Positions 1 to 64,000 of a stretch of 64,000 bases of DNA are shown in pieces. The stretch's first letter is position 1, and the number at the start of each line of letters is the position of its first letter. The notes beneath the pieces were generated by a model. The model had not been told where the DNA came from, made no database searches, and was given only the letters and a program-made list of their open reading frames with translations. Both the position numbers and the translations under genes were made by a program. This DNA comes from Streptomyces jumonjinensis (lineage in GTDB: Bacteria > Actinomycetota > Actinomycetes > Streptomycetales > Streptomycetaceae). The DNA is taken from contig NZ_VCLA01000009.1 in NCBI RefSeq assembly GCF_009600885.1, positions 1 through 64,000 of the forward strand, given 5' to 3'.

Positions 1-1751
1 TCTCCCGGGCGGAGGGCGGCGGCCGGCCCGGCGGCGGATCCGCCGGGTACGCGCCCCTTCTCACGGTCGTCGACCAGCGCGAGCGCCCGGCGTCCGGCGA
101 CCGTGCCGCGCTTGTCGGCGAGCGCTCCGCGCATCCCGATCGAGGTCTCCAGCTCGGCGCGCGCCCGGTCCACCCGGTCCGTGCAGAGCGCCAGGACGCC
201 CAGCTCATGGTGGAAGTACGCCTCTTCGGCCACCTCACCCGCTATCCGGGCGGCCTCGGAGCCGATCCGCAGCGCCCGCTCCCAGGCCCCCCAGTGGAGA
301 CCGGCGGCGAAGGCGGGCGCGGCGCTGCGGGCGAGCAGTACGGCGGCGCTGGGGTGTCCCGTCGTGTCCTCGGCGTCCGGTCCGGCGGTCCGGCTCGCGA
401 CCAGAGCGGTGAGCGCGGCGACGACGGCGTCGGCCTCCAGGGCGGCGCGCTCGGGGGTGACGGAGGGGTGCCCGGTCCACCAGGTGTAGTGCTGGGCGGC
501 GGCATGGGCGTGGGCGGCGGACTCGTCCGCGTACCCCTGCTCCTTGAGCTGGAGCAGTACGCCGGCGGCCAGCCGGTAGCGTCCGCCGACGGGTGAGAGC
601 AGTCCGCAGCCGAGGAGTTCGCCGATGGCCGTGTCGGCGTGGGTGTCGCCGATGAGCGCGGGGAGGTGGGCCTGGTGCGGGACCTCGCCGCCGAGCGCGA
701 CGGCGAAGCGCAGGGTCTTACGGGCGGACTCGCTCAGCCGGGAGGCGAGCAGGGGCGCCGGAGCCGCGCCCTGGGCGAGGGTCGGGGTCGGCGGCGCCGC
801 CCCGGCTCCGCCGGCGCCTTCGGACGGTGTGAACGCCGCGAAGGCGCCGGGTTCGTCGCCGAGCCGCTCGCGGAGCTCGTCGCACTGCCGCAGCAGCGCG
901 CCCGCCTGGACGAAGCGCAGCGGCAGTCCCTCGGATTCGAACCAGAGGTCTCCGGCCCAGTTGGTCTCGTCCTCGTCGAGCGGCCGTTCGGCGACGCGCC
1001 GCAGCAGTTCCAGGGAGGCGGCCCGGCCGAGTCCGGCGAGGGGGACCTCTTCGAGGCGGGACTCGGCGGCCGGTTCGGCGACCTCGGGGGCCGCCGCCAG
1101 GACGAAGGCGCACTCGGGGGTCGCGTCGAGCAGCTCGCTGAGCGCCGCGCCGCCGAACTCCAGGTCGTCGAGGAGGACGACGGCCCCGATGTCCGCGACC
1201 CGGCGGAGCAGTTCGGCGCGGCCGGGCCGGTGGCGCGGGGCGTGGTGGACGGCGGCGAAGAGTTCGTGGAGCAGATCGGCCGGGGTGCGGTGGCATCCGT
1301 TGAGTCGCACGACTCCATCGGGTGCGAGGTCGGCGCAGTCCTCGGCGACGGCGTCGAGGAGGGCGGTGCGTCCGCTGCCCGCGGGGCCGGTGATCCGCAG
1401 GGAGCGGCCCCGGGCCAGCAGCCGCCCGATGTGCTCGCGTTCCGTCTCGCGCTCCAGGAGCGGGAGCCGGGCGGCGGCGGGTCCCGGGGGCACGGGCGGC
1501 TGTGCGGCGCGTTCGTGTTCGGCCCGTTCGGCGGCGGTGCGGCGCACGGGCGGGGCCATGGCCGCGGGTCCGCCGGGCGGCGCGGGCTCGATCTCGCTGC
1601 CGTCGACCGGGTTGACGGTGAGCAGGAAGTCCCCGGCGGCCAGCCGTACGGTGCGGGCGGGCGCGGGGGCGGAGGGTTCGAAGTCGGGTGTGCCGGGGTC
1701 CCGTGGCGGGCGCTTCGAGCCCGCGCCCTCGCCGAAACTGTCGTTGTCCAT
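1..1751 (-). CDS. ATP-binding protein (AAA/NB-ARC-like), partial at the left edge
   Basis: The frame is open from an ATG at 1751 to the window edge, so the C-terminus is missing. After a Pro/Ala-rich N-terminal tail there is a nucleotide-binding core with the Walker A-like string GPAGSGRTALLD near residue 120 and a hydrophobic Walker B-like AVVLLDDLEF. The remainder is Ala/Leu/Glu-rich and helical, as in the ATPase-TPR part of large LuxR/AfsR-type signal-transduction ATPases. A DNA-binding domain cannot be confirmed because the end lies outside the window. The conserved Streptomyces position next to a STAS protein suggests a regulatory role, but substrate and partner are unknown. Confidence 0.7.
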   Translation of the reverse strand, partial: MDNDSFGEGAGSKRPPRDPGTPDFEPSAPAPARTVRLAAGDFLLTVNPVDGSEIEPAPPGGPAAMAPPVRRTAAERAEHERAAQPPVPPGPAAARLPLLERETEREHIGRLLARGRSLRITGPAGSGRTALLDAVAEDCADLAPDGVVRLNGCHRTPADLLHELFAAVHHAPRHRPGRAELLRRVADIGAVVLLDDLEFGGAALSELLDATPECAFVLAAAPEVAEPAAESRLEEVPLAGLGRAASLELLRRVAERPLDEDETNWAGDLWFESEGLPLRFVQAGALLRQCDELRERLGDEPGAFAAFTPSEGAGGAGAAPPTPTLAQGAAPAPLLASRLSESARKTLRFAVALGGEVPHQAHLPALIGDTHADTAIGELLGCGLLSPVGGRYRLAAGVLLQLKEQGYADESAAHAHAAAQHYTWWTGHPSVTPERAALEADAVVAALTALVASRTAGPDAEDTTGHPSAAVLLARSAAPAFAAGLHWGAWERALRIGSEAARIAGEVAEEAYFHHELGVLALCTDRVDRARAELETSIGMRGALADKRGTVAGRRALALVDDREKGRVPGGSAAGPAAALRPG

Positions 1752-2103
1752 GGTCAAGCCCCCAGATGCACTTCGCAGAGGTCCGTCCGCGCCGGGATTC
1801 CGTCGGGAGTCGGGAGTCCGTGGCGGAGCCGGGTACGCAGGGCGCCTTCCGGTCCTTGCGCACGCCGGCTGTCGCGTCGGTCCGGCAGTCCAGCCGCGCG
1901 GCTGCCCGAAGCGGCTCACCGCTCTGGCGCCACGAAGCGCTCCCGCACATCGGCGGACGAACGAACCCTAGACGCAGGCAGGGTATCCGTCATCCGGCGG
2001 GGTGCGGCCCGTCCGCTGCGTCACAGCTTGGTGAGAAGGGCGGGCGCGGGCCGCCTGCCCCTGTTCGCGCGGGGTGCCGCCCGGGGGATCGCCCCGGCGG
2101 GGA
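1752..2103. other. Intergenic region, no gene seen
   Basis: These 352 bases lie between the start of the ATP-binding protein gene and the end of the STAS gene, both on the minus strand. Open frames crossing it are shadows with unconvincing composition. It should hold the promoter of the ATP-binding protein gene, but I could not assign -35 and -10 boxes with confidence. Confidence 0.5.
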
Positions 2104-2427
2104 TCACACCCGGGGAAGCGACTCGGCGGCGAGACCGCCCTCGATCGCGAGGATGCGGTGGAGCCGGGTGGCCACCAGCAGCCGCTGCATCTGCGGTGGC
2201 ACGCCGCGCAGTACGAGCCTTCTGCCGCACCGTCCGGCGCGGCGGTGTGCGCCCATGATGACCCCGAGTCCGGTGGCGTCCCAGGAGTCGAGACCGGTCA
2301 GGTCGAGCACCAGATCGCCGTCTCCGTCGTCGACCGCCGAGTGCAGGACCGTACGGGCGTCCGCCGCGCTGCGGACGTCGAGGCGGCCCCCGACGACCAG
2401 CTCGGCGTGGTCGCCCCTGATGTGCAT
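2104..2427 (-). CDS. STAS-domain protein, anti-sigma factor antagonist-like
   Basis: The protein has 107 residues and a single STAS fold. The ATG at 2427 is chosen because GGGGAG sits five bases upstream; a longer frame to 2586 is open but adds a low-complexity tail. The core reads VLDLTGLDSWDATGLGVIMG. The family signature is normally D-S/T-S-G, whose serine is phosphorylated by a partner kinase. Here it is D-A-T-G, so the usual serine position is threonine, preceded by alanine. It may act in an anti-sigma/antagonist switch or simply as a protein-binding module. No kinase gene is adjacent. Confidence 0.8.
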   Translation of the reverse strand: MHIRGDHAELVVGGRLDVRSAADARTVLHSAVDDGDGDLVLDLTGLDSWDATGLGVIMGAHRRAGRCGRRLVLRGVPPQMQRLLVATRLHRILAIEGGLAAESLPRV

Positions 2428-2674
2428 ATGCGCTCCCCGAGAGTGCTTCGGTGCCCTGTGGACATGTCGTGGGCCGGTCCGGCGCCCCCGCCCGTTCGGA
2501 CCGGTTGTGCTATTTCCCCTTGCATCAACTGACTCCCCTGAGGGCCTATCAGTTGCTGTTTGTAAGCGAACCGATACCGAAATCACTCCGTAGGGTGATA
2601 CCGGCGGCGTGGGCGAGCCGCTCGGCGGCCTCCGGCGGGCGGGGTGCGTCCGTCCGCCGGCGAACCGGTCCGGA

Positions 2675-3523
2675 TCAGTAGGTGTAGAAGCCCTGCCCGC
2701 TCTTGCGGCCGAGGTCCCCGGCGTCCACCATCCGGCGCATCAGCTCCGGCGGGGCGAACTTCTCGTCCTGGGATTCGGTGTAGATGTTCCCTGCGGCGTG
2801 GAGCAGGATGTCGACGCCCGTCAGATCGGCGGTGGCCAGCGGGCCCATGGCGTGGCCGAAGCCCAGCTTGCAGGCGAGGTCGATGTCCTCGGCCGAGGCC
2901 ACCCCGGACTCGTACAGCTTGGCGGCCTCCACGACCAGCGCCGAGATGAGACGGGTGGTCACGAACCCGGCGACATCGCGGTTGACGACGATGCAGGTCT
3001 TGCCGACCGACTCGGCGAACTCGCGGATGACGGCGAGGGTTTCGTCGCTGGTCTTGTAGCCCCGGACGAGCTCGCAGAGCTGCATCATCGGCACGGGCGA
3101 GAAGAAGTGCGCGCCCACGACCCGCTCCGGACGCTCCGTCACCGCCGCGATCTTGGTGATCGGGATGGCGGAGGTGTTGGAGGCGAGCACGGCGTCGTCG
3201 CGTACGAGCTTGTCGAGAGCACGGAAGATCTCATGCTTCACCTCCAGCTTCTCGAAGACCGCTTCGACGACGACATCCGCGTCGGCGACGGCGTCGAGGT
3301 CCGTGGTGGCGGTGATACGGGCCAACGCGGCCTCGGCGTCACCCGCTTCGAGCCTGCCCTTGGCGACGAACCGGTCCCATGACGCTTTGATGCCGTCGGT
3401 GCCACGGGTCAGGGCCTCGTCGGTGACGTCGCGCAGTACGACGTCCCAGCCCGCCTGGGCCGAGACCTGCGCGATTCCGGAACCCATGAGTCCGGCTCCG
3501 ATGACGGCGAGCTTCCTGGCCAC
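2675..3523 (-). CDS. 3-hydroxybutyryl-CoA dehydrogenase
   Basis: This 282-residue NAD(P)-dependent 3-hydroxyacyl-CoA dehydrogenase interconverts acetoacetyl-CoA and 3-hydroxybutyryl-CoA, feeding butyryl-CoA and polyketide precursor pools. The N-terminus shows the Rossmann motif GAGLMGSGIA. The catalytic region ERVVGAHFFSPVPMMQLCELV carries the family His, and the C-terminal helical domain ends with GRKSGQGFYTY, the usual terminus. I chose the GTG at 3523, preceded by AAGGGGTG, over the longer open frame to 3616. Length and motifs are complete. Confidence 0.93.
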   Translation of the reverse strand: MARKLAVIGAGLMGSGIAQVSAQAGWDVVLRDVTDEALTRGTDGIKASWDRFVAKGRLEAGDAEAALARITATTDLDAVADADVVVEAVFEKLEVKHEIFRALDKLVRDDAVLASNTSAIPITKIAAVTERPERVVGAHFFSPVPMMQLCELVRGYKTSDETLAVIREFAESVGKTCIVVNRDVAGFVTTRLISALVVEAAKLYESGVASAEDIDLACKLGFGHAMGPLATADLTGVDILLHAAGNIYTESQDEKFAPPELMRRMVDAGDLGRKSGQGFYTY

Positions 3524-3881
3524 TGAGACACCCCTTAACGGCTGTTTACATTTCGCCCCTCGGCCGGAGATTAGCGGGCGGGAGGGGCCAAGTGGCGCTG
3601 AAGAGATGCGCGTCACGTCTCACATGACGGACATCACATCGACGCCGGGGCGGGTGGGGCGCAACAGGGTGCCGTGACGGGTGTGACGGCCTGGTTCCGG
3701 ATGTCTCCCGCGCCCGCCGTGACGGGTGTCCCGCGCCCGCCGTCACGGGTGTCCCGCGCCCGCCGTGACGGGTGCGGCGGTCCCTGTCCCAAGGCCCCGG
3801 CATCCGGTATCCCGTGTCCGCGTGACGGGCGGCACGGCCCGGGTCCGCTCCCCGGGGCCGGGGCCTCATTACGCTGGACGC
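3524..3881. other. Divergent intergenic region with a tandem repeat
   Basis: These 358 bases separate the dehydrogenase (minus) from the cobalamin adenosyltransferase (plus). The centre is occupied by a 23-base tandem repeat (listed separately). Promoters for both genes should lie here. The part nearest the dehydrogenase (about 3600-3660) is less GC-rich and is the likelier promoter side. Confidence 0.5.
3707..3775. repeat. 23-bp tandem repeat, three copies
   Basis: Three consecutive 23-base units start at 3707, 3730 and 3753. Each is a C-rich run followed by CCGTGACGGGTGT; the second unit has one change (CCGTCACGG) and the third ends in C. A partial unit (CCGTGACGGGTGT) lies upstream at 3672 and a degenerate one near 3820. 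No coding role is apparent. Confidence 0.9.
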
Positions 3882-4454
3882 ATGGTCAATCTGACACGCA
3901 TCTACACCCGTACCGGCGACCAGGGCACGACCGCCCTCGGCGATATGAGCAGAACCGCCAAGACCGATCTGCGGATCTCCGCGTACGCCGACTCCAATGA
4001 GGCGAACGCCGTCATCGGCACGGCGATCGCGCTGGGGCAGCTCGCGGACGACGTCGTCCAGGTCCTGCTCCGCATCCAGAACGACCTCTTCGACGTGGGC
4101 GCGGACCTCTCCACCCCGGTGACGGAGAACCCGCAGTACCCGCCGCTGCGGGTGGAGCAGTTCTACATCGACCGGCTGGAGGCCGACTGCGACCGGTTCC
4201 TGGCGGAGCTGGAGAAGCTCCGCAGCTTCATCCTCCCGGGGGGCACCCCGGGAGCGGCCCTGCTCCACCAGGCATGCACGGTGGTACGGCGGGCGGAGCG
4301 CTCGACCTGGGCGGCGCTGGAGGCGCACGGCGAGACGATGAACCCGCTGACGGCGACCTATCTCAACCGCCTCTCCGACCTCCTCTTCATTCTGGCGAGG
4401 ACGGCGAACAAGGAGACGGGGGACGTTCTCTGGGTCCCGGGCGGGGAACGCTGA
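3882..4454 (+). CDS. Cob(I)yrinic acid a,c-diamide adenosyltransferase, PduO type
   Basis: This 190-residue enzyme transfers the adenosyl group of ATP to cob(I)alamin, making adenosylcobalamin in the cytoplasm. The N-terminal ATP-binding signature TRTGDQGTTALGD is intact. The C-terminal helical part contains RRAERSTWAAL and LNRLSDLLFILAR, both typical of PduO proteins. The ATG at 3882 starts the conserved sequence; the longer open frame upstream only translates the tandem repeat. Length is normal for the family. Confidence 0.93.
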   Translation: MVNLTRIYTRTGDQGTTALGDMSRTAKTDLRISAYADSNEANAVIGTAIALGQLADDVVQVLLRIQNDLFDVGADLSTPVTENPQYPPLRVEQFYIDRLEADCDRFLAELEKLRSFILPGGTPGAALLHQACTVVRRAERSTWAALEAHGETMNPLTATYLNRLSDLLFILARTANKETGDVLWVPGGER

Positions 4455-4489
4455 CCACCGGCGACCGGGAGTCCTGAAAGCTCAGGAGC

Positions 4490-5089
4490 TCAGGCGCTGT
4501 CGTCCGGGTCCCTTCGGCTGCCCGCCCGGACCGGGACGCGGTCGCCGGCCTCCGGAGCGGGGGCCTTCCCCGGCCGGATCGCGTACGACAGGGCGATCAC
4601 CCCATGGATGCCCGCCGCCTTCCACGCCTGGTACATCCAGCCCTCCAGCGAGCCGGAGCGGCTCGCGTCGTCCACGTACCAGATCGCCAGCTGGAGCAGG
4701 GCCGTCGCCACCGCGGCCCCCAGCAGCGTCCCGGACCAGACCTTCGCCTCGTGGCGTGCCCGGGCCATGCCGTACCGCGGCGGCTTCGGCGGCGGCGGAG
4801 CGCCCCCCAGACGGTGGGCCGCGTGCCCGTCGAGCCAGACGACGGTGCGGTGGCCGTGGCCGACGGTGTAGCCGATGTAGAGCGCGGCGAGCCCGTGCCC
4901 CCACCCCGGCTCCGCGCCGTTTCTCAGATCGACGGCCGTGGCGATCAGCAGCACGACCTCCAGCAGCGGCTCGCACAGCAGCAGCCCCATGCCCAGCCGG
5001 GGCATCCGCAGCGCATAGCGCGCGGCGAGCCCGGCGGCCAGCAGCACCCAGAAGCCGACCTCGCAGACGACGATCAGCGTGACGATCAC
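4490..5089 (-). CDS. Integral membrane protein, unknown function
   Basis: This 199-residue protein has about four to five predicted membrane segments: residues 3-25, 35-52, 65-80, 120-140 and possibly 155-170. A cytoplasmic Pro-rich loop (GGAPPPPKPPRYG) lies between. The GTG at 5089 is preceded by AGGAGAGGACC. It is divergent from the histidine kinase gene with only 86 bases between starts. It occupies the same place in S. coelicolor, as I recall. I see no catalytic motif. Confidence 0.75.
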   Translation of the reverse strand: MIVTLIVVCEVGFWVLLAAGLAARYALRMPRLGMGLLLCEPLLEVVLLIATAVDLRNGAEPGWGHGLAALYIGYTVGHGHRTVVWLDGHAAHRLGGAPPPPKPPRYGMARARHEAKVWSGTLLGAAVATALLQLAIWYVDDASRSGSLEGWMYQAWKAAGIHGVIALSYAIRPGKAPAPEAGDRVPVRAGSRRDPDDSA

Positions 5090-5175
5090 GGTCCTCTCCT
5101 CTCACCGCCTCCAGCCTCCCGTCCCCCGGGCCGCCGGTCGTCGTCGTCAGTGACGACGCGGCACTGCATCCTTCG

Positions 5176-6444
5176 ATGTACCGGGACTCCCCCGCCCCGA
5201 TGAGGCGCGCGGCGGCGGGCCGCGTGTTGGATGGGAGAGTGACGATTCCCCGCCCCCACCGCGACGACGTCCTCATCGGCGCCGGGACCTTTCTCGGCGG
5301 TCTGCTGCTGTGGTCGCTGGGCCTGAACCTCCACGGGGGCCACAGCGAGCTCCCCCACTGGGCCGCCCTCGTACCGCTCGCGGTGATCTGCGCCCAGGAG
5401 CTCTTCCGCAGATCGCTGCCGCTCACCACCCTGGCGGTCGGCACCCTGGCGCTGATCGCCGACCTCTTCACGGTCGGCAGTCTCTTCACCGTGCTGGCGT
5501 TCACCGATGTGGTCTACGCGGCGGTGGTGTACGGCTCGCCCGCGACCGCCCGCCGGGTCCCGGTGACCGCCGCGCTGCTCACGGTCGCCTCGGCCATCGG
5601 TCTGATGGTCCTGCTCCAGGACCCCGAGGGGCTCTTCCTCGGGGTGCTCTTCGGCGTGCTCACCCTCACTCCGTCGATCACCGGGGTCGTCATCCGCAAC
5701 CACCGCGAAGCCGCCGGAGCGGCGAGGCTGCGGGCCGAGCAGACCGCGCTGCTCGCCGAGATGGACCGGGTGCAGGCGGTGGCCGCCGAACGGGCGCGGA
5801 TGGCTCGTGAGCTGCACGACATGGTCGCCAACCATCTCTCCGCCATCGCCATCCACTCCACCGCCGCGCTCTCCCTGGACGATCCGGGGACCACCCGTCA
5901 GGCGCTCGGGGTCATCCGGGAGAACAGCGTCGCCGGGCTGGCCGAGATGCGACGGCTGATCGGTCTGCTGCGGCAGAGCGACGACGACGACGAACCGGCC
6001 GCCGCGCCCACCCTCGCCGGCCTTGAGGCGCTGGTGCGCCAGGCGTGCGTCAACGGCGCGGGCAGCGGGCTGGACTTCGCGCTGGACGACCGGCGCGAGG
6101 ACGGGCCCGCCCTGCCGGCCCCGGTGGAGCTGGCGGCCTACCGGATCGTCCAGGAGTCCCTGACCAACGCGCTCAAGCACGCGGCCCCCGGCGAGGTGCG
6201 CGTCCAGCTCACCCATGCGGCGGGCCGGGCGCTGACCGTGACGGTCAGCAGCCCCTTCGGCAGCAGGCCCGGCCCGCGCGCGCCCGGTTCGGGGGCCGGT
6301 CTGGTCGGCATGCGGGAGCGGGTCGCCCTGCTGGGCGGCGAGATCACGGCGGGCCCGGCGGCGGGCCCGCCCGGCGGACCCGCGAGAATCTGGTGCGTAC
6401 GGGCCGTACTGCCCGTACCGGACGGTAAGGAGCACTCCGCATGA
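5176..6444 (+). CDS. chiS: Two-component sensor histidine kinase, ChiS-like
   Basis: This is a NarL/DesK-class sensor kinase of 422 residues. The first 165 residues carry five or six membrane helices with little extracellular domain. A HisKA_3 dimerisation motif follows (MARELHDMVANHLSAIAIHS; phosphoacceptor His about 214), then a HATPase domain with an N box (ESLTNALKHA) and a G box (GAGLVGMRERVALLGGEI). The start is uncertain: ATG 5176 is used, but GTG 5239 just after GGGAGA is possible. The gene overlaps the response regulator by four bases (ATGA). The chitinase lies directly downstream, as in the chiS-chiR-chiC locus reported for S. coelicolor, so the signal is probably chitin derived. 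Confidence 0.88.
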   Translation: MYRDSPAPMRRAAAGRVLDGRVTIPRPHRDDVLIGAGTFLGGLLLWSLGLNLHGGHSELPHWAALVPLAVICAQELFRRSLPLTTLAVGTLALIADLFTVGSLFTVLAFTDVVYAAVVYGSPATARRVPVTAALLTVASAIGLMVLLQDPEGLFLGVLFGVLTLTPSITGVVIRNHREAAGAARLRAEQTALLAEMDRVQAVAAERARMARELHDMVANHLSAIAIHSTAALSLDDPGTTRQALGVIRENSVAGLAEMRRLIGLLRQSDDDDEPAAAPTLAGLEALVRQACVNGAGSGLDFALDDRREDGPALPAPVELAAYRIVQESLTNALKHAAPGEVRVQLTHAAGRALTVTVSSPFGSRPGPRAPGSGAGLVGMRERVALLGGEITAGPAAGPPGGPARIWCVRAVLPVPDGKEHSA

Positions 6445-7145
6445 CGCGGGACGCACACCCCGAAGACGGCTCGCGGGACGCGGCGCCCGTACGAGTGCTG
6501 GTCGCCGAGGACCAGAGCGCGGTCCGCGCGGGCCTGGTCCTCATTCTGCGCAGCGCCCCCGACATCGACGTGGTCGCCGAGGCGGGGGACGGCGAGGAGG
6601 CGGTGCGGCTCGCCCGTGCGCTCCGTCCCGATCTCGTGCTGATGGACATTCAGATGCCCCGGCTCGACGGAGTGTCGGCGACCCGGCAGATCGTCTCCGA
6701 GCGGCTCGCCGACGTTCTGGTGCTGACCACCTTCGATCTGGACGAGTACGTCTTCGGCGCGCTGCGCGCGGGGGCGGCGGGCTTTCTGCTGAAGAACACC
6801 GAAGCCGGGGAGCTGCTGACGGCGGTACGCACGGTGGCGCGCGGCCAGGGGCTGATCGCTCCGGCCGTCACCCGCCGGCTGATCGCGGAGTTCGCCGCCG
6901 GGCGTCCCGTCCGCTCCCCCGACGCGCCCGACCCGGCGATCCTCGACCCGCTCACCCGGCGCGAGCGGGAAGTGCTCTCCTGTCTCGGTCAGGGGCTGTC
7001 GAACGCGGAGATCGCGGTACGGCTGGAGATGGCGGAGGCGACGGTGAAGACGCACGTCAGCCGTCTGCTCGGGAAGCTGGAACTGCGCAGCAGGGTGCAA
7101 GCGGCGGTGCTGGCACAGGAGTTGGCGGCCGAGCTCGGGATCTGA
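6441..7145 (+). CDS. chiR: NarL-family response regulator, ChiR-like
   Basis: This 234-residue regulator has an N-terminal receiver domain and a C-terminal LuxR-type helix-turn-helix. The acidic pair is VAEDQ, the phosphoacceptor is Asp69 in LVLMDIQMPRLDG, and the conserved Lys is in FLLKNTEAGELL. The DNA-binding part is LTRREREVLSCLGQGLSNAE with TVKTHVSRLLGKL. Its start overlaps the kinase stop, implying translational coupling. The likely target is the direct-repeat promoter of the chitinase immediately downstream. Confidence 0.92.
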   Translation: MTRDAHPEDGSRDAAPVRVLVAEDQSAVRAGLVLILRSAPDIDVVAEAGDGEEAVRLARALRPDLVLMDIQMPRLDGVSATRQIVSERLADVLVLTTFDLDEYVFGALRAGAAGFLLKNTEAGELLTAVRTVARGQGLIAPAVTRRLIAEFAAGRPVRSPDAPDPAILDPLTRREREVLSCLGQGLSNAEIAVRLEMAEATVKTHVSRLLGKLELRSRVQAAVLAQELAAELGI

Positions 7146-7184
7146 CGGGTCGTTTCCCGCCACTCGTGGCCCATCCGTCGCCTT

Positions 7185-7217
7185 TGGTCTGGACCTATTG
7201 ACGATTGGTACAGACCT
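7185..7217 (+). promoter_or_regulatory. 12-bp direct repeats of a chitinase promoter
   Basis: Two 12-base copies, TGGTCTGGACCT (7185-7196) and TGGTACAGACCT (7206-7217), match the direct-repeat element known upstream of many Streptomyces chitinase genes and required for chitin induction and glucose repression. They start 21 bases apart, about two helical turns, and flank and overlap the -35 box, as expected for an operator. Confidence 0.85.
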
Positions 7218-7226
7218 TCCTAGTCT
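7198..7226 (+). promoter_or_regulatory. Chitinase promoter (-35 TTGACG, -10 TAGTCT)
   Basis: TTGACG at 7198-7203 and TAGTCT at 7221-7226 are separated by exactly 17 bases, a good vegetative (HrdB-type) promoter. It gives an untranslated leader of about 80 bases before the GTG at 7317. The -35 box lies between the two regulatory repeats. Confidence 0.8.
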
Positions 7227-7316
7227 CACCGCAACACACGCTGCGGTGAGCCACGCAGAGTGCGCAGTGCACGGTCCCACCCCACCACTGTCCGGACCTC
7301 CCCACAAGGAGCACCC

Positions 7317-9194
7317 GTGAGCACTCAACCCCCACCACTGCACGGCTTCAGAAAGCGTCTTACCCGATCCGGGGCCCGCCTCTCCACCCGCTCCAGGATC
7401 GTCGCGGCCCTGACCGCGCTGCTCCTCCCGCTGGCCGCCATGGTCGGCCTCGCCACTCCGGCCCAGGCGGCGACCTCGGCGACGGCGACCTATGCGAAGG
7501 CATCCGACTGGGGCAGCGGCTTCGAAGGCCGCTGGACCGTCAAGAACACCGGCACCACCGCCATCAGCGCCTGGACCGTGGAGTGGGACTTCCCGGCCGG
7601 CACCCGGGTCACCTCCGCCTGGGACGCCGATGTGACCAACACCGGCGACCACTGGACCGCCAAGAACAAGTCCTGGGCGGGCTCGCTGGCCCCGGGCGCT
7701 TCCGTCACCTTCGGCTTCAACGGCACCGGCTCCGGCGCCCCGTCGAACTGCAAGCTCAACGGCGGCTCCTGCGACGGCGGCACCATCCCGGGCGACAACC
7801 CTCCGTCCGCCCCCGGAACCCCGACCGCGAGCGCGATCGGCGACACCCAGCTGACGCTGAGCTGGACGGCCGCGACCGACGACAAGGGCGTCAAGAACTA
7901 CGACGTCTACCGCGACGGCACCAAGGTCGCCACGGTCACCGGCCTGACCCACACCGACACCGGGCTGACCAAGGCCACCGACTACACCTACACCGTCCAG
8001 GCCCGTGACAGCGCCGACCAGCTCGGAACGCAGAGCGGCGCCCTCACGGCGCGCACCACCGGCAAGCCCGACGCCGGCTCCAAGATCAAGATGGGGTACT
8101 TCACCCAGTGGGGCGTCTATGGGCGCAACTTCCATGTGAAGAACCTGGACACCTCCGGCACCGCCGCGAAGCTCACCCACATCAACTACGCCTTCGGCAA
8201 CGTCCAGAACGGCCGCTGTACCATCGGCGACTCCTACGCGGACTATGAGAAGGCCTACACCGCGGACCAGTCCGTGGACGGCGTCGCCGACACCTGGGAC
8301 CAGCCGCTGCGCGGCAATTTCAACCAGCTGCGGGAGCTGAAGAAGAAGCACCCGCACCTCAAGGTGCTGTTCTCGTTCGGCGGCTGGACCTGGTCCGGCG
8401 GCTTCACCCAGGCCATGCAGAACCCGGCCCAGTTCGCCGAGTCCTGCTACAACCTGGTCGAGGACCCGCGGTGGGCCGATGTGTTCGACGGCATCGACCT
8501 GGACTGGGAGTACCCCAATGCCTGCGGTCTGACCTGCGACACCAGCGGCCCCGCCGTCATGAAGAACATGATGCAGGCGTTCCGCACCAAGTTCGGCCCC
8601 AACTATCTCCTCACCGCTGCCATCACGGCCGACGCGTCCAACGGCGGCAAGATCGACAAGGCTGACTACGCGGGCGCGGCACAGTACGTCAACTGGTACA
8701 ACGTGATGACGTACGACTTCTTCGGCGCCTGGGCCGCTCAGGGCCCGACCGCTCCGCACTCGCCGCTGAACACCTACGCCGGCATCCCGCAGGAGGGCTT
8801 CAACTCCGCCGCGGCGATCAACAAGCTCAAGGCGAAGGGCATCGCGTCCGAGAAACTCCTCCTCGGCGTCGGCTTCTACGGCCGCGGCTGGACGGGGGTG
8901 ACCCAGGCGACCCCGGGCGGCACCGCCACCGGACCCGCCCAGGGCACCTATGAGCCCGGCTTCGAGGACTACAAGGTCCTCAAGAACACCTGCCCGGCCA
9001 CCGGCACCGTGGGCGGCACCGCCTACGCCAAGTGCGGCAACAACTGGTGGAGCTACGACACCCCGGCGACCCTCGGCGCGAAGATGAGCTGGGCCAAGAG
9101 CCAGGGTCTCGGCGGCTCCTTCACCTGGGAGCTCAGCGGCGACACCGCCAACGGCGAGCTGATGACCGCGATGGACAACGGGCTCAAGCCCTAG
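7317..9194 (+). CDS. chiC: Secreted chitinase, CBM2-FnIII-GH18
   Basis: This secreted family 18 chitinase has 625 residues. The GTG at 7317 follows AAGGAG. A signal peptide of about 51 residues ends in PAQAA. A type 2 cellulose/chitin-binding module spans about 53-152 and a fibronectin III linker about 162-247. The GH18 barrel runs from about 256 to the end. The catalytic motif DGIDLDWEYP is at 391-400, with Glu398 the acid/base. The domain order matches S. lividans and S. coelicolor ChiC. It hydrolyses chitin outside the cell. A strong hairpin follows the stop. Confidence 0.96.
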   Translation: MSTQPPPLHGFRKRLTRSGARLSTRSRIVAALTALLLPLAAMVGLATPAQAATSATATYAKASDWGSGFEGRWTVKNTGTTAISAWTVEWDFPAGTRVTSAWDADVTNTGDHWTAKNKSWAGSLAPGASVTFGFNGTGSGAPSNCKLNGGSCDGGTIPGDNPPSAPGTPTASAIGDTQLTLSWTAATDDKGVKNYDVYRDGTKVATVTGLTHTDTGLTKATDYTYTVQARDSADQLGTQSGALTARTTGKPDAGSKIKMGYFTQWGVYGRNFHVKNLDTSGTAAKLTHINYAFGNVQNGRCTIGDSYADYEKAYTADQSVDGVADTWDQPLRGNFNQLRELKKKHPHLKVLFSFGGWTWSGGFTQAMQNPAQFAESCYNLVEDPRWADVFDGIDLDWEYPNACGLTCDTSGPAVMKNMMQAFRTKFGPNYLLTAAITADASNGGKIDKADYAGAAQYVNWYNVMTYDFFGAWAAQGPTAPHSPLNTYAGIPQEGFNSAAAINKLKAKGIASEKLLLGVGFYGRGWTGVTQATPGGTATGPAQGTYEPGFEDYKVLKNTCPATGTVGGTAYAKCGNNWWSYDTPATLGAKMSWAKSQGLGGSFTWELSGDTANGELMTAMDNGLKP

Positions 9195-9264
9195 GCGCAA
9201 CAGGCTCAAGCCCCAGCACGACGGGCTACGGCCTGAACCTCACGCCGGGCCGTCATCGGCAAGG

Positions 9265-9298
9265 CGAAGGGGCCGGGGGATCACCCCCGGCCCCTTCG
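9265..9298 (+). terminator. Rho-independent-type terminator after the chitinase
   Basis: A perfect 15-bp stem (9265-9279 with 9284-9298, made of GAAGG and GGCCGGGGG on the left) closes a four-base ATCA loop. There is no T-run, which is common in Streptomyces. It lies 71 bases after the stop and also faces the convergent DUF2550 gene. Confidence 0.9.
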
Positions 9299-9344
9299 TA
9301 TGCCAGTTGCCAGTCCTGTGGAGAGGGAGACCCGCCCGCAGAAG

Positions 9345-9818
9345 CTACGCCACATTCACCCGCTGGCCCGGCGGAGCCGCCTCCAGCCAGGCGAGAAAGC
9401 CGGTCAGCGCGTCCTCGCTCATCGCCAGCTCAAGCCGGACCCCGCGGTGCAGACAGCCCAGCACCACCGCATCCGAGAGCAGCGCGAGCTCCTCCTCGCC
9501 CTCCGGGGTGCGGCGGCCGATCACCTCGATCGCCGAACGCTCCAGGACCCGGCGCGGCCGGGGAGCGTAGGAGAAGACCCGGAACCACATGATCCGGTCA
9601 CCGCTGTAGCGGGCGACGCCGTACACCCAGCCCTTGCCGCCCGGAGCCCCGGCGGCCGGATCGTCCGGCTCCTCCGGGACGTTCCAGCGCAGGGAGCAGT
9701 CGAAGGTGCCCCCGGAGCGCTGGATCAGCCTCCGGCGCAGCCCGAAGACGAACAGCCCGATCCCCACCAGGGCGACCAGAGCCAGGACGCTCACAAGCAC
9801 CGCGAGGAACATCTCCAC
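9345..9818 (-). CDS. DUF2550 family membrane-anchored protein
   Basis: This 157-residue protein has one N-terminal membrane helix (residues about 5-27) followed by a basic stop-transfer (LRRRLIQR) and a cytoplasmic domain with the actinobacterial DUF2550 strings GGTFDCSLRW, WFRVFS and LELAMSEDALTGFLAWLE. It starts with GTG. Genes of this family sit just downstream of atpC in many actinobacteria; no function is established. A hairpin separates it from atpC. Confidence 0.9.
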   Translation of the reverse strand: MEMFLAVLVSVLALVALVGIGLFVFGLRRRLIQRSGGTFDCSLRWNVPEEPDDPAAGAPGGKGWVYGVARYSGDRIMWFRVFSYAPRPRRVLERSAIEVIGRRTPEGEEELALLSDAVVLGCLHRGVRLELAMSEDALTGFLAWLEAAPPGQRVNVA

Positions 9819-9882
9819 CGACCTCCTCGCATCGACTCGGCTGAGGACGTACCCAACCGCTATCTCCTACGCACCTGCATTG

Positions 9883-9932
9883 CCTCAGCCGCGGTCCGGT
9901 CTGGAGGACTCCAGTCCGGGCCGCGGCTGAGG
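9883..9932 (-). terminator. Terminator downstream of atpC
   Basis: A 24-bp stem (9883-9906 with 9909-9932) has CCTCAGCCGCGG at its base, one T-T mismatch, one G-T pair and a two-base GA loop. It lies 22 bases beyond the atpC stop and should end the ATP synthase transcript. Confidence 0.85.
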
Positions 9933-9954
9933 GTGACGACTGTCGGCGGGGTGC

Positions 9955-10338
9955 TCAGCGCACCGCCACCGCACGCAGCCGGACATCGGCACGACGCTCG
10001 GCGGCGGCGTCCGAATCCGACTTGGCGCGCTCCAGCGCACGCTCGGCGCGCTGGGCATCGATCTCGTCCGCCAGCTCAGCGATCTCCGCCAGCAGCGACA
10101 GCTTGTTGTCGGCGAAGGAGATGAAACCGCCGTGCACGGCGACGACGACCGTACCGGCGCCCTCAGGGGTGCTGGTACGGATGGTCACAGGGCCCGATTC
10201 CAGCACACCGAGCAGCGGCTGGTGACCGGGCATGACGCCGATGTCGCCGGACGTGGTGCGCGCGACAACCAGGGTGGCCTCACCGGACCAGACCTGACGG
10301 TCGGCGGCGACCAGCTCGACATGCAGCTCCGCAGCCAA
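9955..10338 (-). CDS. atpC: ATP synthase F1 epsilon subunit
   Basis: The central-stalk epsilon subunit has 127 residues and couples the rotor to the c-ring and inhibits ATP hydrolysis. The N-terminal beta domain shows the strings SGDIGVMPGHQPLLGVLESG and VHGGFISF. The C-terminal part is a short helical hairpin rich in Ala, Glu and Arg. It is the last gene of the operon. Unlike the other F1 genes it is separated from atpD by about 190 bases holding a strong hairpin, so its expression may be set apart. Confidence 0.97.
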   Translation of the reverse strand: MAAELHVELVAADRQVWSGEATLVVARTTSGDIGVMPGHQPLLGVLESGPVTIRTSTPEGAGTVVVAVHGGFISFADNKLSLLAEIAELADEIDAQRAERALERAKSDSDAAAERRADVRLRAVAVR

Positions 10339-10483
10339 GGGTGGCTCCTCGGGTCACCACCCGGCGAGGATGCCGGGTGTTGGGTCAAAGTCTAATGGGG
10401 GTCCGGCCGCGGAAGCGTCCGGGCCCCGCCCCGGCATTTCACGGCCGGGATTCCGGGGGCTGGCCCCGGAGAGGCGGAGCGAA

Positions 10484-10509
10484 GGGGGGCGGGACGGATC
10501 CCGCCCCCC
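10484..10509 (-). terminator. Intercistronic hairpin between atpD and atpC
   Basis: GGGGGGCGGGA (10484-10494) and its exact complement (10499-10509) form an 11-bp stem with a CGGA loop, starting 20 bases past the atpD stop. The form is that of a terminator or attenuator inside the operon; no alternative structure was modelled. Confidence 0.7.
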
Positions 10510-10528
10510 TCCTCACCAGCCGTCCGGC

Positions 10529-12891
<2,363 letters not shown>

Positions 12892-12911
12892 GAGTCAGGT
12901 CCCTTCCGTCG

Positions 12912-14504
12912 TCACTTGCTGGTGCTGACCGGCGCGTCTTCGCCCAGAAGCTTGCCGTCCGAGGTCTCGAACTGACGCTTGAAGGCGGCGATCGCGTCAC
13001 CGATGGCCTGGAGGGTGTCGTCCGACATCTTCCCGCCGTCCGCGATGCCGGTCAGCAGCTCCTTGCGCTCACGGCGCAGGTGCTCCAGCAGCTCGGACTC
13101 GAAGCGGCGGATGTCCTCGACCGGGACGTCGTCCATCTTGCCGGTGGTACCGGCCCAGACGGAGACGACCTGCTCCTCGACCGGCATCGGCTGGTACTGA
13201 GCCTGCTTGAGCAGCTCGACCATCCGCTTACCGCGCTCCATCTGGGCCTTCGACGCGGCGTCCAGGTCGGAACCGAAGGCGGCGAACGCCTCCAGCTCAC
13301 GGTACTGGGCCAGGTCGACGCGGAGCCGGCCGGAGACCTGCTTCATCGCCTTGTGCTGGGCGGAGCCACCGACGCGGGAGACCGAGATACCGACGTTCAG
13401 GGCCGGGCGCTGGCCGGCGTTGAACAGGTCGGACTCCAGGAAGCACTGGCCGTCGGTGATGTAGATGACGTTGGTCGGGATGAACGCCGAGACGTCGTTG
13501 GCCTTCGTCTCGACGATCGGGAGACCGGTCATCGAGCCCGCGCCCATGTCGTCGGAGAGCTTGGCGCAGCGCTCCAGCAGACGCGAGTGCAGGTAGAAGA
13601 CGTCACCCGGGTAGGCCTCACGGCCCGGCGGGCGGCGCAGCAGCAGGGACACGGCGCGGTAGGCGTCGGCCTGCTTCGAGAGGTCGTCGAAGATGATCAG
13701 GACGTGCTTGCCCTGGTACATCCAGTGCTGGCCGATGGCCGAGCCGGTGTACGGCGCCAGGTACTTGAAGCCGGCCGGGTCGGACGCCGGGGCGGCGACG
13801 ATGGTCGTGTACTCCAGGGCGCCGGCCTCCTCCAGCGCACCGCGCACGGACGCGATGGTGGAGCCCTTCTGGCCGATGGCGACGTAGATGCAGCGGACCT
13901 GCTTGTTCACGTCGCCCGAGCGCCAGTTGTCGCGCTGGTTGATGATCGTGTCGACGGCCAGGGCGGTCTTGCCGGTCTGGCGGTCGCCGATGATCAGCTG
14001 ACGCTGACCACGGCCGATCGGCACCATGGCGTCGACGGCCTTGTAGCCGGTCTGCATCGGCTCATGGACCGACTTACGGATCATGACGCCGGGGGCCTGC
14101 AGTTCGAGGGCGCGGCGACCCTCGGTCTCGATCTCGCCGAGGCCGTCGATCGGGTTGCCGAGCGGGTCGACGACGCGACCCAGGTAGCCCTCGCCGACGG
14201 CGACGGAGAGGACCTCGCCGGTACGGGTGACCGGCTGACCCTCCTCGATGCCGCTGAACTCGCCGAGGACGATCGCACCGATTTCGCGCTCTTCGAGGTT
14301 GAGGGCGAGACCGAGGGTTCCGTCCTCGAACTTCAGCAGCTCGTTCGCCATGGCCGAGGGCAGACCCTCGACCTTCGCGATGCCGTCGCCGGCCACGCTG
14401 ACCGTACCGACCTCCTCGCGCGAGGCCGCGTCCGGCTTGTACGACTGGACAAAGTTCTCCAGCGCGTCCCGGATCTCCTCCGGCCGGATCGTGAGCTCCG
14501 CCAT
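12912..14504 (-). CDS. atpA: ATP synthase F1 alpha subunit
   Basis: The non-catalytic nucleotide-binding alpha subunit has 530 residues. Walker A is GDRQTGKT, and the conserved arginine-finger region ([11 protein letters not shown]) is present. The ATG at 14504 begins the conserved [11 protein letters not shown]; a longer frame to 14591 is open but only covers the spacer. The C-terminal extension past the usual core ([11 protein letters not shown]) is short. Confidence 0.98.
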
Positions 14505-14551
14505 CTGGGTTCCCTGCTCTCCTTGTTGGGCCCGAAGTTTCTTAAGGGGGT

Positions 14552-14569
14552 CTGGGGGCCGACCCCCAG
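14552..14569 (-). other. Small intercistronic hairpin between atpH and atpA
   Basis: CTGGGGG and CCCCCAG form a 7-bp stem with a CCGA loop in the 153-base spacer upstream of atpA. It is too weak to be called a terminator. It may act as an mRNA processing or stability element before the highly expressed alpha gene. Confidence 0.5.
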
Positions 14570-14657
14570 GAATCTTCTGCAATCTCTGCACGGCCCAACC
14601 GGGCCGCTGGTACTGCTGGTGCTGCTCGTGTGCTGCGTGTTCAGTTGGTGACGGCCG

Positions 14658-15473
14658 TCAGCCGGCCATACGGCGGGCCGCCTCGCTGAGGCGCTCCGAG
14701 ACCGTGCCGTCGATCAGCTCGTCGCCGACCCGCACCGAGATCCCGCCGACGACCTCGGGGTCCACGTCCAGATTCAGATGCATCTGGCGTCCGTAGACCC
14801 TCGCCAGCACGGCGCCGAGGCGCTGCTTCTGCTGGTCGGTGAGGGGCACCGCCGAGGTGACGACCGCGACCATCCGGTCCCTGCGCGCCGCGGCGAGCTT
14901 GGACAGCGAGTCGAGTCCCGCCTCCAGGCTACGTCCCCGGGGCGCGGTGACGAGACGGATGACCAGCCGCTCGGTGACCGGGGTGACCCGGCCGCCCAGC
15001 AGGCTGCGCAGCAGCTCGGTCTTGGCGGCGACGGTGGCCGACTTGTCGGTCAGCGCGGCCCGCAGCTCCTTGCTGGAGTCCACGATCCGCCCGAACCGGA
15101 ACAGCTCGTCCTCGACGCTGTCGAGCGAGCCGGCCTGCTGGGCGGCGGTGAGGTCGGCGGTGGCCGCCAGCTCCTCAAGACCGTCGACCAGGTCGCGCGA
15201 CTGCGACCAGCGGGCGCGGACCAGGCCGGAGACCAGATCGGCGGTCGCCCCGCCCACCTGGCCGCTCAGCAGCCGGCCCGCCAGCTCGGCCTTGGCCTCG
15301 CCGGCCTGCGCCGGGTCGGTCAGGACCCGACGCAGCGACACCTCGCGGTGAAGCAGCGCGGTGACGGCGGCCAGCTCCTCGGCGAGCTTCGCCGCGTCGA
15401 CCGAGGTGTTGTCGGTCAGCGCGTCGAGGGACTCGCGTGCGGCAGCCAGTGCCTCCCGGCTCGCTCCGTTCAT
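14658..15473 (-). CDS. atpH: ATP synthase F1 delta subunit
   Basis: The peripheral-stalk delta subunit has 271 residues, longer than the roughly 180 of most bacteria but normal for actinobacteria, where an extra N-terminal helical part is fused. The C-terminal strings TSAVPLTDQQKQRLGAVLAR and VDPEVVGGISVRVGDELIDG are the family hallmark. It overlaps atpF by four bases. Confidence 0.96.
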   Translation of the reverse strand: MNGASREALAAARESLDALTDNTSVDAAKLAEELAAVTALLHREVSLRRVLTDPAQAGEAKAELAGRLLSGQVGGATADLVSGLVRARWSQSRDLVDGLEELAATADLTAAQQAGSLDSVEDELFRFGRIVDSSKELRAALTDKSATVAAKTELLRSLLGGRVTPVTERLVIRLVTAPRGRSLEAGLDSLSKLAAARRDRMVAVVTSAVPLTDQQKQRLGAVLARVYGRQMHLNLDVDPEVVGGISVRVGDELIDGTVSERLSEAARRMAG

Positions 15474-16024
15474 CGGGCGACCCCAGTCGCTTCCGCCTTC
15501 TCCTCGAGCTCGTCGAGGAAGCGGTCGATGGTACGGCTCTGGCGGGCGTGGTCCTCAAGGGACTCGCCGACCAGCTTGCCGGCCAGGTCGGTCGCGAGCT
15601 TGCCGAGGTCCTGGCGGAGCGCGGCGGACGCGGCCTTGCGGTCGGCCTCGATCTGGGCGTGGCCGGCCGCGATGATCTCCTCGCGCTGCCGCTGGCCTTC
15701 CGCCTTCATCTCCTGGATGATCGCGGTACCCTGCTCGGTCGCCTCCTGGCGCAGCCGAGCCGCCTCATGACGCGCTTCGGCGAGCTGAGCCTTGTACTGC
15801 TCCAGTACGCTCTCGGCCTCGGTCTTCGCCGCGTCGGCCTTCTCGATGCCGCCCTCGATCGCCTCCCGGCGCTCTTCCAGAACCTTGTTGATGTTCGGGA
15901 GAAGCTTCTTCGCGAGGAAGAAGAAGACGATGGCGAACGCGATCAGGCCGATGATGAGCTCGTCGGGATGCGGGATGAGAGGAGGCTGCTCCTCGCCTGC
16001 CGCAAGAGTGAACTGAGCGATCAC
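15470..16024 (-). CDS. atpF: ATP synthase Fo b subunit
   Basis: The peripheral stalk b subunit has 184 residues: one membrane helix (about residues 22-42, including ELIIGLIAFAIVFFFLAKKL), then a long charged amphipathic helix forming the stator dimer. It starts with GTG, lies 44 bases after atpE, and its stop overlaps atpH, consistent with coupled stator synthesis. Confidence 0.96.
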   Translation of the reverse strand: MIAQFTLAAGEEQPPLIPHPDELIIGLIAFAIVFFFLAKKLLPNINKVLEERREAIEGGIEKADAAKTEAESVLEQYKAQLAEARHEAARLRQEATEQGTAIIQEMKAEGQRQREEIIAAGHAQIEADRKAASAALRQDLGKLATDLAGKLVGESLEDHARQSRTIDRFLDELEEKAEATGVAR

Positions 16025-16068
16025 ATCAGTGCCTTCCGTGAAAAGAGTTGGGCTGTCCGGTCGGCGTC

Positions 16069-17194
<1,126 letters not shown>

Positions 17195-17419
17195 CGCGGG
17201 CTCCTTCAGCGTGGCGCATAGGTACGGCAACCTCGTTGTGTCGGCGCGGCGCGAAGCCGCGGTTCGGCACTGGACTGGTGTTACGGATGTGGGGGCGGCA
17301 GGCGGGCAGAGAGCCTCGCGAATGAGCAGGCGACAGCTCAGATGCCCGCGCCCGCAAAGCCGCAGTTGGCACCGGACGATAGCAGGACCGCGAGAGGTCC
17401 TTTATCCCGCCCCTACCCT

Positions 17420-17857
17420 TCACGTCGACGACCCCGTCTTCTCGGGCTTGTCGCTCTTCGCGGCCTCGGGATCGACATAAAGGATCTTGGCCTTCATGTA
17501 AGCCCTGGCCTGCGCGGCCACCCAGACGATGGTCGTCGCCAGCAGCGTGAGGGCGAAGACCTTGGAATCGAAGAGAGTGGTGTCCTTGAACGTCGCCATG
17601 AAGACGAAGAGCAGGAGCAGCTGTGTCGTGTAGAGCAGCAGCCCCATGCCCTGGAACAGGTGCGGGTACGCCTTGGCGACACGCTGGAGGACCACCAGGC
17701 CGACGCCCATGAAGAGGATGACCACCAGGGTGCCGACGACCGCGCCGAGCGCGCCCTTGCCACCGGCGACGCCCGTGGCGACCGCGATGGCGACAACGCC
17801 GGCGGCGACTGTGGGGACAGCTGTGTGGAGAAGGGTGCGAACGTCGTTGGACGGCAT
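17420..17857 (-). CDS. atpI: AtpI-like membrane protein of the ATP synthase operon
   Basis: This 145-residue protein has four predicted membrane helices and a short charged tail (DPEAAKSDKPEKTGSST). It sits at the head of the ATP synthase operon, where AtpI aids c-ring assembly in other bacteria. Sequence conservation in this family is low, so position and topology carry the call. Confidence 0.85.
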   Translation of the reverse strand: MPSNDVRTLLHTAVPTVAAGVVAIAVATGVAGGKGALGAVVGTLVVILFMGVGLVVLQRVAKAYPHLFQGMGLLLYTTQLLLLFVFMATFKDTTLFDSKVFALTLLATTIVWVAAQARAYMKAKILYVDPEAAKSDKPEKTGSST

Positions 17858-18073
17858 GGCGGCAGCTCCGCTTCCTGGGGAAATGGCAGTGGTGTGTCGT
17901 CATGGACGAGCGTAATCCGGGTCCGAGTTGGGTCCTCGGGGCCAACAGACCGTCGCACTACGGTCTTTCGGCTCTGTCGCCGGTTCTCGTGAACCGTATC
18001 ACAAACTATTTGAAGAGGTCTTTACCCTGGCGTGTGCCAACTATCACACATGAGGGCTAACGCGCCCGTGTGT

Positions 18074-18100
18074 GCACAGAATCGGTACCGAGTTCTGTGC
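18074..18100 (-). terminator. Hairpin between the MraY/WecA-like gene and atpI
   Basis: GCACAGAA (18074-18081) pairs with TTCTGTGC (18093-18100), and the loop itself contains the self-complementary CGGTACCG. GTGTG and CACAC tracts extend the outer stem. The surrounding 150 bases (about 17990-18120) are AT-richer than the rest and probably also hold the promoter of the ATP synthase operon. Confidence 0.6.
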
Positions 18101-18124
18101 TATTGCACACAAATGTGGGGGTTG

Positions 18125-19498
18125 TCAGCCGCGTGTTCCGGCCTTCCTCCGGTCGGAAAGACGCGAACGAGCGCCCAGGGCCGTCGCCCCGTTGACGCCC
18201 GCGGGAGGGGAGGCGGGCTCAGCGGACGCAGTGGCTTCGGTGGGCCCGGCTCCCCCGCCCGGCTCCCCCGCCAGGGCCGCGGCCGGGGCGGGCGAACCCG
18301 CCGCCGGGACAGGGGACTTGCGCCGGCGGTAGCGCGGCGGCACGAAGGACTCGGCCCAGCGCGGCGCGCGGGGGGTGAAGCGCGGAAGGAGCAGCAGCAC
18401 CAGACCGACCGCGCTCATCCCCACGATCACCGTCACGATCCACGCGGACGTCGAGTTCACGGAGTAACCGACGACCCCGAACGAGATCAGCGTCGACCAG
18501 AAATACATCACCAGAACGGCTCGGCTGTGCGAGTGACCGATCTGGAGCAGCCGGTGGTGCAGATGTCCCCGGTCGGCGGCGAACGGCGACTGGCCGTTCC
18601 AGGTGCGGCGGACGATCGCCAGCACCAGATCGGCGACCGGGATCGCGATGATCGTCAGCGGCAGCATCAGCGGCATGAAGACCGGGAGCATCGCGTAGGT
18701 GGCGCCCCGCTCGCCCCCCGTGAAGAGACCGAGCCGGTCCGGGTCCACCTGCCCGGTGATGGAGATGGCACTGGCCGCCAGAACAAGACCGATGAGCATC
18801 GATCCCGAGTCGCCCATGAAAATTCGCGCGGGATGCATATTGTGCGGCAGAAAGCCCAGGCACATGCCCATGAGAATGGCGGTGAAAAGGGTCGCGGGGG
18901 CCGCCGCCTCAATGCCGTAGCTGACCCAGATGCGGTACGCGTAGAGGAAGAACGCGGCGGCGGCCACACAGACCATTCCGGCGGCGAGACCGTCGAGGCC
19001 GTCCACGAAGTTCACCGCGTTGATGGTTATGACGACCATCGCGACCGTGAGCAGATTGCCCTGCCAGGCGGTGAGCGAGACGGTCCCGATTCCCGGCACG
19101 GGCACCCAGAGGATCGTCAGACCCTGAACGACCATGACCCCCGCGGCGATCATCTGACCGCCGAGCTTGATCAGGGCGTCGATCTCGAACTTGTCGTCGA
19201 GGACGCCGATGATCCAGATCAGCGCGGCGCCGGAGAGCAGCGCACGTGGCTCGCTCGTCAATTCGAAAGCGCTGTCGAGATTCGAAAGATGAGCGGCGAC
19301 CAGCAGTCCCGCGCAGAGACCGAAGAACATGGCGATGCCACCGAGCCGCGGTGTCGGTTCTCGGTGTACATCGCGGGCGCGGATCTCCGGCATCGCACCG
19401 GTCGCGATGGCGAACTTACGCACCGGACCGGTGAGCAGATAGGTCACCGCAGCCGTGACGCAGAGCGTCAGCAGGTAATCACGCACGGGCTGCCCCAC
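18125..19498 (-). CDS. MraY/WecA-family glycosyl-1-phosphate transferase
   Basis: This polytopic enzyme of about 457 residues has ten or eleven membrane helices. It transfers a sugar-1-phosphate (likely GlcNAc-1-P) from a UDP-sugar to undecaprenyl phosphate, the first step of a lipid-linked wall polymer. The family motifs are REPTPRLGGIAMF, the Asp-rich NFVDGLDGLAAG, and FMGDSGSMLIG. The start is uncertain: GTG at 19525, 19498 or 19486 all give open frames. A cytoplasmic Pro/Ala-rich tail follows the last helix. It lies upstream of the ATP synthase operon, as in S. coelicolor from memory. Confidence 0.9.
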   Translation of the reverse strand: MGQPVRDYLLTLCVTAAVTYLLTGPVRKFAIATGAMPEIRARDVHREPTPRLGGIAMFFGLCAGLLVAAHLSNLDSAFELTSEPRALLSGAALIWIIGVLDDKFEIDALIKLGGQMIAAGVMVVQGLTILWVPVPGIGTVSLTAWQGNLLTVAMVVITINAVNFVDGLDGLAAGMVCVAAAAFFLYAYRIWVSYGIEAAAPATLFTAILMGMCLGFLPHNMHPARIFMGDSGSMLIGLVLAASAISITGQVDPDRLGLFTGGERGATYAMLPVFMPLMLPLTIIAIPVADLVLAIVRRTWNGQSPFAADRGHLHHRLLQIGHSHSRAVLVMYFWSTLISFGVVGYSVNSTSAWIVTVIVGMSAVGLVLLLLPRFTPRAPRWAESFVPPRYRRRKSPVPAAGSPAPAAALAGEPGGGAGPTEATASAEPASPPAGVNGATALGARSRLSDRRKAGTRG

Positions 19499-19592
19499 AG
19501 GAATCGCTGGCCGTCTAAGCCCCACACCCTAGCTGTGGTGGCCACATGGTCGAGGACATCCGGGAGCCGGGGACGGTTGCAGACGATTCCGG

Positions 19593-20852
19593 CTACCCCT
19601 GATACGGCGGAAATCTACCGGCAAGCTCGCGGACTTCCGCACGTACCCTCCGCGGCGGTCCGTCCGCCTCCCGGATCGCCCGGGTGAAGAAGGAGGCGAT
19701 CTCGGCCATCTGGGGCTCGCGCATGCCCTGGGTGGTCAGCGCGGCGGTGCCCAGCCGCAGACCGCGGCCGTCCCCCGACGGGAGCGCACAGGTGTCCAGG
19801 ACCAGCCCGGCCGCCGCGAGCCTGCCCCGGGCGGCTCTGCCGTCCATGCCGAGCGGGGAGGGGTCCGCGCCGATCAGATGGGTGTCCGTGCCGCCGGTGA
19901 GCACCGCGAAGCCCTCCGCCTCCAGCGCGCCCGCCAGCATCCGGGCATTGGCGACCACCTGATGGGCGTACGCGGCGAACGCCGGAGCGGCGGCCTCCCC
20001 GAAGGCGACGGCCTTGGCGGCGACGGCGTGCATCTGGGCGCCGCCCTGGGTGAACGGGAAGACCGCCCGGTCCAGGCGCTCTGCCAGCTCCGGCCCGCAC
20101 AGCAGCATCCCGCCGCGCGGGCCCCGCAGCACCTTGTGGGTGGTCGCGCAGACCACATCGGCGTACGGGACGGGGCTGGGGGCCGCCCCGCCCGCGATGA
20201 GGCCCATGGGGTGGGCGGCGTCCGCGATGAGATAGGCGTCCGCCTCATCGGCGATCTCCCGGAAGAGGGCGTAGTCCGGGTGGCGCGGATAGGAGATCGA
20301 GCCGCAGACGATCGCCCGGGGCCGGTGCTCCCGGGCGAGGGCGCGCACCTGGTCGTAGTCGATCAGACCGGTGTCGGAGTCGACTCCGTAGCCGACGAAG
20401 TCGAACCAGCGGCCGGAGACGTTGGCCGGAGAGCCATGGGTGAGATGGCCGCCGTGCGCCAGTCCCATGGCGAGAACGGTGTCACCGGGCCTCAGAAGGG
20501 CCGCGTACGCCGCCAGGACGGCCGAGGAGCCGGAGTGGGGCTGCACATTGGCGTGGGCGGCCTTGAAGAGCCCGGTGGCCCGCTCACAGGCGATCCGCTC
20601 GGCGGCGTCGACGATCTCGCAGCCGCCGTGGTGCCGGGCGCCGGGGTAGCCCTCGGCGTACTTGTTGGCGAGGGGCGACCCGAGAGCGGCGAGCACGGCG
20701 GGCGAGGTGAAGTTCTCGGCGGCGATCAGCTGGAGGGTGTCGCACTGGCGGGCGGCCTCGCCGTCGATGATCTCCGCGATCTCGTGGTCCTGCCGGCGGA
20801 GGGCACGGAGATCGGCGTAGGACGCGACGGACGCGACGGGGGTGGTGAGCAT
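19593..20852 (-). CDS. glyA: Serine hydroxymethyltransferase family protein
   Basis: This 419-residue PLP enzyme of the SHMT family would interconvert serine and glycine with tetrahydrofolate. The substrate loop YAEGYPGARHHGGCEIVD and the PLP lysine motif TTHKVLRGPRGG are intact. It diverges from canonical GlyA (ARHHGG in place of the usual KRYYGG), so it may be a paralogue with a different aldol substrate. A main glyA probably lies elsewhere. It is followed by the MraY-like gene on the same strand. Confidence 0.85.
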   Translation of the reverse strand: MLTTPVASVASYADLRALRRQDHEIAEIIDGEAARQCDTLQLIAAENFTSPAVLAALGSPLANKYAEGYPGARHHGGCEIVDAAERIACERATGLFKAAHANVQPHSGSSAVLAAYAALLRPGDTVLAMGLAHGGHLTHGSPANVSGRWFDFVGYGVDSDTGLIDYDQVRALAREHRPRAIVCGSISYPRHPDYALFREIADEADAYLIADAAHPMGLIAGGAAPSPVPYADVVCATTHKVLRGPRGGMLLCGPELAERLDRAVFPFTQGGAQMHAVAAKAVAFGEAAAPAFAAYAHQVVANARMLAGALEAEGFAVLTGGTDTHLIGADPSPLGMDGRAARGRLAAAGLVLDTCALPSGDGRGLRLGTAALTTQGMREPQMAEIASFFTRAIREADGPPRRVRAEVRELAGRFPPYQG

Positions 20853-20944
20853 GACGGGCTCCGGGCATCGCGAGGGGTGCGCTGCCCCTCCAATGTAGGC
20901 CGCGCCGCCCCTGCCCGCCCGGCGCCTGATGCGAACGGGAGGAT

Positions 20945-21598
20945 CTAGCGGCAGGTGGGCGCGGAGATGCCCGTCAGGGCCGTGACCACGGGGTCGAGGG
21001 CCTGGTTGATCTCGTCGCCGATCGACCGGAAGAAGGTGATGGGTGCGCCGTACGGGTCGTACACCTCGTCCGCGTCCGGGCTCGGCGCCAGCAGCCAGCC
21101 GCGCAGCGCCGCCGACGCCCGCACCAGCGCCCGCGCCCGCTCCACCACGCCCTCGTCGCGCGGATCGGGCAGAGTCGCCGGGTCGATGGCCCGAACCAGC
21201 CGGGTGAACTCCTTCAGCGTGAAGGTCCGCAGCCCCGCCGAATGCCCCATCGAGATGACCTGCGCCCGGTGGTCCCGGGTCGCGGTCAGCACCAGGTCCG
21301 CCCGGATCACATGCTCGTCCAGCAGCTCACGCCCGGCGAAGCCGCTGGCGTCCGCGCCGAAGTCGGCGAGCACGATCTCGGCGTTGGCCTCCATCGGGGC
21401 CCCCTCATGCCCCCAGGTGCCCGCGCTCTCCACGATCAGCCCGCTCGTCACCAGATCGCCGAGGCGGTCGCTGAGGGCATGCCGGGTCAGCCGCTCGGTG
21501 ATCGGCGAGCGGCAGACATTGCCGGTGCTGACATGGAGGATCCTGAACGTGTCGCCGGTGGCGTCCGCACCTATGCCACGCCCCTCAGGGGCGGTCAA
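20945..21598 (-). CDS. Low-molecular-weight phosphatase-fold protein, catalytic Cys replaced
   Basis: This 217-residue protein has the LMW protein tyrosine phosphatase/arsenate reductase fold. The P-loop is HVSTGNVCRSPITERL. In active enzymes the loop is C-x-G-N-x-C-R-S, with the first Cys the nucleophile; here that position is Ser, while the second Cys and the Arg are kept. The C-terminal general-acid loop is also altered (LPDPRDEG). It may bind phosphate or phosphotyrosine without hydrolysing it. Its start overlaps the upstream TsaC-like stop by four bases. Confidence 0.85.
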   Translation of the reverse strand: MTAPEGRGIGADATGDTFRILHVSTGNVCRSPITERLTRHALSDRLGDLVTSGLIVESAGTWGHEGAPMEANAEIVLADFGADASGFAGRELLDEHVIRADLVLTATRDHRAQVISMGHSAGLRTFTLKEFTRLVRAIDPATLPDPRDEGVVERARALVRASAALRGWLLAPSPDADEVYDPYGAPITFFRSIGDEINQALDPVVTALTGISAPTCR

Positions 21599-22242
21599 GG
21601 GGCCACCTCAAGGTCTGGTACGACCTTGCGCAGCTCATCCGCGTCCAACGCGCCCGCGCGCAGCAGCACCGGGACCTCGCCGGTGACGTCCACGATCGAA
21701 GAGGGCACGATCCCCGGGGTGGGGCCCCCGTCGAGATAGACGGAGACGGAGTCGCCGAGCATCTCCTGCGCCGCGTCGCAGTCCTCGGGGGCGCGGTGCC
21801 CGGTGAGGTTGGCGGAGGAGACGGCCATCGGGCCGGTCTCCCTGAGCAGCTCGATCGCGACCGGGTGCAGCGGCATCCGGATCGCGACAGTGCCCCGGGT
21901 GTCGCCCAGATCCCACTGAAGGGACGGCTGATGCCGGGCGACCAGGGTGAGCGCACCGGGCCAGAAAGCGTCGACGAGCTCCCAAGCCTGCTCGGAGAAG
22001 TCGGTGACCAGGCCGTGGAGGGTGTTGGGCGACCCGATGAGGACAGGGGTGGGCATATCGCGGCCCCGGCCCTTCGCCGCCAGCAGATCGGCGACGGCCT
22101 CGGAGCCGAAAGCGTCCGCGCCGACGCCGTAGACCGTGTCGGTGGGCAGCACGACCAGCTCACCGCGGCGGACGGCCGACACTGCCTCGCGCAGACCAGT
22201 CGCGCGATCGCCGGTGTCGTTGCAGTCGTATCGCCGAGCCAT
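21595..22242 (-). CDS. L-threonylcarbamoyladenylate synthase (TsaC/Sua5/YrdC family)
   Basis: The product has 215 residues. It would make threonylcarbamoyl-AMP from threonine, bicarbonate and ATP for the t6A37 modification of ANN-reading tRNAs. The YrdC signature LPTDTVYGVGADAF is present, followed by KGR, IRMP and SSANLTGH, all family hallmarks. It has only the YrdC domain, without the Sua5 C-terminal domain. It lies downstream of prmC, the usual actinobacterial order. Confidence 0.92.
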   Translation of the reverse strand: MARRYDCNDTGDRATGLREAVSAVRRGELVVLPTDTVYGVGADAFGSEAVADLLAAKGRGRDMPTPVLIGSPNTLHGLVTDFSEQAWELVDAFWPGALTLVARHQPSLQWDLGDTRGTVAIRMPLHPVAIELLRETGPMAVSSANLTGHRAPEDCDAAQEMLGDSVSVYLDGGPTPGIVPSSIVDVTGEVPVLLRAGALDADELRKVVPDLEVAP

Positions 22243-22546
22243 CAGAGGGCCTCCCTTTTTTTGAGCGCTCGGTTCGCCTCCGAGGCGCTGATGCGTGCAT
22301 CGACGGTCGATCGTGCTCGACCACTCGTACCTCGCGGCCTCCGCGCGTTCTCCCTTTCGACGCCCGCGCGCCTCTTCGGCTCACTCGCAAAGGCAATCCG
22401 GGTGGGCGCCAGGGTCGTCACGGTGGCATCGCCTTGCGGGCCGTCGCGAAGCACGGACGCTTGCACAGATCGCGGCTCACTCGCAAAGGGGGTTCGGGTG
22501 GGCGGCAGGGAAGCCGCGCGCTCGCTCGCGAGGGTGGTCCGGGTGG
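22243..22546. other. Spacer between prmC and the TsaC-like gene, with duplicated sequence
   Basis: These 304 bases hold no credible gene. Much of the spacer is a degenerate copy of the prmC 3' end (see the repeat). A six-T tract (CTCCCTTTTTTTGAG region) at 22251-22262 is unusual for this genome and could be a slippage or processing site. Confidence 0.6.
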
Positions 22547-22594
22547 TCACGGCATCGCCTTGCGGGCCGTCGCGAAGCGGGGGCGCTTGTTCAG
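22378..22594. repeat. Partial duplication of the prmC 3' end
   Basis: A 16-base perfect direct repeat, GGCTCACTCGCAAAGG, is at 22378-22393 and 22474-22489. A longer imperfect repeat of about 50 bases starts at 22417 and 22546; the second copy is the last codons of prmC. Its core GCATCGCCTTGCGGGCC is shared exactly. The outer copy is therefore a degenerate duplicate lying downstream of the gene. Confidence 0.85.
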
Positions 22595-23392
22595 GTCGGG
22601 GTGGTCGGCCGCGTCCGCCCAGCCGGACTCCTCGCTGAAGATCCACGGCACCTGCCCGCCCTGGGTGTCCGCGTGTTCGATGACGACCAGACCGCCGGGC
22701 CGCAGCAGCCGGTGCGCGGTGCGCTCGATGCCGCGGATGGTGTCGAGGCCGTCCTCGCCGGAGAACAGCGCCATCTCCGGGTCGTGGTCGCGGGCCTCGG
22801 GGGCGACGTACTCCCACTCGGTGAGCGGGATGTACGGCGGGTTGGAGATCACCAGGTCGACCTGGCCGTCCAGCTCCGGGAGCGCGGTGAGCGCGTTGCC
22901 CTGGTGGATGGTGACCCTGGACCCCTCGGCGTTCTTGCGGGCCCAGCCGAGCGCGTCGTCGGACAGCTCCACGCCGTGCACCCGGGAGCGCGGGACCTCC
23001 TGCGCCATGGCGAGCGCGATGGCCCCCGACCCCGTACAGAGGTCGACGATCAGCGGCTCGACGACGTCCATGGCGCGTACGGCGTCTATGGCCCAGCCGA
23101 CGACCGATTCGGTCTCGGGACGGGGCACGAAGACGCCGGGGCCCACCTGGAGCTCCAGATAGCGGAAGAAGGCCCGTCCGGTGATGTGCTGGAGCGGCTC
23201 GCGCGCCTCACGGCGGGCGACGGCCTCCCAGTAGCGGGCGTCGAAGTCCGCGTCCTTGACGGTGTGCAGCTCCCCCCGCTTCACCCCGTGCACGAACGCG
23301 GCCAGCTCCTCCGCGTCGAAGCGCGGAGACGGCACGCCGGCGTCGGCCAGCCGCTGGGTGGCCTGGGCCACCTCGGCAAGCAGCAGATTCAC
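22547..23392 (-). CDS. prmC: Peptide chain release factor N5-glutamine methyltransferase
   Basis: PrmC (HemK) of 281 residues methylates the Gln of the GGQ motif in release factors, using SAM. The SAM-binding motif DLCTGSGAIALA and the catalytic NPPYIP are present, with the N-terminal helical release-factor-binding domain before them. It directly follows prfA, its substrate, on the same strand. The last codons are duplicated just downstream. Confidence 0.95.
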   Translation of the reverse strand: MNLLLAEVAQATQRLADAGVPSPRFDAEELAAFVHGVKRGELHTVKDADFDARYWEAVARREAREPLQHITGRAFFRYLELQVGPGVFVPRPETESVVGWAIDAVRAMDVVEPLIVDLCTGSGAIALAMAQEVPRSRVHGVELSDDALGWARKNAEGSRVTIHQGNALTALPELDGQVDLVISNPPYIPLTEWEYVAPEARDHDPEMALFSGEDGLDTIRGIERTAHRLLRPGGLVVIEHADTQGGQVPWIFSEESGWADAADHPDLNKRPRFATARKAMP

Positions 23393-23440
23393 TGGTCCTC
23401 CACCCGGTTCGTACGAGAGCTTGCTGGGGGTCGTCGCGCG

Positions 23441-24520
<1,080 letters not shown>

Positions 24521-24623
24521 CGGTGGCTCCTGTGTCTGTACGAGGTTTGCTGCGGGACGACGGCAAAGCGCCGGTCCCGGCCACCCGCGCGGCGGGCGGC
24601 CGAAGACCGGCGCTGTTGGCTCG

Positions 24624-24848
24624 CTACTTCTTGGCGGAGCCGGCAGCCTTGCCGAAGCGGGCCTCGAAGCGGGCCACGCGGCCACCGGTGTCGAGGATCT
24701 TCTGCTTGCCCGTGTAGAACGGGTGGCACTCGGAGCAGACCTCGGCGCGGATCGCGCCGCCGCCGATGGTGCTACGGGTGGTGAACGACGCGCCACAGGT
24801 GCAGCTGACCTGCGTCTCGACGTACTCGGGGTGGATGTCGCGCTTCAA
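24624..24848 (-). CDS. rpmE: Large ribosomal subunit protein bL31
   Basis: This 74-residue bL31 protein is the zinc-binding C+ type: Cys residues in CTCGASF and [10 protein letters not shown] would hold the metal. The start is TTG at 24848, preceded by AGGAGA, since the conserved [10 protein letters not shown] begins at the next codon and no ATG or GTG is nearby. A zinc-free paralogue is expected elsewhere under Zur control. Confidence 0.95.
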
Positions 24849-25006
24849 GGTGTCTCCTAGTTTCGGGAGGGCTCCGGGTCGCCCGGGCGGATTGCCCGTA
24901 CGTGAACCGGGGCCGACGTACCAGTCTGCCAGGACTGGCCGTATCTCCCAAAACCGGGGTACCCGTGCTGGTATTCCCCCCGCCCCGCCGCCGGGGGTCC
25001 GGCGCG

Positions 25007-26182
25007 CTATCCCCCGGCCGGCGTACCGCCGTCCGGACCGGTCTTCCCGGCGGTCTCCTGGCCGTCGGGGGCGGTGTCGCCGCCCTTGACCAGGGTTCCG
25101 GCCTCGCCCTTGTCGCCCGCGGAGTCCGTGAGGGCGGAGGCGGGGATGGGCTTGTCGAGCGAGAGGGCGGTCCAGACCTGCTGGGCCGCGCCCTTGAGGG
25201 GGATCACCCGGTTCGGGTCGACGGGGTCGTACTCCACCGGCATGGTCACCATCTCGACGTCGGAGGGCCCGAGCCCGCTGAGCCCCTCGGCGAAGCCGAT
25301 CAGCTCGGTGACCGAGTCCAGCTCGGAGTCGGGGGTGATCGCCTTGGTGGCGGTGTCGGCGATGTCCAGCATCTTCGTGGGGTCGTTGAGCACGCCGACC
25401 TCCTTGACCTGGGCGATGAATGCCTTCATGAACGCCTGCTGGAGCTGGATCCGGCCGAGGTCGCTGCCGTCGCCGACGCTGCTGCGGGTGCGTACCAGGC
25501 CGAGCGACTGCTCCCCGTCGAGGGTGTGGGTGCCGGGCTCCAGATCGAGATGGCTCTTGGCGTCCTTGATCGGCTTGGTGGTGGTGATCTCCACCCCGCC
25601 CAGTTCGTCGATGAGCTTCTTGAAGCCGGTGAAGTCGACCTCGATGTAGTGGTCCATCCGGATGCCGGACATCTGTTCGACCGTCTTCACGGCGCAGGCG
25701 GGGCCGCCGACCTCGTACGCGGTGTTGAACATGGCCCGGTTCTGGGCGGCGACGGTCCTGCCGTCGTCGTCGACGCACGGCGGGCGGGTGATGAGGGTGT
25801 CGCGCGGTATGGAGACCACACTGGCCTTCTTACGGCCGTCGTACAGATGGACGACCATCGCGGTGTCGGCGCGCGCACCGCCCTCGTCGCCGCCGTACCC
25901 CGCGTTCGATCCGGCGCGGGAGTCGGAGCCGAGGACCAGGAGGTCCAGGGAGCCGTTGTCGACGTCCCGGGGCCGGTCGGTGCCGAGCCGGGCGTTGATG
26001 TCGATGCCTTCGAGATTGCCGTTGAGCTTGAGATACACATAGCCGAGACCGGTGCCGCCGGCGAGGAGAACGGCGGTCACCGTCCATATGACGGCCTTCC
26101 CCGCCTTACGGCCCGTGGACTGCGGCTTCCGCCGCCGTCCACGGCCGCCCGCACGGCCTGTGCTGCTGCTCTGCTCGCCCAT
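25007..26182 (-). CDS. LytR-CpsA-Psr family wall-polymer transferase
   Basis: This 391-residue protein has a basic cytoplasmic tail, one membrane helix (about 28-50) and an extracellular LCP domain. LCP enzymes attach lipid-linked polymers such as teichoic acids to peptidoglycan. Conserved strings include [32 protein letters not shown], and the Arg-bearing [22 protein letters not shown] Gly/Asp-rich tail follows. The MraY-like transferase about 6 kb away may act in the same pathway. Confidence 0.92.
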
Positions 26183-26410
26183 GGTCTCCTCGGCTTCCCG
26201 CTCTTTCCGCTGCCCCCTGGCGGATCGATCAGGCGCGGTCTGTCCGTCCTGTCAATTCTGGCTCCGCCACTGGGGAGACCGCTCGGGGAGCGTAAGGGTT
26301 GCACGCACGGCTGAGAACGGGGTGAGAAACGGCCGTGCCCGCCGCGCCGGGGGGCGGGACGGGCACGGTGAGCTTCACCTCACGGATGGTGATCAGCCGA
26401 AGAGGTCGGA

Positions 26411-28201
26411 TCAGCCGAAGAGGTTGTAGGACTTCCAGTCGCCGCCGAGCTGAACCCGGCTGCCGAAGAGCTTCGACGCCTTGCCGCTGCCCGGGTAGAG
26501 CCACAGCTTGTTCTTGCTGTCGCGGGCCAGCAGGTCAGCGCGCCCGTCGCCGTTGACGTCACCGGTGGTGACCAGGGCGTTCAGCGTGCTGTAGGTGCCG
26601 ACCAGGGTACGAGCGGAGAACGGCGCCTTCGTGCTGCCGGTGCCCTTGTGGAGGTAGATCTTTCCGCCCGCGGCACGGGAGAGCACATCGGCCTTGCCGT
26701 CGCCGGTGAAGTCACCGTGGCCCCGGACCATGCTGAACCGGTCCCAGCCGGACCCGGCCGAGACCCGGGCGCTGAAGGAGCCGTTGCCCTTGCCCGGGTA
26801 GACGTACGCCTTGCCCTTGGCCTCGACGGTCATCAGATCGGGGATGTCGTCGCCGGTCAGATCGCCGGGGACCAGGATCTGCCGGTGGGTGCCCCAGCCG
26901 GCGCCGATCCGCTTGGGCCCGGTCTCGCCGTGCGCCCAGTACACATCGCCGTTCGTGACCCGGAAGACCAGATCCTGGCTGTCGTCGCGGTTCAGATCGG
27001 CCTGGACCAGCAGATTCACCCCGCTGAAGTCACCGAGGTCGTACTTCCGGGTGAGCTTCGTCCCCTTGGCGGAGGAGACCCAGCCGTACAGCGTGTCGCC
27101 CTTGCGCGCCAGCAGATCGGCGGAGTGGTCGTGACCGCTGAGATTGGTGTCGTGCACACGGGCCCGGATGTCGGACTGGAAGGCGCTCACCTTGGCGTAG
27201 ACGCCGTACTTGCCCTTCTTGGAGCAGTCGACATGACCCCAGGAGACCACGCCGACCAGTCTGCCGCCGGCCACCAGCGGGCCGCCGGAGTCGCCGTTGC
27301 AGGTGGTCTCGGTGGTGCTGTCCTTACCGGTCGGCGCGCGCCCGGCGCAGTACATGGTGCCCGCGATGAAGTCCGCGCCGTACGCCTTCTTGCAGTCGGC
27401 GTCGGAGCGGGCGTCGGCGTCGGCGACCTTCAGCCGGTCGGAGCCCGGCGAGGTCGGGCTGGAGCCGATGCGGCCCCAGCCGTAGACCTTGCCGTCCGTG
27501 CCGGCCTTGTAGAGCTTGCTGTCGGAGGACTTCATGATCGGCAGCGGCTTGGCCTTGACCGGCGCGGTCAGGGTGAGGACGGCCACATCGCTGTCGAAGG
27601 AGTACGAGTCGTACTTCGAGTGGTGCCACTGGCGGTAGACGCCGCGCACCTCCCCGCCGTGGAAGTCCACGATCGGGTTGCCGTCGGCGTCGGTCCGGCC
27701 GGTGTCCGTGGGCACCCGGGTCGCGCCGGTGACCACCGCGCCCGTGGACTTCCAGCTGATGCCCTCGACGCAGTGGGCGGCGGTGAGGATCTTGGTGGGG
27801 GCGACCACCGTGCCACCGCAGGAGTACGAATTGCCGAGGCTGTCCCCGAAGTAGAGCTGGGCCATCCAGGGCGCCGAGGCGATCGTGGTGGTCTTGCCGC
27901 CGATGATGCGGGCGCTGGGCCCCGAGGACTCGGCCTCGGGAGCGGGCCGGGTCGAGTCGCCGGCGCGTTCGGCGGCGCGGATCCCTTCGAGGGTCCCGGC
28001 CACCCGGGCGGCGAGCTCCGCCGGGGCGGGTCCGCCGGACTGCTGCGGGGCGACGGCGGCGGGAACCGGGATCTCCTCGGCCGCCGCCGGGGCGCCGGTG
28101 GCCAGCACACCGGTGCCGGCCAGGGCCAGCGCGGCCACTACCGCCGGTATGCCGTGCTTCGTACGGCTCTCACGCCGACCGTCAGGGGTGCGCTCGGGCA
28201 C
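26411..28201 (-). CDS. Secreted trypsin-like serine protease with FG-GAP repeats
   Basis: This protein of about 596 residues has a signal peptide (hydrophobic VVAALALAGTGVLATG, cleavage near APAAAEE), an S1 protease domain and a C-terminal beta-propeller. The catalytic triad is visible as TAAHCVEG, DSDVAVLTL and NGDSGGPLV. At least four calcium-type FG-GAP/VCBS repeats follow, such as DLTGDDIPDLMT, DFTGDGKADVLSR and DVNGDGRADLLAR. The GTG at 28201 is chosen because AGGTGG lies seven bases upstream; ATG 28225 is also open. It lies between rho and the LCP gene, which I recall as adjacent in S. coelicolor, so it may be inserted. Confidence 0.9.
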   Translation of the reverse strand: MPERTPDGRRESRTKHGIPAVVAALALAGTGVLATGAPAAAEEIPVPAAVAPQQSGGPAPAELAARVAGTLEGIRAAERAGDSTRPAPEAESSGPSARIIGGKTTTIASAPWMAQLYFGDSLGNSYSCGGTVVAPTKILTAAHCVEGISWKSTGAVVTGATRVPTDTGRTDADGNPIVDFHGGEVRGVYRQWHHSKYDSYSFDSDVAVLTLTAPVKAKPLPIMKSSDSKLYKAGTDGKVYGWGRIGSSPTSPGSDRLKVADADARSDADCKKAYGADFIAGTMYCAGRAPTGKDSTTETTCNGDSGGPLVAGGRLVGVVSWGHVDCSKKGKYGVYAKVSAFQSDIRARVHDTNLSGHDHSADLLARKGDTLYGWVSSAKGTKLTRKYDLGDFSGVNLLVQADLNRDDSQDLVFRVTNGDVYWAHGETGPKRIGAGWGTHRQILVPGDLTGDDIPDLMTVEAKGKAYVYPGKGNGSFSARVSAGSGWDRFSMVRGHGDFTGDGKADVLSRAAGGKIYLHKGTGSTKAPFSARTLVGTYSTLNALVTTGDVNGDGRADLLARDSKNKLWLYPGSGKASKLFGSRVQLGGDWKSYNLFG

Positions 28202-28427
28202 TCGGTAACCACCTCGGGCTGTCATGCCGGTGGAGCGCGCGAGCCCCACCGGGAACGGGAGTCGGCGGGGTACGAGAAAGGTGGGGAACGTACCGAAGAG
28301 GGGTCATGGCTGACGCGGCAGCGCTGTGACCCCGGAAATCCCCCCTGGAACCCCCGCCTTGAGTGATCGATCGTATGTTCCCGGTCCGTGCACTGGCCAG
28401 CCCGGACCGCCTATCCCCCGGAAATGA

Positions 28428-28462
28428 GACCGCCCCGTCACCTCAGGGGTGACGGGGCGGTC
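28428..28462 (-). terminator. Terminator downstream of rho
   Basis: A perfect 15-bp stem (28428-28442 with 28448-28462; GACCGCCCCGTCACC on one side) closes a five-base loop, 18 bases past the rho stop. It separates rho from the protease gene on the same strand. Confidence 0.9.
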
Positions 28463-28479
28463 CGCTGACAGACGGTGCG

Positions 28480-30540
28480 TCAGTCTCCGTTGCCGGAGGA
28501 CGGGGTCGTCTTCTGGATCTGGAGCAGGAACTCGGCGTTCGACTTCGTCTGCTTCATCTTGTCCAGGAGCAGTTCGATCGCCTGCTGCTGGTCGAGCGCG
28601 TGCAGCACCCGGCGCAGCTTCCAGACGATGGCGAGCTCCTCGCTGCCCAGCAGGATCTCTTCCTTACGGGTGCTGGACGCGTCCACGTCCACCGCCGGGA
28701 AGATGCGCTTGTCCGAGAGCTTCCGGTCGAGCTTGAGCTCCATGTTGCCGGTGCCCTTGAACTCCTCGAAGATCACCTCGTCCATGCGCGAGCCGGTGTC
28801 GACCAGCGCGGTGGCCAGGATGGTCAGCGAGCCGCCGTCCTCGATGTTCCGCGCCGCGCCGAAGAAGCGCTTCGGCGGGTACAGCGCGGTCGAGTCGACA
28901 CCACCGGACAGGATGCGCCCGGAGGCCGGGGCCGCCAGGTTGTACGCACGGCCCAGACGGGTGATGGAGTCCAGCAGGACGACCACGTCATGGCCCAGCT
29001 CCACCAGGCGCTTGGCGCGCTCGATGGCCAGTTCGGCGACGGTGGTGTGGTCCTCGGCCGGACGGTCGAAGGTCGAGGAGATGACCTCGCCCTTGACCGA
29101 CCGCTGCATGTCGGTGACCTCTTCGGGCCGCTCGTCGACGAGGACGACCATCAGATGGCACTCGGGGCTGTTGACCGTGATCGCGTTGGCGATGGCCTGG
29201 AGGATCATGGTCTTGCCGGTCTTCGGCGGGGCCACGATCAGACCGCGCTGGCCCTTGCCGATCGGCGACACCAGATCGATGATCCGGGTGGTCAGCACGC
29301 CCGGGTCGGTCTCCAGACGGAGCCGGTCCTGCGGGTAGAGCGGGGTCAGCTTGTTGAACTCCGGCCGCCCACGGCCCGATTCGGGGGCCATGCCGTTGAC
29401 GGAGTCGAGACGGACCAGCGCGTTGAACTTCTCGCGGCGCTCGCCGTCCTTGGGCTGCCGGACGGCGCCGGTGACATGGTCGCCCTTGCGCAGCCCGTTC
29501 TTGCGGACCTGGGCGAGGGAGACGTACACGTCGTTGGGGCCGGGGAGGTAACCCGACGTACGGATGAACGCGTAGTTGTCGAGGATGTCCAGGATGCCCG
29601 CGACGGGGATCAGCACATCGTCGTCGGCGACCTGCGGCTCGCTCGTCACGAACTCGTCGCGGCCACGACGGCCACGGCGGTCGCGGTAACGGCCACGGCG
29701 TCCGCGGCGTCCGCCCTCGAAATCGTCGTCGTCCTGCTGCTGCTGGCTGACGCCGCCGCCCTGGCGCTGCGGCTGGCCGCCCTGCTGCTGACGCTGACCG
29801 CTCTGCTGCTGGTCGTCGCCCTTGCCACGGCGGTCACGGTCACGATCCCGGTCGCGGTCCCCCCGGTCACGGTCGCGGTCCCCCCGGTCACGGTCGCGGT
29901 CGCGCTGACGCTCCCGGCGGTCACCGCGCTGGCCGCGCTCCCGGCGGCCCTCGCCGTCCTGCGCGGAGGCGGCGACGGCGGACTCGGTCCTGGCGTCGGC
30001 CTGGCCCTCGGCCTTGTCCTTCACATCGACGGCCGTCTCGGTCCGGGCCTCGGCCTGGACCTCCGGGCTGCCCGCCTGCGCGGTGGCGCGGCGGCGGCGG
30101 CGCTCACCGGTCGGCTGGTCGTCGCTGGCCGGCTGGCCGGGGATGTCGATCTGCTGCTGCGCCGCGGCCTTCTCGGGCGCGGCCGCGGCGGACTCGGCGG
30201 CTGCCTCGCCCGTACGCGCCTTGGAGGTGGCGCGGCGCTTCGGCTTGGTCTCGGCCTCGGCGCTCTTGGACGCGGAGTCCGCCTTCTTGGCCGTGGCCGC
30301 GCCGCTTCCGGCCTGCGCCTCCTTGATGACCTCGATCAGCTGGCTCTTGCGCATACGCGCGGTGCCCCTGATGCCGAGGCCGGACGCGACCTGCTGCAGC
30401 TCGGCCAGGACCATGCCCTCAAGGCCGGTGCCGGAACGGCGGCGCCGTGAGGTGGTGCCGGAGGCAGCACCTGCGGCGGGCGCGGAGGTGTCGACGTTGT
30501 TGTCGGCGCTCACGCCCATCAGATCGGTGGTGTCGCTCAC
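28480..30540 (-). CDS. rho: Transcription termination factor Rho
   Basis: Rho is an RNA-dependent helicase hexamer, here 686 residues, far longer than the 419 of E. coli. The N-terminal Rho domain ([20 protein letters not shown]) is followed by a large disordered insertion, roughly residues 85-300, with an Arg/Asp-repeat section ([12 protein letters not shown] type), a Gln-rich section and Arg-Gly-rich boxes, typical of actinobacteria. Then come the RNA-binding OB fold ([17 protein letters not shown]) and the ATPase with Walker A APPKTGKT near 437. The GTG at 30540 follows GGGAAGGA. Confidence 0.97.
29859..29900. repeat. 21-bp tandem repeat inside rho
   Basis: Two perfect, adjacent 21-base units (29859-29879 and 29880-29900) with partial copies on both sides encode the Arg-Asp repeat of the Rho insertion domain. 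The unit is a multiple of three, so length changes keep the frame. Confidence 0.9.
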
Positions 30541-31056
30541 GAAGGGTCCTTCCCTGGAGCGGACGTCGGCCTTCTGGCTCGGCGACCGGTTGTGCTGTCC
30601 GACTGCGGTCTCTCTGATCGGACCGGGTCGGGGCGGTGGTCCCCGCCGGGTGTGATACGGCGGAGAGTCAGATACATGCGGGTCCGGCCCGAGTCCCCCT
30701 GCTCGGCCCACTCGCTGGTGGGAGCGGGAGGTGTCGTGCCGGTTCCGGAGCGTGCTCGAAACTGCTCAGGCAGGCTGCTCAGGCAGTTGGGGAGGCTCCC
30801 GGAAGAATTGGTGGTCCCGAATCGGGACACGAAGCTCCGAGCCGCGAAGGCTTCGGTTGCAGACTTGAGGTTAACACTACCGGCTCCAACAAACATTCCC
30901 CCTCTCCATCACCGGCAATCTCGTGTCACTGCGATTCGCCGCGCATCGCTGCGCGGCGGCCGGACCGGCGGATATCACCGGTCCCGCCAGCTGTGCGTCA
31001 CCCGGGCGCGGCGGCGGCGCGCACCCGTTTCCCGCCCCTTTCCGCTCCCCCGCGCA
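30541..31056. other. rho leader and promoter region
   Basis: These 516 bases lie between the start of rho and the end of thrB. No credible gene is present. A lower-GC tract at about 30865-30905 is the likeliest promoter site for rho, giving a leader of over 300 bases, long enough for autoregulation. Two 12-base direct repeats, CTGCTCAGGCAG, sit at 30762-30773 and 30775-30786. Confidence 0.5.
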
Positions 31057-31070
31057 TCACTGCGCGGGGG
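31047..31070 (-). terminator. Terminator overlapping the thrB stop codon
   Basis: CCCCCGCGCA (31047-31056) pairs with TGCGCGGGGG (31061-31070) to give a 10-bp stem. The four-base loop TCAC contains the complement of the thrB stop codon TGA, so the last codons of thrB form half of the stem. Confidence 0.75.
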
Positions 31071-31998
31071 TGTCACCGCCGGCCGGGGCGAGCGGCAGTA
31101 CGCTCGCGCCCGCCGTGTCGAAGGCGAGACGGTTGGCCGCCCACCCCTCGCCGGCCAGCCGCGCGACCTTGTCGGCCACGCTGTCCTCGGCCAGTGCGAG
31201 CACGGTCGGGCCCGCACCGGAGATGACTGCTGGGACGCCGTCGGCGCGCAGACGGTTGACGAGGTCGACGCTCTGCCGCATCGCCGGGGCGCGGTACTCC
31301 TGGTGGAGCCGGTCCTCCGTGGCGGGCAGCAGCAGCTCAGGACGCCTGGTCAGAGCCTCGACGAGCAAGGCGGCGCGACCCGCGTTCGCGGCGGCGTCCA
31401 CATGGGGGACGGTGCGCGGCAGCAGTCCGCGGGCCGTCTCCGTGAGCACCGGCTTCTCGGGGACGAAGACCACCGGAACGACGGAGTCGGAGGGCTCCAT
31501 CCTGATGGCGCGCGCGGCCGACCGGTCGGTCCAGGCCAGGGTGAAGCCGCCGAGGAGACAGGCGGCGACGTTGTCGGGGTGCCCCTCGATCTCGGTGGCG
31601 AGCTCCAGCAGGGCGGTCTCGTCCAGCCGGGCGTCGCCGCCTATGGTCACCGCGCGGGCGGCGAGGATGCCGGCGCAGATGGCCGCGGACGACGATCCGA
31701 GGCCCCGCCCGTGCGGAATCCGGTTGGCGCAGACGACCTCCAGACCGCGCGGCTGCCCGCCGAGCAGATCGAAGGCCGTACGGAGCGACCGTACGAGCAG
31801 ATGACTCTCGTCGCGCGGCAGTGTGGCGGCTCCCTCGCCGGCGATGTCGATATGCAGGCCGGAGTCGGCCACACGGACGACGACATCGTCGTAGAGCCCC
31901 AGCGACAGCCCGAAGGCGTCGAAGCCCGGGCCGAGATTGGCACTGGTGGCGGGCACGCGCACACGGACGGCGGCGGCGCGGAACGCTGGACCGGCCAT
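31057..31998 (-). CDS. thrB: Homoserine kinase
   Basis: This 313-residue GHMP-family kinase phosphorylates homoserine for threonine synthesis. The N-terminal VPATSANLGPGFDAFGLSL and the ATP-binding loop PHGRGLGSSSAAICAGI are intact. It is on the same strand as thrC but 509 bases away, so a separate promoter is plausible. Confidence 0.95.
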   Translation of the reverse strand: MAGPAFRAAAVRVRVPATSANLGPGFDAFGLSLGLYDDVVVRVADSGLHIDIAGEGAATLPRDESHLLVRSLRTAFDLLGGQPRGLEVVCANRIPHGRGLGSSSAAICAGILAARAVTIGGDARLDETALLELATEIEGHPDNVAACLLGGFTLAWTDRSAARAIRMEPSDSVVPVVFVPEKPVLTETARGLLPRTVPHVDAAANAGRAALLVEALTRRPELLLPATEDRLHQEYRAPAMRQSVDLVNRLRADGVPAVISGAGPTVLALAEDSVADKVARLAGEGWAANRLAFDTAGASVLPLAPAGGDTPAQ

Positions 31999-32180
31999 CG
32001 CTCGATGACACTCCTTGGTTCTGACTGCGAAACGAATCCGGCGTCCGGGCGCCGGATGCTCCCGGCGCTCCGATGGGGTCTGGACGTCAGACGTTTCGGC
32101 GCTCTGATGTTCTGGGGTTCAGATGTTCTGTCGTTGAGGTGTTCGAGTGACGGGTGTTGCGGCTGCGGGGTGTTCGGGCG

Positions 32181-32210
32181 GCGGGATTCAGGGGATTCCA
32201 GGGGATTCCA
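32181..32210. repeat. 10-bp tandem repeat in the thrC-thrB spacer
   Basis: GGGGATTCCA occurs twice in tandem (32191-32200 and 32201-32210), preceded by the imperfect copy GCGGGATTCA (32181-32190). A fourth partial copy, GGGGGAT, follows. Confidence 0.8.
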
Positions 32211-32314
32211 GGGGGATGAGCACCCGAGGGCCACAACGTCGACTGCACCGCGGCATATGCGCGGGGTGGGTTCGGTACAGCCTATCGAAGGAAGGTTCTG
32301 CGGCGACATAGGGC

Positions 32315-32354
32315 GCACAGGAGGCGCACGATGCGTGTCGCAAGCCTCCTGTGC
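32315..32354 (-). terminator. Terminator-like hairpin downstream of thrC
   Basis: GCACAGGAGGC (32315-32325) is exactly complementary to GCCTCCTGTGC (32344-32354), an 11-bp stem with an 18-base loop. It lies about 150 bases beyond the thrC stop. On the minus strand the right arm contains GCACAGGAGGC, itself a strong Shine-Dalgarno, so the hairpin could also hide a ribosome site. Confidence 0.65.
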
Positions 32355-32507
32355 CTCTACGTGCGTCGATGCCCTGCTTGGAGAGCTTTTCGCCGGGGTA
32401 ACCCGGCGGACGGCTCGGGGCCCCGCCGCCCCGGGGACCGCGCTCCGGCATATACCGGGACGCGGGCTCCTCGAAGAGGCTGGCCTCCGAGGTCTCCGGT
32501 ACGGCGC

Positions 32508-33578
32508 TTACGCCAGGCCGAGCCGCTCGGCGGCCGTCGCGGCGTCGACCGGGACGGTGACCGGCTGCGGCGCTCCGGCGACGGCCCAGTCCGGGTCCTT
32601 CAGACCGTTTCCGGTGACGGTGCAGACGATCCGCTGGCCCGGGTCGACCTTTCCGGCCTCGGCCGCCTTGAGCAGACCGGCCACGGAAGCGGCGGACGCG
32701 GGCTCGACGAAGACGCCCTCCTGGGAGGCCAACAGCCGGTAGGCACGCAGGATCTCACGGTCCGTCACCTCGTCGATGAAGCCACCCGACTCATCGCGCG
32801 CGGCGAGCGCCTGCTGCCAGGAGGCCGGGTTGCCGATCCGGATCGCGGTGGCGATGGTCGACGGATCCTTGACGACCTCGCCGCGGACGATCGGGGCCGA
32901 CCCGGACGCCTGGAACCCCCACATGCGCGGCGTACGGGAGGACATGCCGTCGGCGGCGTACTCCCGGTAGCCCTTCCAGTACGCGGTGATGTTCCCGGCG
33001 TTGCCCACGGGCAGCACATGGATGTCGGGGGCGTCGCCGAGGGCGTCCACGATCTCGAAGGAGGCGGTCTTCTGGCCCTCGATACGGTACGGATTAACCG
33101 AGTTGACCAGGGCCACCGGATAGTTCTCGGACAGGCTCCTGGCCAGATTCAGACAGTCGTCGAAGTTGCCGTCGACCTGGAGGATCTTCGAGCCGTAGAC
33201 CAGCGCCTGGCCCATCTTGCCGAGCGCGATCTTGCCCTGCGGCACCAGGACCGCGCAGACCATTCCGGCGCGCACCGCGTAGGCGGCGGCCGAGGCCGAG
33301 GTGTTGCCGGTGGAGGCGCAGATGACCGCCCGCGCGCCCTCCTCCTTGGCGCGGGTGATCGCCATGGTCATGCCGCGGTCCTTGAAGGATCCGGTGGGGT
33401 TCGCGCCCTCGACCTTGAGGTGCACCTCGCACCCCGTGCGCTCGGAGAGGACCTGAGCGGGGACGAGCGGCGTACCACCCTCACGGAGCGTGACGACGGG
33501 CGTCGTGTCCGTGACCGGAAGGCGGTGCCGGTACTCCTCGATGATGCCGCGCCACTGGTGGGTGCCCTTGCTGGTCAT
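32508..33578 (-). CDS. thrC: Threonine synthase
   Basis: This 356-residue PLP enzyme converts O-phosphohomoserine to threonine. The PLP-lysine motif [11 protein letters not shown] and the phosphate loop [10 protein letters not shown] are present. It is the shorter actinobacterial type. The ATG at 33578 lies seven bases after the ancestral hom stop (33586), so normally its translation would be coupled to hom; the amber codon in hom leaves ribosomes about 150 bases upstream. Confidence 0.96.
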
Positions 33579-33585
33579 GGGTCCT

Positions 33586-33726
33586 TTACTCCCCTTCAAC
33601 ACGCATGATGCTGGCGACACCGCGCACGGTGTCGAGCTCGCGCAGCGCCTCGACGGTCCCGGAGAGGGCGGCGTCGGGCGCGCGGTGGGTGACGACGACG
33701 AGCGATGCCTCGCCGTCCTTACCCTG
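33586..33726 (-). pseudogene. hom: Untranslated C-terminal remainder of hom (ACT domain)
   Basis: Directly after the amber codon (33727-33729) the same frame continues for 46 sense codons ([18 protein letters not shown], and ending [11 protein letters not shown]) to TAA at 33586-33588. This is the normal end of an actinobacterial homoserine dehydrogenase. It has no start of its own and would be made only by readthrough. Codon use is unchanged, so the interruption is recent or an error. Confidence 0.85.
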
Positions 33727-34878
33727 CTAGCGGACGGTGTCGATCGACACCCCGTGCTCGGCGAAGACCGTCGCGACCTGGGCGAGCACGCCAGGCTTGT
33801 CGGCCACGTCGAGACTGATGTGGTACCGCGTGACCACGTCGCCCATGGGGCTCACGGGCAGTCGGCTGTACGCGGACTCGCCCGGTCCGGTGGACTCGGC
33901 GAGCTTGTTCCGGCAGACGGCGACCAGGTCGCCGAGGACCGCGGACGCGGTCGGCGAGCCGCCCGCGCCGGGTCCGTAGAACATCAGCTGCCCGGCGGCC
34001 TCCGCCTCGACGAAGACGGCGTTGTACGCCTCGCGGACGGAGGCGAGCGGGTGGCTGAGCGGGATCATCGCGGGGTGCACCCGCGCGGTGACGGACTTGC
34101 CGTCGGCGGCGCGCTCGCAGATGGCGAGCAGCTTGACCGTGCAGCCCATGCGCCGGGCGGAGGCCATGTCGGCGGCGGTGACCTCGGTGAGGCCCTCACG
34201 GTAGACGTCGTCGAGGCGTACGCGGGTGTGGAAGGCGATCCCGGCGAGGATGGCGGCCTTGGCGGCGGCGTCGAAGCCCTCGACGTCGGCGGTGGGGTCG
34301 GCCTCGGCGTAACCGAGCGCGGTGGCCTCGTCGAGCGCCTCGGAGTAGCCCGCGCCGGAGCTGTCCATCCGGTCGAGGATGAAGTTGGTGGTGCCGTTGA
34401 CGATGCCGAGCACGCGGTTGACCTTGTCCCCGGCGAGCGACTCGCGCAGCGGCCTGATCAGCGGGATGGCGCCGGCGACGGCGGCCTCGAAGTAGAGGTC
34501 GCGGCCGTGCTCCTCGGCGGCGGCGTAGAGCGTCGCGCCGTCCTCGGCGAGCAGCGCCTTGTTGGCGGAGACGACGGACGCGCCGTGCTCGAAGGCGGTG
34601 GTGATGAGGGCGCGGGCGGGCTCGATGCCGCCGATGACCTCGATGACGACGTCGATGTCGCCGCGTTTGACCAGCGCGGTGGCGTCCGTGGTGATGAGCT
34701 CCGGGGGGATGCCCTCGCGCACCTTCGACGGCCTGCGCACGGCGACGCCCGCGAGTTCCACGGGGGCGCCGATCCGGGCGGCGAGGTCGTCGGCGTGCGT
34801 CGTCATGATGCGCGCCACCTCTGAGCCGACGACTCCACAGCCCAGCAGCGCCACCTTCAGCGGACGCGTACGCATCAT
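33727..34878 (-). CDS. hom: Homoserine dehydrogenase, truncated by an in-frame amber codon
   Basis: Homoserine dehydrogenase reduces aspartate semialdehyde to homoserine, the branch point to Thr, Met and Ile. The NAD(P)-binding [11 protein letters not shown] and the catalytic region [14 protein letters not shown] with [13 protein letters not shown] are complete. The frame stops at TAG 33727-33729 after SIDTVR, residue 383 of an expected 430. The lost part is the second half of the C-terminal ACT domain that mediates threonine feedback. The catalytic core is whole, so the enzyme may be active but deregulated, or unstable. Two adjacent ATG codons at 34878 follow GAGG. Confidence 0.9.
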
Positions 34879-34973
34879 CCGACCTCGCTTCTCATCACTA
34901 CTACAGTTGGACCAGTCTCACTCACCGGACGGAAGTTTCTATCCTCCGTCCGGCATGCGAGACATCTATCTCA

Positions 34974-36365
34974 TCAACCTACGTCCAGACGCAGAAGATC
35001 TTCCTCCGTCTCACGCCGGACGATCACTCGCGCCGCTCCGTCCGCGACGGCCACGACCGGCGGGCGGAGCGCATGGTTGTAGTTGCTGGCCATGGAGCGG
35101 CAGTACGCGCCGGTCGCGGGCACGGCGATCAGATCGCCGGGCGCGAGGTCGGCGGGCAGAAACGCGTCCTTGACCACGATGTCACCGCTTTCGCAGTGCT
35201 TGCCGACGACACGGGAGAGCATGGGCGCGGCGTCGGAGGCACGCGATACCAGTGTGACGCTGTATTCGGCGTCGTACAGCGCGGTGCGGATGTTGTCGGA
35301 CATGCCGCCGTCGACGCTGACATAGGTCCGCAGGCCCTCCAGGGGCTTGATGGTCCCGACTTCGTACAGGGTGAAGGCGGTCGGGCCGACGATGGCGCGG
35401 CCGGGCTCGACGGAGATCCGGGGGACGCGCAGCCCGGCGCTCTCACACTCACGGGTGACGATCTCGCGGAGCGCCTTGGCGATGTGATGCGGCTCACGGG
35501 GGTCGTCGGCGGAGGTGTACGCGATCCCGAGGCCGCCCCCGAGGTCGATCTCGGGCAGCTCGACGCCGTGCTCGTCGCGGATCTCCTTCAGCAGGCCGAT
35601 GACCCGGTGGGCGGCGACCTCGAAGCCGGAGGTGTCGAAGATCTGCGAGCCGATGTGGGAGTGGATCCCGATCAGTTCGAGGCTGTCCAGTCCCAGCACC
35701 CGGCGCGCGGCCTCGGCGGCCTGCCCGCCGGCGAGCGGAATGCCGAACTTCTGGTCCTCGTGGGCGGTGGCGATGAACTCATGGGTGTGGGCCTCGACCC
35801 CGACGGTGACCCTGATGAGGACGGGCTGGCGCACACCGAGGCCCCGGGCGATGTGGGCGACGCGGACGATCTCCTGGAAGGAGTCGAGGACGATCCGCCC
35901 GACGCCGGCGCGGATGGCGCGCTCGATCTCCTCGGGAGACTTGTTGTTGCCGTGGAAGGCGAGGCGCTCGGCGGGCATGCCGGCGTCGAGCGCGGTGATC
36001 AGCTCGCCGCCGGAGCAGACGTCGAGGTTGAGCCCCTCCTCGTGGAGCCAGCGCACCACGGCCTTGCTGAGGAACGCCTTCCCGGCGTAGAAGACGTCGG
36101 CGTCCCCGCTGAAGGCGTCGGCCCAGGAGCGGCAGCGGGCCCGGAAGTCGGCCTCGTCGAGGAAGTAGGCCGGGGTGCCGAACTCCTCGGCCAGCCGGGT
36201 CACTTCGATGCCGCCGACGGTGACGACCCCGTCGTCGCCGCGGGCGACGGTGCGGGCCCAGACCTTGTCGTCGAGGTGGTTGAGGTCGGCGGGCGGGGCG
36301 GTGTAGTGCCCTTCGGGGAGCAGATCGGCGTAACGGGGCCCGGCGGGGTGTGCGGAACGGCTCAT
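34974..36365 (-). CDS. lysA: Diaminopimelate decarboxylase
   Basis: This 463-residue PLP enzyme makes L-lysine from meso-diaminopimelate. The PLP lysine is in [14 protein letters not shown]. Further hallmarks are the His-bearing [12 protein letters not shown], the phosphate loop EPGRAIVGP, and CESGDIV of the second subunit's active site. It lies 95 bases upstream of hom and 10 bases after nrtL. It is the last step of supply for lysine. Confidence 0.97.
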
Positions 36366-36375
36366 GATGTCTCTC

Positions 36376-37374
36376 TCACAGATGTTCGGGTGCGCTGACG
36401 CCGAGCAGGGACAGGCCGCCGGCGAGCACCGTCCCGGCGGCCTCGGCGACGGCGAGCCGGGAGCGGTGGGCGGCCATGGGTTTCTCGTCGCCGAGGGGCA
36501 GCACGGTGTGCTGGAAGGCGAGCAGGGCGTCGGCGGTGCTCTCCAGATGCCGGGCGAGCCGGTCGGGCGCGCCCAGCCGGGCGGCGGAGGCGAGAACGGC
36601 GGGATAGTCGGCGATGAGCCCGGTGAGCCCGCCGGCCTCGACCTGTTCGAGCGGCGCGGCGGTGAACCCGAGCCGCTCGGCGTCCCGCCGGAGGGCGCGG
36701 GCGCGGGAGTGGGCGTACCGGACGGTGAAGAGAGGGTTGCTCTCGTGCTGCCGGAGCAGTTGCGGCCCGATCCGCGGCCGATCGTGCGCGGCGGCGGCGA
36801 GCAGACCCCAGCGGATGGCGTCGTCGCCGAGGGAGGGGTCGTACGGAGGGGCGGGGGTGAGGGCGCCTGCGGCCCGGGGGCGGGCGGCGGCGCCCTGGGT
36901 GCGCAGGAGCCGGGCGACGGTGTCGTCCCAGAGGAGGGCGCGGGGGTCGGGGGCTGGGTGGCGGGAATCCCGGCGGGCGGGATCTTGACGGTCAGGGCCG
37001 GAATCCTGACCGCCGGGGGACGGGGCGGCGCTCTGCCAGCCGTACCGTCCGCCCTGCTCCAGCACCTTCCGGATCAGGGCCTGCTGTGAGCCCTCCCCCA
37101 GGGTGATGTTGAGGAAGCCGGGCCCGGTGATCTCCACGGAGGCGATGGCGGGATCCTGGGCGATGCGCTCGCGCAGGGCCTCGGCCACGGCCCGCGGCGG
37201 CTGCCCGGCCGGCCGGGCGAGCCGGAGCGCGACATTGGTGGCGTAGTCGCCGCACCCGCCGGGGCCGGGCCGCTCGACGCTGACGCTCTCGGGCGGGACG
37301 ACCCGCAGCGCACCGTCCGCCACCGCGCTGCGCACGGCGTGCAGCACGGTTCGGGAGAGCTCGGCGGGAGTCAC
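36376..37374 (-). CDS. nrtL: ArgS-related anticodon-binding protein
   Basis: This 332-residue protein resembles the two ends of arginyl-tRNA synthetase without its catalytic domain. The N-terminal part ([24 protein letters not shown] and GPGFLNITL) is the Add-1 domain, and the C-terminal part ([20 protein letters not shown] and [21 protein letters not shown]) is the DALR anticodon-binding domain. A Pro/Asp-rich linker replaces the Rossmann core, so it cannot charge tRNA. Such proteins precede lysA in streptomycetes; the function is unknown. Confidence 0.9.
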
Positions 37375-37428
37375 GGGCCAAGCGTAGGTGAGGGAGGGGG
37401 GCCCTTCGCCAACCGTTTCGCCATGCGG

Positions 37429-37863
37429 TCAGCCGCGGGCGCTCTCCGCCCGTCCGGCCCCATGCCTTCCGTCCAGGGACGGCGGCCCCTCGGGGCGTCT
37501 CAACCGCCGTACGAGCCGGACCAGCTCGGCCGGTTCGAAGGGCTTGGCGAGAAACGCGTCGACCCCGGCGGCGAGGCCGCTCTCCACCTCGTACTGGGTG
37601 CAGGCGCTGATGATCGCGACCGGCAGATGGCTGGTGAGCGGCTCGGCCCGGAGCCGGGCCGCGGTGCGCAGACCGTCGAGCCGGGGCATGACCACATCGA
37701 GCGTCACGACATCGGGCCGCACCTGCTGGACGACCTCCAGACACTCGGCACCATCGGCCGCGGTCACGACCTCGAAGCCCTCCAGCTCAAGGTTGACCCT
37801 GATCAATTGCCGGATGACCCGGTTGTCATCGACAACGAGCACACGGCCGGACGCTCCTGACAC
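37429..37863 (-). CDS. Stand-alone response regulator receiver
   Basis: This 144-residue protein is a single receiver domain with no output domain. Key residues are VLVVDDN, the phosphoacceptor Asp in VVTLDVVMPRLDG, and the Lys in FLAKPFEPAELV. A short Arg/Pro-rich tail follows. GTG at 37863 begins the conserved part; no clear ribosome site precedes it, so a leaderless mRNA is possible. No kinase gene is adjacent. Conserved next to the tRNA-Arg in streptomycetes, as I recall. Confidence 0.88.
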   Translation of the reverse strand: MSGASGRVLVVDDNRVIRQLIRVNLELEGFEVVTAADGAECLEVVQQVRPDVVTLDVVMPRLDGLRTAARLRAEPLTSHLPVAIISACTQYEVESGLAAGVDAFLAKPFEPAELVRLVRRLRRPEGPPSLDGRHGAGRAESARG

Positions 37864-38061
37864 AACTAGAGAGTAGGTGCCACAACGCGGCTGCGTCCGG
37901 GTTTTGCCCACTTCCACCCCGTGCGGGCGACGCGCCCCCACCCCGGGCCCACCCCCACGATGGCCCGCGAGCCCCGGAAATACCTGTTCACAGGCACCCT
38001 GTGGGAGCTGGTAGTGTTCTACCCGTCACCGCGCAGGGCACCAACCCGGCGGGGACAGTGC

Positions 38062-38133
38062 GCCCCCGTAGCTCAGGGGATAGAGCAACGGCCTCCGGAG
38101 CCGTGTGCGCAGGTTCGAATCCTGCCGGGGGCA
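38062..38133 (+). tRNA. tRNA-Arg (anticodon CCG)
   Basis: A full cloverleaf can be drawn: acceptor GCCCCCG/CGGGGGC, D arm with GCTCAGGGGATAGAGC, anticodon stem ACGGC/GCCGT around loop CTCCGGA (anticodon CCG), and T arm GCAGG-TTCGAAT-CCTGC with discriminator A. CCA is not encoded. It reads CGG codons. The 3' end is a common integration site for actinobacterial elements. Confidence 0.97.
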
Positions 38134-38186
38134 CTTCTGCCGGACCAGCGTGAAACACTCGCTGACCTGCACGAGTGCCAAGCATG

Positions 38187-38221
38187 AAGACCTGGACCCA
38201 GTCCCACTGAGTCCAGGTCTT
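38187..38221 (+). terminator. Terminator downstream of tRNA-Arg
   Basis: AAGACCTGGAC (38187-38197) pairs with GTCCAGGTCTT (38211-38221), and CAGT with ACTG inside it, leaving a CCC loop and one mismatch. The following TTTGTCGTTGTT is T-rich, unusual here and typical of an intrinsic terminator. Confidence 0.85.
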
Positions 38222-38266
38222 TGTCGTTGTTACGCACTGGTCGCGATAGACCTGCGATAGAGGTCG

Positions 38267-38341
38267 CTACGCCTCGGCACCGTCGCCCCCGGCTGACTCC
38301 TCTCCCGGCCAGTCGAGTTCCTGCTCGATCTTCGCGTTCAT
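38267..38341 (-). CDS. Possible 24-residue peptide or remnant
   Basis: ATG at 38341 is preceded by CAGGAGGCGACC, an excellent ribosome site, and opens a 24-codon frame (MNAKIEQELDWPGEE and so on) to TAG. The product is acidic with no recognised motif. It may be the C-terminal remnant of a larger lost gene, since the frame upstream also looks coding for some residues. Confidence 0.2.
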   Translation of the reverse strand: MNAKIEQELDWPGEESAGGDGAEA

Positions 38342-38388
38342 GGTCGCCTCCTGGCCGTAGATGCACCCCTCGTACACCCGATGGATAG

Positions 38389-38682
38389 TTGTCCCTGGGG
38401 AACAGCCCGCCAGCCGCGCTGCATGACGACGACCTGACGTCCGGTGAGGCGTTGTTGCACTCATTCGTTCGCCTGGGCGTCTGGGGGCCGGATCAGGCAA
38501 CCGTCGTCGGCCGGAGCATCCAGGACCTGACTCCTCATGTCTACGGCGCGATGAAGTCCGGATCCCCAACAGACTCGTTTCAGGAGACGTTCCGGACTCG
38601 ACGGAGAGAACTGCAAGCGTTATGGGCGGATTTCCTCAGCCTCGCCGCACAAGCCCTCAGAGACCGCGGACAAGTCGCCTGA
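38389..38682 (+). CDS. Hypothetical protein, probably horizontally acquired remnant
   Basis: A 97-codon frame starts at TTG 38389 immediately after a TAG in the same frame. Codon use is unlike the neighbours: third positions are less GC-rich (TTA, ACA, AGA, GCA, CAA occur), including a TTA at 38620, the codon read by BldA tRNA. No domain is recognised; the C-terminal half (DSFQETFRTRRRELQALWAD) looks helical. It may be the 3' part of a decayed gene of an integrated element. Confidence 0.35.
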   Translation: MSLGNSPPAALHDDDLTSGEALLHSFVRLGVWGPDQATVVGRSIQDLTPHVYGAMKSGSPTDSFQETFRTRRRELQALWADFLSLAAQALRDRGQVA

Positions 38683-38835
38683 AGGCTGTCCCGATATGGG
38701 GCCTCAGCCGGGCTCACTGAAGAAGTCTCCAGTGCCCGCGATGGTTCGGCCACAGCGCACCGCCGGGCCTGCAGCACCCTCAGGAAGCGGCGCACCCTGT
38801 GGGAATGCTCCAGAGTCGAAGTGGAAGGATCAAAC

Positions 38836-39099
38836 ATGGCCGAGCCTACCGGTAAGTACTCGATCACCATGCCACGCGACATCGCCGAGGCCGCGAAGGC
38901 CCGCAGCGGTCCCTCCGGGCTGTCCGCCTATGTGGCCGCCGCCGTCGCCCGCCAGATCGAGCGCGACAACCTCAACGAGCTCATCCAGGTCGCCGAGGCC
39001 GAGCACGGCCCCATCACCGATGAGGAGATCCAGTCGGTGCGCGACCAGCTCCATCGGGCCCGGAGCGAGCAGACACAGGGCGGAGCGAACACCGTGTGA
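38836..39099 (+). CDS. Antitoxin of a VapBC-like pair
   Basis: This 87-residue protein resembles ribbon-helix-helix antitoxins that neutralise PIN toxins and repress their own operon: an N-terminal strand (KYSITMPRDIAEAAKARSG) and a helical part (GLSAYVAAAVARQIERDNL), then an acidic toxin-binding tail. ATG 38836 follows GGAAGGA. Its stop overlaps the PIN gene start by four bases, the usual coupling. Confidence 0.8.
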   Translation: MAEPTGKYSITMPRDIAEAAKARSGPSGLSAYVAAAVARQIERDNLNELIQVAEAEHGPITDEEIQSVRDQLHRARSEQTQGGANTV

Positions 39100-39512
39100 C
39101 CCGCTCCCCCGCCGTCCCCGGCGGCACTCTCGTGCTCGACAGCGGAGGGCTGGCCAAGGCCGTCCTGCGCGACCGCTCGGTCACCGCCTGGCTCGCGCTG
39201 GCACGCACCGACGATCTCCGCGTGGTCACGTCCGCTGCCGCCCTGGTGGAGGTCGTCCACCCCCGGATCAACCGCCCGGCCCTGGAGTGGACGCTCTCCC
39301 GCCTCGTCGTCGAACCCATCACCGAGCCCGTAGCCCGCCACGCCGCCGCCCTTCTCGCGGACGCCAGCCTGCACGGCCACAAGCACGCCATCGACGCCAT
39401 GCTCAGCGCCACCGCCCTCGCCGCACCCGGGCCGACCACCATCCTGACCTCCGACCCTGAGGACCTCGGTGTGCTCTGCGGCGGGCAGGTCACCGTCACC
39501 AAGGTCGTTTCC
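39096..39512 (+). CDS. PIN-domain ribonuclease toxin (VapC-like), stop codon lost
   Basis: The PIN fold covers about 138 residues: first acidic strand LVLDSGGLAKAVL, middle HPRINRPALEWTLSRL, third acidic motif HKHAIDAMLSATAL and final strand ILTSDPEDL. It would cleave RNA. The normal end is expected near VTVTKV (about 39512), but no stop occurs; the frame stays open through a terminator hairpin and on into the esterase gene to 41012. The end given is the estimated domain boundary, not a stop. The residue after the first conserved Asp is Ser, as in many VapC proteins. Confidence 0.75.
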
Positions 39513-39526
39513 GCTGTTCAGGCCGG

Positions 39527-39570
39527 CTTCCGAAATCGTCCGGGGGATATCCCCCCGACGATTTCGGAAG
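39527..39570 (+). terminator. Terminator after the PIN domain, inside the open frame
   Basis: CTTCCGAAATCGTC (39527-39540) is exactly complementary to GACGATTTCGGAAG (39557-39570), and GGGGGATATCCCCC forms the apex. It should end the toxin-antitoxin transcript, which places the original toxin stop before 39527. Confidence 0.9.
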
Positions 39571-39650
39571 CTGCCACCAGCGCGCGGCGGCAGGGGCCCG
39601 GACCAGGATGTTCCTCACATCGCGTGACGCACATCGAGGGGTACGAAAAA

Positions 39651-41012
39651 ATGGACGGGCACCGGAAGCGCATCAGCCGGCGGGGACTGCTGGCGACGGC
39701 GGTCATCGCGATGGGGGCCGTTCTCGCACCCGTGGCGGCCCAGGCGGCCCCGGGGTCGGCGTCGGCTCACGCGGCCGGTGGGAAGCAGGATCCGGTGCGC
39801 GCGCTGGAGAAGGCGGCCCATCCGCTGCGTTCGACCGAGCCCGGGAAGAAGACGGGCGACCTGCGGGCGCTCGGCGCGATGATCGGCGACGCCACGGTGG
39901 TCGGGCTCGGCGAGGCCACGCATGGCTCCCATGAGTTCTTCACCATGAAGGAGCGCGTCTTCCGTTATCTCGTCGAGGAGAAGGGCTTCACGACCTTCGC
40001 CCTGGAGCTGGGCTGGTCCGCGGGGCTCCGGATCGACGAGTACCTCCAGACCGGCAAGGGCGACGCCCGCGAGATCGCGAAGGAGACGCTGAGCAACTCC
40101 CCGTGGGAGCGTGAGGAGTTCGTGAGCCTCATCGAGTGGATGCGCGACTACAACCGCCGCAACCCCGGCCGTACCGTCCACTTCATGGGCGACGACATCG
40201 GCTCCCCCGCGGTCAGCGACGAGTTCTTCGGCCGGGTGACCGGCTATATGAAGCGCCACCACCCGGAGACGCTGCCGCGGCTCGACGAGCTCTACACCGG
40301 CCTGCGCCCGATCGACGACGTCTTCGCCTATCTGAGCAAGCCGCTCGCGGAACGCCGGCGGCTCGCCGCCCAGGCACAGCAGGCCCTGGAGCTGATCAGC
40401 GCCCAGGGCTCCGGTGGAGAGGCTTTCGCGTGGGCCGAGCAGAACGCCCGGTCCATCGCCCAGACCGCCCGGTTCCTCACCATGGACCCCGACGACCCGG
40501 AGTCGGTGGCCGCCGCTCAGCTCTACCGCGACGAGGTCATGGCCCAGAACGTCACCTGGTGGCAGCGGCGCACCGGGGACAAGATCCTGCTGTCGGCGCA
40601 GAACGACCACGTCGGCTACGCCGCCGGTGATCCGAAGCTGTATCCGAAGACGCAGGGGGCGTTCCTGCGCGACACGATGGGCGAGAGCTATCTCCCCATC
40701 GGCTTCACCTTCAACCAGGGCTCCTTCCTGTCGAAGGACGCCGCCCTCGGCGGCGACTGGAAGAAGTTCACCGTGGGCGCCGCCACGCCCGGTATGAACG
40801 AGCACACCCTCGACAAGGTCCGCTACCGGGACTACTACCTCGACGCCCGCAGGGCCCCGGCCGCCGCCCGCGCCTGGCTGAACGCCGCCCGGCCCACGCG
40901 CAACGTCGGCACCCAGTACCCCTGGCCGGACTCCGGCATCGCGATCGCCCGCTCCTTCGACGTCCTGATCCACCTCGACGAGGTCCGGGAGGCCGACAAG
41001 CTGAAGCCGTGA
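39651..41012 (+). CDS. Erythromycin esterase family protein, Tat-exported
   Basis: This 453-residue protein belongs to the Ere family (succinoglycan biosynthesis/erythromycin esterase fold). ATG 39651 follows GAGGGG. A twin-arginine signal (KRISRRGLLATAVIAMG, cleavage near AQAAP) predicts Tat export. The active-site string VVGLGEATHGSHEFF carries the catalytic His and the metal-like Glu; RVFRYLVEEKGFTTFALELGWS follows as in Ere proteins. It might inactivate a macrolide outside the cell, but Ere homologues also hydrolyse other esters. It may be read in phase from the upstream PIN frame. Confidence 0.85.
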   Translation: MDGHRKRISRRGLLATAVIAMGAVLAPVAAQAAPGSASAHAAGGKQDPVRALEKAAHPLRSTEPGKKTGDLRALGAMIGDATVVGLGEATHGSHEFFTMKERVFRYLVEEKGFTTFALELGWSAGLRIDEYLQTGKGDAREIAKETLSNSPWEREEFVSLIEWMRDYNRRNPGRTVHFMGDDIGSPAVSDEFFGRVTGYMKRHHPETLPRLDELYTGLRPIDDVFAYLSKPLAERRRLAAQAQQALELISAQGSGGEAFAWAEQNARSIAQTARFLTMDPDDPESVAAAQLYRDEVMAQNVTWWQRRTGDKILLSAQNDHVGYAAGDPKLYPKTQGAFLRDTMGESYLPIGFTFNQGSFLSKDAALGGDWKKFTVGAATPGMNEHTLDKVRYRDYYLDARRAPAAARAWLNAARPTRNVGTQYPWPDSGIAIARSFDVLIHLDEVREADKLKP

Positions 41013-41100
41013 CGGCCCGGCCCGCGGAACCGACGGCGCCGCCCGCCCCCCGGCAGGAAGGGGGCGGGCGGCGCCGTCCGTCAGGCCGGGGTGCCGCCCG

Positions 41101-41646
<546 letters not shown>

Positions 41647-41660
41647 TTACGGTCGAATTA

Positions 41661-41677
41661 ATACCCCGGGGGGTAAT
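41661..41677. promoter_or_regulatory. CsoR/CstR operator, copy 2
   Basis: ATACCCCGGGGGGTAAT lies 21 bases before the dioxygenase start, where bound repressor would block transcription. Copy 1 is placed to affect the divergent repressor gene as well. Confidence 0.85.
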
Positions 41678-41698
41678 CAATGAGGATGTGAGTGGCAC

Positions 41699-43105
41699 AT
41701 GTTCTTCGTCGAGACCATCGAGATCGAGGGCCTGGGCAACCGGCACTATCTGGCCGGGGGCGCCCGGGCGGCGGTGGCGGTGGACCCGCCCCGCGACATC
41801 GACCAGGTGATCGCGGCAGCCGCCCGCCGGGGTGTGCGCATCACGCATGTCGTCGAGACGCACGTCCACAACGACTATGTGACCGGCGGTCTGGAGCTGG
41901 CCCGGGTGACCGGCGCCGTCTATCTGGTGCCCGCCGCCGCCCAGGTGTCCTTCGCTCGTGAACCGGTCCGCGACGGGGATGTGATCGAGGTCGACGCCGG
42001 CCTCACCCTGCGAGCCCTGGCCACCCCCGGCCACACCCCGCACCACACCGCGTACGTACTCCAGGAGAGCGGCCGTCCGGTCGCCGCGTTCACCGGCGGC
42101 TCCCTGCTCATCGGCACCGTCGGCCGCCCCGACCTGGTCGAGCCCCGGCTGACCGAGCAGCTGGCCCGGGCCCAGCACGCCTCCGCGCACCGGCTCGCCG
42201 CCGAGCTGCCCGACGACGCCTCGGTGCTGCCCACCCACGGATTCGGCAGCTTCTGCTCCTCCGGTCAGGCCGAGGGCGACGCGAGCACCATCGGCCGGGA
42301 GAAGACCGTCAACGCGGCCCTCTCCCAGGACGTGGACGCCTTCGTCACCGGGCTGCTGGCCGGTCTGGAGGACGTACCCGCCTACTACGCCCACATGGGA
42401 CCGGCCAACGCGGCGGGCCCGGACCCGGTCGATCTGACCGCACCGGCCCGCGCGGACGCCGAGGAGATCGCCGCCCGGCTCGCGGCCGGTGAGTGGGTCG
42501 TCGATCTGCGCAGCCGGGTCGCCTACGCCCAGGGGCATGTCGCGGGATCGTTCAACTTCGAGGCCGACGGCAAGATCGCCACCTATCTCGCGTGGATGAT
42601 CCCCTGGGGCAAGCCCGTCACCCTGCTCGCCGAAACGCCCCGGCAGCTCGCCGAAGCACAGCGCGAGCTGGTCCGCGTCGGCATCGACCGCCCCGCCGCC
42701 GCGGCGACCGGCGGCCCGGCCGACTGGCTCCGCCCCGGCGAGGCCCCGGCCTCCTTCCGCCGGGCGGTCTTCGCCGACCTGGCCGCGGAGCTCGACGGGA
42801 AGCCCGACGGGGCGTCGGCGCGGACGGTGGTCCTGGACGTACGCCGCGACTCCGAACGCGCCGGCGGGTACATCGAGGGCTCGGTCCACATCCCCGTACA
42901 CCTGCTGCACCAGCGGATCGACGAGGTGCCCGCCGGAACCGTCTGGGTGCACTGCGCCGGCGGCATGCGGGCCGGGATCGCGGCCTCCCTGCTGGACGCG
43001 GCCGGACGCGATGTCATCGCCGTCGACGACGGCTTCGACCGGGCGGTCGATGCGGGTCTGACCGTGACGCGTCCGCGTTTCGGCCGGGCCTCCGGCGCGG
43101 CCTGA
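41699..43105 (+). CDS. Persulfide dioxygenase-rhodanese fusion, CstB-like
   Basis: This 468-residue protein joins a metallo-beta-lactamase-fold persulfide dioxygenase and two rhodanese domains. It oxidises persulfide and makes thiosulfate or sulfite. Ligands His55, His57 and Asp59 (THVHND) and His112 (GHTPHH) are present, and His180 follows. The Asp of the usual FTGD motif is Gly134 (FTGGSLLIG). The first rhodanese (about 265-350) has no active Cys (LLAETP), and the second (about 365-465) has VHCAGGMRAG. This is the CstB layout. It heads an operon with rhodaneses and an exporter. Confidence 0.9.
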   Translation: MFFVETIEIEGLGNRHYLAGGARAAVAVDPPRDIDQVIAAAARRGVRITHVVETHVHNDYVTGGLELARVTGAVYLVPAAAQVSFAREPVRDGDVIEVDAGLTLRALATPGHTPHHTAYVLQESGRPVAAFTGGSLLIGTVGRPDLVEPRLTEQLARAQHASAHRLAAELPDDASVLPTHGFGSFCSSGQAEGDASTIGREKTVNAALSQDVDAFVTGLLAGLEDVPAYYAHMGPANAAGPDPVDLTAPARADAEEIAARLAAGEWVVDLRSRVAYAQGHVAGSFNFEADGKIATYLAWMIPWGKPVTLLAETPRQLAEAQRELVRVGIDRPAAAATGGPADWLRPGEAPASFRRAVFADLAAELDGKPDGASARTVVLDVRRDSERAGGYIEGSVHIPVHLLHQRIDEVPAGTVWVHCAGGMRAGIAASLLDAAGRDVIAVDDGFDRAVDAGLTVTRPRFGRASGAA

Positions 43106-43239
43106 CCGCCAACCGTCCGCACGCGCTGAGCACTCGTCTGCGCTGAGGCACCCGCCCGCGCCGAACCGCGCTCACGGAGCCGAACCACTCTCACGGAGCG
43201 CCCCGGCCTGCCCGGAGAGCGCTCGAAGGAAGCACTGTC

Positions 43240-43605
43240 ATGATCTTCTCCCGATGGAGGACCGGCCCCGGCCGGCTCACCGCCGCCGAGGCCCACCGCC
43301 TGCTCCAGGAAGGCTCCGCCGTCCTGCTGGACGTACGCGAGCAGGACGAGTGGCAGGCCGGGCACGCCCCCGGCGCCCGGCATCTGCCGCTCTCCCGGCT
43401 GACGGCCGGGGCAGCGGCGCCCGGTACGCCGGCAGGCCGGCGGCTGGTGCTGATCTGCCGCTCCGGACACCGTTCCCAGCAGGCCGCCCGGCTGCTGCGG
43501 GCACGGGGCACCGACGCTGTCGACGTCACCGGCGGCATGACCGCCTGGGCCCGGAAGGGACTGCCGGTCCAGAGCTCCGCCGGGAGCGCGGGCACGGTCA
43601 TATGA
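43240..43605 (+). CDS. Single-domain rhodanese (sulfurtransferase)
   Basis: This 121-residue sulfurtransferase has DVREQDEWQAGHAPGA and the active loop CRSGHRSQQAA, with the persulfide-forming Cys. It should relay sulfane sulfur from persulfide to acceptors. It overlaps the exporter start by four bases and lies 134 bases after the dioxygenase. Confidence 0.92.
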   Translation: MIFSRWRTGPGRLTAAEAHRLLQEGSAVLLDVREQDEWQAGHAPGARHLPLSRLTAGAAAPGTPAGRRLVLICRSGHRSQQAARLLRARGTDAVDVTGGMTAWARKGLPVQSSAGSAGTVI

Positions 43606-44345
43606 GCGTGCTCGTCCTCGCGCTGGCCGCCGGAGCGGTGGTCGGTCTGGCCCTGGGCGGGCTGGGCGGCGGCGGCAGCGTCCTGGCCGTTCCCGCGCTG
43701 ATCTATCTGCTCGGCTTCAGCCCCGTCGCCGCCACCACCGCGAGCCTGATCATCGTTGCCGCGACCTCCGCCAGCTCGCTGGTCGCGCACGCCCGGGACG
43801 GCGACGTGCGCTGGCGGGCCGGGCTGCTGTTCGCCGCCGCGGGCATCGGACCCGCCATGCTCGGCGGGCTCGCGGCCGGGCGTATCCCCGGCTCCGCGCT
43901 GACCGTCGCGTTCGCGGTGATCGCCGCGCTCGCCGCCTGGCGCATGCTCCGCCCAAGCCGCCCGGCGGAGGACCGGCCCGTACGGCCGGTCCGGGCCGCC
44001 GGCGCCGGAGCCGGGCTCGGCGCGGTCACCGGCGTACTCGGCGTGGGCGGGGGCTTCCTGGCCGTACCGGCCCTGGTGAGCGTGGTCGGCCTGCGGATGA
44101 AGGCCGCCGTCGGCACCAGCCTCCTGGTCATCGTCGTCACCTCGCTCGCCGCGCTCGCCACCCGTACCGGCACCGCCGACGGGCTCGACTGGGCCGTCAT
44201 CGCGCCCTTCACCGGAGCCGCGATCCTCGGCGCCTGGGACGGCAGACGCCTCGCCGCGAAAGTCTCCGGCGACCGGCTACGGCGCCTCTTCGCCTACGTC
44301 CTGCTCGCCGTGGCCGCCCTCATGCTCCTCGACAGCCTCATCTGA
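43602..44345 (+). CDS. TauE/SafE-family sulfite/anion exporter
   Basis: This 247-residue membrane protein has about eight helices in two repeats, each starting with a Gly-rich motif (GGLGGGGSVLAVPAL; GVLGVGGGFLAVPAL), the TauE/SafE hallmark. It probably expels the sulfite or thiosulfate made by the dioxygenase. Its ATG overlaps the rhodanese stop (ATGA). Confidence 0.92.
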   Translation: MSVLVLALAAGAVVGLALGGLGGGGSVLAVPALIYLLGFSPVAATTASLIIVAATSASSLVAHARDGDVRWRAGLLFAAAGIGPAMLGGLAAGRIPGSALTVAFAVIAALAAWRMLRPSRPAEDRPVRPVRAAGAGAGLGAVTGVLGVGGGFLAVPALVSVVGLRMKAAVGTSLLVIVVTSLAALATRTGTADGLDWAVIAPFTGAAILGAWDGRRLAAKVSGDRLRRLFAYVLLAVAALMLLDSLI

Positions 44346-44397
44346 CCTCTGACCTCTGACCCAGCACATACGCATCCGAATCCGCATCCGCATCCGA
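44341..44397. repeat. Short tandem repeats between the exporter and the last rhodanese
   Basis: TCTGACC occurs three times in tandem (44341-44361), followed by CGCATCCGAATC and further CGCATC units (44371-44397). They fill the 69-base spacer before the last gene of the operon. Confidence 0.8.
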
Positions 44398-44414
44398 AGG
44401 ACACCCGTCGCATC

Positions 44415-44981
44415 ATGAACACGACCCTCACCCCCGGCATCGCCCGTGAGCGCCTGCACTCCCTGACCGTCATCGACGTACGCACCCCCGGCGAGTACGC
44501 GGGCGGACATCTGCCCGGCGCCCACAACATCCCCCTCGACGACCTGGACCGTGCCCTGCCGACCCTGCGCGAGGCCGCGGGCCGCCGCGAGCTCCTCGTC
44601 GTCTGCGCCTCCGGCGCCCGCTCGCAGAGCGCCTGCGCCGTGCTGTCCCGCGACGGCATCCCCGCCGCCACCCTGGAAGGCGGGACCGCCGCCTGGGCGT
44701 CCGCCGGAGGAGAGCTGCACCGGCCCGCCGCCGCACGGCCCACGTGGGCCATGGACCGCCAGGTCCGTCTCACCGCGGGCTCCCTGGTCCTGCTCGGCCT
44801 CCTCCTCGGCCTGCTGGTCCACCCCGCCTTCCAGCTGTTCTCCGCGGGCATCGCCGCCGGGCTCGTCTACTCCGCGCTCTCCAACACCTGCGCCATGGCC
44901 GCCCTGCTCGGAAAGCTCCCCTACAACCGCACCGACCGCGCCGCCCTGGACGGCGTCCTCGCCAGTCTGCGACGGGGCTGA
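44415..44981 (+). CDS. Rhodanese fused to a DUF2892 membrane domain
   Basis: In this 188-residue protein an N-terminal rhodanese (DVRTPGEYAGGHLPGAHNIP; active loop VCASGARSQSA) is followed by two membrane helices of the DUF2892 type (LVLLGLLLGLLVHPAFQLFS and SNTCAMAALLGKLPYN). It places a sulfurtransferase at the membrane, perhaps delivering sulfane sulfur to the exporter beside it. Confidence 0.88.
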   Translation: MNTTLTPGIARERLHSLTVIDVRTPGEYAGGHLPGAHNIPLDDLDRALPTLREAAGRRELLVVCASGARSQSACAVLSRDGIPAATLEGGTAAWASAGGELHRPAAARPTWAMDRQVRLTAGSLVLLGLLLGLLVHPAFQLFSAGIAAGLVYSALSNTCAMAALLGKLPYNRTDRAALDGVLASLRRG

Positions 44982-44997
44982 CTCCGTCAGCGCGCGG

Positions 44998-45225
44998 TCA
45001 GCGGCGCCCCTGGTTCCTCGGGTGGTTGCGGGCCGTGCGTTCGTTGCCGAATTTGTACGCCCCGGTCCAGCGGGCCATGACCAGCTGGGCGTCGCCCGAC
45101 GCCACCTGGGTCAGGAACTTGTCGGCGCGTGAGCCGCGCAGGGTGGCGGCCGTCCGGCCGCGGTGGGTGATGACCACCGTGCCGTCGGGGTGCCGCTCGT
45201 AACTGAATCCGGTGGCTGGGGGCAT
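44998..45225 (-). CDS. Small conserved-type hypothetical protein
   Basis: This 75-residue basic protein (SYERHPDGTVVITHRGRTAATL and KFLTQVASGDAQLVMARWTGAYK) has no recognised domain; it looks like a small beta-rich protein. ATG 45225 is preceded by GAGGGAAG. It is convergent with the sulfur operon and 39 bases after the SARP stop on the same strand. Confidence 0.7.
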   Translation of the reverse strand: MPPATGFSYERHPDGTVVITHRGRTAATLRGSRADKFLTQVASGDAQLVMARWTGAYKFGNERTARNHPRNQGRR

Positions 45226-45264
45226 GACGGGGATTCTTCCCTCTGTCTCGGTGGAGTCAACGCC

Positions 45265-46152
45265 TCAAGGGCTGCCGGGGAGCGATCGGTGGTGGGGGGT
45301 GCGGGTCGTCAGCAGGGAGGGGTGGCCGGTGAGCACGGCCTGGTGGAGCCGGCGGAGTTCGGCGCACGGCTCGATGCCCAGCTCCTCGTCGAGGGTGGCG
45401 CGGGCGGCGCGGTAGGCCGCGAGCGCGTCGGCCTGCCGGCCCGCCCGGTAGAGGGCGGTCATCAGGGTGGCGCGCAGCCCCTCGCGCAGTGGGTTGGCGG
45501 CGATCAGCGCGGTCAGCTCGGGGATGAGGGCCGTGTGTCTGCCGAGTTCCAGATCGGCGTCGATGCGCTGTTCCAGGGCGACCAGACGCTCTTCCTCCAG
45601 CCGGTCGCGCTCCAGTCGGACGAGCGGTTCGCAGACTCCGCCCAGTGCCACGCCGCGCCAGACCGCGAGAGCTCCGCGCAGCAGCCGGGCCGCGGAGGCG
45701 GGGTCGCCGGCGGCCAGGGCGGCGGCGCCCCGGCGGGCGTGGTCCTGGAATTCGGCGAGGTCCACCCGGACGCCCCGGTGGGGCAGGCGGATCAGATAGC
45801 CGGGGCGGCGGCGTTCGACCTCGGCTGCCGGGCCGATCAGCTGCCGTACCCGGGAGGCGTAGGTGTGGATCTGGGCGGGCGAGGTGGCGGGCGGGGCGTC
45901 GCCCCACAGGAGCGCGGTGAGCTCGCTGTCGGGCACCACCCGGCCCCGGGCGAGCAGCAGCGCTGTCAGTACGGTGCGGGGTTTGGCGCCGCCGAGGTGG
46001 AGCGGCCGGCCGTCGCGGTGGGCCTCGACGGGCCCGAGCAGGCTCAGGGTGAGGCCCGGCGTCCTGGTCGGCTCCGTGGACCAGTGCCGGCCCTGGGCCA
46101 GGTCCGTTTCCCGGCCCGGAAAGGTGATCTGGGTCAGGGTCACGGCGATCAC
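45265..46152 (-). CDS. SARP-family transcriptional activator
   Basis: This 295-residue protein has the OmpR-like winged helix (about 35-125: LSLLGPVEAHRDGRPLHLGG, LLWGDAPPATS, RRPGYLIRLP) and the bacterial activator domain BTAD (about 130-265). SARPs activate antibiotic clusters from direct-repeat sites next to -35 boxes. The start GTG 46152 overlaps the stop of the small exported peptide gene (GTGA), so the two are translated together. It is the best candidate pathway activator of the cluster to its right. Confidence 0.88.
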   Translation of the reverse strand: MIAVTLTQITFPGRETDLAQGRHWSTEPTRTPGLTLSLLGPVEAHRDGRPLHLGGAKPRTVLTALLLARGRVVPDSELTALLWGDAPPATSPAQIHTYASRVRQLIGPAAEVERRRPGYLIRLPHRGVRVDLAEFQDHARRGAAALAAGDPASAARLLRGALAVWRGVALGGVCEPLVRLERDRLEEERLVALEQRIDADLELGRHTALIPELTALIAANPLREGLRATLMTALYRAGRQADALAAYRAARATLDEELGIEPCAELRRLHQAVLTGHPSLLTTRTPHHRSLPGSP

Positions 46153-46346
46153 GGGCCCCAGATGTTGTCCGGCCTGGCGTCGTCGCCCTGCCCGCCGCCC
46201 GCGCCGATCTCCTTCGCCACCGGGGCGGCCGGCGGGACGTCCCCGTCATGGGGGCCGCCGGCGCCCGTCCCGCCGAGGGCGAGCACCAGGGCCACGGCGA
46301 GGGCGCCGGCGCCGAGCATGGCCTTGGGACGGAGCCAGGTCTTCAT
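46149..46346 (-). CDS. Small exported peptide, coupled to the SARP gene
   Basis: A 65-residue product: basic start (MKTWLRPK), hydrophobic core (AMLGAGALAVALVLALGG), then a short acidic Gly/Pro/Asp-rich segment ending DNIWGP. ATG 46346 follows GGGGAGAAC. The predicted mature part is about 35-40 residues. It may be a signal peptide-like leader, a secreted pheromone precursor or a membrane-anchored regulator of the SARP; nothing proves which. Confidence 0.7.
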   Translation of the reverse strand: MKTWLRPKAMLGAGALAVALVLALGGTGAGGPHDGDVPPAAPVAKEIGAGGGQGDDARPDNIWGP

Positions 46347-46617
46347 GTGTTCTCCCCTGTGAGCGCATCGGACGAGTGCAGGAGCGTGCCCCGTCCGGTC
46401 CGGGCGGTGTGTCCTGCTCGATGGGTACGACTCTGCTCGGGAGGCAGGGGTTTGCCCAGGGTATGGGCCTGTCAGGGAGCTGCAATGGCAGGACTATGTC
46501 AGGGCGGCCAGGCTGGTCAGGCCGGACCGGCCCTTTCCTCGGCATCCGCGGCGCGGGCCTACCGGGACTACCGAACCCCGGGCCCCGGGCCGCCCGTTCC
46601 CAGGGGAAGAGCAGCGT

Positions 46618-46941
46618 TCACCCCCGGTCCGCGCCATAGGCCGACAGCTCTACCAGCGTGGCCAGCGGCACCGTGGACCGTCTGCTGAGCCGCCAGCCGT
46701 CCACGGCGCAGCGCGCCAGCACCGCGTCAGCGGACTGTTCGGCCTCGCCGAGCGTCCGCCGGGCGAAGAAGAGCACCGCCTCGACGGACGGCGACGCCCC
46801 GTCCGGCTGGACATAGACGTGTTCCAGCCGGTCGGCGGGGAGCGCCGCGTCCGACAGCAGCGAGCGCAGCTCCTCGCCGAGGCGCTCGGCCCCGTGAGCG
46901 GGGGCGGTCATGGGCTCCAGCCGGATGCTCACCAGGTACAC
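46618..46941 (-). CDS. Hypothetical protein in the regulatory block
   Basis: A 107-residue protein starting at GTG 46941 (AGGACG upstream). It has an alpha/beta pattern: YLVSIRLEPMTAP, EELRSLLSDAALPADRLEHVYV, SVEAVLFFARRTLGEAEQSADAVLARC. No family is recognised, though this type of small protein often accompanies class II lanthipeptide or regulatory genes in Streptomyces. It is divergent from the LuxR gene, sharing a promoter region. Confidence 0.7.
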   Translation of the reverse strand: MYLVSIRLEPMTAPAHGAERLGEELRSLLSDAALPADRLEHVYVQPDGASPSVEAVLFFARRTLGEAEQSADAVLARCAVDGWRLSRRSTVPLATLVELSAYGADRG

Positions 46942-47108
46942 AGCTCGTCCTCCGCGGCATGGCCCGGTCGTGCCCCGAAAAAAACCGTGCTCGGGAACCC
47001 ATCGTTCTGATCGAGCCATCCCATAGAGTATGGCCGCATGACTCGCCGATCAGCCGGACGGAGAGAGTCATGGAAGTTCTTGTGCTGTCGCCCTTGGGGG
47101 AGGGGAAA

Positions 47109-48092
47109 ATGCTTGGTCAGCTGGGTCTCGGCCCGGATGAGGAAGCCATCTACCGTGCGATGTTGGTGGATCCGACGGGAGAGGTTTCCAGCCATACCGA
47201 TCGGTTGGGCTGGACAGAGGAGCGGACCCGTTCCGCACTCGACCGACTGGCCGCCCTCTCGCTCATCAGACCGTCGCCGGACGGCGGACCGGGATGTCCG
47301 GTCGATCCCGAACTGGGTCTCAACTCGCTGCTCATCAGCCAGGAGGCCGAGGTCCTCGAAAGCCAGCGGCGGATCGGGGCGAGCAGGCTCGCGGTGACCC
47401 GGATGCTCGCCGATCTGCGGGCGTCCGGCGAGGGGGGCGCCGCCGAGGTGCAGAAGCTCCAGGGGCTCGGCATGATCCAGTCGAAGATCGAGCATCTGGC
47501 GAACACCTGCACCACCGAGGTGGCGGCCTTCGTCCCGGGCGGCGGGCAGAACGAGAGGCATCTGGAGGCCGCCCGGCCGCTGGATCTGGCGGTGACCGGG
47601 CGGGGCGTACGGCTGCGGTACATCTTTCTGGACAGCGCGCGGAACTCGCAGCCGACCCGGAAGTACATGGAGTGGCTCGGGGAGCGCGGCGCACTGGTGC
47701 GCACGGTCCCCCGGCTCCCTCCGCGCATGCTCATCTACGACCGCGCCACGGCGATCGTGCCGGTCGATCCGGGCGCGGCCGACCAGGGTGTGCTGGTGCT
47801 GCACGGTACGGGTGCGGTGGCCGCGCTGCTGACCCTCTTCGAGACCAACTGGCAGGCCGCGCGTCCGCTCGGACAGCCCGCCGTGACCGCCGACGATCCA
47901 CTGCCGCCGCAGGAGCGCGTGGTGCTGGAACTTCTCACCCAGGGGCTCACCGACGACGCCATCGCCCGTCAGCTGGGGGTCTCCGTGCGCACCACCCGCC
48001 GGATCACCGCCGAGTTGATGCAGCGGCTGGGGGCCCGGAGCCGGTTCGAGGCGGGGGCGCTCGCCGCCAGCCGGGGCTGGGTGCGCCCCTGA
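47109..48092 (+). CDS. LuxR/TrmB-type helix-turn-helix regulator
   Basis: A 327-residue protein with a TrmB-like winged helix (LGLGPDEEAIYRAML and TEERTRSALDRLAALSLIR), a middle phospholipase D-like sensor fold, and a C-terminal LuxR helix-turn-helix (LPPQERVVLELLTQGLTDDA; VSVRTTRRITAELMQRLGA). Such proteins are common pathway regulators in streptomycetes. ATG 47109 is preferred for its GGAG site; ATG 47070 would add 13 residues. The palindrome 1.4 kb downstream is a possible target. Confidence 0.85.
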   Translation: MLGQLGLGPDEEAIYRAMLVDPTGEVSSHTDRLGWTEERTRSALDRLAALSLIRPSPDGGPGCPVDPELGLNSLLISQEAEVLESQRRIGASRLAVTRMLADLRASGEGGAAEVQKLQGLGMIQSKIEHLANTCTTEVAAFVPGGGQNERHLEAARPLDLAVTGRGVRLRYIFLDSARNSQPTRKYMEWLGERGALVRTVPRLPPRMLIYDRATAIVPVDPGAADQGVLVLHGTGAVAALLTLFETNWQAARPLGQPAVTADDPLPPQERVVLELLTQGLTDDAIARQLGVSVRTTRRITAELMQRLGARSRFEAGALAASRGWVRP

Positions 48093-48405
48093 CACCGGGT
48101 GCCCGTCTGAGACCGGATGCGCCCCTGACGCCGCGTACGCCCCCGACACGGGGTGCGTGCCCGGGACCGGGCTCGTACTCAGAGCCGCGTACGCCGCCGG
48201 GACCGGGCCCGTCGCTGACACAGGGCACGTACACACCGCGTACGCCCCCCGGGCGCGGGCCCACACGCGTCCGGCCGGTCCTCGCGCTCCATCGGCGGGC
48301 GCGCGGACCGGACCCGGCCGTGCGTCGGTCACCACGACTGCCTCATCAGGGCCTTCCGTGTCGTACGGGGCGAGTGCTGCTGCCGGCCGAGGCTGTCATC
48401 GGCTC
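48093..48405. other. Convergent spacer with degenerate repeats
   Basis: These 313 bases separate the LuxR gene from the sugar-nucleotide gene, which end towards each other. No gene is seen. The 11-mer CCGCGTACGCC recurs at 48131, 48185 and 48236, inside units of about 51-54 bases with CCGGGACCGG-like fillers. No clear terminator stem was found. Confidence 0.6.
48131..48246. repeat. Degenerate 51-54 bp repeats with CCGCGTACGCC core
   Basis: Three exact copies of an 11-base core start at 48131, 48185 and 48236, with looser similarity between them. The palindromic GTAC centre is shared. Confidence 0.7.
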
Positions 48406-49431
48406 CTACATTTTCTCTGCACCGGCCAGTTGCAGATCCTGCCCGGCGGCCTCCGCGAGGGTCCCGGCGGACTGCCGGGCCCGGAACCAGTCGATGGTCT
48501 CGATGAGTCCGCGCTCCGTGGCGAACTCGGCCCGCCAGCCGAGGCATTCATACGCCTTGGCGGTGTCGGGGCACCGGACCGACGGATCGTCCACCGGACG
48601 CGCCACCTGGACGATACCCGCCGGGGACGCGGTGAGCTCCCGGATCCGCTCGGCGAGCGCGAGTATCGTCACCTCCTCCTGGTTGCCCAGGTTGACCGGG
48701 CCCTCGACGGTGGAGCCGGTCATCCGGACGATGCCCTCGATCAGATCGGAGACGTAGCAGAGCGAGCGGGTCTGGGAGCCGTCGCCGGCCACCGTGATCG
48801 GCTCGTGGGCGAGCGCCTGGCGGATGAAGGTGGGCACGGCCCGCCCGTCGTGGGCGCGCATCCGGGGGCCGAAGGTGTTGAAGATACGGATGATCCCGGT
48901 GTCCACGCCGTGGGTGCGGCGGTAGGCCATGGTGATCGCCTCGGCGTAGCGCTTGGCCTCGTCGTAGACCGAGCGCGGGCCGACCGGGTTGACATTGCCC
49001 CAGTACGTCTCCGGCTGGGGGTGGACCAGCGGATCGCCGTAGGTCTCCGAGGTGGAGGCGAGGATGAACCGCGCCTCCTTCTCCCTCGCCAGGTCCAGCA
49101 GATGCCGGGTGCCTTCGGAGCCCACCCGGAGGGTTTCCAGCGGGAGTTCCAGATAGTCGACCGGGGACGCGGGCGAGGCGAGGTTGAGAACGGCCGTGAC
49201 CGGCCCCTCGATCCGCAGCGGTCCCGCCGAGACATCGGCCTCGATCAGCCGGAACCCCTCGGCGCCGGTCAGATGGGCGATGTTCTCCGGGGATCCGGTG
49301 ACGAAATTGTCGACGCAGACGACATGCCAGCCGTCGGCGAGCAGCCGTTCGCACAGATGCGATCCGAGAAACCCCGCCCCGCCGGCCACCACGGCTGTTC
49401 CGGCCGCCCCGCTCATCCTGCTCGTTCGCAT
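48406..49431 (-). CDS. NAD-dependent UDP-sugar decarboxylase/epimerase (UXS-like SDR)
   Basis: A 341-residue extended SDR. The NAD motif [14 protein letters not shown], the string [20 protein letters not shown] and the catalytic [14 protein letters not shown] with YDEAK are those of UDP-glucuronate decarboxylases, so UDP-xylose is the best guess; a dTDP-sugar dehydratase is possible. ATG 49431 is eight bases after GGAGG; ATG 49437 and an extension to 49461 are open. It is divergent from the halogenase operon and shares its promoter region. Confidence 0.85.
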
Positions 49432-49543
49432 TCCCATTTCCTCCCTGGAATTACACGGCATACGGGGGAATGTGACATCAAGAAAGCAACCTACGCAAGA
49501 GTAAATTCTTCACATCCAGCACAGGCCGGGTGTTCTTCATACC

Positions 49544-49564
49544 GGATGTGAGATCTTCACATCC
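49544..49564. promoter_or_regulatory. Palindromic operator candidate GGATGTGA-N5-TCACATCC
   Basis: Two perfect 8-base arms (49544-49551 and 49557-49564) flank GATCT. A further half site TTCACATCC is at 49509-49517, and a looser one (ATGTGACATC) at 49470-49479. All lie in the AT-richer divergent region between the sugar-nucleotide gene and the halogenase operon, about 145-240 bases before the latter. Confidence 0.7.
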
Positions 49565-49707
49565 CATCGCCGCATGGCATCTTCATTCGCCATTGATGAC
49601 GAGAGAACTACCGCCCCGGGGCGGCTTGCGAGAAGAATCGGACCAACGACGGCGACCGGAGGGAATTCCGGCCGCCGAGTGCCGATACCGTTGAGGAGCA
49701 ACCCGCC

Positions 49708-50463
49708 ATGACGCAGCGCGAGATAACCGCCGCCACGGTCGAAGAGCTGATCGCCAAGAACATCTCGGAGCGCTTCGACAACGACCACGAGGTCGTCAAG
49801 CTCTCCCAGCACTTCCGCCGCGAGGGCTATGTCAAGCTGCCCGGTCTGGTCTCGCCGGAGGTCTTCGACGCCGTGGCCGAGGAGACCCACCGGCTCATCG
49901 ACACCCATCAGAAGCGCATCGACATCCGGCTCAAGGAGACCGGCGACTCGCCGCGCTACATGTCCACGGTGGGCCAGAAGGCCATCGCCACGGACGGCGA
50001 GCTCGTCCCGGCCGTCTACGAGTCGCCCGCGCTGAAGGGGTTCCTCTCCCGCATCGCGAAGGAAGAGGTGCTGGACTGCCCGTGGGACGAGGAGAAGTAC
50101 ATCATCACCCGTCAGCACCAGCGCGGTGACACCCACGGCTGGCACTGGGGCGACTTCAGCTTCACCGTCATCTGGCTGATCGAGGCGCCGTCCCTGGAGT
50201 ACGGCGGCATGCTCCAGTGCGTCCCGCACACCGACTGGAACAAGGAGGACCCGCGGGTCGAGGACTACCTCCAGGAGCACCCGATCCGCTCGTACGGCCA
50301 CGCCAAGGGCGACATGTACTTCCTGCGCTCGGACACCACGCTGCACCGCACGGTCCCGCTGAACGCCGACCGTACCCGGATCATCCTGAACACCTGCTGG
50401 GCCGGTCAGCGGGACATGACCAAGACCGCCACCCACGAGACCATGCAGGCGATGTTCGACTGA
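49708..50463 (+). CDS. BesD-like Fe(II)/2-oxoglutarate radical halogenase
   Basis: This 251-residue cupin-fold enzyme has the metal site His146-Trp-Gly148 with distal His213 (TLHRTVPL) and the 2-oxoglutarate Arg at about 224. Hydroxylases have HxD; Gly in place of Asp leaves room for chloride, the halogenase signature. From memory, BesD (free L-lysine 4-chlorinase) uses His137, Gly139 and His204: the 67-residue spacing is identical. Its recalled substrate contacts (Glu120, His134, Asp140, Asn219) map at a constant offset of nine to Glu129, His143, Asp149 and Asn228; Thr221 would be Cys230. It heads an eight-gene operon. Confidence 0.88.
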   Translation: MTQREITAATVEELIAKNISERFDNDHEVVKLSQHFRREGYVKLPGLVSPEVFDAVAEETHRLIDTHQKRIDIRLKETGDSPRYMSTVGQKAIATDGELVPAVYESPALKGFLSRIAKEEVLDCPWDEEKYIITRQHQRGDTHGWHWGDFSFTVIWLIEAPSLEYGGMLQCVPHTDWNKEDPRVEDYLQEHPIRSYGHAKGDMYFLRSDTTLHRTVPLNADRTRIILNTCWAGQRDMTKTATHETMQAMFD

Positions 50464-50504
50464 CAGGGGCGATCGGCGAGAACGCGCAGCAGAGGACGGC
50501 CAGG

Positions 50505-51575
50505 ATGCCTGCCACGCTTTCGATCACCGCGATGGTGCCCTGTTTCAACGAGGAGGAATGCATAGAGCAGGCATACCTGGAAATCAAGCGCGAGATATAC
50601 CGCTACGAAGACTCGGAGATCCTCTTCATCGACGATGGATCCACGGACGGCACGCTCGGCATCATCAAGCGGATCGCCGCCGCGGATCCCCGCGTCAGCT
50701 ATCTCTCCTTCGCCCGCAATTTCGGTCTGGAATCGGCTTTCACAGCCGGTTTCGCCTATGCGTCGAAGGAATGGACCGTCCAGCTCGACGCTGATCTCCA
50801 GTCCCCGCCCGCCGAACTGCATAAACTCGCCCGGCGGGCCGTGGAGGGCGACTACGACGCGGTGTTCGCGATCCGGGCCAACCGGCAGGACCCCTGGCAC
50901 CGCCGGCTCGGCACCCGGGCCCACCAGGCCATCGCCACCCGGATCCTGGGCATCGAACTGCCGGTGCGGGCCTCGGTGTTCCGGGTGGTGCGCACCTCGG
51001 TGGCGCGCAAGGTCGCCGAATGCCGGGTCAGCACCCCGTACTTCATCGCCACCCTGCCGCTGATCGGCGCCAGCTACACCACGATGGAGGCCGCGCACGC
51101 CGCCCGGCGTGCCGGACGCGCCAAGTGGTCCCTGGGCAAGCTGTTCCGGCACGCGCTCGACCTGTTCGTCGGGTTCTCCTACCGTCCGCTCGCCCTGATC
51201 TATCTGGCCGCCGGGGGCGCCGCGGCAGCCGCGACCGCGCTCGCGCTCTCCTCCGGCGGGACCCGGGTGCTCGCCGTGGCCTCGGTGATCCTGCACGCCT
51301 TCGGCCTCGGCGCGCTCGCGCTGCTCGCCCGCTATCTGGTGCGCATCATGCGCGGCGGCGCGGGGCTGCCGCGCTATCAGATCCGGGAGGCCAATGTGCC
51401 CATCCGGCCCCAGGACGACCTCTACGCCTATCGACACGCTTCCACCGGCGGCCGGGGCCCGGCCGCGCCACTGCCGCAGCAGGGCCCGGCCGCACCGCCA
51501 CCGCAGACAGGCCCGGCCGCACCGCTACCACTACCGCTGCCGCAGACAGGGAAGCAGACAGGGAGACTGCCATGA
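50505..51575 (+). CDS. GT2 glycosyltransferase of the polyprenyl-phosphate (GtrB/DPM1) type
   Basis: A 356-residue enzyme. The GT-A domain shows MVPCFNEEECIEQAY, FIDDGSTDGT and the metal-binding QLDADLQSPP. Two C-terminal membrane helices (about 225-245 and 255-280) place it at the inner membrane face. Relatives load a sugar from UDP- or GDP-sugar onto undecaprenyl phosphate. The tail is a Pro-rich repeat (GPAAPLPQQGPAAPPPQTG). It overlaps the ATP-grasp gene by four bases. Confidence 0.88.
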   Translation: MPATLSITAMVPCFNEEECIEQAYLEIKREIYRYEDSEILFIDDGSTDGTLGIIKRIAAADPRVSYLSFARNFGLESAFTAGFAYASKEWTVQLDADLQSPPAELHKLARRAVEGDYDAVFAIRANRQDPWHRRLGTRAHQAIATRILGIELPVRASVFRVVRTSVARKVAECRVSTPYFIATLPLIGASYTTMEAAHAARRAGRAKWSLGKLFRHALDLFVGFSYRPLALIYLAAGGAAAAATALALSSGGTRVLAVASVILHAFGLGALALLARYLVRIMRGGAGLPRYQIREANVPIRPQDDLYAYRHASTGGRGPAAPLPQQGPAAPPPQTGPAAPLPLPLPQTGKQTGRLP

Positions 51576-52834
51576 CAGAGCCACAGCACATCCTGGTGCT
51601 GGGCGGGGGCGAGGACCAGCTGCCCGCCTACCACGAGGCACGCCGCCTCGGGTACCGGGTCATCGGGGTCGACCGGCGCCCGGACGCGCTCGGGGCCGCC
51701 GCCAGCGATCTCTTCCTCTGCATGACCACCCGGGCGCCGGACCGGATCGCCGCGATGGTCGGCCATCTCGACGTCGCCGCGGTGATCTCCCCCGCCAGCG
51801 ACGCCGCGCAGGAGTCGGTGGCGGAGCTGAGCCGGCTGCTGGGCACCCCGTACCAGCCCGCCCCGGACGCCGTGCGCGCCTCGGTCGACAAGGGCTGGTT
51901 CCACACCGTGCTGGACCGCCTCGGACTGCCCGGCTACGCCTACGCGCAGTCGTCGGACGAGGCGGAGCTGCGCCGGGCCGCCGCCGATCTGCCGCTGCCC
52001 GTCATCGTCAAGCCCAGCGACTCCTCCGGCAGCAAGGGCGTCCAGGTCGTCGCCGACCCGGCGGCCCTGCCGGGCGCGCTCGCCGAGGCCCGCCGGCACT
52101 CCTTCACCGGCGAGGTGATCGTCGAGGAGATGCTGCTCGGCCGGCATCTGTCCGCCGAGGCGTTTCTGCGCGGGTCCACGCTGGCGACCATCGCCGTCAC
52201 CGAGCGCTCCACCACCGGCGCCCCGCATATGATCACCACCGCCCATACGGTCCCCGCCGAGCTGACGCCGAGCACCGAGATCCGGCTGCGCTCCATGATC
52301 ATGGACATCTGCGGCGAACTCGGCCACACGGACGGTCCGGTCAACTTCGACTTCGTCGTGGACGCCGCCGACGAGATCCGCTTCATCGAGATGGGCGCAC
52401 GGCTCGGCGGCAACGGCATGCCCCTGCTCGTCCGGCACGCCTTCGGCATCAACACCTACGAGGCCGCGCTCCGTCTGGCGCTGGGGCAGCCCACCGAACT
52501 GACGCCGCGCCACCACCGCAAGACCGCGCTGCGGATCCTGACCGCCGACACCGACGGCGTCCTGCTCGGCGTCGACGGCACGGACGCGGTCCGCGCGCTG
52601 CCGGAGACCGTGGAGCTCCAGCTCTTCGCCGAACCCGGCAGCCGGGTCCACCGCTACACCCAGGCCGGACACAAGCTCGGCTATCTGCTGCTCGTCGCCG
52701 ACACCCATGACGCGCTCCGCGCCGCGCAGGCCAGGGCCGAGTCCCTGCTGCGCTTCCGGATCGAGCCCGCCACCCCCCGCGCGGCGTCCGCCGCCGCCCC
52801 CCGTTCCGAGGAACTTACGGAGCAGATCCGTTGA
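51572..52834 (+). CDS. ATP-grasp carboxylate-amine ligase
   Basis: A 420-residue ATP-grasp enzyme that would activate a carboxylate as acyl-phosphate and join it to an amine. The N-terminal Rossmann-like part (LVLGGGEDQLPAYHEARRLG) resembles PurK and carbamoyl-phosphate synthase-like ligases; ATP-binding strings are PVIVKPSDSSGSKGVQVV and VIVEEMLLG. The metal-binding end is FIEMGARLGGNGMP. The substrate is unknown; an amino acid is likely. Overlaps both neighbours by four bases. Confidence 0.85.
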   Translation: MTEPQHILVLGGGEDQLPAYHEARRLGYRVIGVDRRPDALGAAASDLFLCMTTRAPDRIAAMVGHLDVAAVISPASDAAQESVAELSRLLGTPYQPAPDAVRASVDKGWFHTVLDRLGLPGYAYAQSSDEAELRRAAADLPLPVIVKPSDSSGSKGVQVVADPAALPGALAEARRHSFTGEVIVEEMLLGRHLSAEAFLRGSTLATIAVTERSTTGAPHMITTAHTVPAELTPSTEIRLRSMIMDICGELGHTDGPVNFDFVVDAADEIRFIEMGARLGGNGMPLLVRHAFGINTYEAALRLALGQPTELTPRHHRKTALRILTADTDGVLLGVDGTDAVRALPETVELQLFAEPGSRVHRYTQAGHKLGYLLLVADTHDALRAAQARAESLLRFRIEPATPRAASAAAPRSEELTEQIR

Positions 52835-53610
52835 ACACCATCCGCCGCAACGCGGCCTTTCTGATCCTCACCGCCCTGGCGCTGTTCTTCGCGGGCATCG
52901 TGTGGTTCGCCATGCCCCACGAGCGCGAGGTGAAGAGCCTCTGGGTCCTGCTGTTCAAACTGGTGCCGTTCGTCTTCGCCACCGAGGCGATCGCCCAGCT
53001 CGACCCGGTGTGGGCGAAGCGGGCCCGGCTCCATCTGACCGTGCCCCTCTGCTTCCTGGTGTACTTCACCTTCTTCGTACCGAAGATCTTCTTCTACGCC
53101 ACGGTCCACCCCGAGCTGTACTACTACATCCTGACGCTGACGCCGTTCCTCATTCTGACCTTCGTCTTCAACTACCGGCTCGGCGGCGGCGCCGCCCATC
53201 TGGTCCGCAGGCTGTCGTACGCGATGATCCTGCTGATGCTCTCCGGTCTTGAGGACCTCGCCTACCTCACGGTCAACGAGCACACCGACCCGGCCTGGGC
53301 CACCATCCCCGAGGTATGGACCTGGGCCTCGCATATGACGGTCCGGCTCGGCCACCCGGCCAGCAAGTACGAGGCGTACGCCTTCATCGTCGTCCATGTG
53401 GCGGTGGCGCTGTTCGTGCTGCTCGCCCCCACCCGCTGGTTCACCCTGCTCACCGACCGGTTCCGGCGCGGCGGCACGCCGTCGCGCACCGTCACGGCGA
53501 AGGCCGCGGAAAAGGCCCCGGCGAGCGGCGACACCGCCCCGGACGCGCCCGCCACGGACGCGCCCGCCACGCAGGCGAAGCCGTCCGCCCGGCGCACCCC
53601 GGCCGGCTGA
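52831..53610 (+). CDS. Polytopic membrane protein, unknown function
   Basis: A 259-residue protein with about six membrane helices (6-27, 38-55, 72-92, 100-118, 130-150, 190-208) and an Ala/Pro/Thr-rich cytoplasmic tail. The start is TTG 52831, overlapping the ATP-grasp stop (TTGA) with GGAG upstream. Aromatic-rich segments (FFVPKIFFYATVHPELYYY) suggest a substrate channel, but no family is recognised. Confidence 0.75.
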   Translation: MNTIRRNAAFLILTALALFFAGIVWFAMPHEREVKSLWVLLFKLVPFVFATEAIAQLDPVWAKRARLHLTVPLCFLVYFTFFVPKIFFYATVHPELYYYILTLTPFLILTFVFNYRLGGGAAHLVRRLSYAMILLMLSGLEDLAYLTVNEHTDPAWATIPEVWTWASHMTVRLGHPASKYEAYAFIVVHVAVALFVLLAPTRWFTLLTDRFRRGGTPSRTVTAKAAEKAPASGDTAPDAPATDAPATQAKPSARRTPAG

Positions 53611-53627
53611 GGGCGGGGGCGGCGACG

Positions 53628-54947
53628 ATGTTCCTCAGAGAGGCCTGGTACGTACCGGTGGGCATCGCCCGCCAGTACGGCACCAGGGCCGCCCTGCGGC
53701 GGCGTCAGCTCACCGGGCTCAACCGGATGCTGGCGCACGCCCGCGCCCATGTCCCCTACTACCGGGACGACCCCGACTACGCCCGCACCGGTCCGCTGCG
53801 CACGCTGGCCGAGCTGGCGGAGCTGCCGGTCATCGACAAGGAAGTGCTGCGCGGGCGGCCCCTGGAGGAGCTGCTCGCCGACGGCGCGCGCCCCGGCGAC
53901 CTCCCCACCTTCCGTACCAGCGGTTCCACCGGCCGGCGGGTGACCGTGGTACACGACCGGCACAGCCACGACTACCACATGGCGTGCTGTGTACGCCGGT
54001 TCCTCGCGACCGGCCGCTATCTGCCCACCGACCGGCTCTCGCACATCCGGCCCTTCGCGCCGCCCTCGCGCGGCTTCGAGAAGGCCGGGCTGTTCCGCCG
54101 CCATGTGCTGCTCACCGACCGGCCGATGACGGAGATCAAAGCCGCGCTGCTGGCCGCGCGGCCCCAGGTGCTGATCGGCTACCCGGTCCATCTGCGCGCG
54201 CTGCTCAGGGCCCTGACCCCGGCGGAACTGGCCCGGCTGCGCGGCACGCTGAAGCTGGTGATGACGGAGTCCGAACTGCTGGTCGACGCCCACCGGGCCC
54301 TCTTCGAGCGGGAGTTCGGAGCGCCGGTGCACGACGAGTACTCGGCGTTCGAGGTGCTGAACATCGCCTACGACTGCGCCCACGGCCGGGCCCATCTCGC
54401 CGAGGACCGGCTGCTGGTCGAGATCCTCGGGGCGGACGGGCGGCCGGTGCCGGACGGCGAGGAGGGCCGGGTGACGGTGACCGCGTTCATGGAGCGCGCG
54501 ATGCCGCTGATCCGGTACGACCTCGGTGACGTCGGCCGGATCGATCCGCGCCGCTGCCCGTGCGGGCGCCGCTTCCGTACGCTCCGGCTGACCGCGGGCC
54601 GGGTCAACGACGCGGTGCTGCTGCCCAGCGGGCGTCAGCTCTACCCGGATGCCTTTCTCCATCTGGCGGCGACCTTCCCCGGCGTCGACGAGTGCGGGGT
54701 GCATCAGGACGCCACCGGCGCGGTACGGCTCAGCGTGGTGCCGTCCGAGCCCGGCGATCCGTCCCCCGACGCCTGGGCCGGGCTGCGCGACCGGGTGCAC
54801 GAGCGGGTCATCGCGCTGGCCGGCTGCGACTTCCCGCTGGAGGTCGTGCGGGTGGACCGGGTGGAGATCACCGCCGGAGGCAAGGGCCGGTTCGTCACCT
54901 CCGAGCTGACCGGGGCCCCCTCCCCCGGTGCCGCCGGTCCGGTATGA
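53628..54947 (+). CDS. PaaK-like adenylate-forming ligase (1)
   Basis: A 439-residue member of the phenylacetate-CoA ligase/coenzyme F390 synthetase branch. Motifs include the P-loop-like FRTSGSTGRRVTVVHD, the aromatic DEYSAFEVLNIAYDC, and LIRYDLGDVGRI, followed by a Cys-rich knuckle CPCGRRF and a C-terminal swinging domain ending ITAGGKGRF with the Lys. It would adenylate an aryl or amino acid. No carrier protein gene is nearby, so transfer to CoA, an amine or a sugar hydroxyl is possible. Confidence 0.85.
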   Translation: MFLREAWYVPVGIARQYGTRAALRRRQLTGLNRMLAHARAHVPYYRDDPDYARTGPLRTLAELAELPVIDKEVLRGRPLEELLADGARPGDLPTFRTSGSTGRRVTVVHDRHSHDYHMACCVRRFLATGRYLPTDRLSHIRPFAPPSRGFEKAGLFRRHVLLTDRPMTEIKAALLAARPQVLIGYPVHLRALLRALTPAELARLRGTLKLVMTESELLVDAHRALFEREFGAPVHDEYSAFEVLNIAYDCAHGRAHLAEDRLLVEILGADGRPVPDGEEGRVTVTAFMERAMPLIRYDLGDVGRIDPRRCPCGRRFRTLRLTAGRVNDAVLLPSGRQLYPDAFLHLAATFPGVDECGVHQDATGAVRLSVVPSEPGDPSPDAWAGLRDRVHERVIALAGCDFPLEVVRVDRVEITAGGKGRFVTSELTGAPSPGAAGPV

Positions 54948-56353
54948 GCGGCACGAAGGAGCCGGGGAGCGCATCGGCCGGCGCGTCCACCACGTCGCTG
55001 CGGCCCCGGGCCGGCGTGCTGCTCTCCCTGCTCGCCGGGCGCACCGCCTTCCGGCTCGCCCTGCTCGGCGCCAACGCGGCGCTGCTGGCGAGCTGGGGCG
55101 AGGGACCCTACGAGCACTACGCGCGGGCCATGGGCACCGCCCAGGTGCTCACCACGATCACCTCCCTCGGCATCGAGAAGTGCGCGCTGAAGCTCGTGCC
55201 CCGGGCACGCCGCACCGGCCCCCAGCTGATCACCGTGTTCCTGGCGGCGGCGCTGCTGCTGGCCTCGGCCGCCGCGATCTGGCTGGGCTGCGCGACGCTC
55301 TACGCGTCCGACGGCCGCCACCTCGGTGTGCTGGGCCCGCTGGCCGGGCTGTACGCGGCGCTGCTCGGTCTGAACATGGTGCTCGTCGGGCTCTGCCGGG
55401 CGCTCGGCCGCAACCGCGCCGACGTCGTCAACTTCGCCGTCCTGTCGGTGATCGTGCTGACCGGCGCCGGGGGCGCGGCCCTGCTGGAGTGGGGCCCGGT
55501 GGCGTTCACCGGCTGGCTCCTCGGCGGCACGGCCCTGCTCAATCTGGCCCAGCTGCCCGCCCTGCACCGGGCCGCGTCCCGGCCGGTGCGCCGGGACCTG
55601 GCCCGCCAGGCGGTCGCCACCTCGCTGCTGATGGCGGCGGGGGACGTGGCCGCGAGCGGCGCGGTCAGCGTGCTCTTCGCGGTCCTGGCCCGGTCCCGGC
55701 ATCACGACGAGAGCGGCCATCTCTATCTGATGGTGCTGGCCTCCTCGGTGCTGCTGAACGTCTTCGGCTATGTGATGCGGCTCTTCCAGCCGCATGTCTC
55801 GCTGACCCTGCGGTCGGCGGATCCGGCCCTGCTGGACCGGCGGGTCGTCGGGCGGCTGCTGCCCGTCGCGCTCTGGGGCACGGTGTGGACCGCCGCCGCG
55901 TTCGCGCTCACCCGCTCCGCGGAACGCGCCGCCGGGCTGGAGCCCGCCGTGACGGTGCTGCTGCTGTATCTGCTCTGCGTACCGCTGTTCTTCGCGGTGG
56001 GCAGCCTCCACTATCTGCTGGAGAACGCGACCGCGGGCACCCTGCGGGCCACCGCCGTGGCCGCGCTGGCGGGCCTCGGCTGCGCCGCCGCCCTGGGGCT
56101 GCTGCTCGTACCCCTCCTGGGGGCGCTGGGCGCGGTGACCGCGCTCGCCGCCGGGGAGATCGCCCACGCGCTGGCCGCATGGCTGCTGCTGCGCGGCGGC
56201 TCCCGGCCCGCGGCCCCGGCCCAGGGACCCGCCGCCCCTCCGGAGCGCCCGGAGCGCCCGGAGCCCGTCGCTCCCCACGCCCTCCCCCTCGAAACCGCCG
56301 CCGTACGCGCCGAGAGCGCCACGGACCCGACCCGTCAGGGAGTCGATCGATGA
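54944..56353 (+). CDS. Polysaccharide/lipid flippase-like membrane protein (MATE/MVF fold)
   Basis: A 469-residue protein with 12-14 predicted membrane helices and a Pro-rich cytoplasmic tail. The arrangement is like Wzx/MurJ flippases. It starts with ATG overlapping the upstream stop (ATGA) and ends overlapping the antiporter. It could move a lipid-linked sugar conjugate across the membrane, which would fit the GT2 enzyme. No conserved catalytic string is visible. Confidence 0.75.
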   Translation: MSGTKEPGSASAGASTTSLRPRAGVLLSLLAGRTAFRLALLGANAALLASWGEGPYEHYARAMGTAQVLTTITSLGIEKCALKLVPRARRTGPQLITVFLAAALLLASAAAIWLGCATLYASDGRHLGVLGPLAGLYAALLGLNMVLVGLCRALGRNRADVVNFAVLSVIVLTGAGGAALLEWGPVAFTGWLLGGTALLNLAQLPALHRAASRPVRRDLARQAVATSLLMAAGDVAASGAVSVLFAVLARSRHHDESGHLYLMVLASSVLLNVFGYVMRLFQPHVSLTLRSADPALLDRRVVGRLLPVALWGTVWTAAAFALTRSAERAAGLEPAVTVLLLYLLCVPLFFAVGSLHYLLENATAGTLRATAVAALAGLGCAAALGLLLVPLLGALGAVTALAAGEIAHALAAWLLLRGGSRPAAPAQGPAAPPERPERPEPVAPHALPLETAAVRAESATDPTRQGVDR

Positions 56354-57852
56354 CCAAGGCAGAACATCCGCGCGCGTCCGGCCGGAGCCCGCGCGGCGGC
56401 CCGCCCGCATGGCGCGGCGTCGTCTGGCCGCTGCTGATCTCGGCCGTCGCTCTGGGCGCGCTCATCGCCGTGCTGGGCTTCGGGCTCGGCACACCGGAGG
56501 ATCTGCCCGGGGCCGCGTCCCCCGATGCGACCACAGGCGGCGGGACCCACCCCAGCGAGACGATCCTGCGGGTGACCTGCGCGCTCGCGGCGGTCGCGGC
56601 GGTGGCCGCGCTCGGCGGCCGGCTGGCCCGGCGGCTCGGTCAGCCCCCGGTCATCGGCGAGATCGCGGCGGGGCTGCTGCTGGGCCCGTCCGCGCTGGCG
56701 GGGCTGGTGCCCGCGTCGACCGAGGTGTTCTTCCCCGAGTCGGCGAGGCCGCTGCTCTCCCTGCTCGCCCAGGTCGGTCTGATCCTCTTCATGTTCGCGG
56801 TGGGCTCCGAGTTCGATGTGGCGGAGCTCCGGCGCAGCGGCCGGGTGGTCGGGGTGGTCAGCCAGGCGAGCATGGTCGTGCCCTTTGTGCTGGGCGCGCT
56901 GTCGGCACTGGTCGTCTACCGGGAGTTCGCCGCCGACGGGATCGGTTTCATCCCCTTCGCCATCTTCCTCGGCACCGCGATGAGCATCACCGCCTTCCCG
57001 GTGCTGGCGCGCATCGTGCAGGAGTCGGGGCTGGCCCGGCGTCCCCTCGGCACGATGGCCATGGCCTGCGCCGCGGCCTGCGACGTCATCGCGTGGTGCA
57101 CGCTCGCCCTGGCGATGGCGGTGGCGGGGTCCGGCGGTCCCTGGGGGGCCGTGGGCACCGTGCTGCTCGCGGCGGCGGTCACCGTGGTCGTCCTGCGGGT
57201 GGGCCGTCCGCTGGTCCGGGCGGCGGAGCGGTGGGCCGACCGGGCACAGGTCCCGGTGGCGGCCCGGGTGGTCTTTCTGCTGCTGCTCGCGTTCTCGCTG
57301 GCGCGGCTGACCGATGTGATGGGCGTCCACGCGATCTTCGGCGCGTTCCTGGCGGGTCTGCTGGTGCCGCACCGTCCGGGGAACCGGATGACGGCCGTGC
57401 AGACCGGCATCGACTCCCTCAACCGCAAGCTGCTGCTGCCGCTGTTCTTCGTGACGGTCGGCATGACGGTCGACCTCACCGCGGTGACCGGACGGGCCGG
57501 GCTGCTGCTGGCCGGGGTGCTCGTCCTCGTCGTCGCCGTGGTGGGCAAGCTCGCGGGCACCGCCGTCACCGCGCGCTCCGCCGGTCTGCCCTGGCGTACG
57601 TCGCTGGGGCTCGGCGTCCTGCTGAACGCCCGCGGAGTGACCGAGATCGTGGTGCTGCGGGCCGGCCTGGAGGCCGGGCTCATCAATCAGAACGCGTTCA
57701 CCGTGCTGGTGGTGATGGCGGTGGTGACCACCGTGATGACCGGTCCGGCGCTCGACCTGCTGAAACTCTCCCACCGCCGTACGTCCGCCGCCCCCGGTGC
57801 GGAAACCGCGTCGCCGGTCACCGGCGACGCCAAGGAAAAGGAACTCGTATGA
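56350..57852 (+). CDS. Cation/proton antiporter, CPA2 family
   Basis: A 500-residue Kef/NapA-type antiporter with about 13 helices. Visible hallmarks are QPPVIGEIAAGLLLGPS, FMFAVGSEFDV, MSITAFPVLARI, GVHAIFGAFLAGLLVP and LPLFFVTVGMTVDL, with NARGVTEIVVL near the end. It may drive export or protect from a basic product. The start and end overlap neighbours by four bases, so it belongs to the operon. Confidence 0.88.
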   Translation: MTKAEHPRASGRSPRGGPPAWRGVVWPLLISAVALGALIAVLGFGLGTPEDLPGAASPDATTGGGTHPSETILRVTCALAAVAAVAALGGRLARRLGQPPVIGEIAAGLLLGPSALAGLVPASTEVFFPESARPLLSLLAQVGLILFMFAVGSEFDVAELRRSGRVVGVVSQASMVVPFVLGALSALVVYREFAADGIGFIPFAIFLGTAMSITAFPVLARIVQESGLARRPLGTMAMACAAACDVIAWCTLALAMAVAGSGGPWGAVGTVLLAAAVTVVVLRVGRPLVRAAERWADRAQVPVAARVVFLLLLAFSLARLTDVMGVHAIFGAFLAGLLVPHRPGNRMTAVQTGIDSLNRKLLLPLFFVTVGMTVDLTAVTGRAGLLLAGVLVLVVAVVGKLAGTAVTARSAGLPWRTSLGLGVLLNARGVTEIVVLRAGLEAGLINQNAFTVLVVMAVVTTVMTGPALDLLKLSHRRTSAAPGAETASPVTGDAKEKELV

Positions 57853-58892
57853 ACACCGCATCGTCCGCCGCGCCCGTCTCCCTCGTCACCGGTGGCGCGG
57901 GGTTCATCGGCTCCCATGTGGCGCGCGAGCTCCTCGCCGCGGGACATCAGGTGATCATCCTCGACGATCTCAGCGGCGGGACCCGCGCCAACATCCCGGC
58001 CGGGGCCGAGTTCCGCCACGGCAGCGTCTGCGACCCGGAGGTGGTCGACGCGGTCTTCGCCGCGCACCGCATCGATTACGTCTTCCACCTCGCCGCGTAC
58101 GCCGCTGAAGGGCTGAGCCACTTCATCAAGCGCTTCAACTACATGAACAACGTGGTCGGCAGCGTCAATCTGATCAACGGCGCGGTCAACGCGGGCACGG
58201 TGAAATGCTTCGTGTTCACCTCGTCCATCGCGGTGTACGGCGCCAACCAGCTGCCGATGAGCGAGGATCTGACGCCCGCGCCGGAGGACCCGTACGGCAT
58301 CGCGAAGTACTCCGTCGAACAGGAGCTCAAGGTCACCGAGGCGATGTTCGGCCTGCCGTACATCGTCTTCCGGCCGCACAACGTCTACGGCGAGTACCAG
58401 AACATCGGCGACCGCTACCGCAACGTCATCGGCATCTTCATGAACCAGGCGCTGCGCGGCGAGGAGTTCACCGTCTTCGGCGACGGCGAGCAGACCCGGG
58501 CGTTCAGCTACATCAAGGACGTGGCCCCCGCCATCGCCCGCTCCGTGGAGATCCCCGCGGCCTACAACGGCGTCTTCAACGTCGGCGGCGACCAGGTCTA
58601 CAGCGTCAACCGCATCGCGGCGGCCGTCTGCGACGCGATGGGCGTCGAGCTGCGGGTGAACCATCTGCCGGAGCGGCACGAGGTGCGCGACGCGTACGCC
58701 AGCCATGAGCGCGCCCACAAGGTGTTCGGCACGCCGGAGCTGCCGGTCTCCCTGGAGGAAGGCATCGGGCGGATGGCTGCCTGGGTGAAGGAGGTCGGTC
58801 CGCAGGAGCCGTCGGTGTTCTCCGGCATCGAGGTGGTCCGCAATCTGCCCCCGTCGTGGCGGACCGCGCTGGAGCAGCGCCGCACGATCTGA
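57849..58892 (+). CDS. NAD-dependent sugar-nucleotide epimerase/dehydratase
   Basis: A 347-residue extended SDR close to UDP-glucose 4-epimerases: GGAGFIGSHVAREL, FHLAAYAAEGLS, FTSSIAVYGANQLP, YGIAKYSVEQEL (YxxxK) and FRPHNVYGEYQN. It would set the sugar donor for the GT2 enzyme. It ends the plus-strand operon; a bidirectional terminator follows 21 bases later. Confidence 0.88.
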   Translation: MNTASSAAPVSLVTGGAGFIGSHVARELLAAGHQVIILDDLSGGTRANIPAGAEFRHGSVCDPEVVDAVFAAHRIDYVFHLAAYAAEGLSHFIKRFNYMNNVVGSVNLINGAVNAGTVKCFVFTSSIAVYGANQLPMSEDLTPAPEDPYGIAKYSVEQELKVTEAMFGLPYIVFRPHNVYGEYQNIGDRYRNVIGIFMNQALRGEEFTVFGDGEQTRAFSYIKDVAPAIARSVEIPAAYNGVFNVGGDQVYSVNRIAAAVCDAMGVELRVNHLPERHEVRDAYASHERAHKVFGTPELPVSLEEGIGRMAAWVKEVGPQEPSVFSGIEVVRNLPPSWRTALEQRRTI

Positions 58893-58913
58893 GCGGCAGC
58901 CCGTACTGACGGT

Positions 58914-58958
58914 GCCGCGGTACGGGCCGGAGGGCTTCCCCCCGGCCCGTACCGCGGC
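58914..58958. terminator. Bidirectional terminator between convergent operons
   Basis: A perfect 17-bp stem (58914-58930 with 58942-58958; GCCGCGGTACGGGCCGG) with an 11-base loop sits between the epimerase stop at 58892 and the end of the second PaaK-like gene at 58966. It should serve both operons. Confidence 0.9.
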
Positions 58959-58965
58959 GTTCTGG

Positions 58966-60294
58966 CTAGGGAGTGTCGGCCGGCTCGGCGGACCGGATCA
59001 CCTTGACCAGCTTGACCTTGCCGTTCCGCTCGGGGGCGATGGCGTCCACGGCCCCCACGGTGACCTCGAAGCCGGGGACGGCCTTCCGGAGCGCGGCCTC
59101 GATCCGCCCGGTCACCGGGGCGTCGGCGCGGTCCGCGAGGACCACCGAGACCGCGAGCCGGCCGGGCTGCTCCTGGATCAGCTGCATCCGGGACACCTCG
59201 CGGAAGTCCTTCACCACACAGGTGAGGAAGTCGGCGTGGAAGTCGCGGCCGTCGAGGCCGCGCAGCCGGTCCTCGCTCCGCCCCTGCACGGCCAGCACGA
59301 TCGGGGTCCGGACCCCGCAGCCGCAGGTGTCGGGCCCCACGGTCACCCGGTCCCCCAGCCGGTAGCGGATCAGCGGCATCGCCTCGCTGCGCAGCCGGGT
59401 GACCAGGATCTCGCCCTCCGCCTCCCGGCTTCCGTCGGCGAGGACCGCGGTGCCGTCCTCCTGTTCGAGTTCGACGACGACGTCCGCCGAGCGCAGATGC
59501 AGCGCCCCGCGCCGGCAGCTCCGGGCGATGGTGAAGACCTCCACGGAGGCGTACACCTCATGGCCCCGGGCCCCCAGATGGCCGAGGACCCGGGCCCGTG
59601 CGGTGGGGGTGAGCCGCTCGCCGCCGAACTGCACGGTGTGCGCGCCCCGGTAGCGGATCCCGCGCCGTTCCAGCTCCTCCACCACCGAGGCGATCACATG
59701 CGGGAAGCCGACCAGGAACGTGGGCCGCGCCGCCAGGAACGCCTCGACCTGTTCGTCGAGGGTGCCGCTGGTGTCGATGTGGAAGGTACGGAGCAGACCG
59801 AAGCGCTCCAGCGGATGCCGGAGGAACGGCTGCACCCGGAAGTACGCCATCCGGTCCCAGGGGCGGAGCCCGGAGGAGAGCATGTCGGAGAGGTAGGAGG
59901 CCCGCAGATAGCCGAGGTCCCGCTCGGAGTTGTGGATGGTGACCGGGACCCCGGTGGAGCCGCTGGTGGTGCCCGCCTTGGTGTTGGCGGTGGTGAAGCC
60001 GGTCGCGAGCAGCTCCTCGGGGGCGCGTGTCTGGAGCTCGATCCGGTCCAGGGTCGGCAGGGCGGGCAGATCCTCGGGGCCCCGGAAGGCGTCGGCCGTC
60101 TCCGCTGTGATCAGCGCCCGGTAGCGCGGCACCTGGGCCCGCGCGTGCCGTAGCAGCCGTACCAGCAGCCGCCGCTGCTCCTCGGCGAGCCGCTCGGGCG
60201 AGGCCCGCTCCAGGCGGCGCGCGCGGGCCAGGCTGTAGAGGACCGGACCGAGCCTGATGACGGGGGCGACCGGACCGCGGCCGGCTGGGGTCAT
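58966..60294 (-). CDS. PaaK-like adenylate-forming ligase (2)
   Basis: A 442-residue paralogue-like relative of the plus-strand ligase, about equally long. Motifs: TTSGSTGVPVTIHNSE, EVYASVEVFTIARSC, LIRYRLGDRVTVG, and TCGCGVRTPIVLAVQGRSED with a Cys knuckle. The C-terminal Lys motif is IAPERNGKVKLVKV. ATG 60294 overlaps the stop of the upstream gene (ATGA). It probably activates a second acid partner. Confidence 0.85.
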   Translation of the reverse strand: MTPAGRGPVAPVIRLGPVLYSLARARRLERASPERLAEEQRRLLVRLLRHARAQVPRYRALITAETADAFRGPEDLPALPTLDRIELQTRAPEELLATGFTTANTKAGTTSGSTGVPVTIHNSERDLGYLRASYLSDMLSSGLRPWDRMAYFRVQPFLRHPLERFGLLRTFHIDTSGTLDEQVEAFLAARPTFLVGFPHVIASVVEELERRGIRYRGAHTVQFGGERLTPTARARVLGHLGARGHEVYASVEVFTIARSCRRGALHLRSADVVVELEQEDGTAVLADGSREAEGEILVTRLRSEAMPLIRYRLGDRVTVGPDTCGCGVRTPIVLAVQGRSEDRLRGLDGRDFHADFLTCVVKDFREVSRMQLIQEQPGRLAVSVVLADRADAPVTGRIEAALRKAVPGFEVTVGAVDAIAPERNGKVKLVKVIRSAEPADTP

Positions 60295-61064
60295 GGTGAG
60301 CTCCGCTCTCTGCGCAGAATGGGACGGCCGTGCCGGGGGCAGCTCTCCGGACGGAAGAGCTCGGCCCCTTCGGGACGGACATGGACGAGCGTGGGGCGCC
60401 GGTGGCGCAGCAGGGTGAGCACAGTGACCCCGTCCAGCAGCCGGGCGTGCACCCGGGCGGGGTTGAGGTGCAGCTCCCCGCAGGACGGCGGCACCGCGCC
60501 GAGATGACCCAGCCAGGGTTCGTGCCAGAGGGCGCCGCGCGGGTGCGCCCCGTCGCTCCCGGCGAGGCTCAGCCGGGGCACGGTGGGGGCGGTCCCGGCG
60601 GGGGGCACCGGTCCGCTGGCATCCACGTCGGCGATCACCAGGGCCGGTCGCCCGGAGGGGACCGCGCGGTCCGGGTGGTGTTCCCGGAGCGGGTCCCGGT
60701 ACGGGTCGGTCTCCGCGGCGGGCGAGAGCACCACCCGCCAGGTGACGCCGTACGCCCGTACCGGATCGCGCAGCGACCGGGCCGTCTCGTACACCTCGGC
60801 GCCCCGGCGCGGACGGCGCCCGGCCAGGCACAGCGCCTCATAGAGCTCGGCGATGTGCTCCCCGGCCGGACGGGGCCCCGGGTCACGGCGCGGCAGCAGG
60901 GCGGCGCCGAGCGGCATCAGCAGATGCCGCCGCGCCTCGGCCTCGTCCCGGGTGAGCGGCGGCAGCGCCCCGTCCGCGCTCTGCCGCTCCCGGTAGTGCG
61001 GAACGGTCCGCAGCGCGCGGCGCACCGTCCGCGCGTACTGCCGCTCATGGTGTGCGGAACTCAT
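60291..61064 (-). CDS. Unknown protein with a PaaK-like N-terminal stretch
   Basis: A 257-residue protein. The start (ERQYARTVRRALRTVPHYRERQ) resembles the N-terminal helix of PaaK-like ligases (HARAQVPRYR), but no adenylation motif follows. The middle reads DPVRAYGVTWRVVLSPAAETDPYRD and the end CPRHGRPILRRERSSP. It overlaps the PaaK-like gene and may form a complex with it. Confidence 0.65.
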   Translation of the reverse strand: MSSAHHERQYARTVRRALRTVPHYRERQSADGALPPLTRDEAEARRHLLMPLGAALLPRRDPGPRPAGEHIAELYEALCLAGRRPRRGAEVYETARSLRDPVRAYGVTWRVVLSPAAETDPYRDPLREHHPDRAVPSGRPALVIADVDASGPVPPAGTAPTVPRLSLAGSDGAHPRGALWHEPWLGHLGAVPPSCGELHLNPARVHARLLDGVTVLTLLRHRRPTLVHVRPEGAELFRPESCPRHGRPILRRERSSP

Positions 61065-61065
61065 C

Positions 61066-61428
61066 TCAGCAGTTGGTGTTCTGGTCGTGGACGAGCAGCC
61101 AGCCGCCGGCGGTGCGGGCGAAGACCAGGCTGAGGAAGTAGCGCAGCCGGTAGGGCTCGCCGTCCCGGTCCAGATCGTCGTAGTCGACGGTGAGCACCGC
61201 GACGGCCGTGTCCGTCTGCACCAGGGTGCGGGTGACGGAGACGGTCATGGTCCAGTCGGGGTCCTCGAACCACCCCTTGTGGAAGGCGCGGATCTCGTCG
61301 GCCCCGGAGAGCACGGTGCCGTTGGGGAGGATGAAGGTCGCCTCGGGGTGCACCGTGGCCATGCAGGCGTCCAGATCGCGGTCGCGGACGGTGGCGAGGT
61401 GGTGGTCGAGCGCGGTGGTGAAGTCCAT
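61066..61428 (-). CDS. SnoaL-like/NTF2-fold protein
   Basis: A 120-residue small alpha/beta cone: TALDHHLATVRDRDLDACMA, VHPEATFILPNGTVLSGADEI, WTMTVSVTRTLVQTDTAVAV and LRYFLSLVFARTAGGWLLVH. This is the SgcJ/EcaC-type family, whose members act as isomerases or cyclases or bind small molecules. One base separates its stop from the next start. Catalytic role unknown. Confidence 0.85.
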   Translation of the reverse strand: MDFTTALDHHLATVRDRDLDACMATVHPEATFILPNGTVLSGADEIRAFHKGWFEDPDWTMTVSVTRTLVQTDTAVAVLTVDYDDLDRDGEPYRLRYFLSLVFARTAGGWLLVHDQNTNC

Positions 61429-61517
61429 GGGGACCAGGGCCTTTCCGGGTCTGTTCCAGAGGAGCTGACTGCTCGGTGGATGCGGTGTGTCGGTGTGTCA
61501 GGAGGGCGCGCGGGCGG

Positions 61518-62522
61518 TCAGCCGGGGGCGAAGGGCGCGATGACCGCGTGGCGCGGCAGGAGTTCGCAGCCGAAGGACTCCTTGAGCTCCCTCATCCCGG
61601 GGCCGAAGTCGACGGCGGGCACCCCGGTGGCGATGAGGTGCTCGATCTCCCGCAGATACAGATCGAAGTAGAGGTCGCGGACCCCTTCGGCGGAGCCGGT
61701 GACCGTGGTGGCCCAGCCGCCCGGTGTGTCCAGGACGAGATCGAAGGAGACGGGCCGCCCCGAGCCCTTGTCCAGATGGGCGAAGTACACCGCTCCGGAG
61801 CGCTCGTTGAGCCTCTCGAAGTACCCGGCCGGCAGCGGTGCGACCCGGCCGGGCCGGCTGCTGTGCTTCATCCGGGTCAGCTGGTCCAGCCTGCTGGCGC
61901 GCACCGGGTCGATCGCGGGGACCGCCGTGGCCACCTCCAGCTCCGGATCGCTCCCGACCCGTTCGTACAGCGCGGTCAGCCGCCGGCGGCGGTTACGGGG
62001 CAGTTCGGCGAAGTACCGGTCCATGGAGTCCCAGCGGGTACGGAGCACATGGCTCGGCGCGACCGGCCGGTGGTGGCGGAAGGGGCCGGTGAGATCGGCG
62101 AGCTCGTGCTCCAGTACATCGAGGTGGAGGACGCCGAGGCAGCGTACGCCCAGTTCGCGGCGGAGTGCGCGCTCGAAGGCGCGTACGGAGGCACGGCGGG
62201 CGGCGGTGGTGAGCGCCTCGGCGTGGAGCCGCCCGCCGCCGAAGCTGTTGGGCAGATGCGTCTGGAACCAGCCGGGCGTCACCGGGCGGCCGGGCGGCCC
62301 GAACCGCTGGGCGAGCGGCCAGACGCCGAGCCGGCCGCAGAAGGCGGCGACCGGTTCGCCCGCGTCCCGCACCAGGGCGGCGTAGAGCGGCCGGGTGCTC
62401 GCCCAGGCGGCGGCCTCCAGCAGGGGCGCTTCCCAGAGCACGGGGGCCCGGCAGGCCCGGACGAAGGGGTCCCAGCCGTCGGGGGCCGCGCCGGCCCCGG
62501 GGACGAAGATCTCAGCGCGCAT
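61518..62522 (-). CDS. GNAT/FemAB-fold acyl or aminoacyl transferase
   Basis: A 334-residue protein of the tandem-GNAT type seen in FemAB/BioF2-like transferases: WYF-type stretches, MDRYFAELPRNRRRRLTALYERV with an Arg-rich loop, DQLTRMKHSSRPGRVAPL, YFERLNERSGAVYFAHLDKG and the C-terminal VDFGPGMRELKESFGCELLP. FemAB relatives move an amino acid from charged tRNA to an amine. The gene overlaps the LysRS-like gene by 11 bases, favouring that chemistry here. A plain N-acyltransferase is the alternative. Confidence 0.75.
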   Translation of the reverse strand: MRAEIFVPGAGAAPDGWDPFVRACRAPVLWEAPLLEAAAWASTRPLYAALVRDAGEPVAAFCGRLGVWPLAQRFGPPGRPVTPGWFQTHLPNSFGGGRLHAEALTTAARRASVRAFERALRRELGVRCLGVLHLDVLEHELADLTGPFRHHRPVAPSHVLRTRWDSMDRYFAELPRNRRRRLTALYERVGSDPELEVATAVPAIDPVRASRLDQLTRMKHSSRPGRVAPLPAGYFERLNERSGAVYFAHLDKGSGRPVSFDLVLDTPGGWATTVTGSAEGVRDLYFDLYLREIEHLIATGVPAVDFGPGMRELKESFGCELLPRHAVIAPFAPG

Positions 62523-64000
62523 GGCGGGACTCCCGGGGGTCGTCGGCGGGGGCGGGCCCGGGTCCCGTACAGGCGGGCCGCGGCGGCGCGGGTTCCGTGC
62601 GGGCGGGCCGCGGCGGCGCGGGATCCGGATCGTCCACCGCCGTCAGCCGCCCGGCCTCGCGGCGGGCGTCGTCGAGTGCGGTCTGCATCCGTTCGCGCAA
62701 CGGCCGTTCGCCCCGGTCGCGGTAGGCGGTGAGCGCGTCGGCCAGCGCCCGGGGGGTGAAGACCTCGGCGAGGGTGTCCAGCCGGGGGCCGTGGTCGGCG
62801 CCGAGCAGGGCCCGGTAGATCTCCCGGCACTCCTCCCGGCTCATCGGCCGGGCGCCCGGCCGGGACCCGGGCCCGGACGGTCCCGCGAGCCGTGCGGCCA
62901 GTTCGCCCACCGCGGCCCCGGCGGGCGCGGCGGGTTCCGGTTCGCCGTACGGCGGGTCCCCGTGCAGCGCGAGCCAGGCCAGCGCGTGTCCCGTACGCGC
63001 CGACAGCAGCTCCCGGTCCGCTTCCGGATGGCGGCGCAGCAGCTCCCGCAGCGCGGCGTCCCGGTCGCAGCCGTGGGCGTACAGCGCGCCGAGCACCGAC
63101 CGCATCCCCGGCAGCGCGGCCCGGTCCGCGTACGGCTCGTCGGTGAGCAGCTCCCACAGGGTGCGGGCCCGGTCGTCCGCGCCGGCCCTCCGCACGAAGC
63201 GGTCGAACTCGTCGTAGGCCCCGAGGAACAACGCCCGGCCGAAGCCGAGCCGCAGATCGGAGAGACAGTTGCGGCGGGCGTACAGCCAGAGCACGAGCGG
63301 CGCGGGGAACACGGCGAGCAGATCGCGCACATACGGTCCCCCGCCCCGCGAACCGGAGATCTTGCCGTCGCCGTGCTCGGTGCGCACCAGGCCGTACGGG
63401 ACGATGACCGGTTGCGGAGTACGGAGATAGTCCTCGTACAGCGGCCGGGTGCGGTCCATGGTGCTGCCGGCGCTGCAATGGTCCTGGCCCGCGGGCTCGC
63501 AGTCGATCCGCTCATGGGCCACGCGGAGGGTCCAGTCCAGGGCCCAGGAGGGTTTGACGTCGCCGGGGAAGCGGGCGGTGAGCGCGGCGCCGCAGGACAG
63601 ACAGCGGTACCGGGCCGCGCGTGCGTCGAGCCGGTGGATCTCGGTGGTGTTGCGACCGCACTGGAGGCAGTAGACCGCGAACAGATCGCGGCCGTCGCCG
63701 TCCGCGCGGCCGAGCAGCCGGGCGAGCCGTCCCGCGTCCCGCTGATAACGGCGCTGGAGGGTCTCGTACTCCCCCGCCAGATACCGGTCGCGCTGGTAGT
63801 GGGTCCGCCAGTGGCTGCCGGGCGGGGTGTGCCCGTCCGCGTCGGCGTCCGGCGGCAGGATGCCGACCGCCCGCAGCTCGGCGACATAGGCGCGGCAGAT
63901 GCGGGCGGCCCGCTCCCGGCGGGCCGCGAGCGGGCGGCCCGCGCAGTCGGCGAGTTCCGGATCGCGGGCCGCCTGGCTCTCGCGCACCGGGTCGTAGTCG
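62512..64000 (-). CDS. Class I lysyl-tRNA synthetase-like protein, N-terminus outside the window
   Basis: The frame is open through the right edge; a GTG at 63987 is internal, not the start. The visible part matches class I (archaeal-type) LysRS: zinc-knuckle residues CLQCG and CLSCG, the WALDWTLRVAHERIDCEPAGQDHCSAGS segment that in LysRS holds the adenylate, and GKISGSRGGG at the KMSKS position. A helical anticodon-binding part follows, and the end is a Pro/Arg/Glu tail. The HIGH motif must lie beyond 64000. It may be a housekeeping-type paralogue, resistance enzyme or biosynthetic charger. Confidence 0.82.
   Translation of the reverse strand, partial: DYDPVRESQAARDPELADCAGRPLAARRERAARICRAYVAELRAVGILPPDADADGHTPPGSHWRTHYQRDRYLAGEYETLQRRYQRDAGRLARLLGRADGDGRDLFAVYCLQCGRNTTEIHRLDARAARYRCLSCGAALTARFPGDVKPSWALDWTLRVAHERIDCEPAGQDHCSAGSTMDRTRPLYEDYLRTPQPVIVPYGLVRTEHGDGKISGSRGGGPYVRDLLAVFPAPLVLWLYARRNCLSDLRLGFGRALFLGAYDEFDRFVRRAGADDRARTLWELLTDEPYADRAALPGMRSVLGALYAHGCDRDAALRELLRRHPEADRELLSARTGHALAWLALHGDPPYGEPEPAAPAGAAVGELAARLAGPSGPGSRPGARPMSREECREIYRALLGADHGPRLDTLAEVFTPRALADALTAYRDRGERPLRERMQTALDDARREAGRLTAVDDPDPAPPRPARTEPAPPRPACTGPGPAPADDPRESRHAR

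Follow-up and report, generated by a model that had tools for sequence, protein, structure and literature searches.

The genes from position 45265 onward of Streptomyces jumonjinensis contig NZ_VCLA01000009.1 (assembly GCF_009600885.1) form a real gene cluster that runs past the end of the analysed window (the whole 64,000-nt stretch), and its core recurs across Streptomyces as well as in five or more further lineages of actinobacteria. For this conserved cluster a pathway is proposed, at a probability of roughly one half, in which the halogenase D would chlorinate lysine at C5, the class I LysRS-like protein P would load chlorolysine or lysine onto tRNA, and the transferase O would pass the residue to an acceptor. 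The tRNA-dependent step is suggested by the presence of P and O together; the preliminary description had listed both proteins but did not draw this step from them.

Gene content and extent

All gene types named in the preliminary description were recovered by gene calling and Pfam searches, with the PaaK-like pair assigned through NCBIfam and the flippase call weak (Table 1), and the reported lack of a PKS, NRPS or terpene synthase was confirmed, none of these families being found among the 16 proteins A–P (Pfam). The block has the gene set claimed for it, but the LysRS-like gene P is cut at the window end and continues beyond it. A response regulator and histidine kinase pair at 64420-66028 of the same contig extends the conserved block in Streptomyces. 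Folds given below for the cluster proteins are predictions. A search of 72,556 plasmid records produced three weak matches to the LysRS-like protein (28–32%) and no support for a plasmid origin.

Table 1. Features of the cluster, with positions in the window, strand and basis of assignment.
Feature	Positions	Strand	Basis or remark
A, SARP-type regulator	45265..46152	-	Pfam BTAD, E 3.9e-49
B, LuxR-type regulator	46959..48092	+	GerE, E 5.8e-9
C, UDP-glucuronate decarboxylase-type enzyme	48406..49461	-	best PDB matches UXS1 structures
D, SwHalB-type Fe/2OG lysine halogenase (predicted)	49708..50463	+	PF23169 HalD
E, GT2 of PgfS/ArnC type	50460..51575	+	PF00535; ATG start probably 50505
F, ATP-grasp ligase with L-amino-acid-ligase C-terminal domain	51572..52834	+	LAL_C2, E 3.7e-19; ATP-grasp_4
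G, membrane protein, family unassigned	52831..53610	+	4 hydrophobic windows
H, PaaK-like adenylate-forming ligase 1 (PaaK1)	53607..54947	+	NCBIfam; ATG start probably 53628
I, flippase-like membrane protein	54944..56353	+	weak Polysacc_synt, E 0.015; 8 hydrophobic windows
J, Na/H-exchanger-type antiporter	56350..57852	+	PF00999, E 6e-57
K, UDP-sugar 4-epimerase-type enzyme	57849..58892	+	PF01370, E 9e-53
Long hairpin between convergent operons	58914..58958	.	-53.5 kcal/mol, z -4.9
L, PaaK-like adenylate-forming ligase 2 (PaaK2)	58966..60294	-	NCBIfam, below cut-offs
M, short divergent protein	60291..61064	-	weak PaaK profile matches
N, SnoaL-like protein	61066..61428	-	PF13474, E 3e-13
O, FemX/MprF-fold (double GNAT) transferase, predicted aminoacyl-tRNA-dependent	61518..62522	-	PF13480
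P, class I LysRS-like protein	62512..64000 (to 64275 beyond window)	-	PF01921 class I LysRS

Conservation and distribution

The preliminary description had taken conservation of the genes together, and of the halogenase with the LysRS-like gene, as the mark of a true cluster. Eleven core genes (D halogenase, E GT2, F ATP-grasp ligase, G membrane protein, H PaaK1, I flippase-like, K epimerase, L PaaK2, M, O transferase and P LysRS-like protein) co-occur in all 11 fully read relatives, which belong to Streptomyces, Actinoplanes, Streptosporangium, Sphaerisporangium, Kineosporiaceae and Stackebrandtia, and the recurrence of this set in other genomes shows that it is not a chance assembly. The halogenase, at 65–88% identity, was present in 10/10 searched genomes having the cluster-type LysRS, and in 0/3 by-catch genomes whose LysRS match was ordinary.

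Genes flanking the core mostly vary among relatives. Homologues of A were found at 72–81% in 4/4 fully read Streptomyces relatives (S. toyocaensis, where the contig ends, giving just 48 residues) and were not found in the available stretches of 7/7 fully read non-Streptomyces relatives, so that among the 11 fully read relatives A was seen to accompany the cluster in Streptomyces only. Homologues of B were found at 70–71% in four Streptomyces relatives and at 45% in Actinoplanes. N is present in 10 of the 11 fully read relatives, C in nine, and the antiporter J, an optional part, in eight (one at just 36%).

A HalB-like halogenase by itself was rejected as a marker of the cluster. Halogenase-family matches occur in 48/392 genomes of the genus, and of the 47 besides the window's own, 20 neighbourhoods were read (one a 3.1 kb contig; the other 27 are nearly all weaker matches), with the cluster in two (G034, G273) and absent from 18. 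Two genomes with 60% halogenase relatives (G055, G372) share another neighbourhood. Among the same 392 genomes, O was found at 69–70% only in G034 and G273.

Halogenase D

The term radical amino-acid halogenase proved right for D and can be sharpened, since D is an orthologue of the S. wuyuanensis halogenase SwHalB (88% identity; PDB match 7u6i), scores 344.9 bits against PF23169 HalD (Pfam cut-off 26), and has the iron facial triad HWG, in which Gly replaces Asp/Glu. The stretch HGWHWG is present in D and in 11/11 other cluster halogenases, and 14 non-cluster halogenase relatives comprise eight with HWG and six with hydroxylase-type HWD. D falls under the BesD equivalog cut-off (NF042920, 266.3 versus 450 bits, NCBIfam), and no partner of BesB/BesC type was recognised among the 16 proteins A–P (Pfam). 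The S. wuyuanensis SwHalB gene itself is located within the same cluster type, its native cluster. SwHalB is described as a characterised lysine chlorinase (PMC10187165), and because of the 88% identity D is predicted to chlorinate free lysine, likely at C5. The SwHalB/BesD free-lysine halogenases are known as isolated enzymes, HalB having no assigned pathway in the literature covered, and for SwHalB, a well-studied radical halogenase, the cluster provides a context of 11 conserved genes and a role that can be tested.

LysRS-like protein P and sister clusters

P is predicted to keep the full class I LysRS fold, with a C-terminal anticodon-binding domain, and retains both ATP-binding signatures in altered form, HIGN (HxGH-type) and KISGS (KMSKS-type); by pattern, the two signature types are present in 47/49 and 48/49 members of the P family, respectively. 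Since P scores 118.4 against the lysine--tRNA ligase equivalog TIGR00467 (NCBIfam), under the cut-off of 147.55, it was filed as LysRS-like and not as LysRS. For alignment, 41 of the 49 proteins found were used, with eight omitted by choice. Three LysRS profile matches (L099–L101) were rejected because they align as ordinary class I LysRS, at about 27% to P, without a halogenase; L100 shares 71% identity with the housekeeping enzyme.

Three sister clusters lack a halogenase, and in them the LysRS-like protein is reduced to a zinc ribbon and a C-terminal anticodon-type domain, encoded next to the transferase gene; because its catalytic core is lost, this remnant could not charge tRNA. These clusters retain O (2–3 copies) and M; the stretches read gave no match to PaaK1 or PaaK2.

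Like P, AcmF and SbzA are synthetase-derived proteins within biosynthetic clusters. According to the review PMC12945691, AcmF is of class II and is missing most of the residues for ATP binding and alanine activation, and SbzA, a copy of IleRS, carries out the aminoacyl transfer itself, whereas P is related to class I LysRS, retains the two ATP signatures and is accompanied by a distinct, adjoining transferase. The same source describes AcmD and SbzA as cluster synthetase copies acting in self-resistance, and P could likewise stand in for a housekeeping LysRS poisoned by the product; an in vitro translation system incorporated chlorolysine made by SwHalB into a peptide (PMC8407142), and therefore a housekeeping LysRS may accept it. 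Such a resistance role is nevertheless unlikely, as P shares only 25% identity with the housekeeping LysRS encoded in the same genome and has changed motifs, its gene overlaps that of O, and the sister clusters hold a version without the catalytic core.

The strong divergence of P, below the equivalog cut-off, would also fit activation of lysine or chlorolysine and its direct, tRNA-free handover to a protein or small molecule, with O a separate acyltransferase. The synthetase paralogues PoxA/EpmA are a model for such handover, but P keeps the anticodon-binding-type C-terminal domain, and this domain and the zinc ribbon are the part that survives core loss in the sister clusters, and tRNA-free handover is accordingly given a low probability, much like that of a resistance copy.

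Transferase O

O matches PF13480 at 24.7 bits (Pfam cut-off 22), and its model (pLDDT 90.8) is predicted to have a double-GNAT fold nearest to users of aminoacyl-tRNA, with Sba18, FemX and MprF as best structural matches and a better fit to these enzymes than to CoA-dependent GNATs. Residue K314 is invariant in 23/23 rows and falls roughly where an end-to-end alignment (4-334/1-327) would place a counterpart of the catalytic FemX Lys305, of which it may be the equivalent; a FemX sequence-profile search of the PDB produced nothing credible. Sba18/Sbb17, aminoacyl-tRNA-dependent transferases by their PDB titles, have a fold similar to that predicted for O. So do VlmA, DhpH-C, PacB and Orf11, aminoacyl-tRNA-dependent transferases with FemX-like architecture (PMC12945691), but no LysRS-like partner is named in that review, where 'lysyl' and 'LysRS' appear 0 times in the main text. 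Unlike MprF/lysyl-phosphatidylglycerol synthase, O is a separate protein of soluble type in which no hydrophobic windows were found, and its gene set differs.

As an alternative, O might use acyl-CoA made by the PaaK-like ligases, so that the product would be a chlorinated amino acid or dipeptide bearing an acyl group and no tRNA would be consumed. Both ligases are present in 11/11 relatives and PF13480 carries the name of an acetyltransferase domain, but the O model lies nearer to the aminoacyl-tRNA enzymes than to CoA GNATs, and the sister clusters keep O and M with no PaaK match in the stretches read, which makes the CoA-only route a little less probable still than tRNA-free handover.

Sugar, ligase and membrane genes

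C and K are two NAD-epimerase-type enzymes. C matches UXS1 structures at E about 1e-93 (PDB), the next molecule reaching 2e-33, and probably supplies UDP-xylose; K matches the UDP-glucose 4-epimerase 4zrm at E 8.5e-52 (PDB). E has two C-terminal hydrophobic stretches (hydropathy) and PgfS and ArnC as best NCBIfam models, both below cut-off, pointing to a polyprenyl-phosphate glycosyltransferase. For G, no Pfam family was found above cut-off, but 328 homologues were, and it adjoins a GT2 in 5/5 distant genomes read (nine found), which suggests that G is the GT2 partner. I, found at 34–76% in all fully read relatives, may be a flippase.

For H, NCBIfam gave the DVU1553 family (E 4.6e-40), PaaK and BagE/FevW, all below equivalog cut-offs, and for both H and L Pfam AMP-binding was under its cut-off. 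L matches the H profile over 397 columns (E 1.3e-48), and adenylation motifs are retained (TSGSTG in H, invariant across 14 rows; TSGSxG in L; a conserved RYxLGD stretch). M, present in every fully read relative and without a Pfam family, has weak profile matches to L (prob 41, E 2.8e-4) and H (prob 11) and is possibly PaaK-derived; at 257 aa and with such matches, it was ruled out as a working PaaK.

GT2, flippase-like, epimerase and UXS-type genes, together with the resemblance of O to the lipid-lysylating MprF, could also mark an ordinary locus for a capsular or cell-wall polysaccharide decorated with lysine. However, no polymerase, priming transferase or second glycosyltransferase family was found among the 16 proteins A–P (Pfam), and the SARP regulator and halogenase, both typical of specialised metabolism, point to that instead, so that a polysaccharide locus is improbable.

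Proposed pathway

The capsule, resistance-copy and CoA-only routes were ranked below the tRNA-dependent pathway as the best explanation. In this pathway, D would supply chlorolysine to P as a dedicated loading enzyme and O, with its predicted FemX fold, would transfer it to an acceptor that either bears a polyprenyl-linked pentose or encounters one. C and K may make UDP-pentose, E and G may put the pentose on polyprenyl phosphate, H and L may activate carboxylic acids, F may make a further amide bond, and I and J may move the product or an intermediate across the membrane. The predicted product is a chlorolysine-containing, sugar-bearing molecule made from tRNA-carried amino acids and not by the usual assembly-line enzymes, and the halogenated amino-acid conjugate with a sugar or lipid-linked moiety suggested in the preliminary description is still the best guess. 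More tentatively, the cluster would run a channel reserved for a halogenated amino acid: P, as a cluster-specific enzyme, would charge tRNA with 5-chlorolysine, O would expend it on a pentose conjugate that is lipid-linked, and the sister-cluster remnant would be a tRNA-binding adaptor that does no more than present charged tRNA to the transferase.

If true, this would be a biosynthetic route in which a FemX-type transferase and a dedicated LysRS-like enzyme of class I are paired to use an unusual amino acid, and the gutted synthetases of the sister clusters would show a change from synthetase to tRNA-presenting adaptor. No description of the gene set was found in the literature searched, though the neighbourhood may appear in the original reports on HalB (Neugebauer 2019; Kissman 2023), which lie outside it. 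Genome mining based on core enzymes may overlook cluster families such as this, without PKS, NRPS or terpene synthase.

Operon layout

Overlapping starts, mostly of four bases, had been reported for two convergent operons; four-base overlaps were found at 6/11 junctions (E–F, F–G, H–I, I–J, J–K and M–L), and the rest differ. The D–E and G–H genes would overlap only with CTG starts, their ATG starts leaving gaps of 41 and 17 bases, P and O overlap by 11 bases, N and M are 1 apart, and O and N are 89 apart. Of the single terminator thought to be shared by the operons, the stable hairpin at the point of convergence was found, but it has no T-run and is absent from the terminator scan list. The hairpin is near-perfect, with 0/200 shuffles as stable, and is a possible bidirectional terminator.

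Gene content and conservation of the locus

The window lies on a contig of 73,551 bases in a genome of 8.46 Mb. Eighteen genes, A to R, were called over 45265-66028 and assigned as listed in the table, with the exception of M, for which neither Pfam nor NCBIfam assigned a family. Operons D-K and P-L are convergent, with a very stable hairpin at the meeting point (about 58914-58958).

Genes of the locus and short LysRS-derived genes of related clusters
Feature	Assignment	Position	Source
A	SARP		Pfam/NCBIfam
B	LuxR-type		Pfam/NCBIfam
C	NAD-epimerase type; UDP-glucuronate decarboxylase by structure match		Pfam/NCBIfam
D	halogenase		Pfam/NCBIfam
E	GT2		Pfam/NCBIfam
F	ATP-grasp with L-amino-acid-ligase domain		Pfam/NCBIfam
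G	membrane protein	52831-53610	
H, L	PaaK-like ligases		Pfam/NCBIfam
I	flippase-like		Pfam/NCBIfam
J	Na/H exchanger type		Pfam/NCBIfam
K	epimerase		Pfam/NCBIfam
N	SnoaL-like		Pfam/NCBIfam
O	PF13480 transferase		Pfam/NCBIfam
P	class I LysRS-like		Pfam/NCBIfam
Q, R	NarL-type regulator, kinase	beyond window	named by eye
LysRS-derived gene	without catalytic core, beside FemAB-like transferase gene	L137:13112-13894	
LysRS-derived gene	without catalytic core, beside FemAB-like transferase gene	L150:11419-12330	
LysRS-derived gene	without catalytic core, beside FemAB-like transferase gene	L152:9720-11204	

The halogenase query matched 48 of 392 genomes of the genus, and among the 20 halogenase neighbourhoods read besides the window's own, the cluster was present only in S. 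wuyuanensis (G034, 88%) and G273 (85%); transferase O was found at 69-70% in these two genomes, with weak matches in seven more. When GTDB genomes were scanned non-exhaustively with the alignment of LysRS-like proteins, by two short peptide patterns, 15 loci were returned, 12 with the cluster (S. wuyuanensis counted again among them) and three with ordinary LysRS genes. Eleven relatives were covered over the whole cluster, three of them metagenome-assembled genomes (Sphaerisporangium, Kineosporiaceae, Stackebrandtia), and S. griseoflavus and Streptomyces sp. DH5 were covered in part. The preliminary description had singled out a candidate gene cluster, and the set is indeed kept together: D, E, F, G, H, I, K, L, M, O and P were each present in all eleven fully read relatives. 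Less constant were C (9/11), N (10/11) and J (8/11, one at just 36%). A, Q and R were observed alongside the cluster only in Streptomyces, save that a regulator close to the locus in Actinoplanes matched at 26%, and B was observed in Streptomyces and Actinoplanes. A halogenase at 65-88% identity was found in all 10 searched genomes with a cluster-type LysRS and in none of the three with ordinary LysRS genes (loci L087 and L088 not included).

G had 328 homologues, against at least 49 for P and at least 22 for O. Among 394 genomes of the class, G was present in 11, the window's own counted, and reached at least 50% in just the window's own genome and G633, so the cluster is rare. A literature search brought up no description of the gene set, the two primary HalB papers lying outside its scope.

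Halogenase

Compared by eye, the halogenase of the S. wuyuanensis cluster agrees with PDB 7u6i, 'Halogenase B', except at the first residue; this cluster is the native home of SwHalB. HalB is described as an L-lysine 5-chlorinase (PMC10187165), and SwHalB is reported to take lysine as substrate, its chlorolysine being built into a peptide by in vitro transcription and translation (PMC8407142). D is likely a lysine 5-chlorinase, because its sequence is 88% identical to that of SwHalB.

HalB-like halogenases at 60% in G055 (L046/L071) and G372 (L047/L072) lie in a different conserved neighbourhood, with, by eye, a haem-oxygenase-like oxidase, FGGY-type kinases and antiporters, and a 65% halogenase with an HWG triad in G142 (L045) is not accompanied by the cluster of the window. 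In the Sphaerisporangium assembly, PaaK2 (L) and the halogenase form a single 687-aa open reading frame (L119:8049-10109), which fits a functional link unless it is an assembly effect.

Predicted sugar, lipid-carrier and ligase genes

C best matches UXS1 structures (about E 1e-93) and K matches a UDP-glucose 4-epimerase; together they could give UDP-pentoses. E is akin to PgfS/ArnC-type transferases, under their cut-offs, and has two C-terminal hydrophobic stretches, and G stands next to a GT2 gene in all five distant genomes read, of nine such genomes found. Because of this likeness and adjacency, a polyprenyl-phosphate pentose is our guess. The PaaK motifs are kept in H and L, and M, from a weak match, may be a PaaK remnant.

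In the five distant genomes (L140-L144), which belong to one family, the G homologue directly adjoining the GT2 gene is at 29-34%. G itself shares 97% identity with protein P0072 of Streptomyces jumonjinensis.

Sister clusters with truncated LysRS-like proteins

Related clusters with a short LysRS-derived gene were found in G633, G805 and G819 (60 genomes of the family of G633 searched). None carries a halogenase within the cluster, and each has two to three copies of O; two of these genomes have distant halogenase-family matches on separate contigs. The G633 cluster contains F, E, K, N, O, M, G and I, with the short gene between O and M, and lacks the halogenase, PaaK1 and PaaK2. Class I LysRS above the Pfam cut-off was absent from G805 and G819, and one was found in G633.

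The three short proteins (261, 304 and 495 aa) match the cluster LysRS clade at a profile E of 7e-34 (one comparison), aligning only over the zinc ribbon and the C-terminal domain. They scored 29-33 bits for the zinc ribbon (8-31 for four canonical LysRS), 92-94 bits for the C-terminal domain (2-25) and at most 7.1 bits for the two catalytic segments (53-79). The part kept next to the transferase carries the anticodon-binding type domain, with putative tRNA binding. Of the indirect evidence for a proposed tRNA-dependent step, this pattern of retention is the strongest, and it also opposes a reading of P as a resistance copy.

A second related cluster in G633 (L139, contig C230) has three consecutive genes for O-like transferases, with M, GT2, ATP-grasp, G and carbamoyltransferase genes; a LysRS-like piece was not found in it.

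Flanking regions

Flanks outside the block are mostly unshared, save for scattered weak matches; the neighbouring window genes at 38836 and 39096 have partial matches at 45-52% in G034, about 4.6 kb away from its SARP gene. Rhodanese, metallo-beta-lactamase and TauE genes (41699-44981) just precede the cluster and were not found next to it in any other flank that was scanned. An erythromycin-esterase-type protein is encoded at 39096-41012 (PF05139, E 9e-80); homologous stretches occur close to the cluster of G034 and to the halogenase of G258. An L31-Actinobacteria ribosomal protein leader (24870-24916, minus strand) lies upstream of a 74-aa ORF at 24624-24848.
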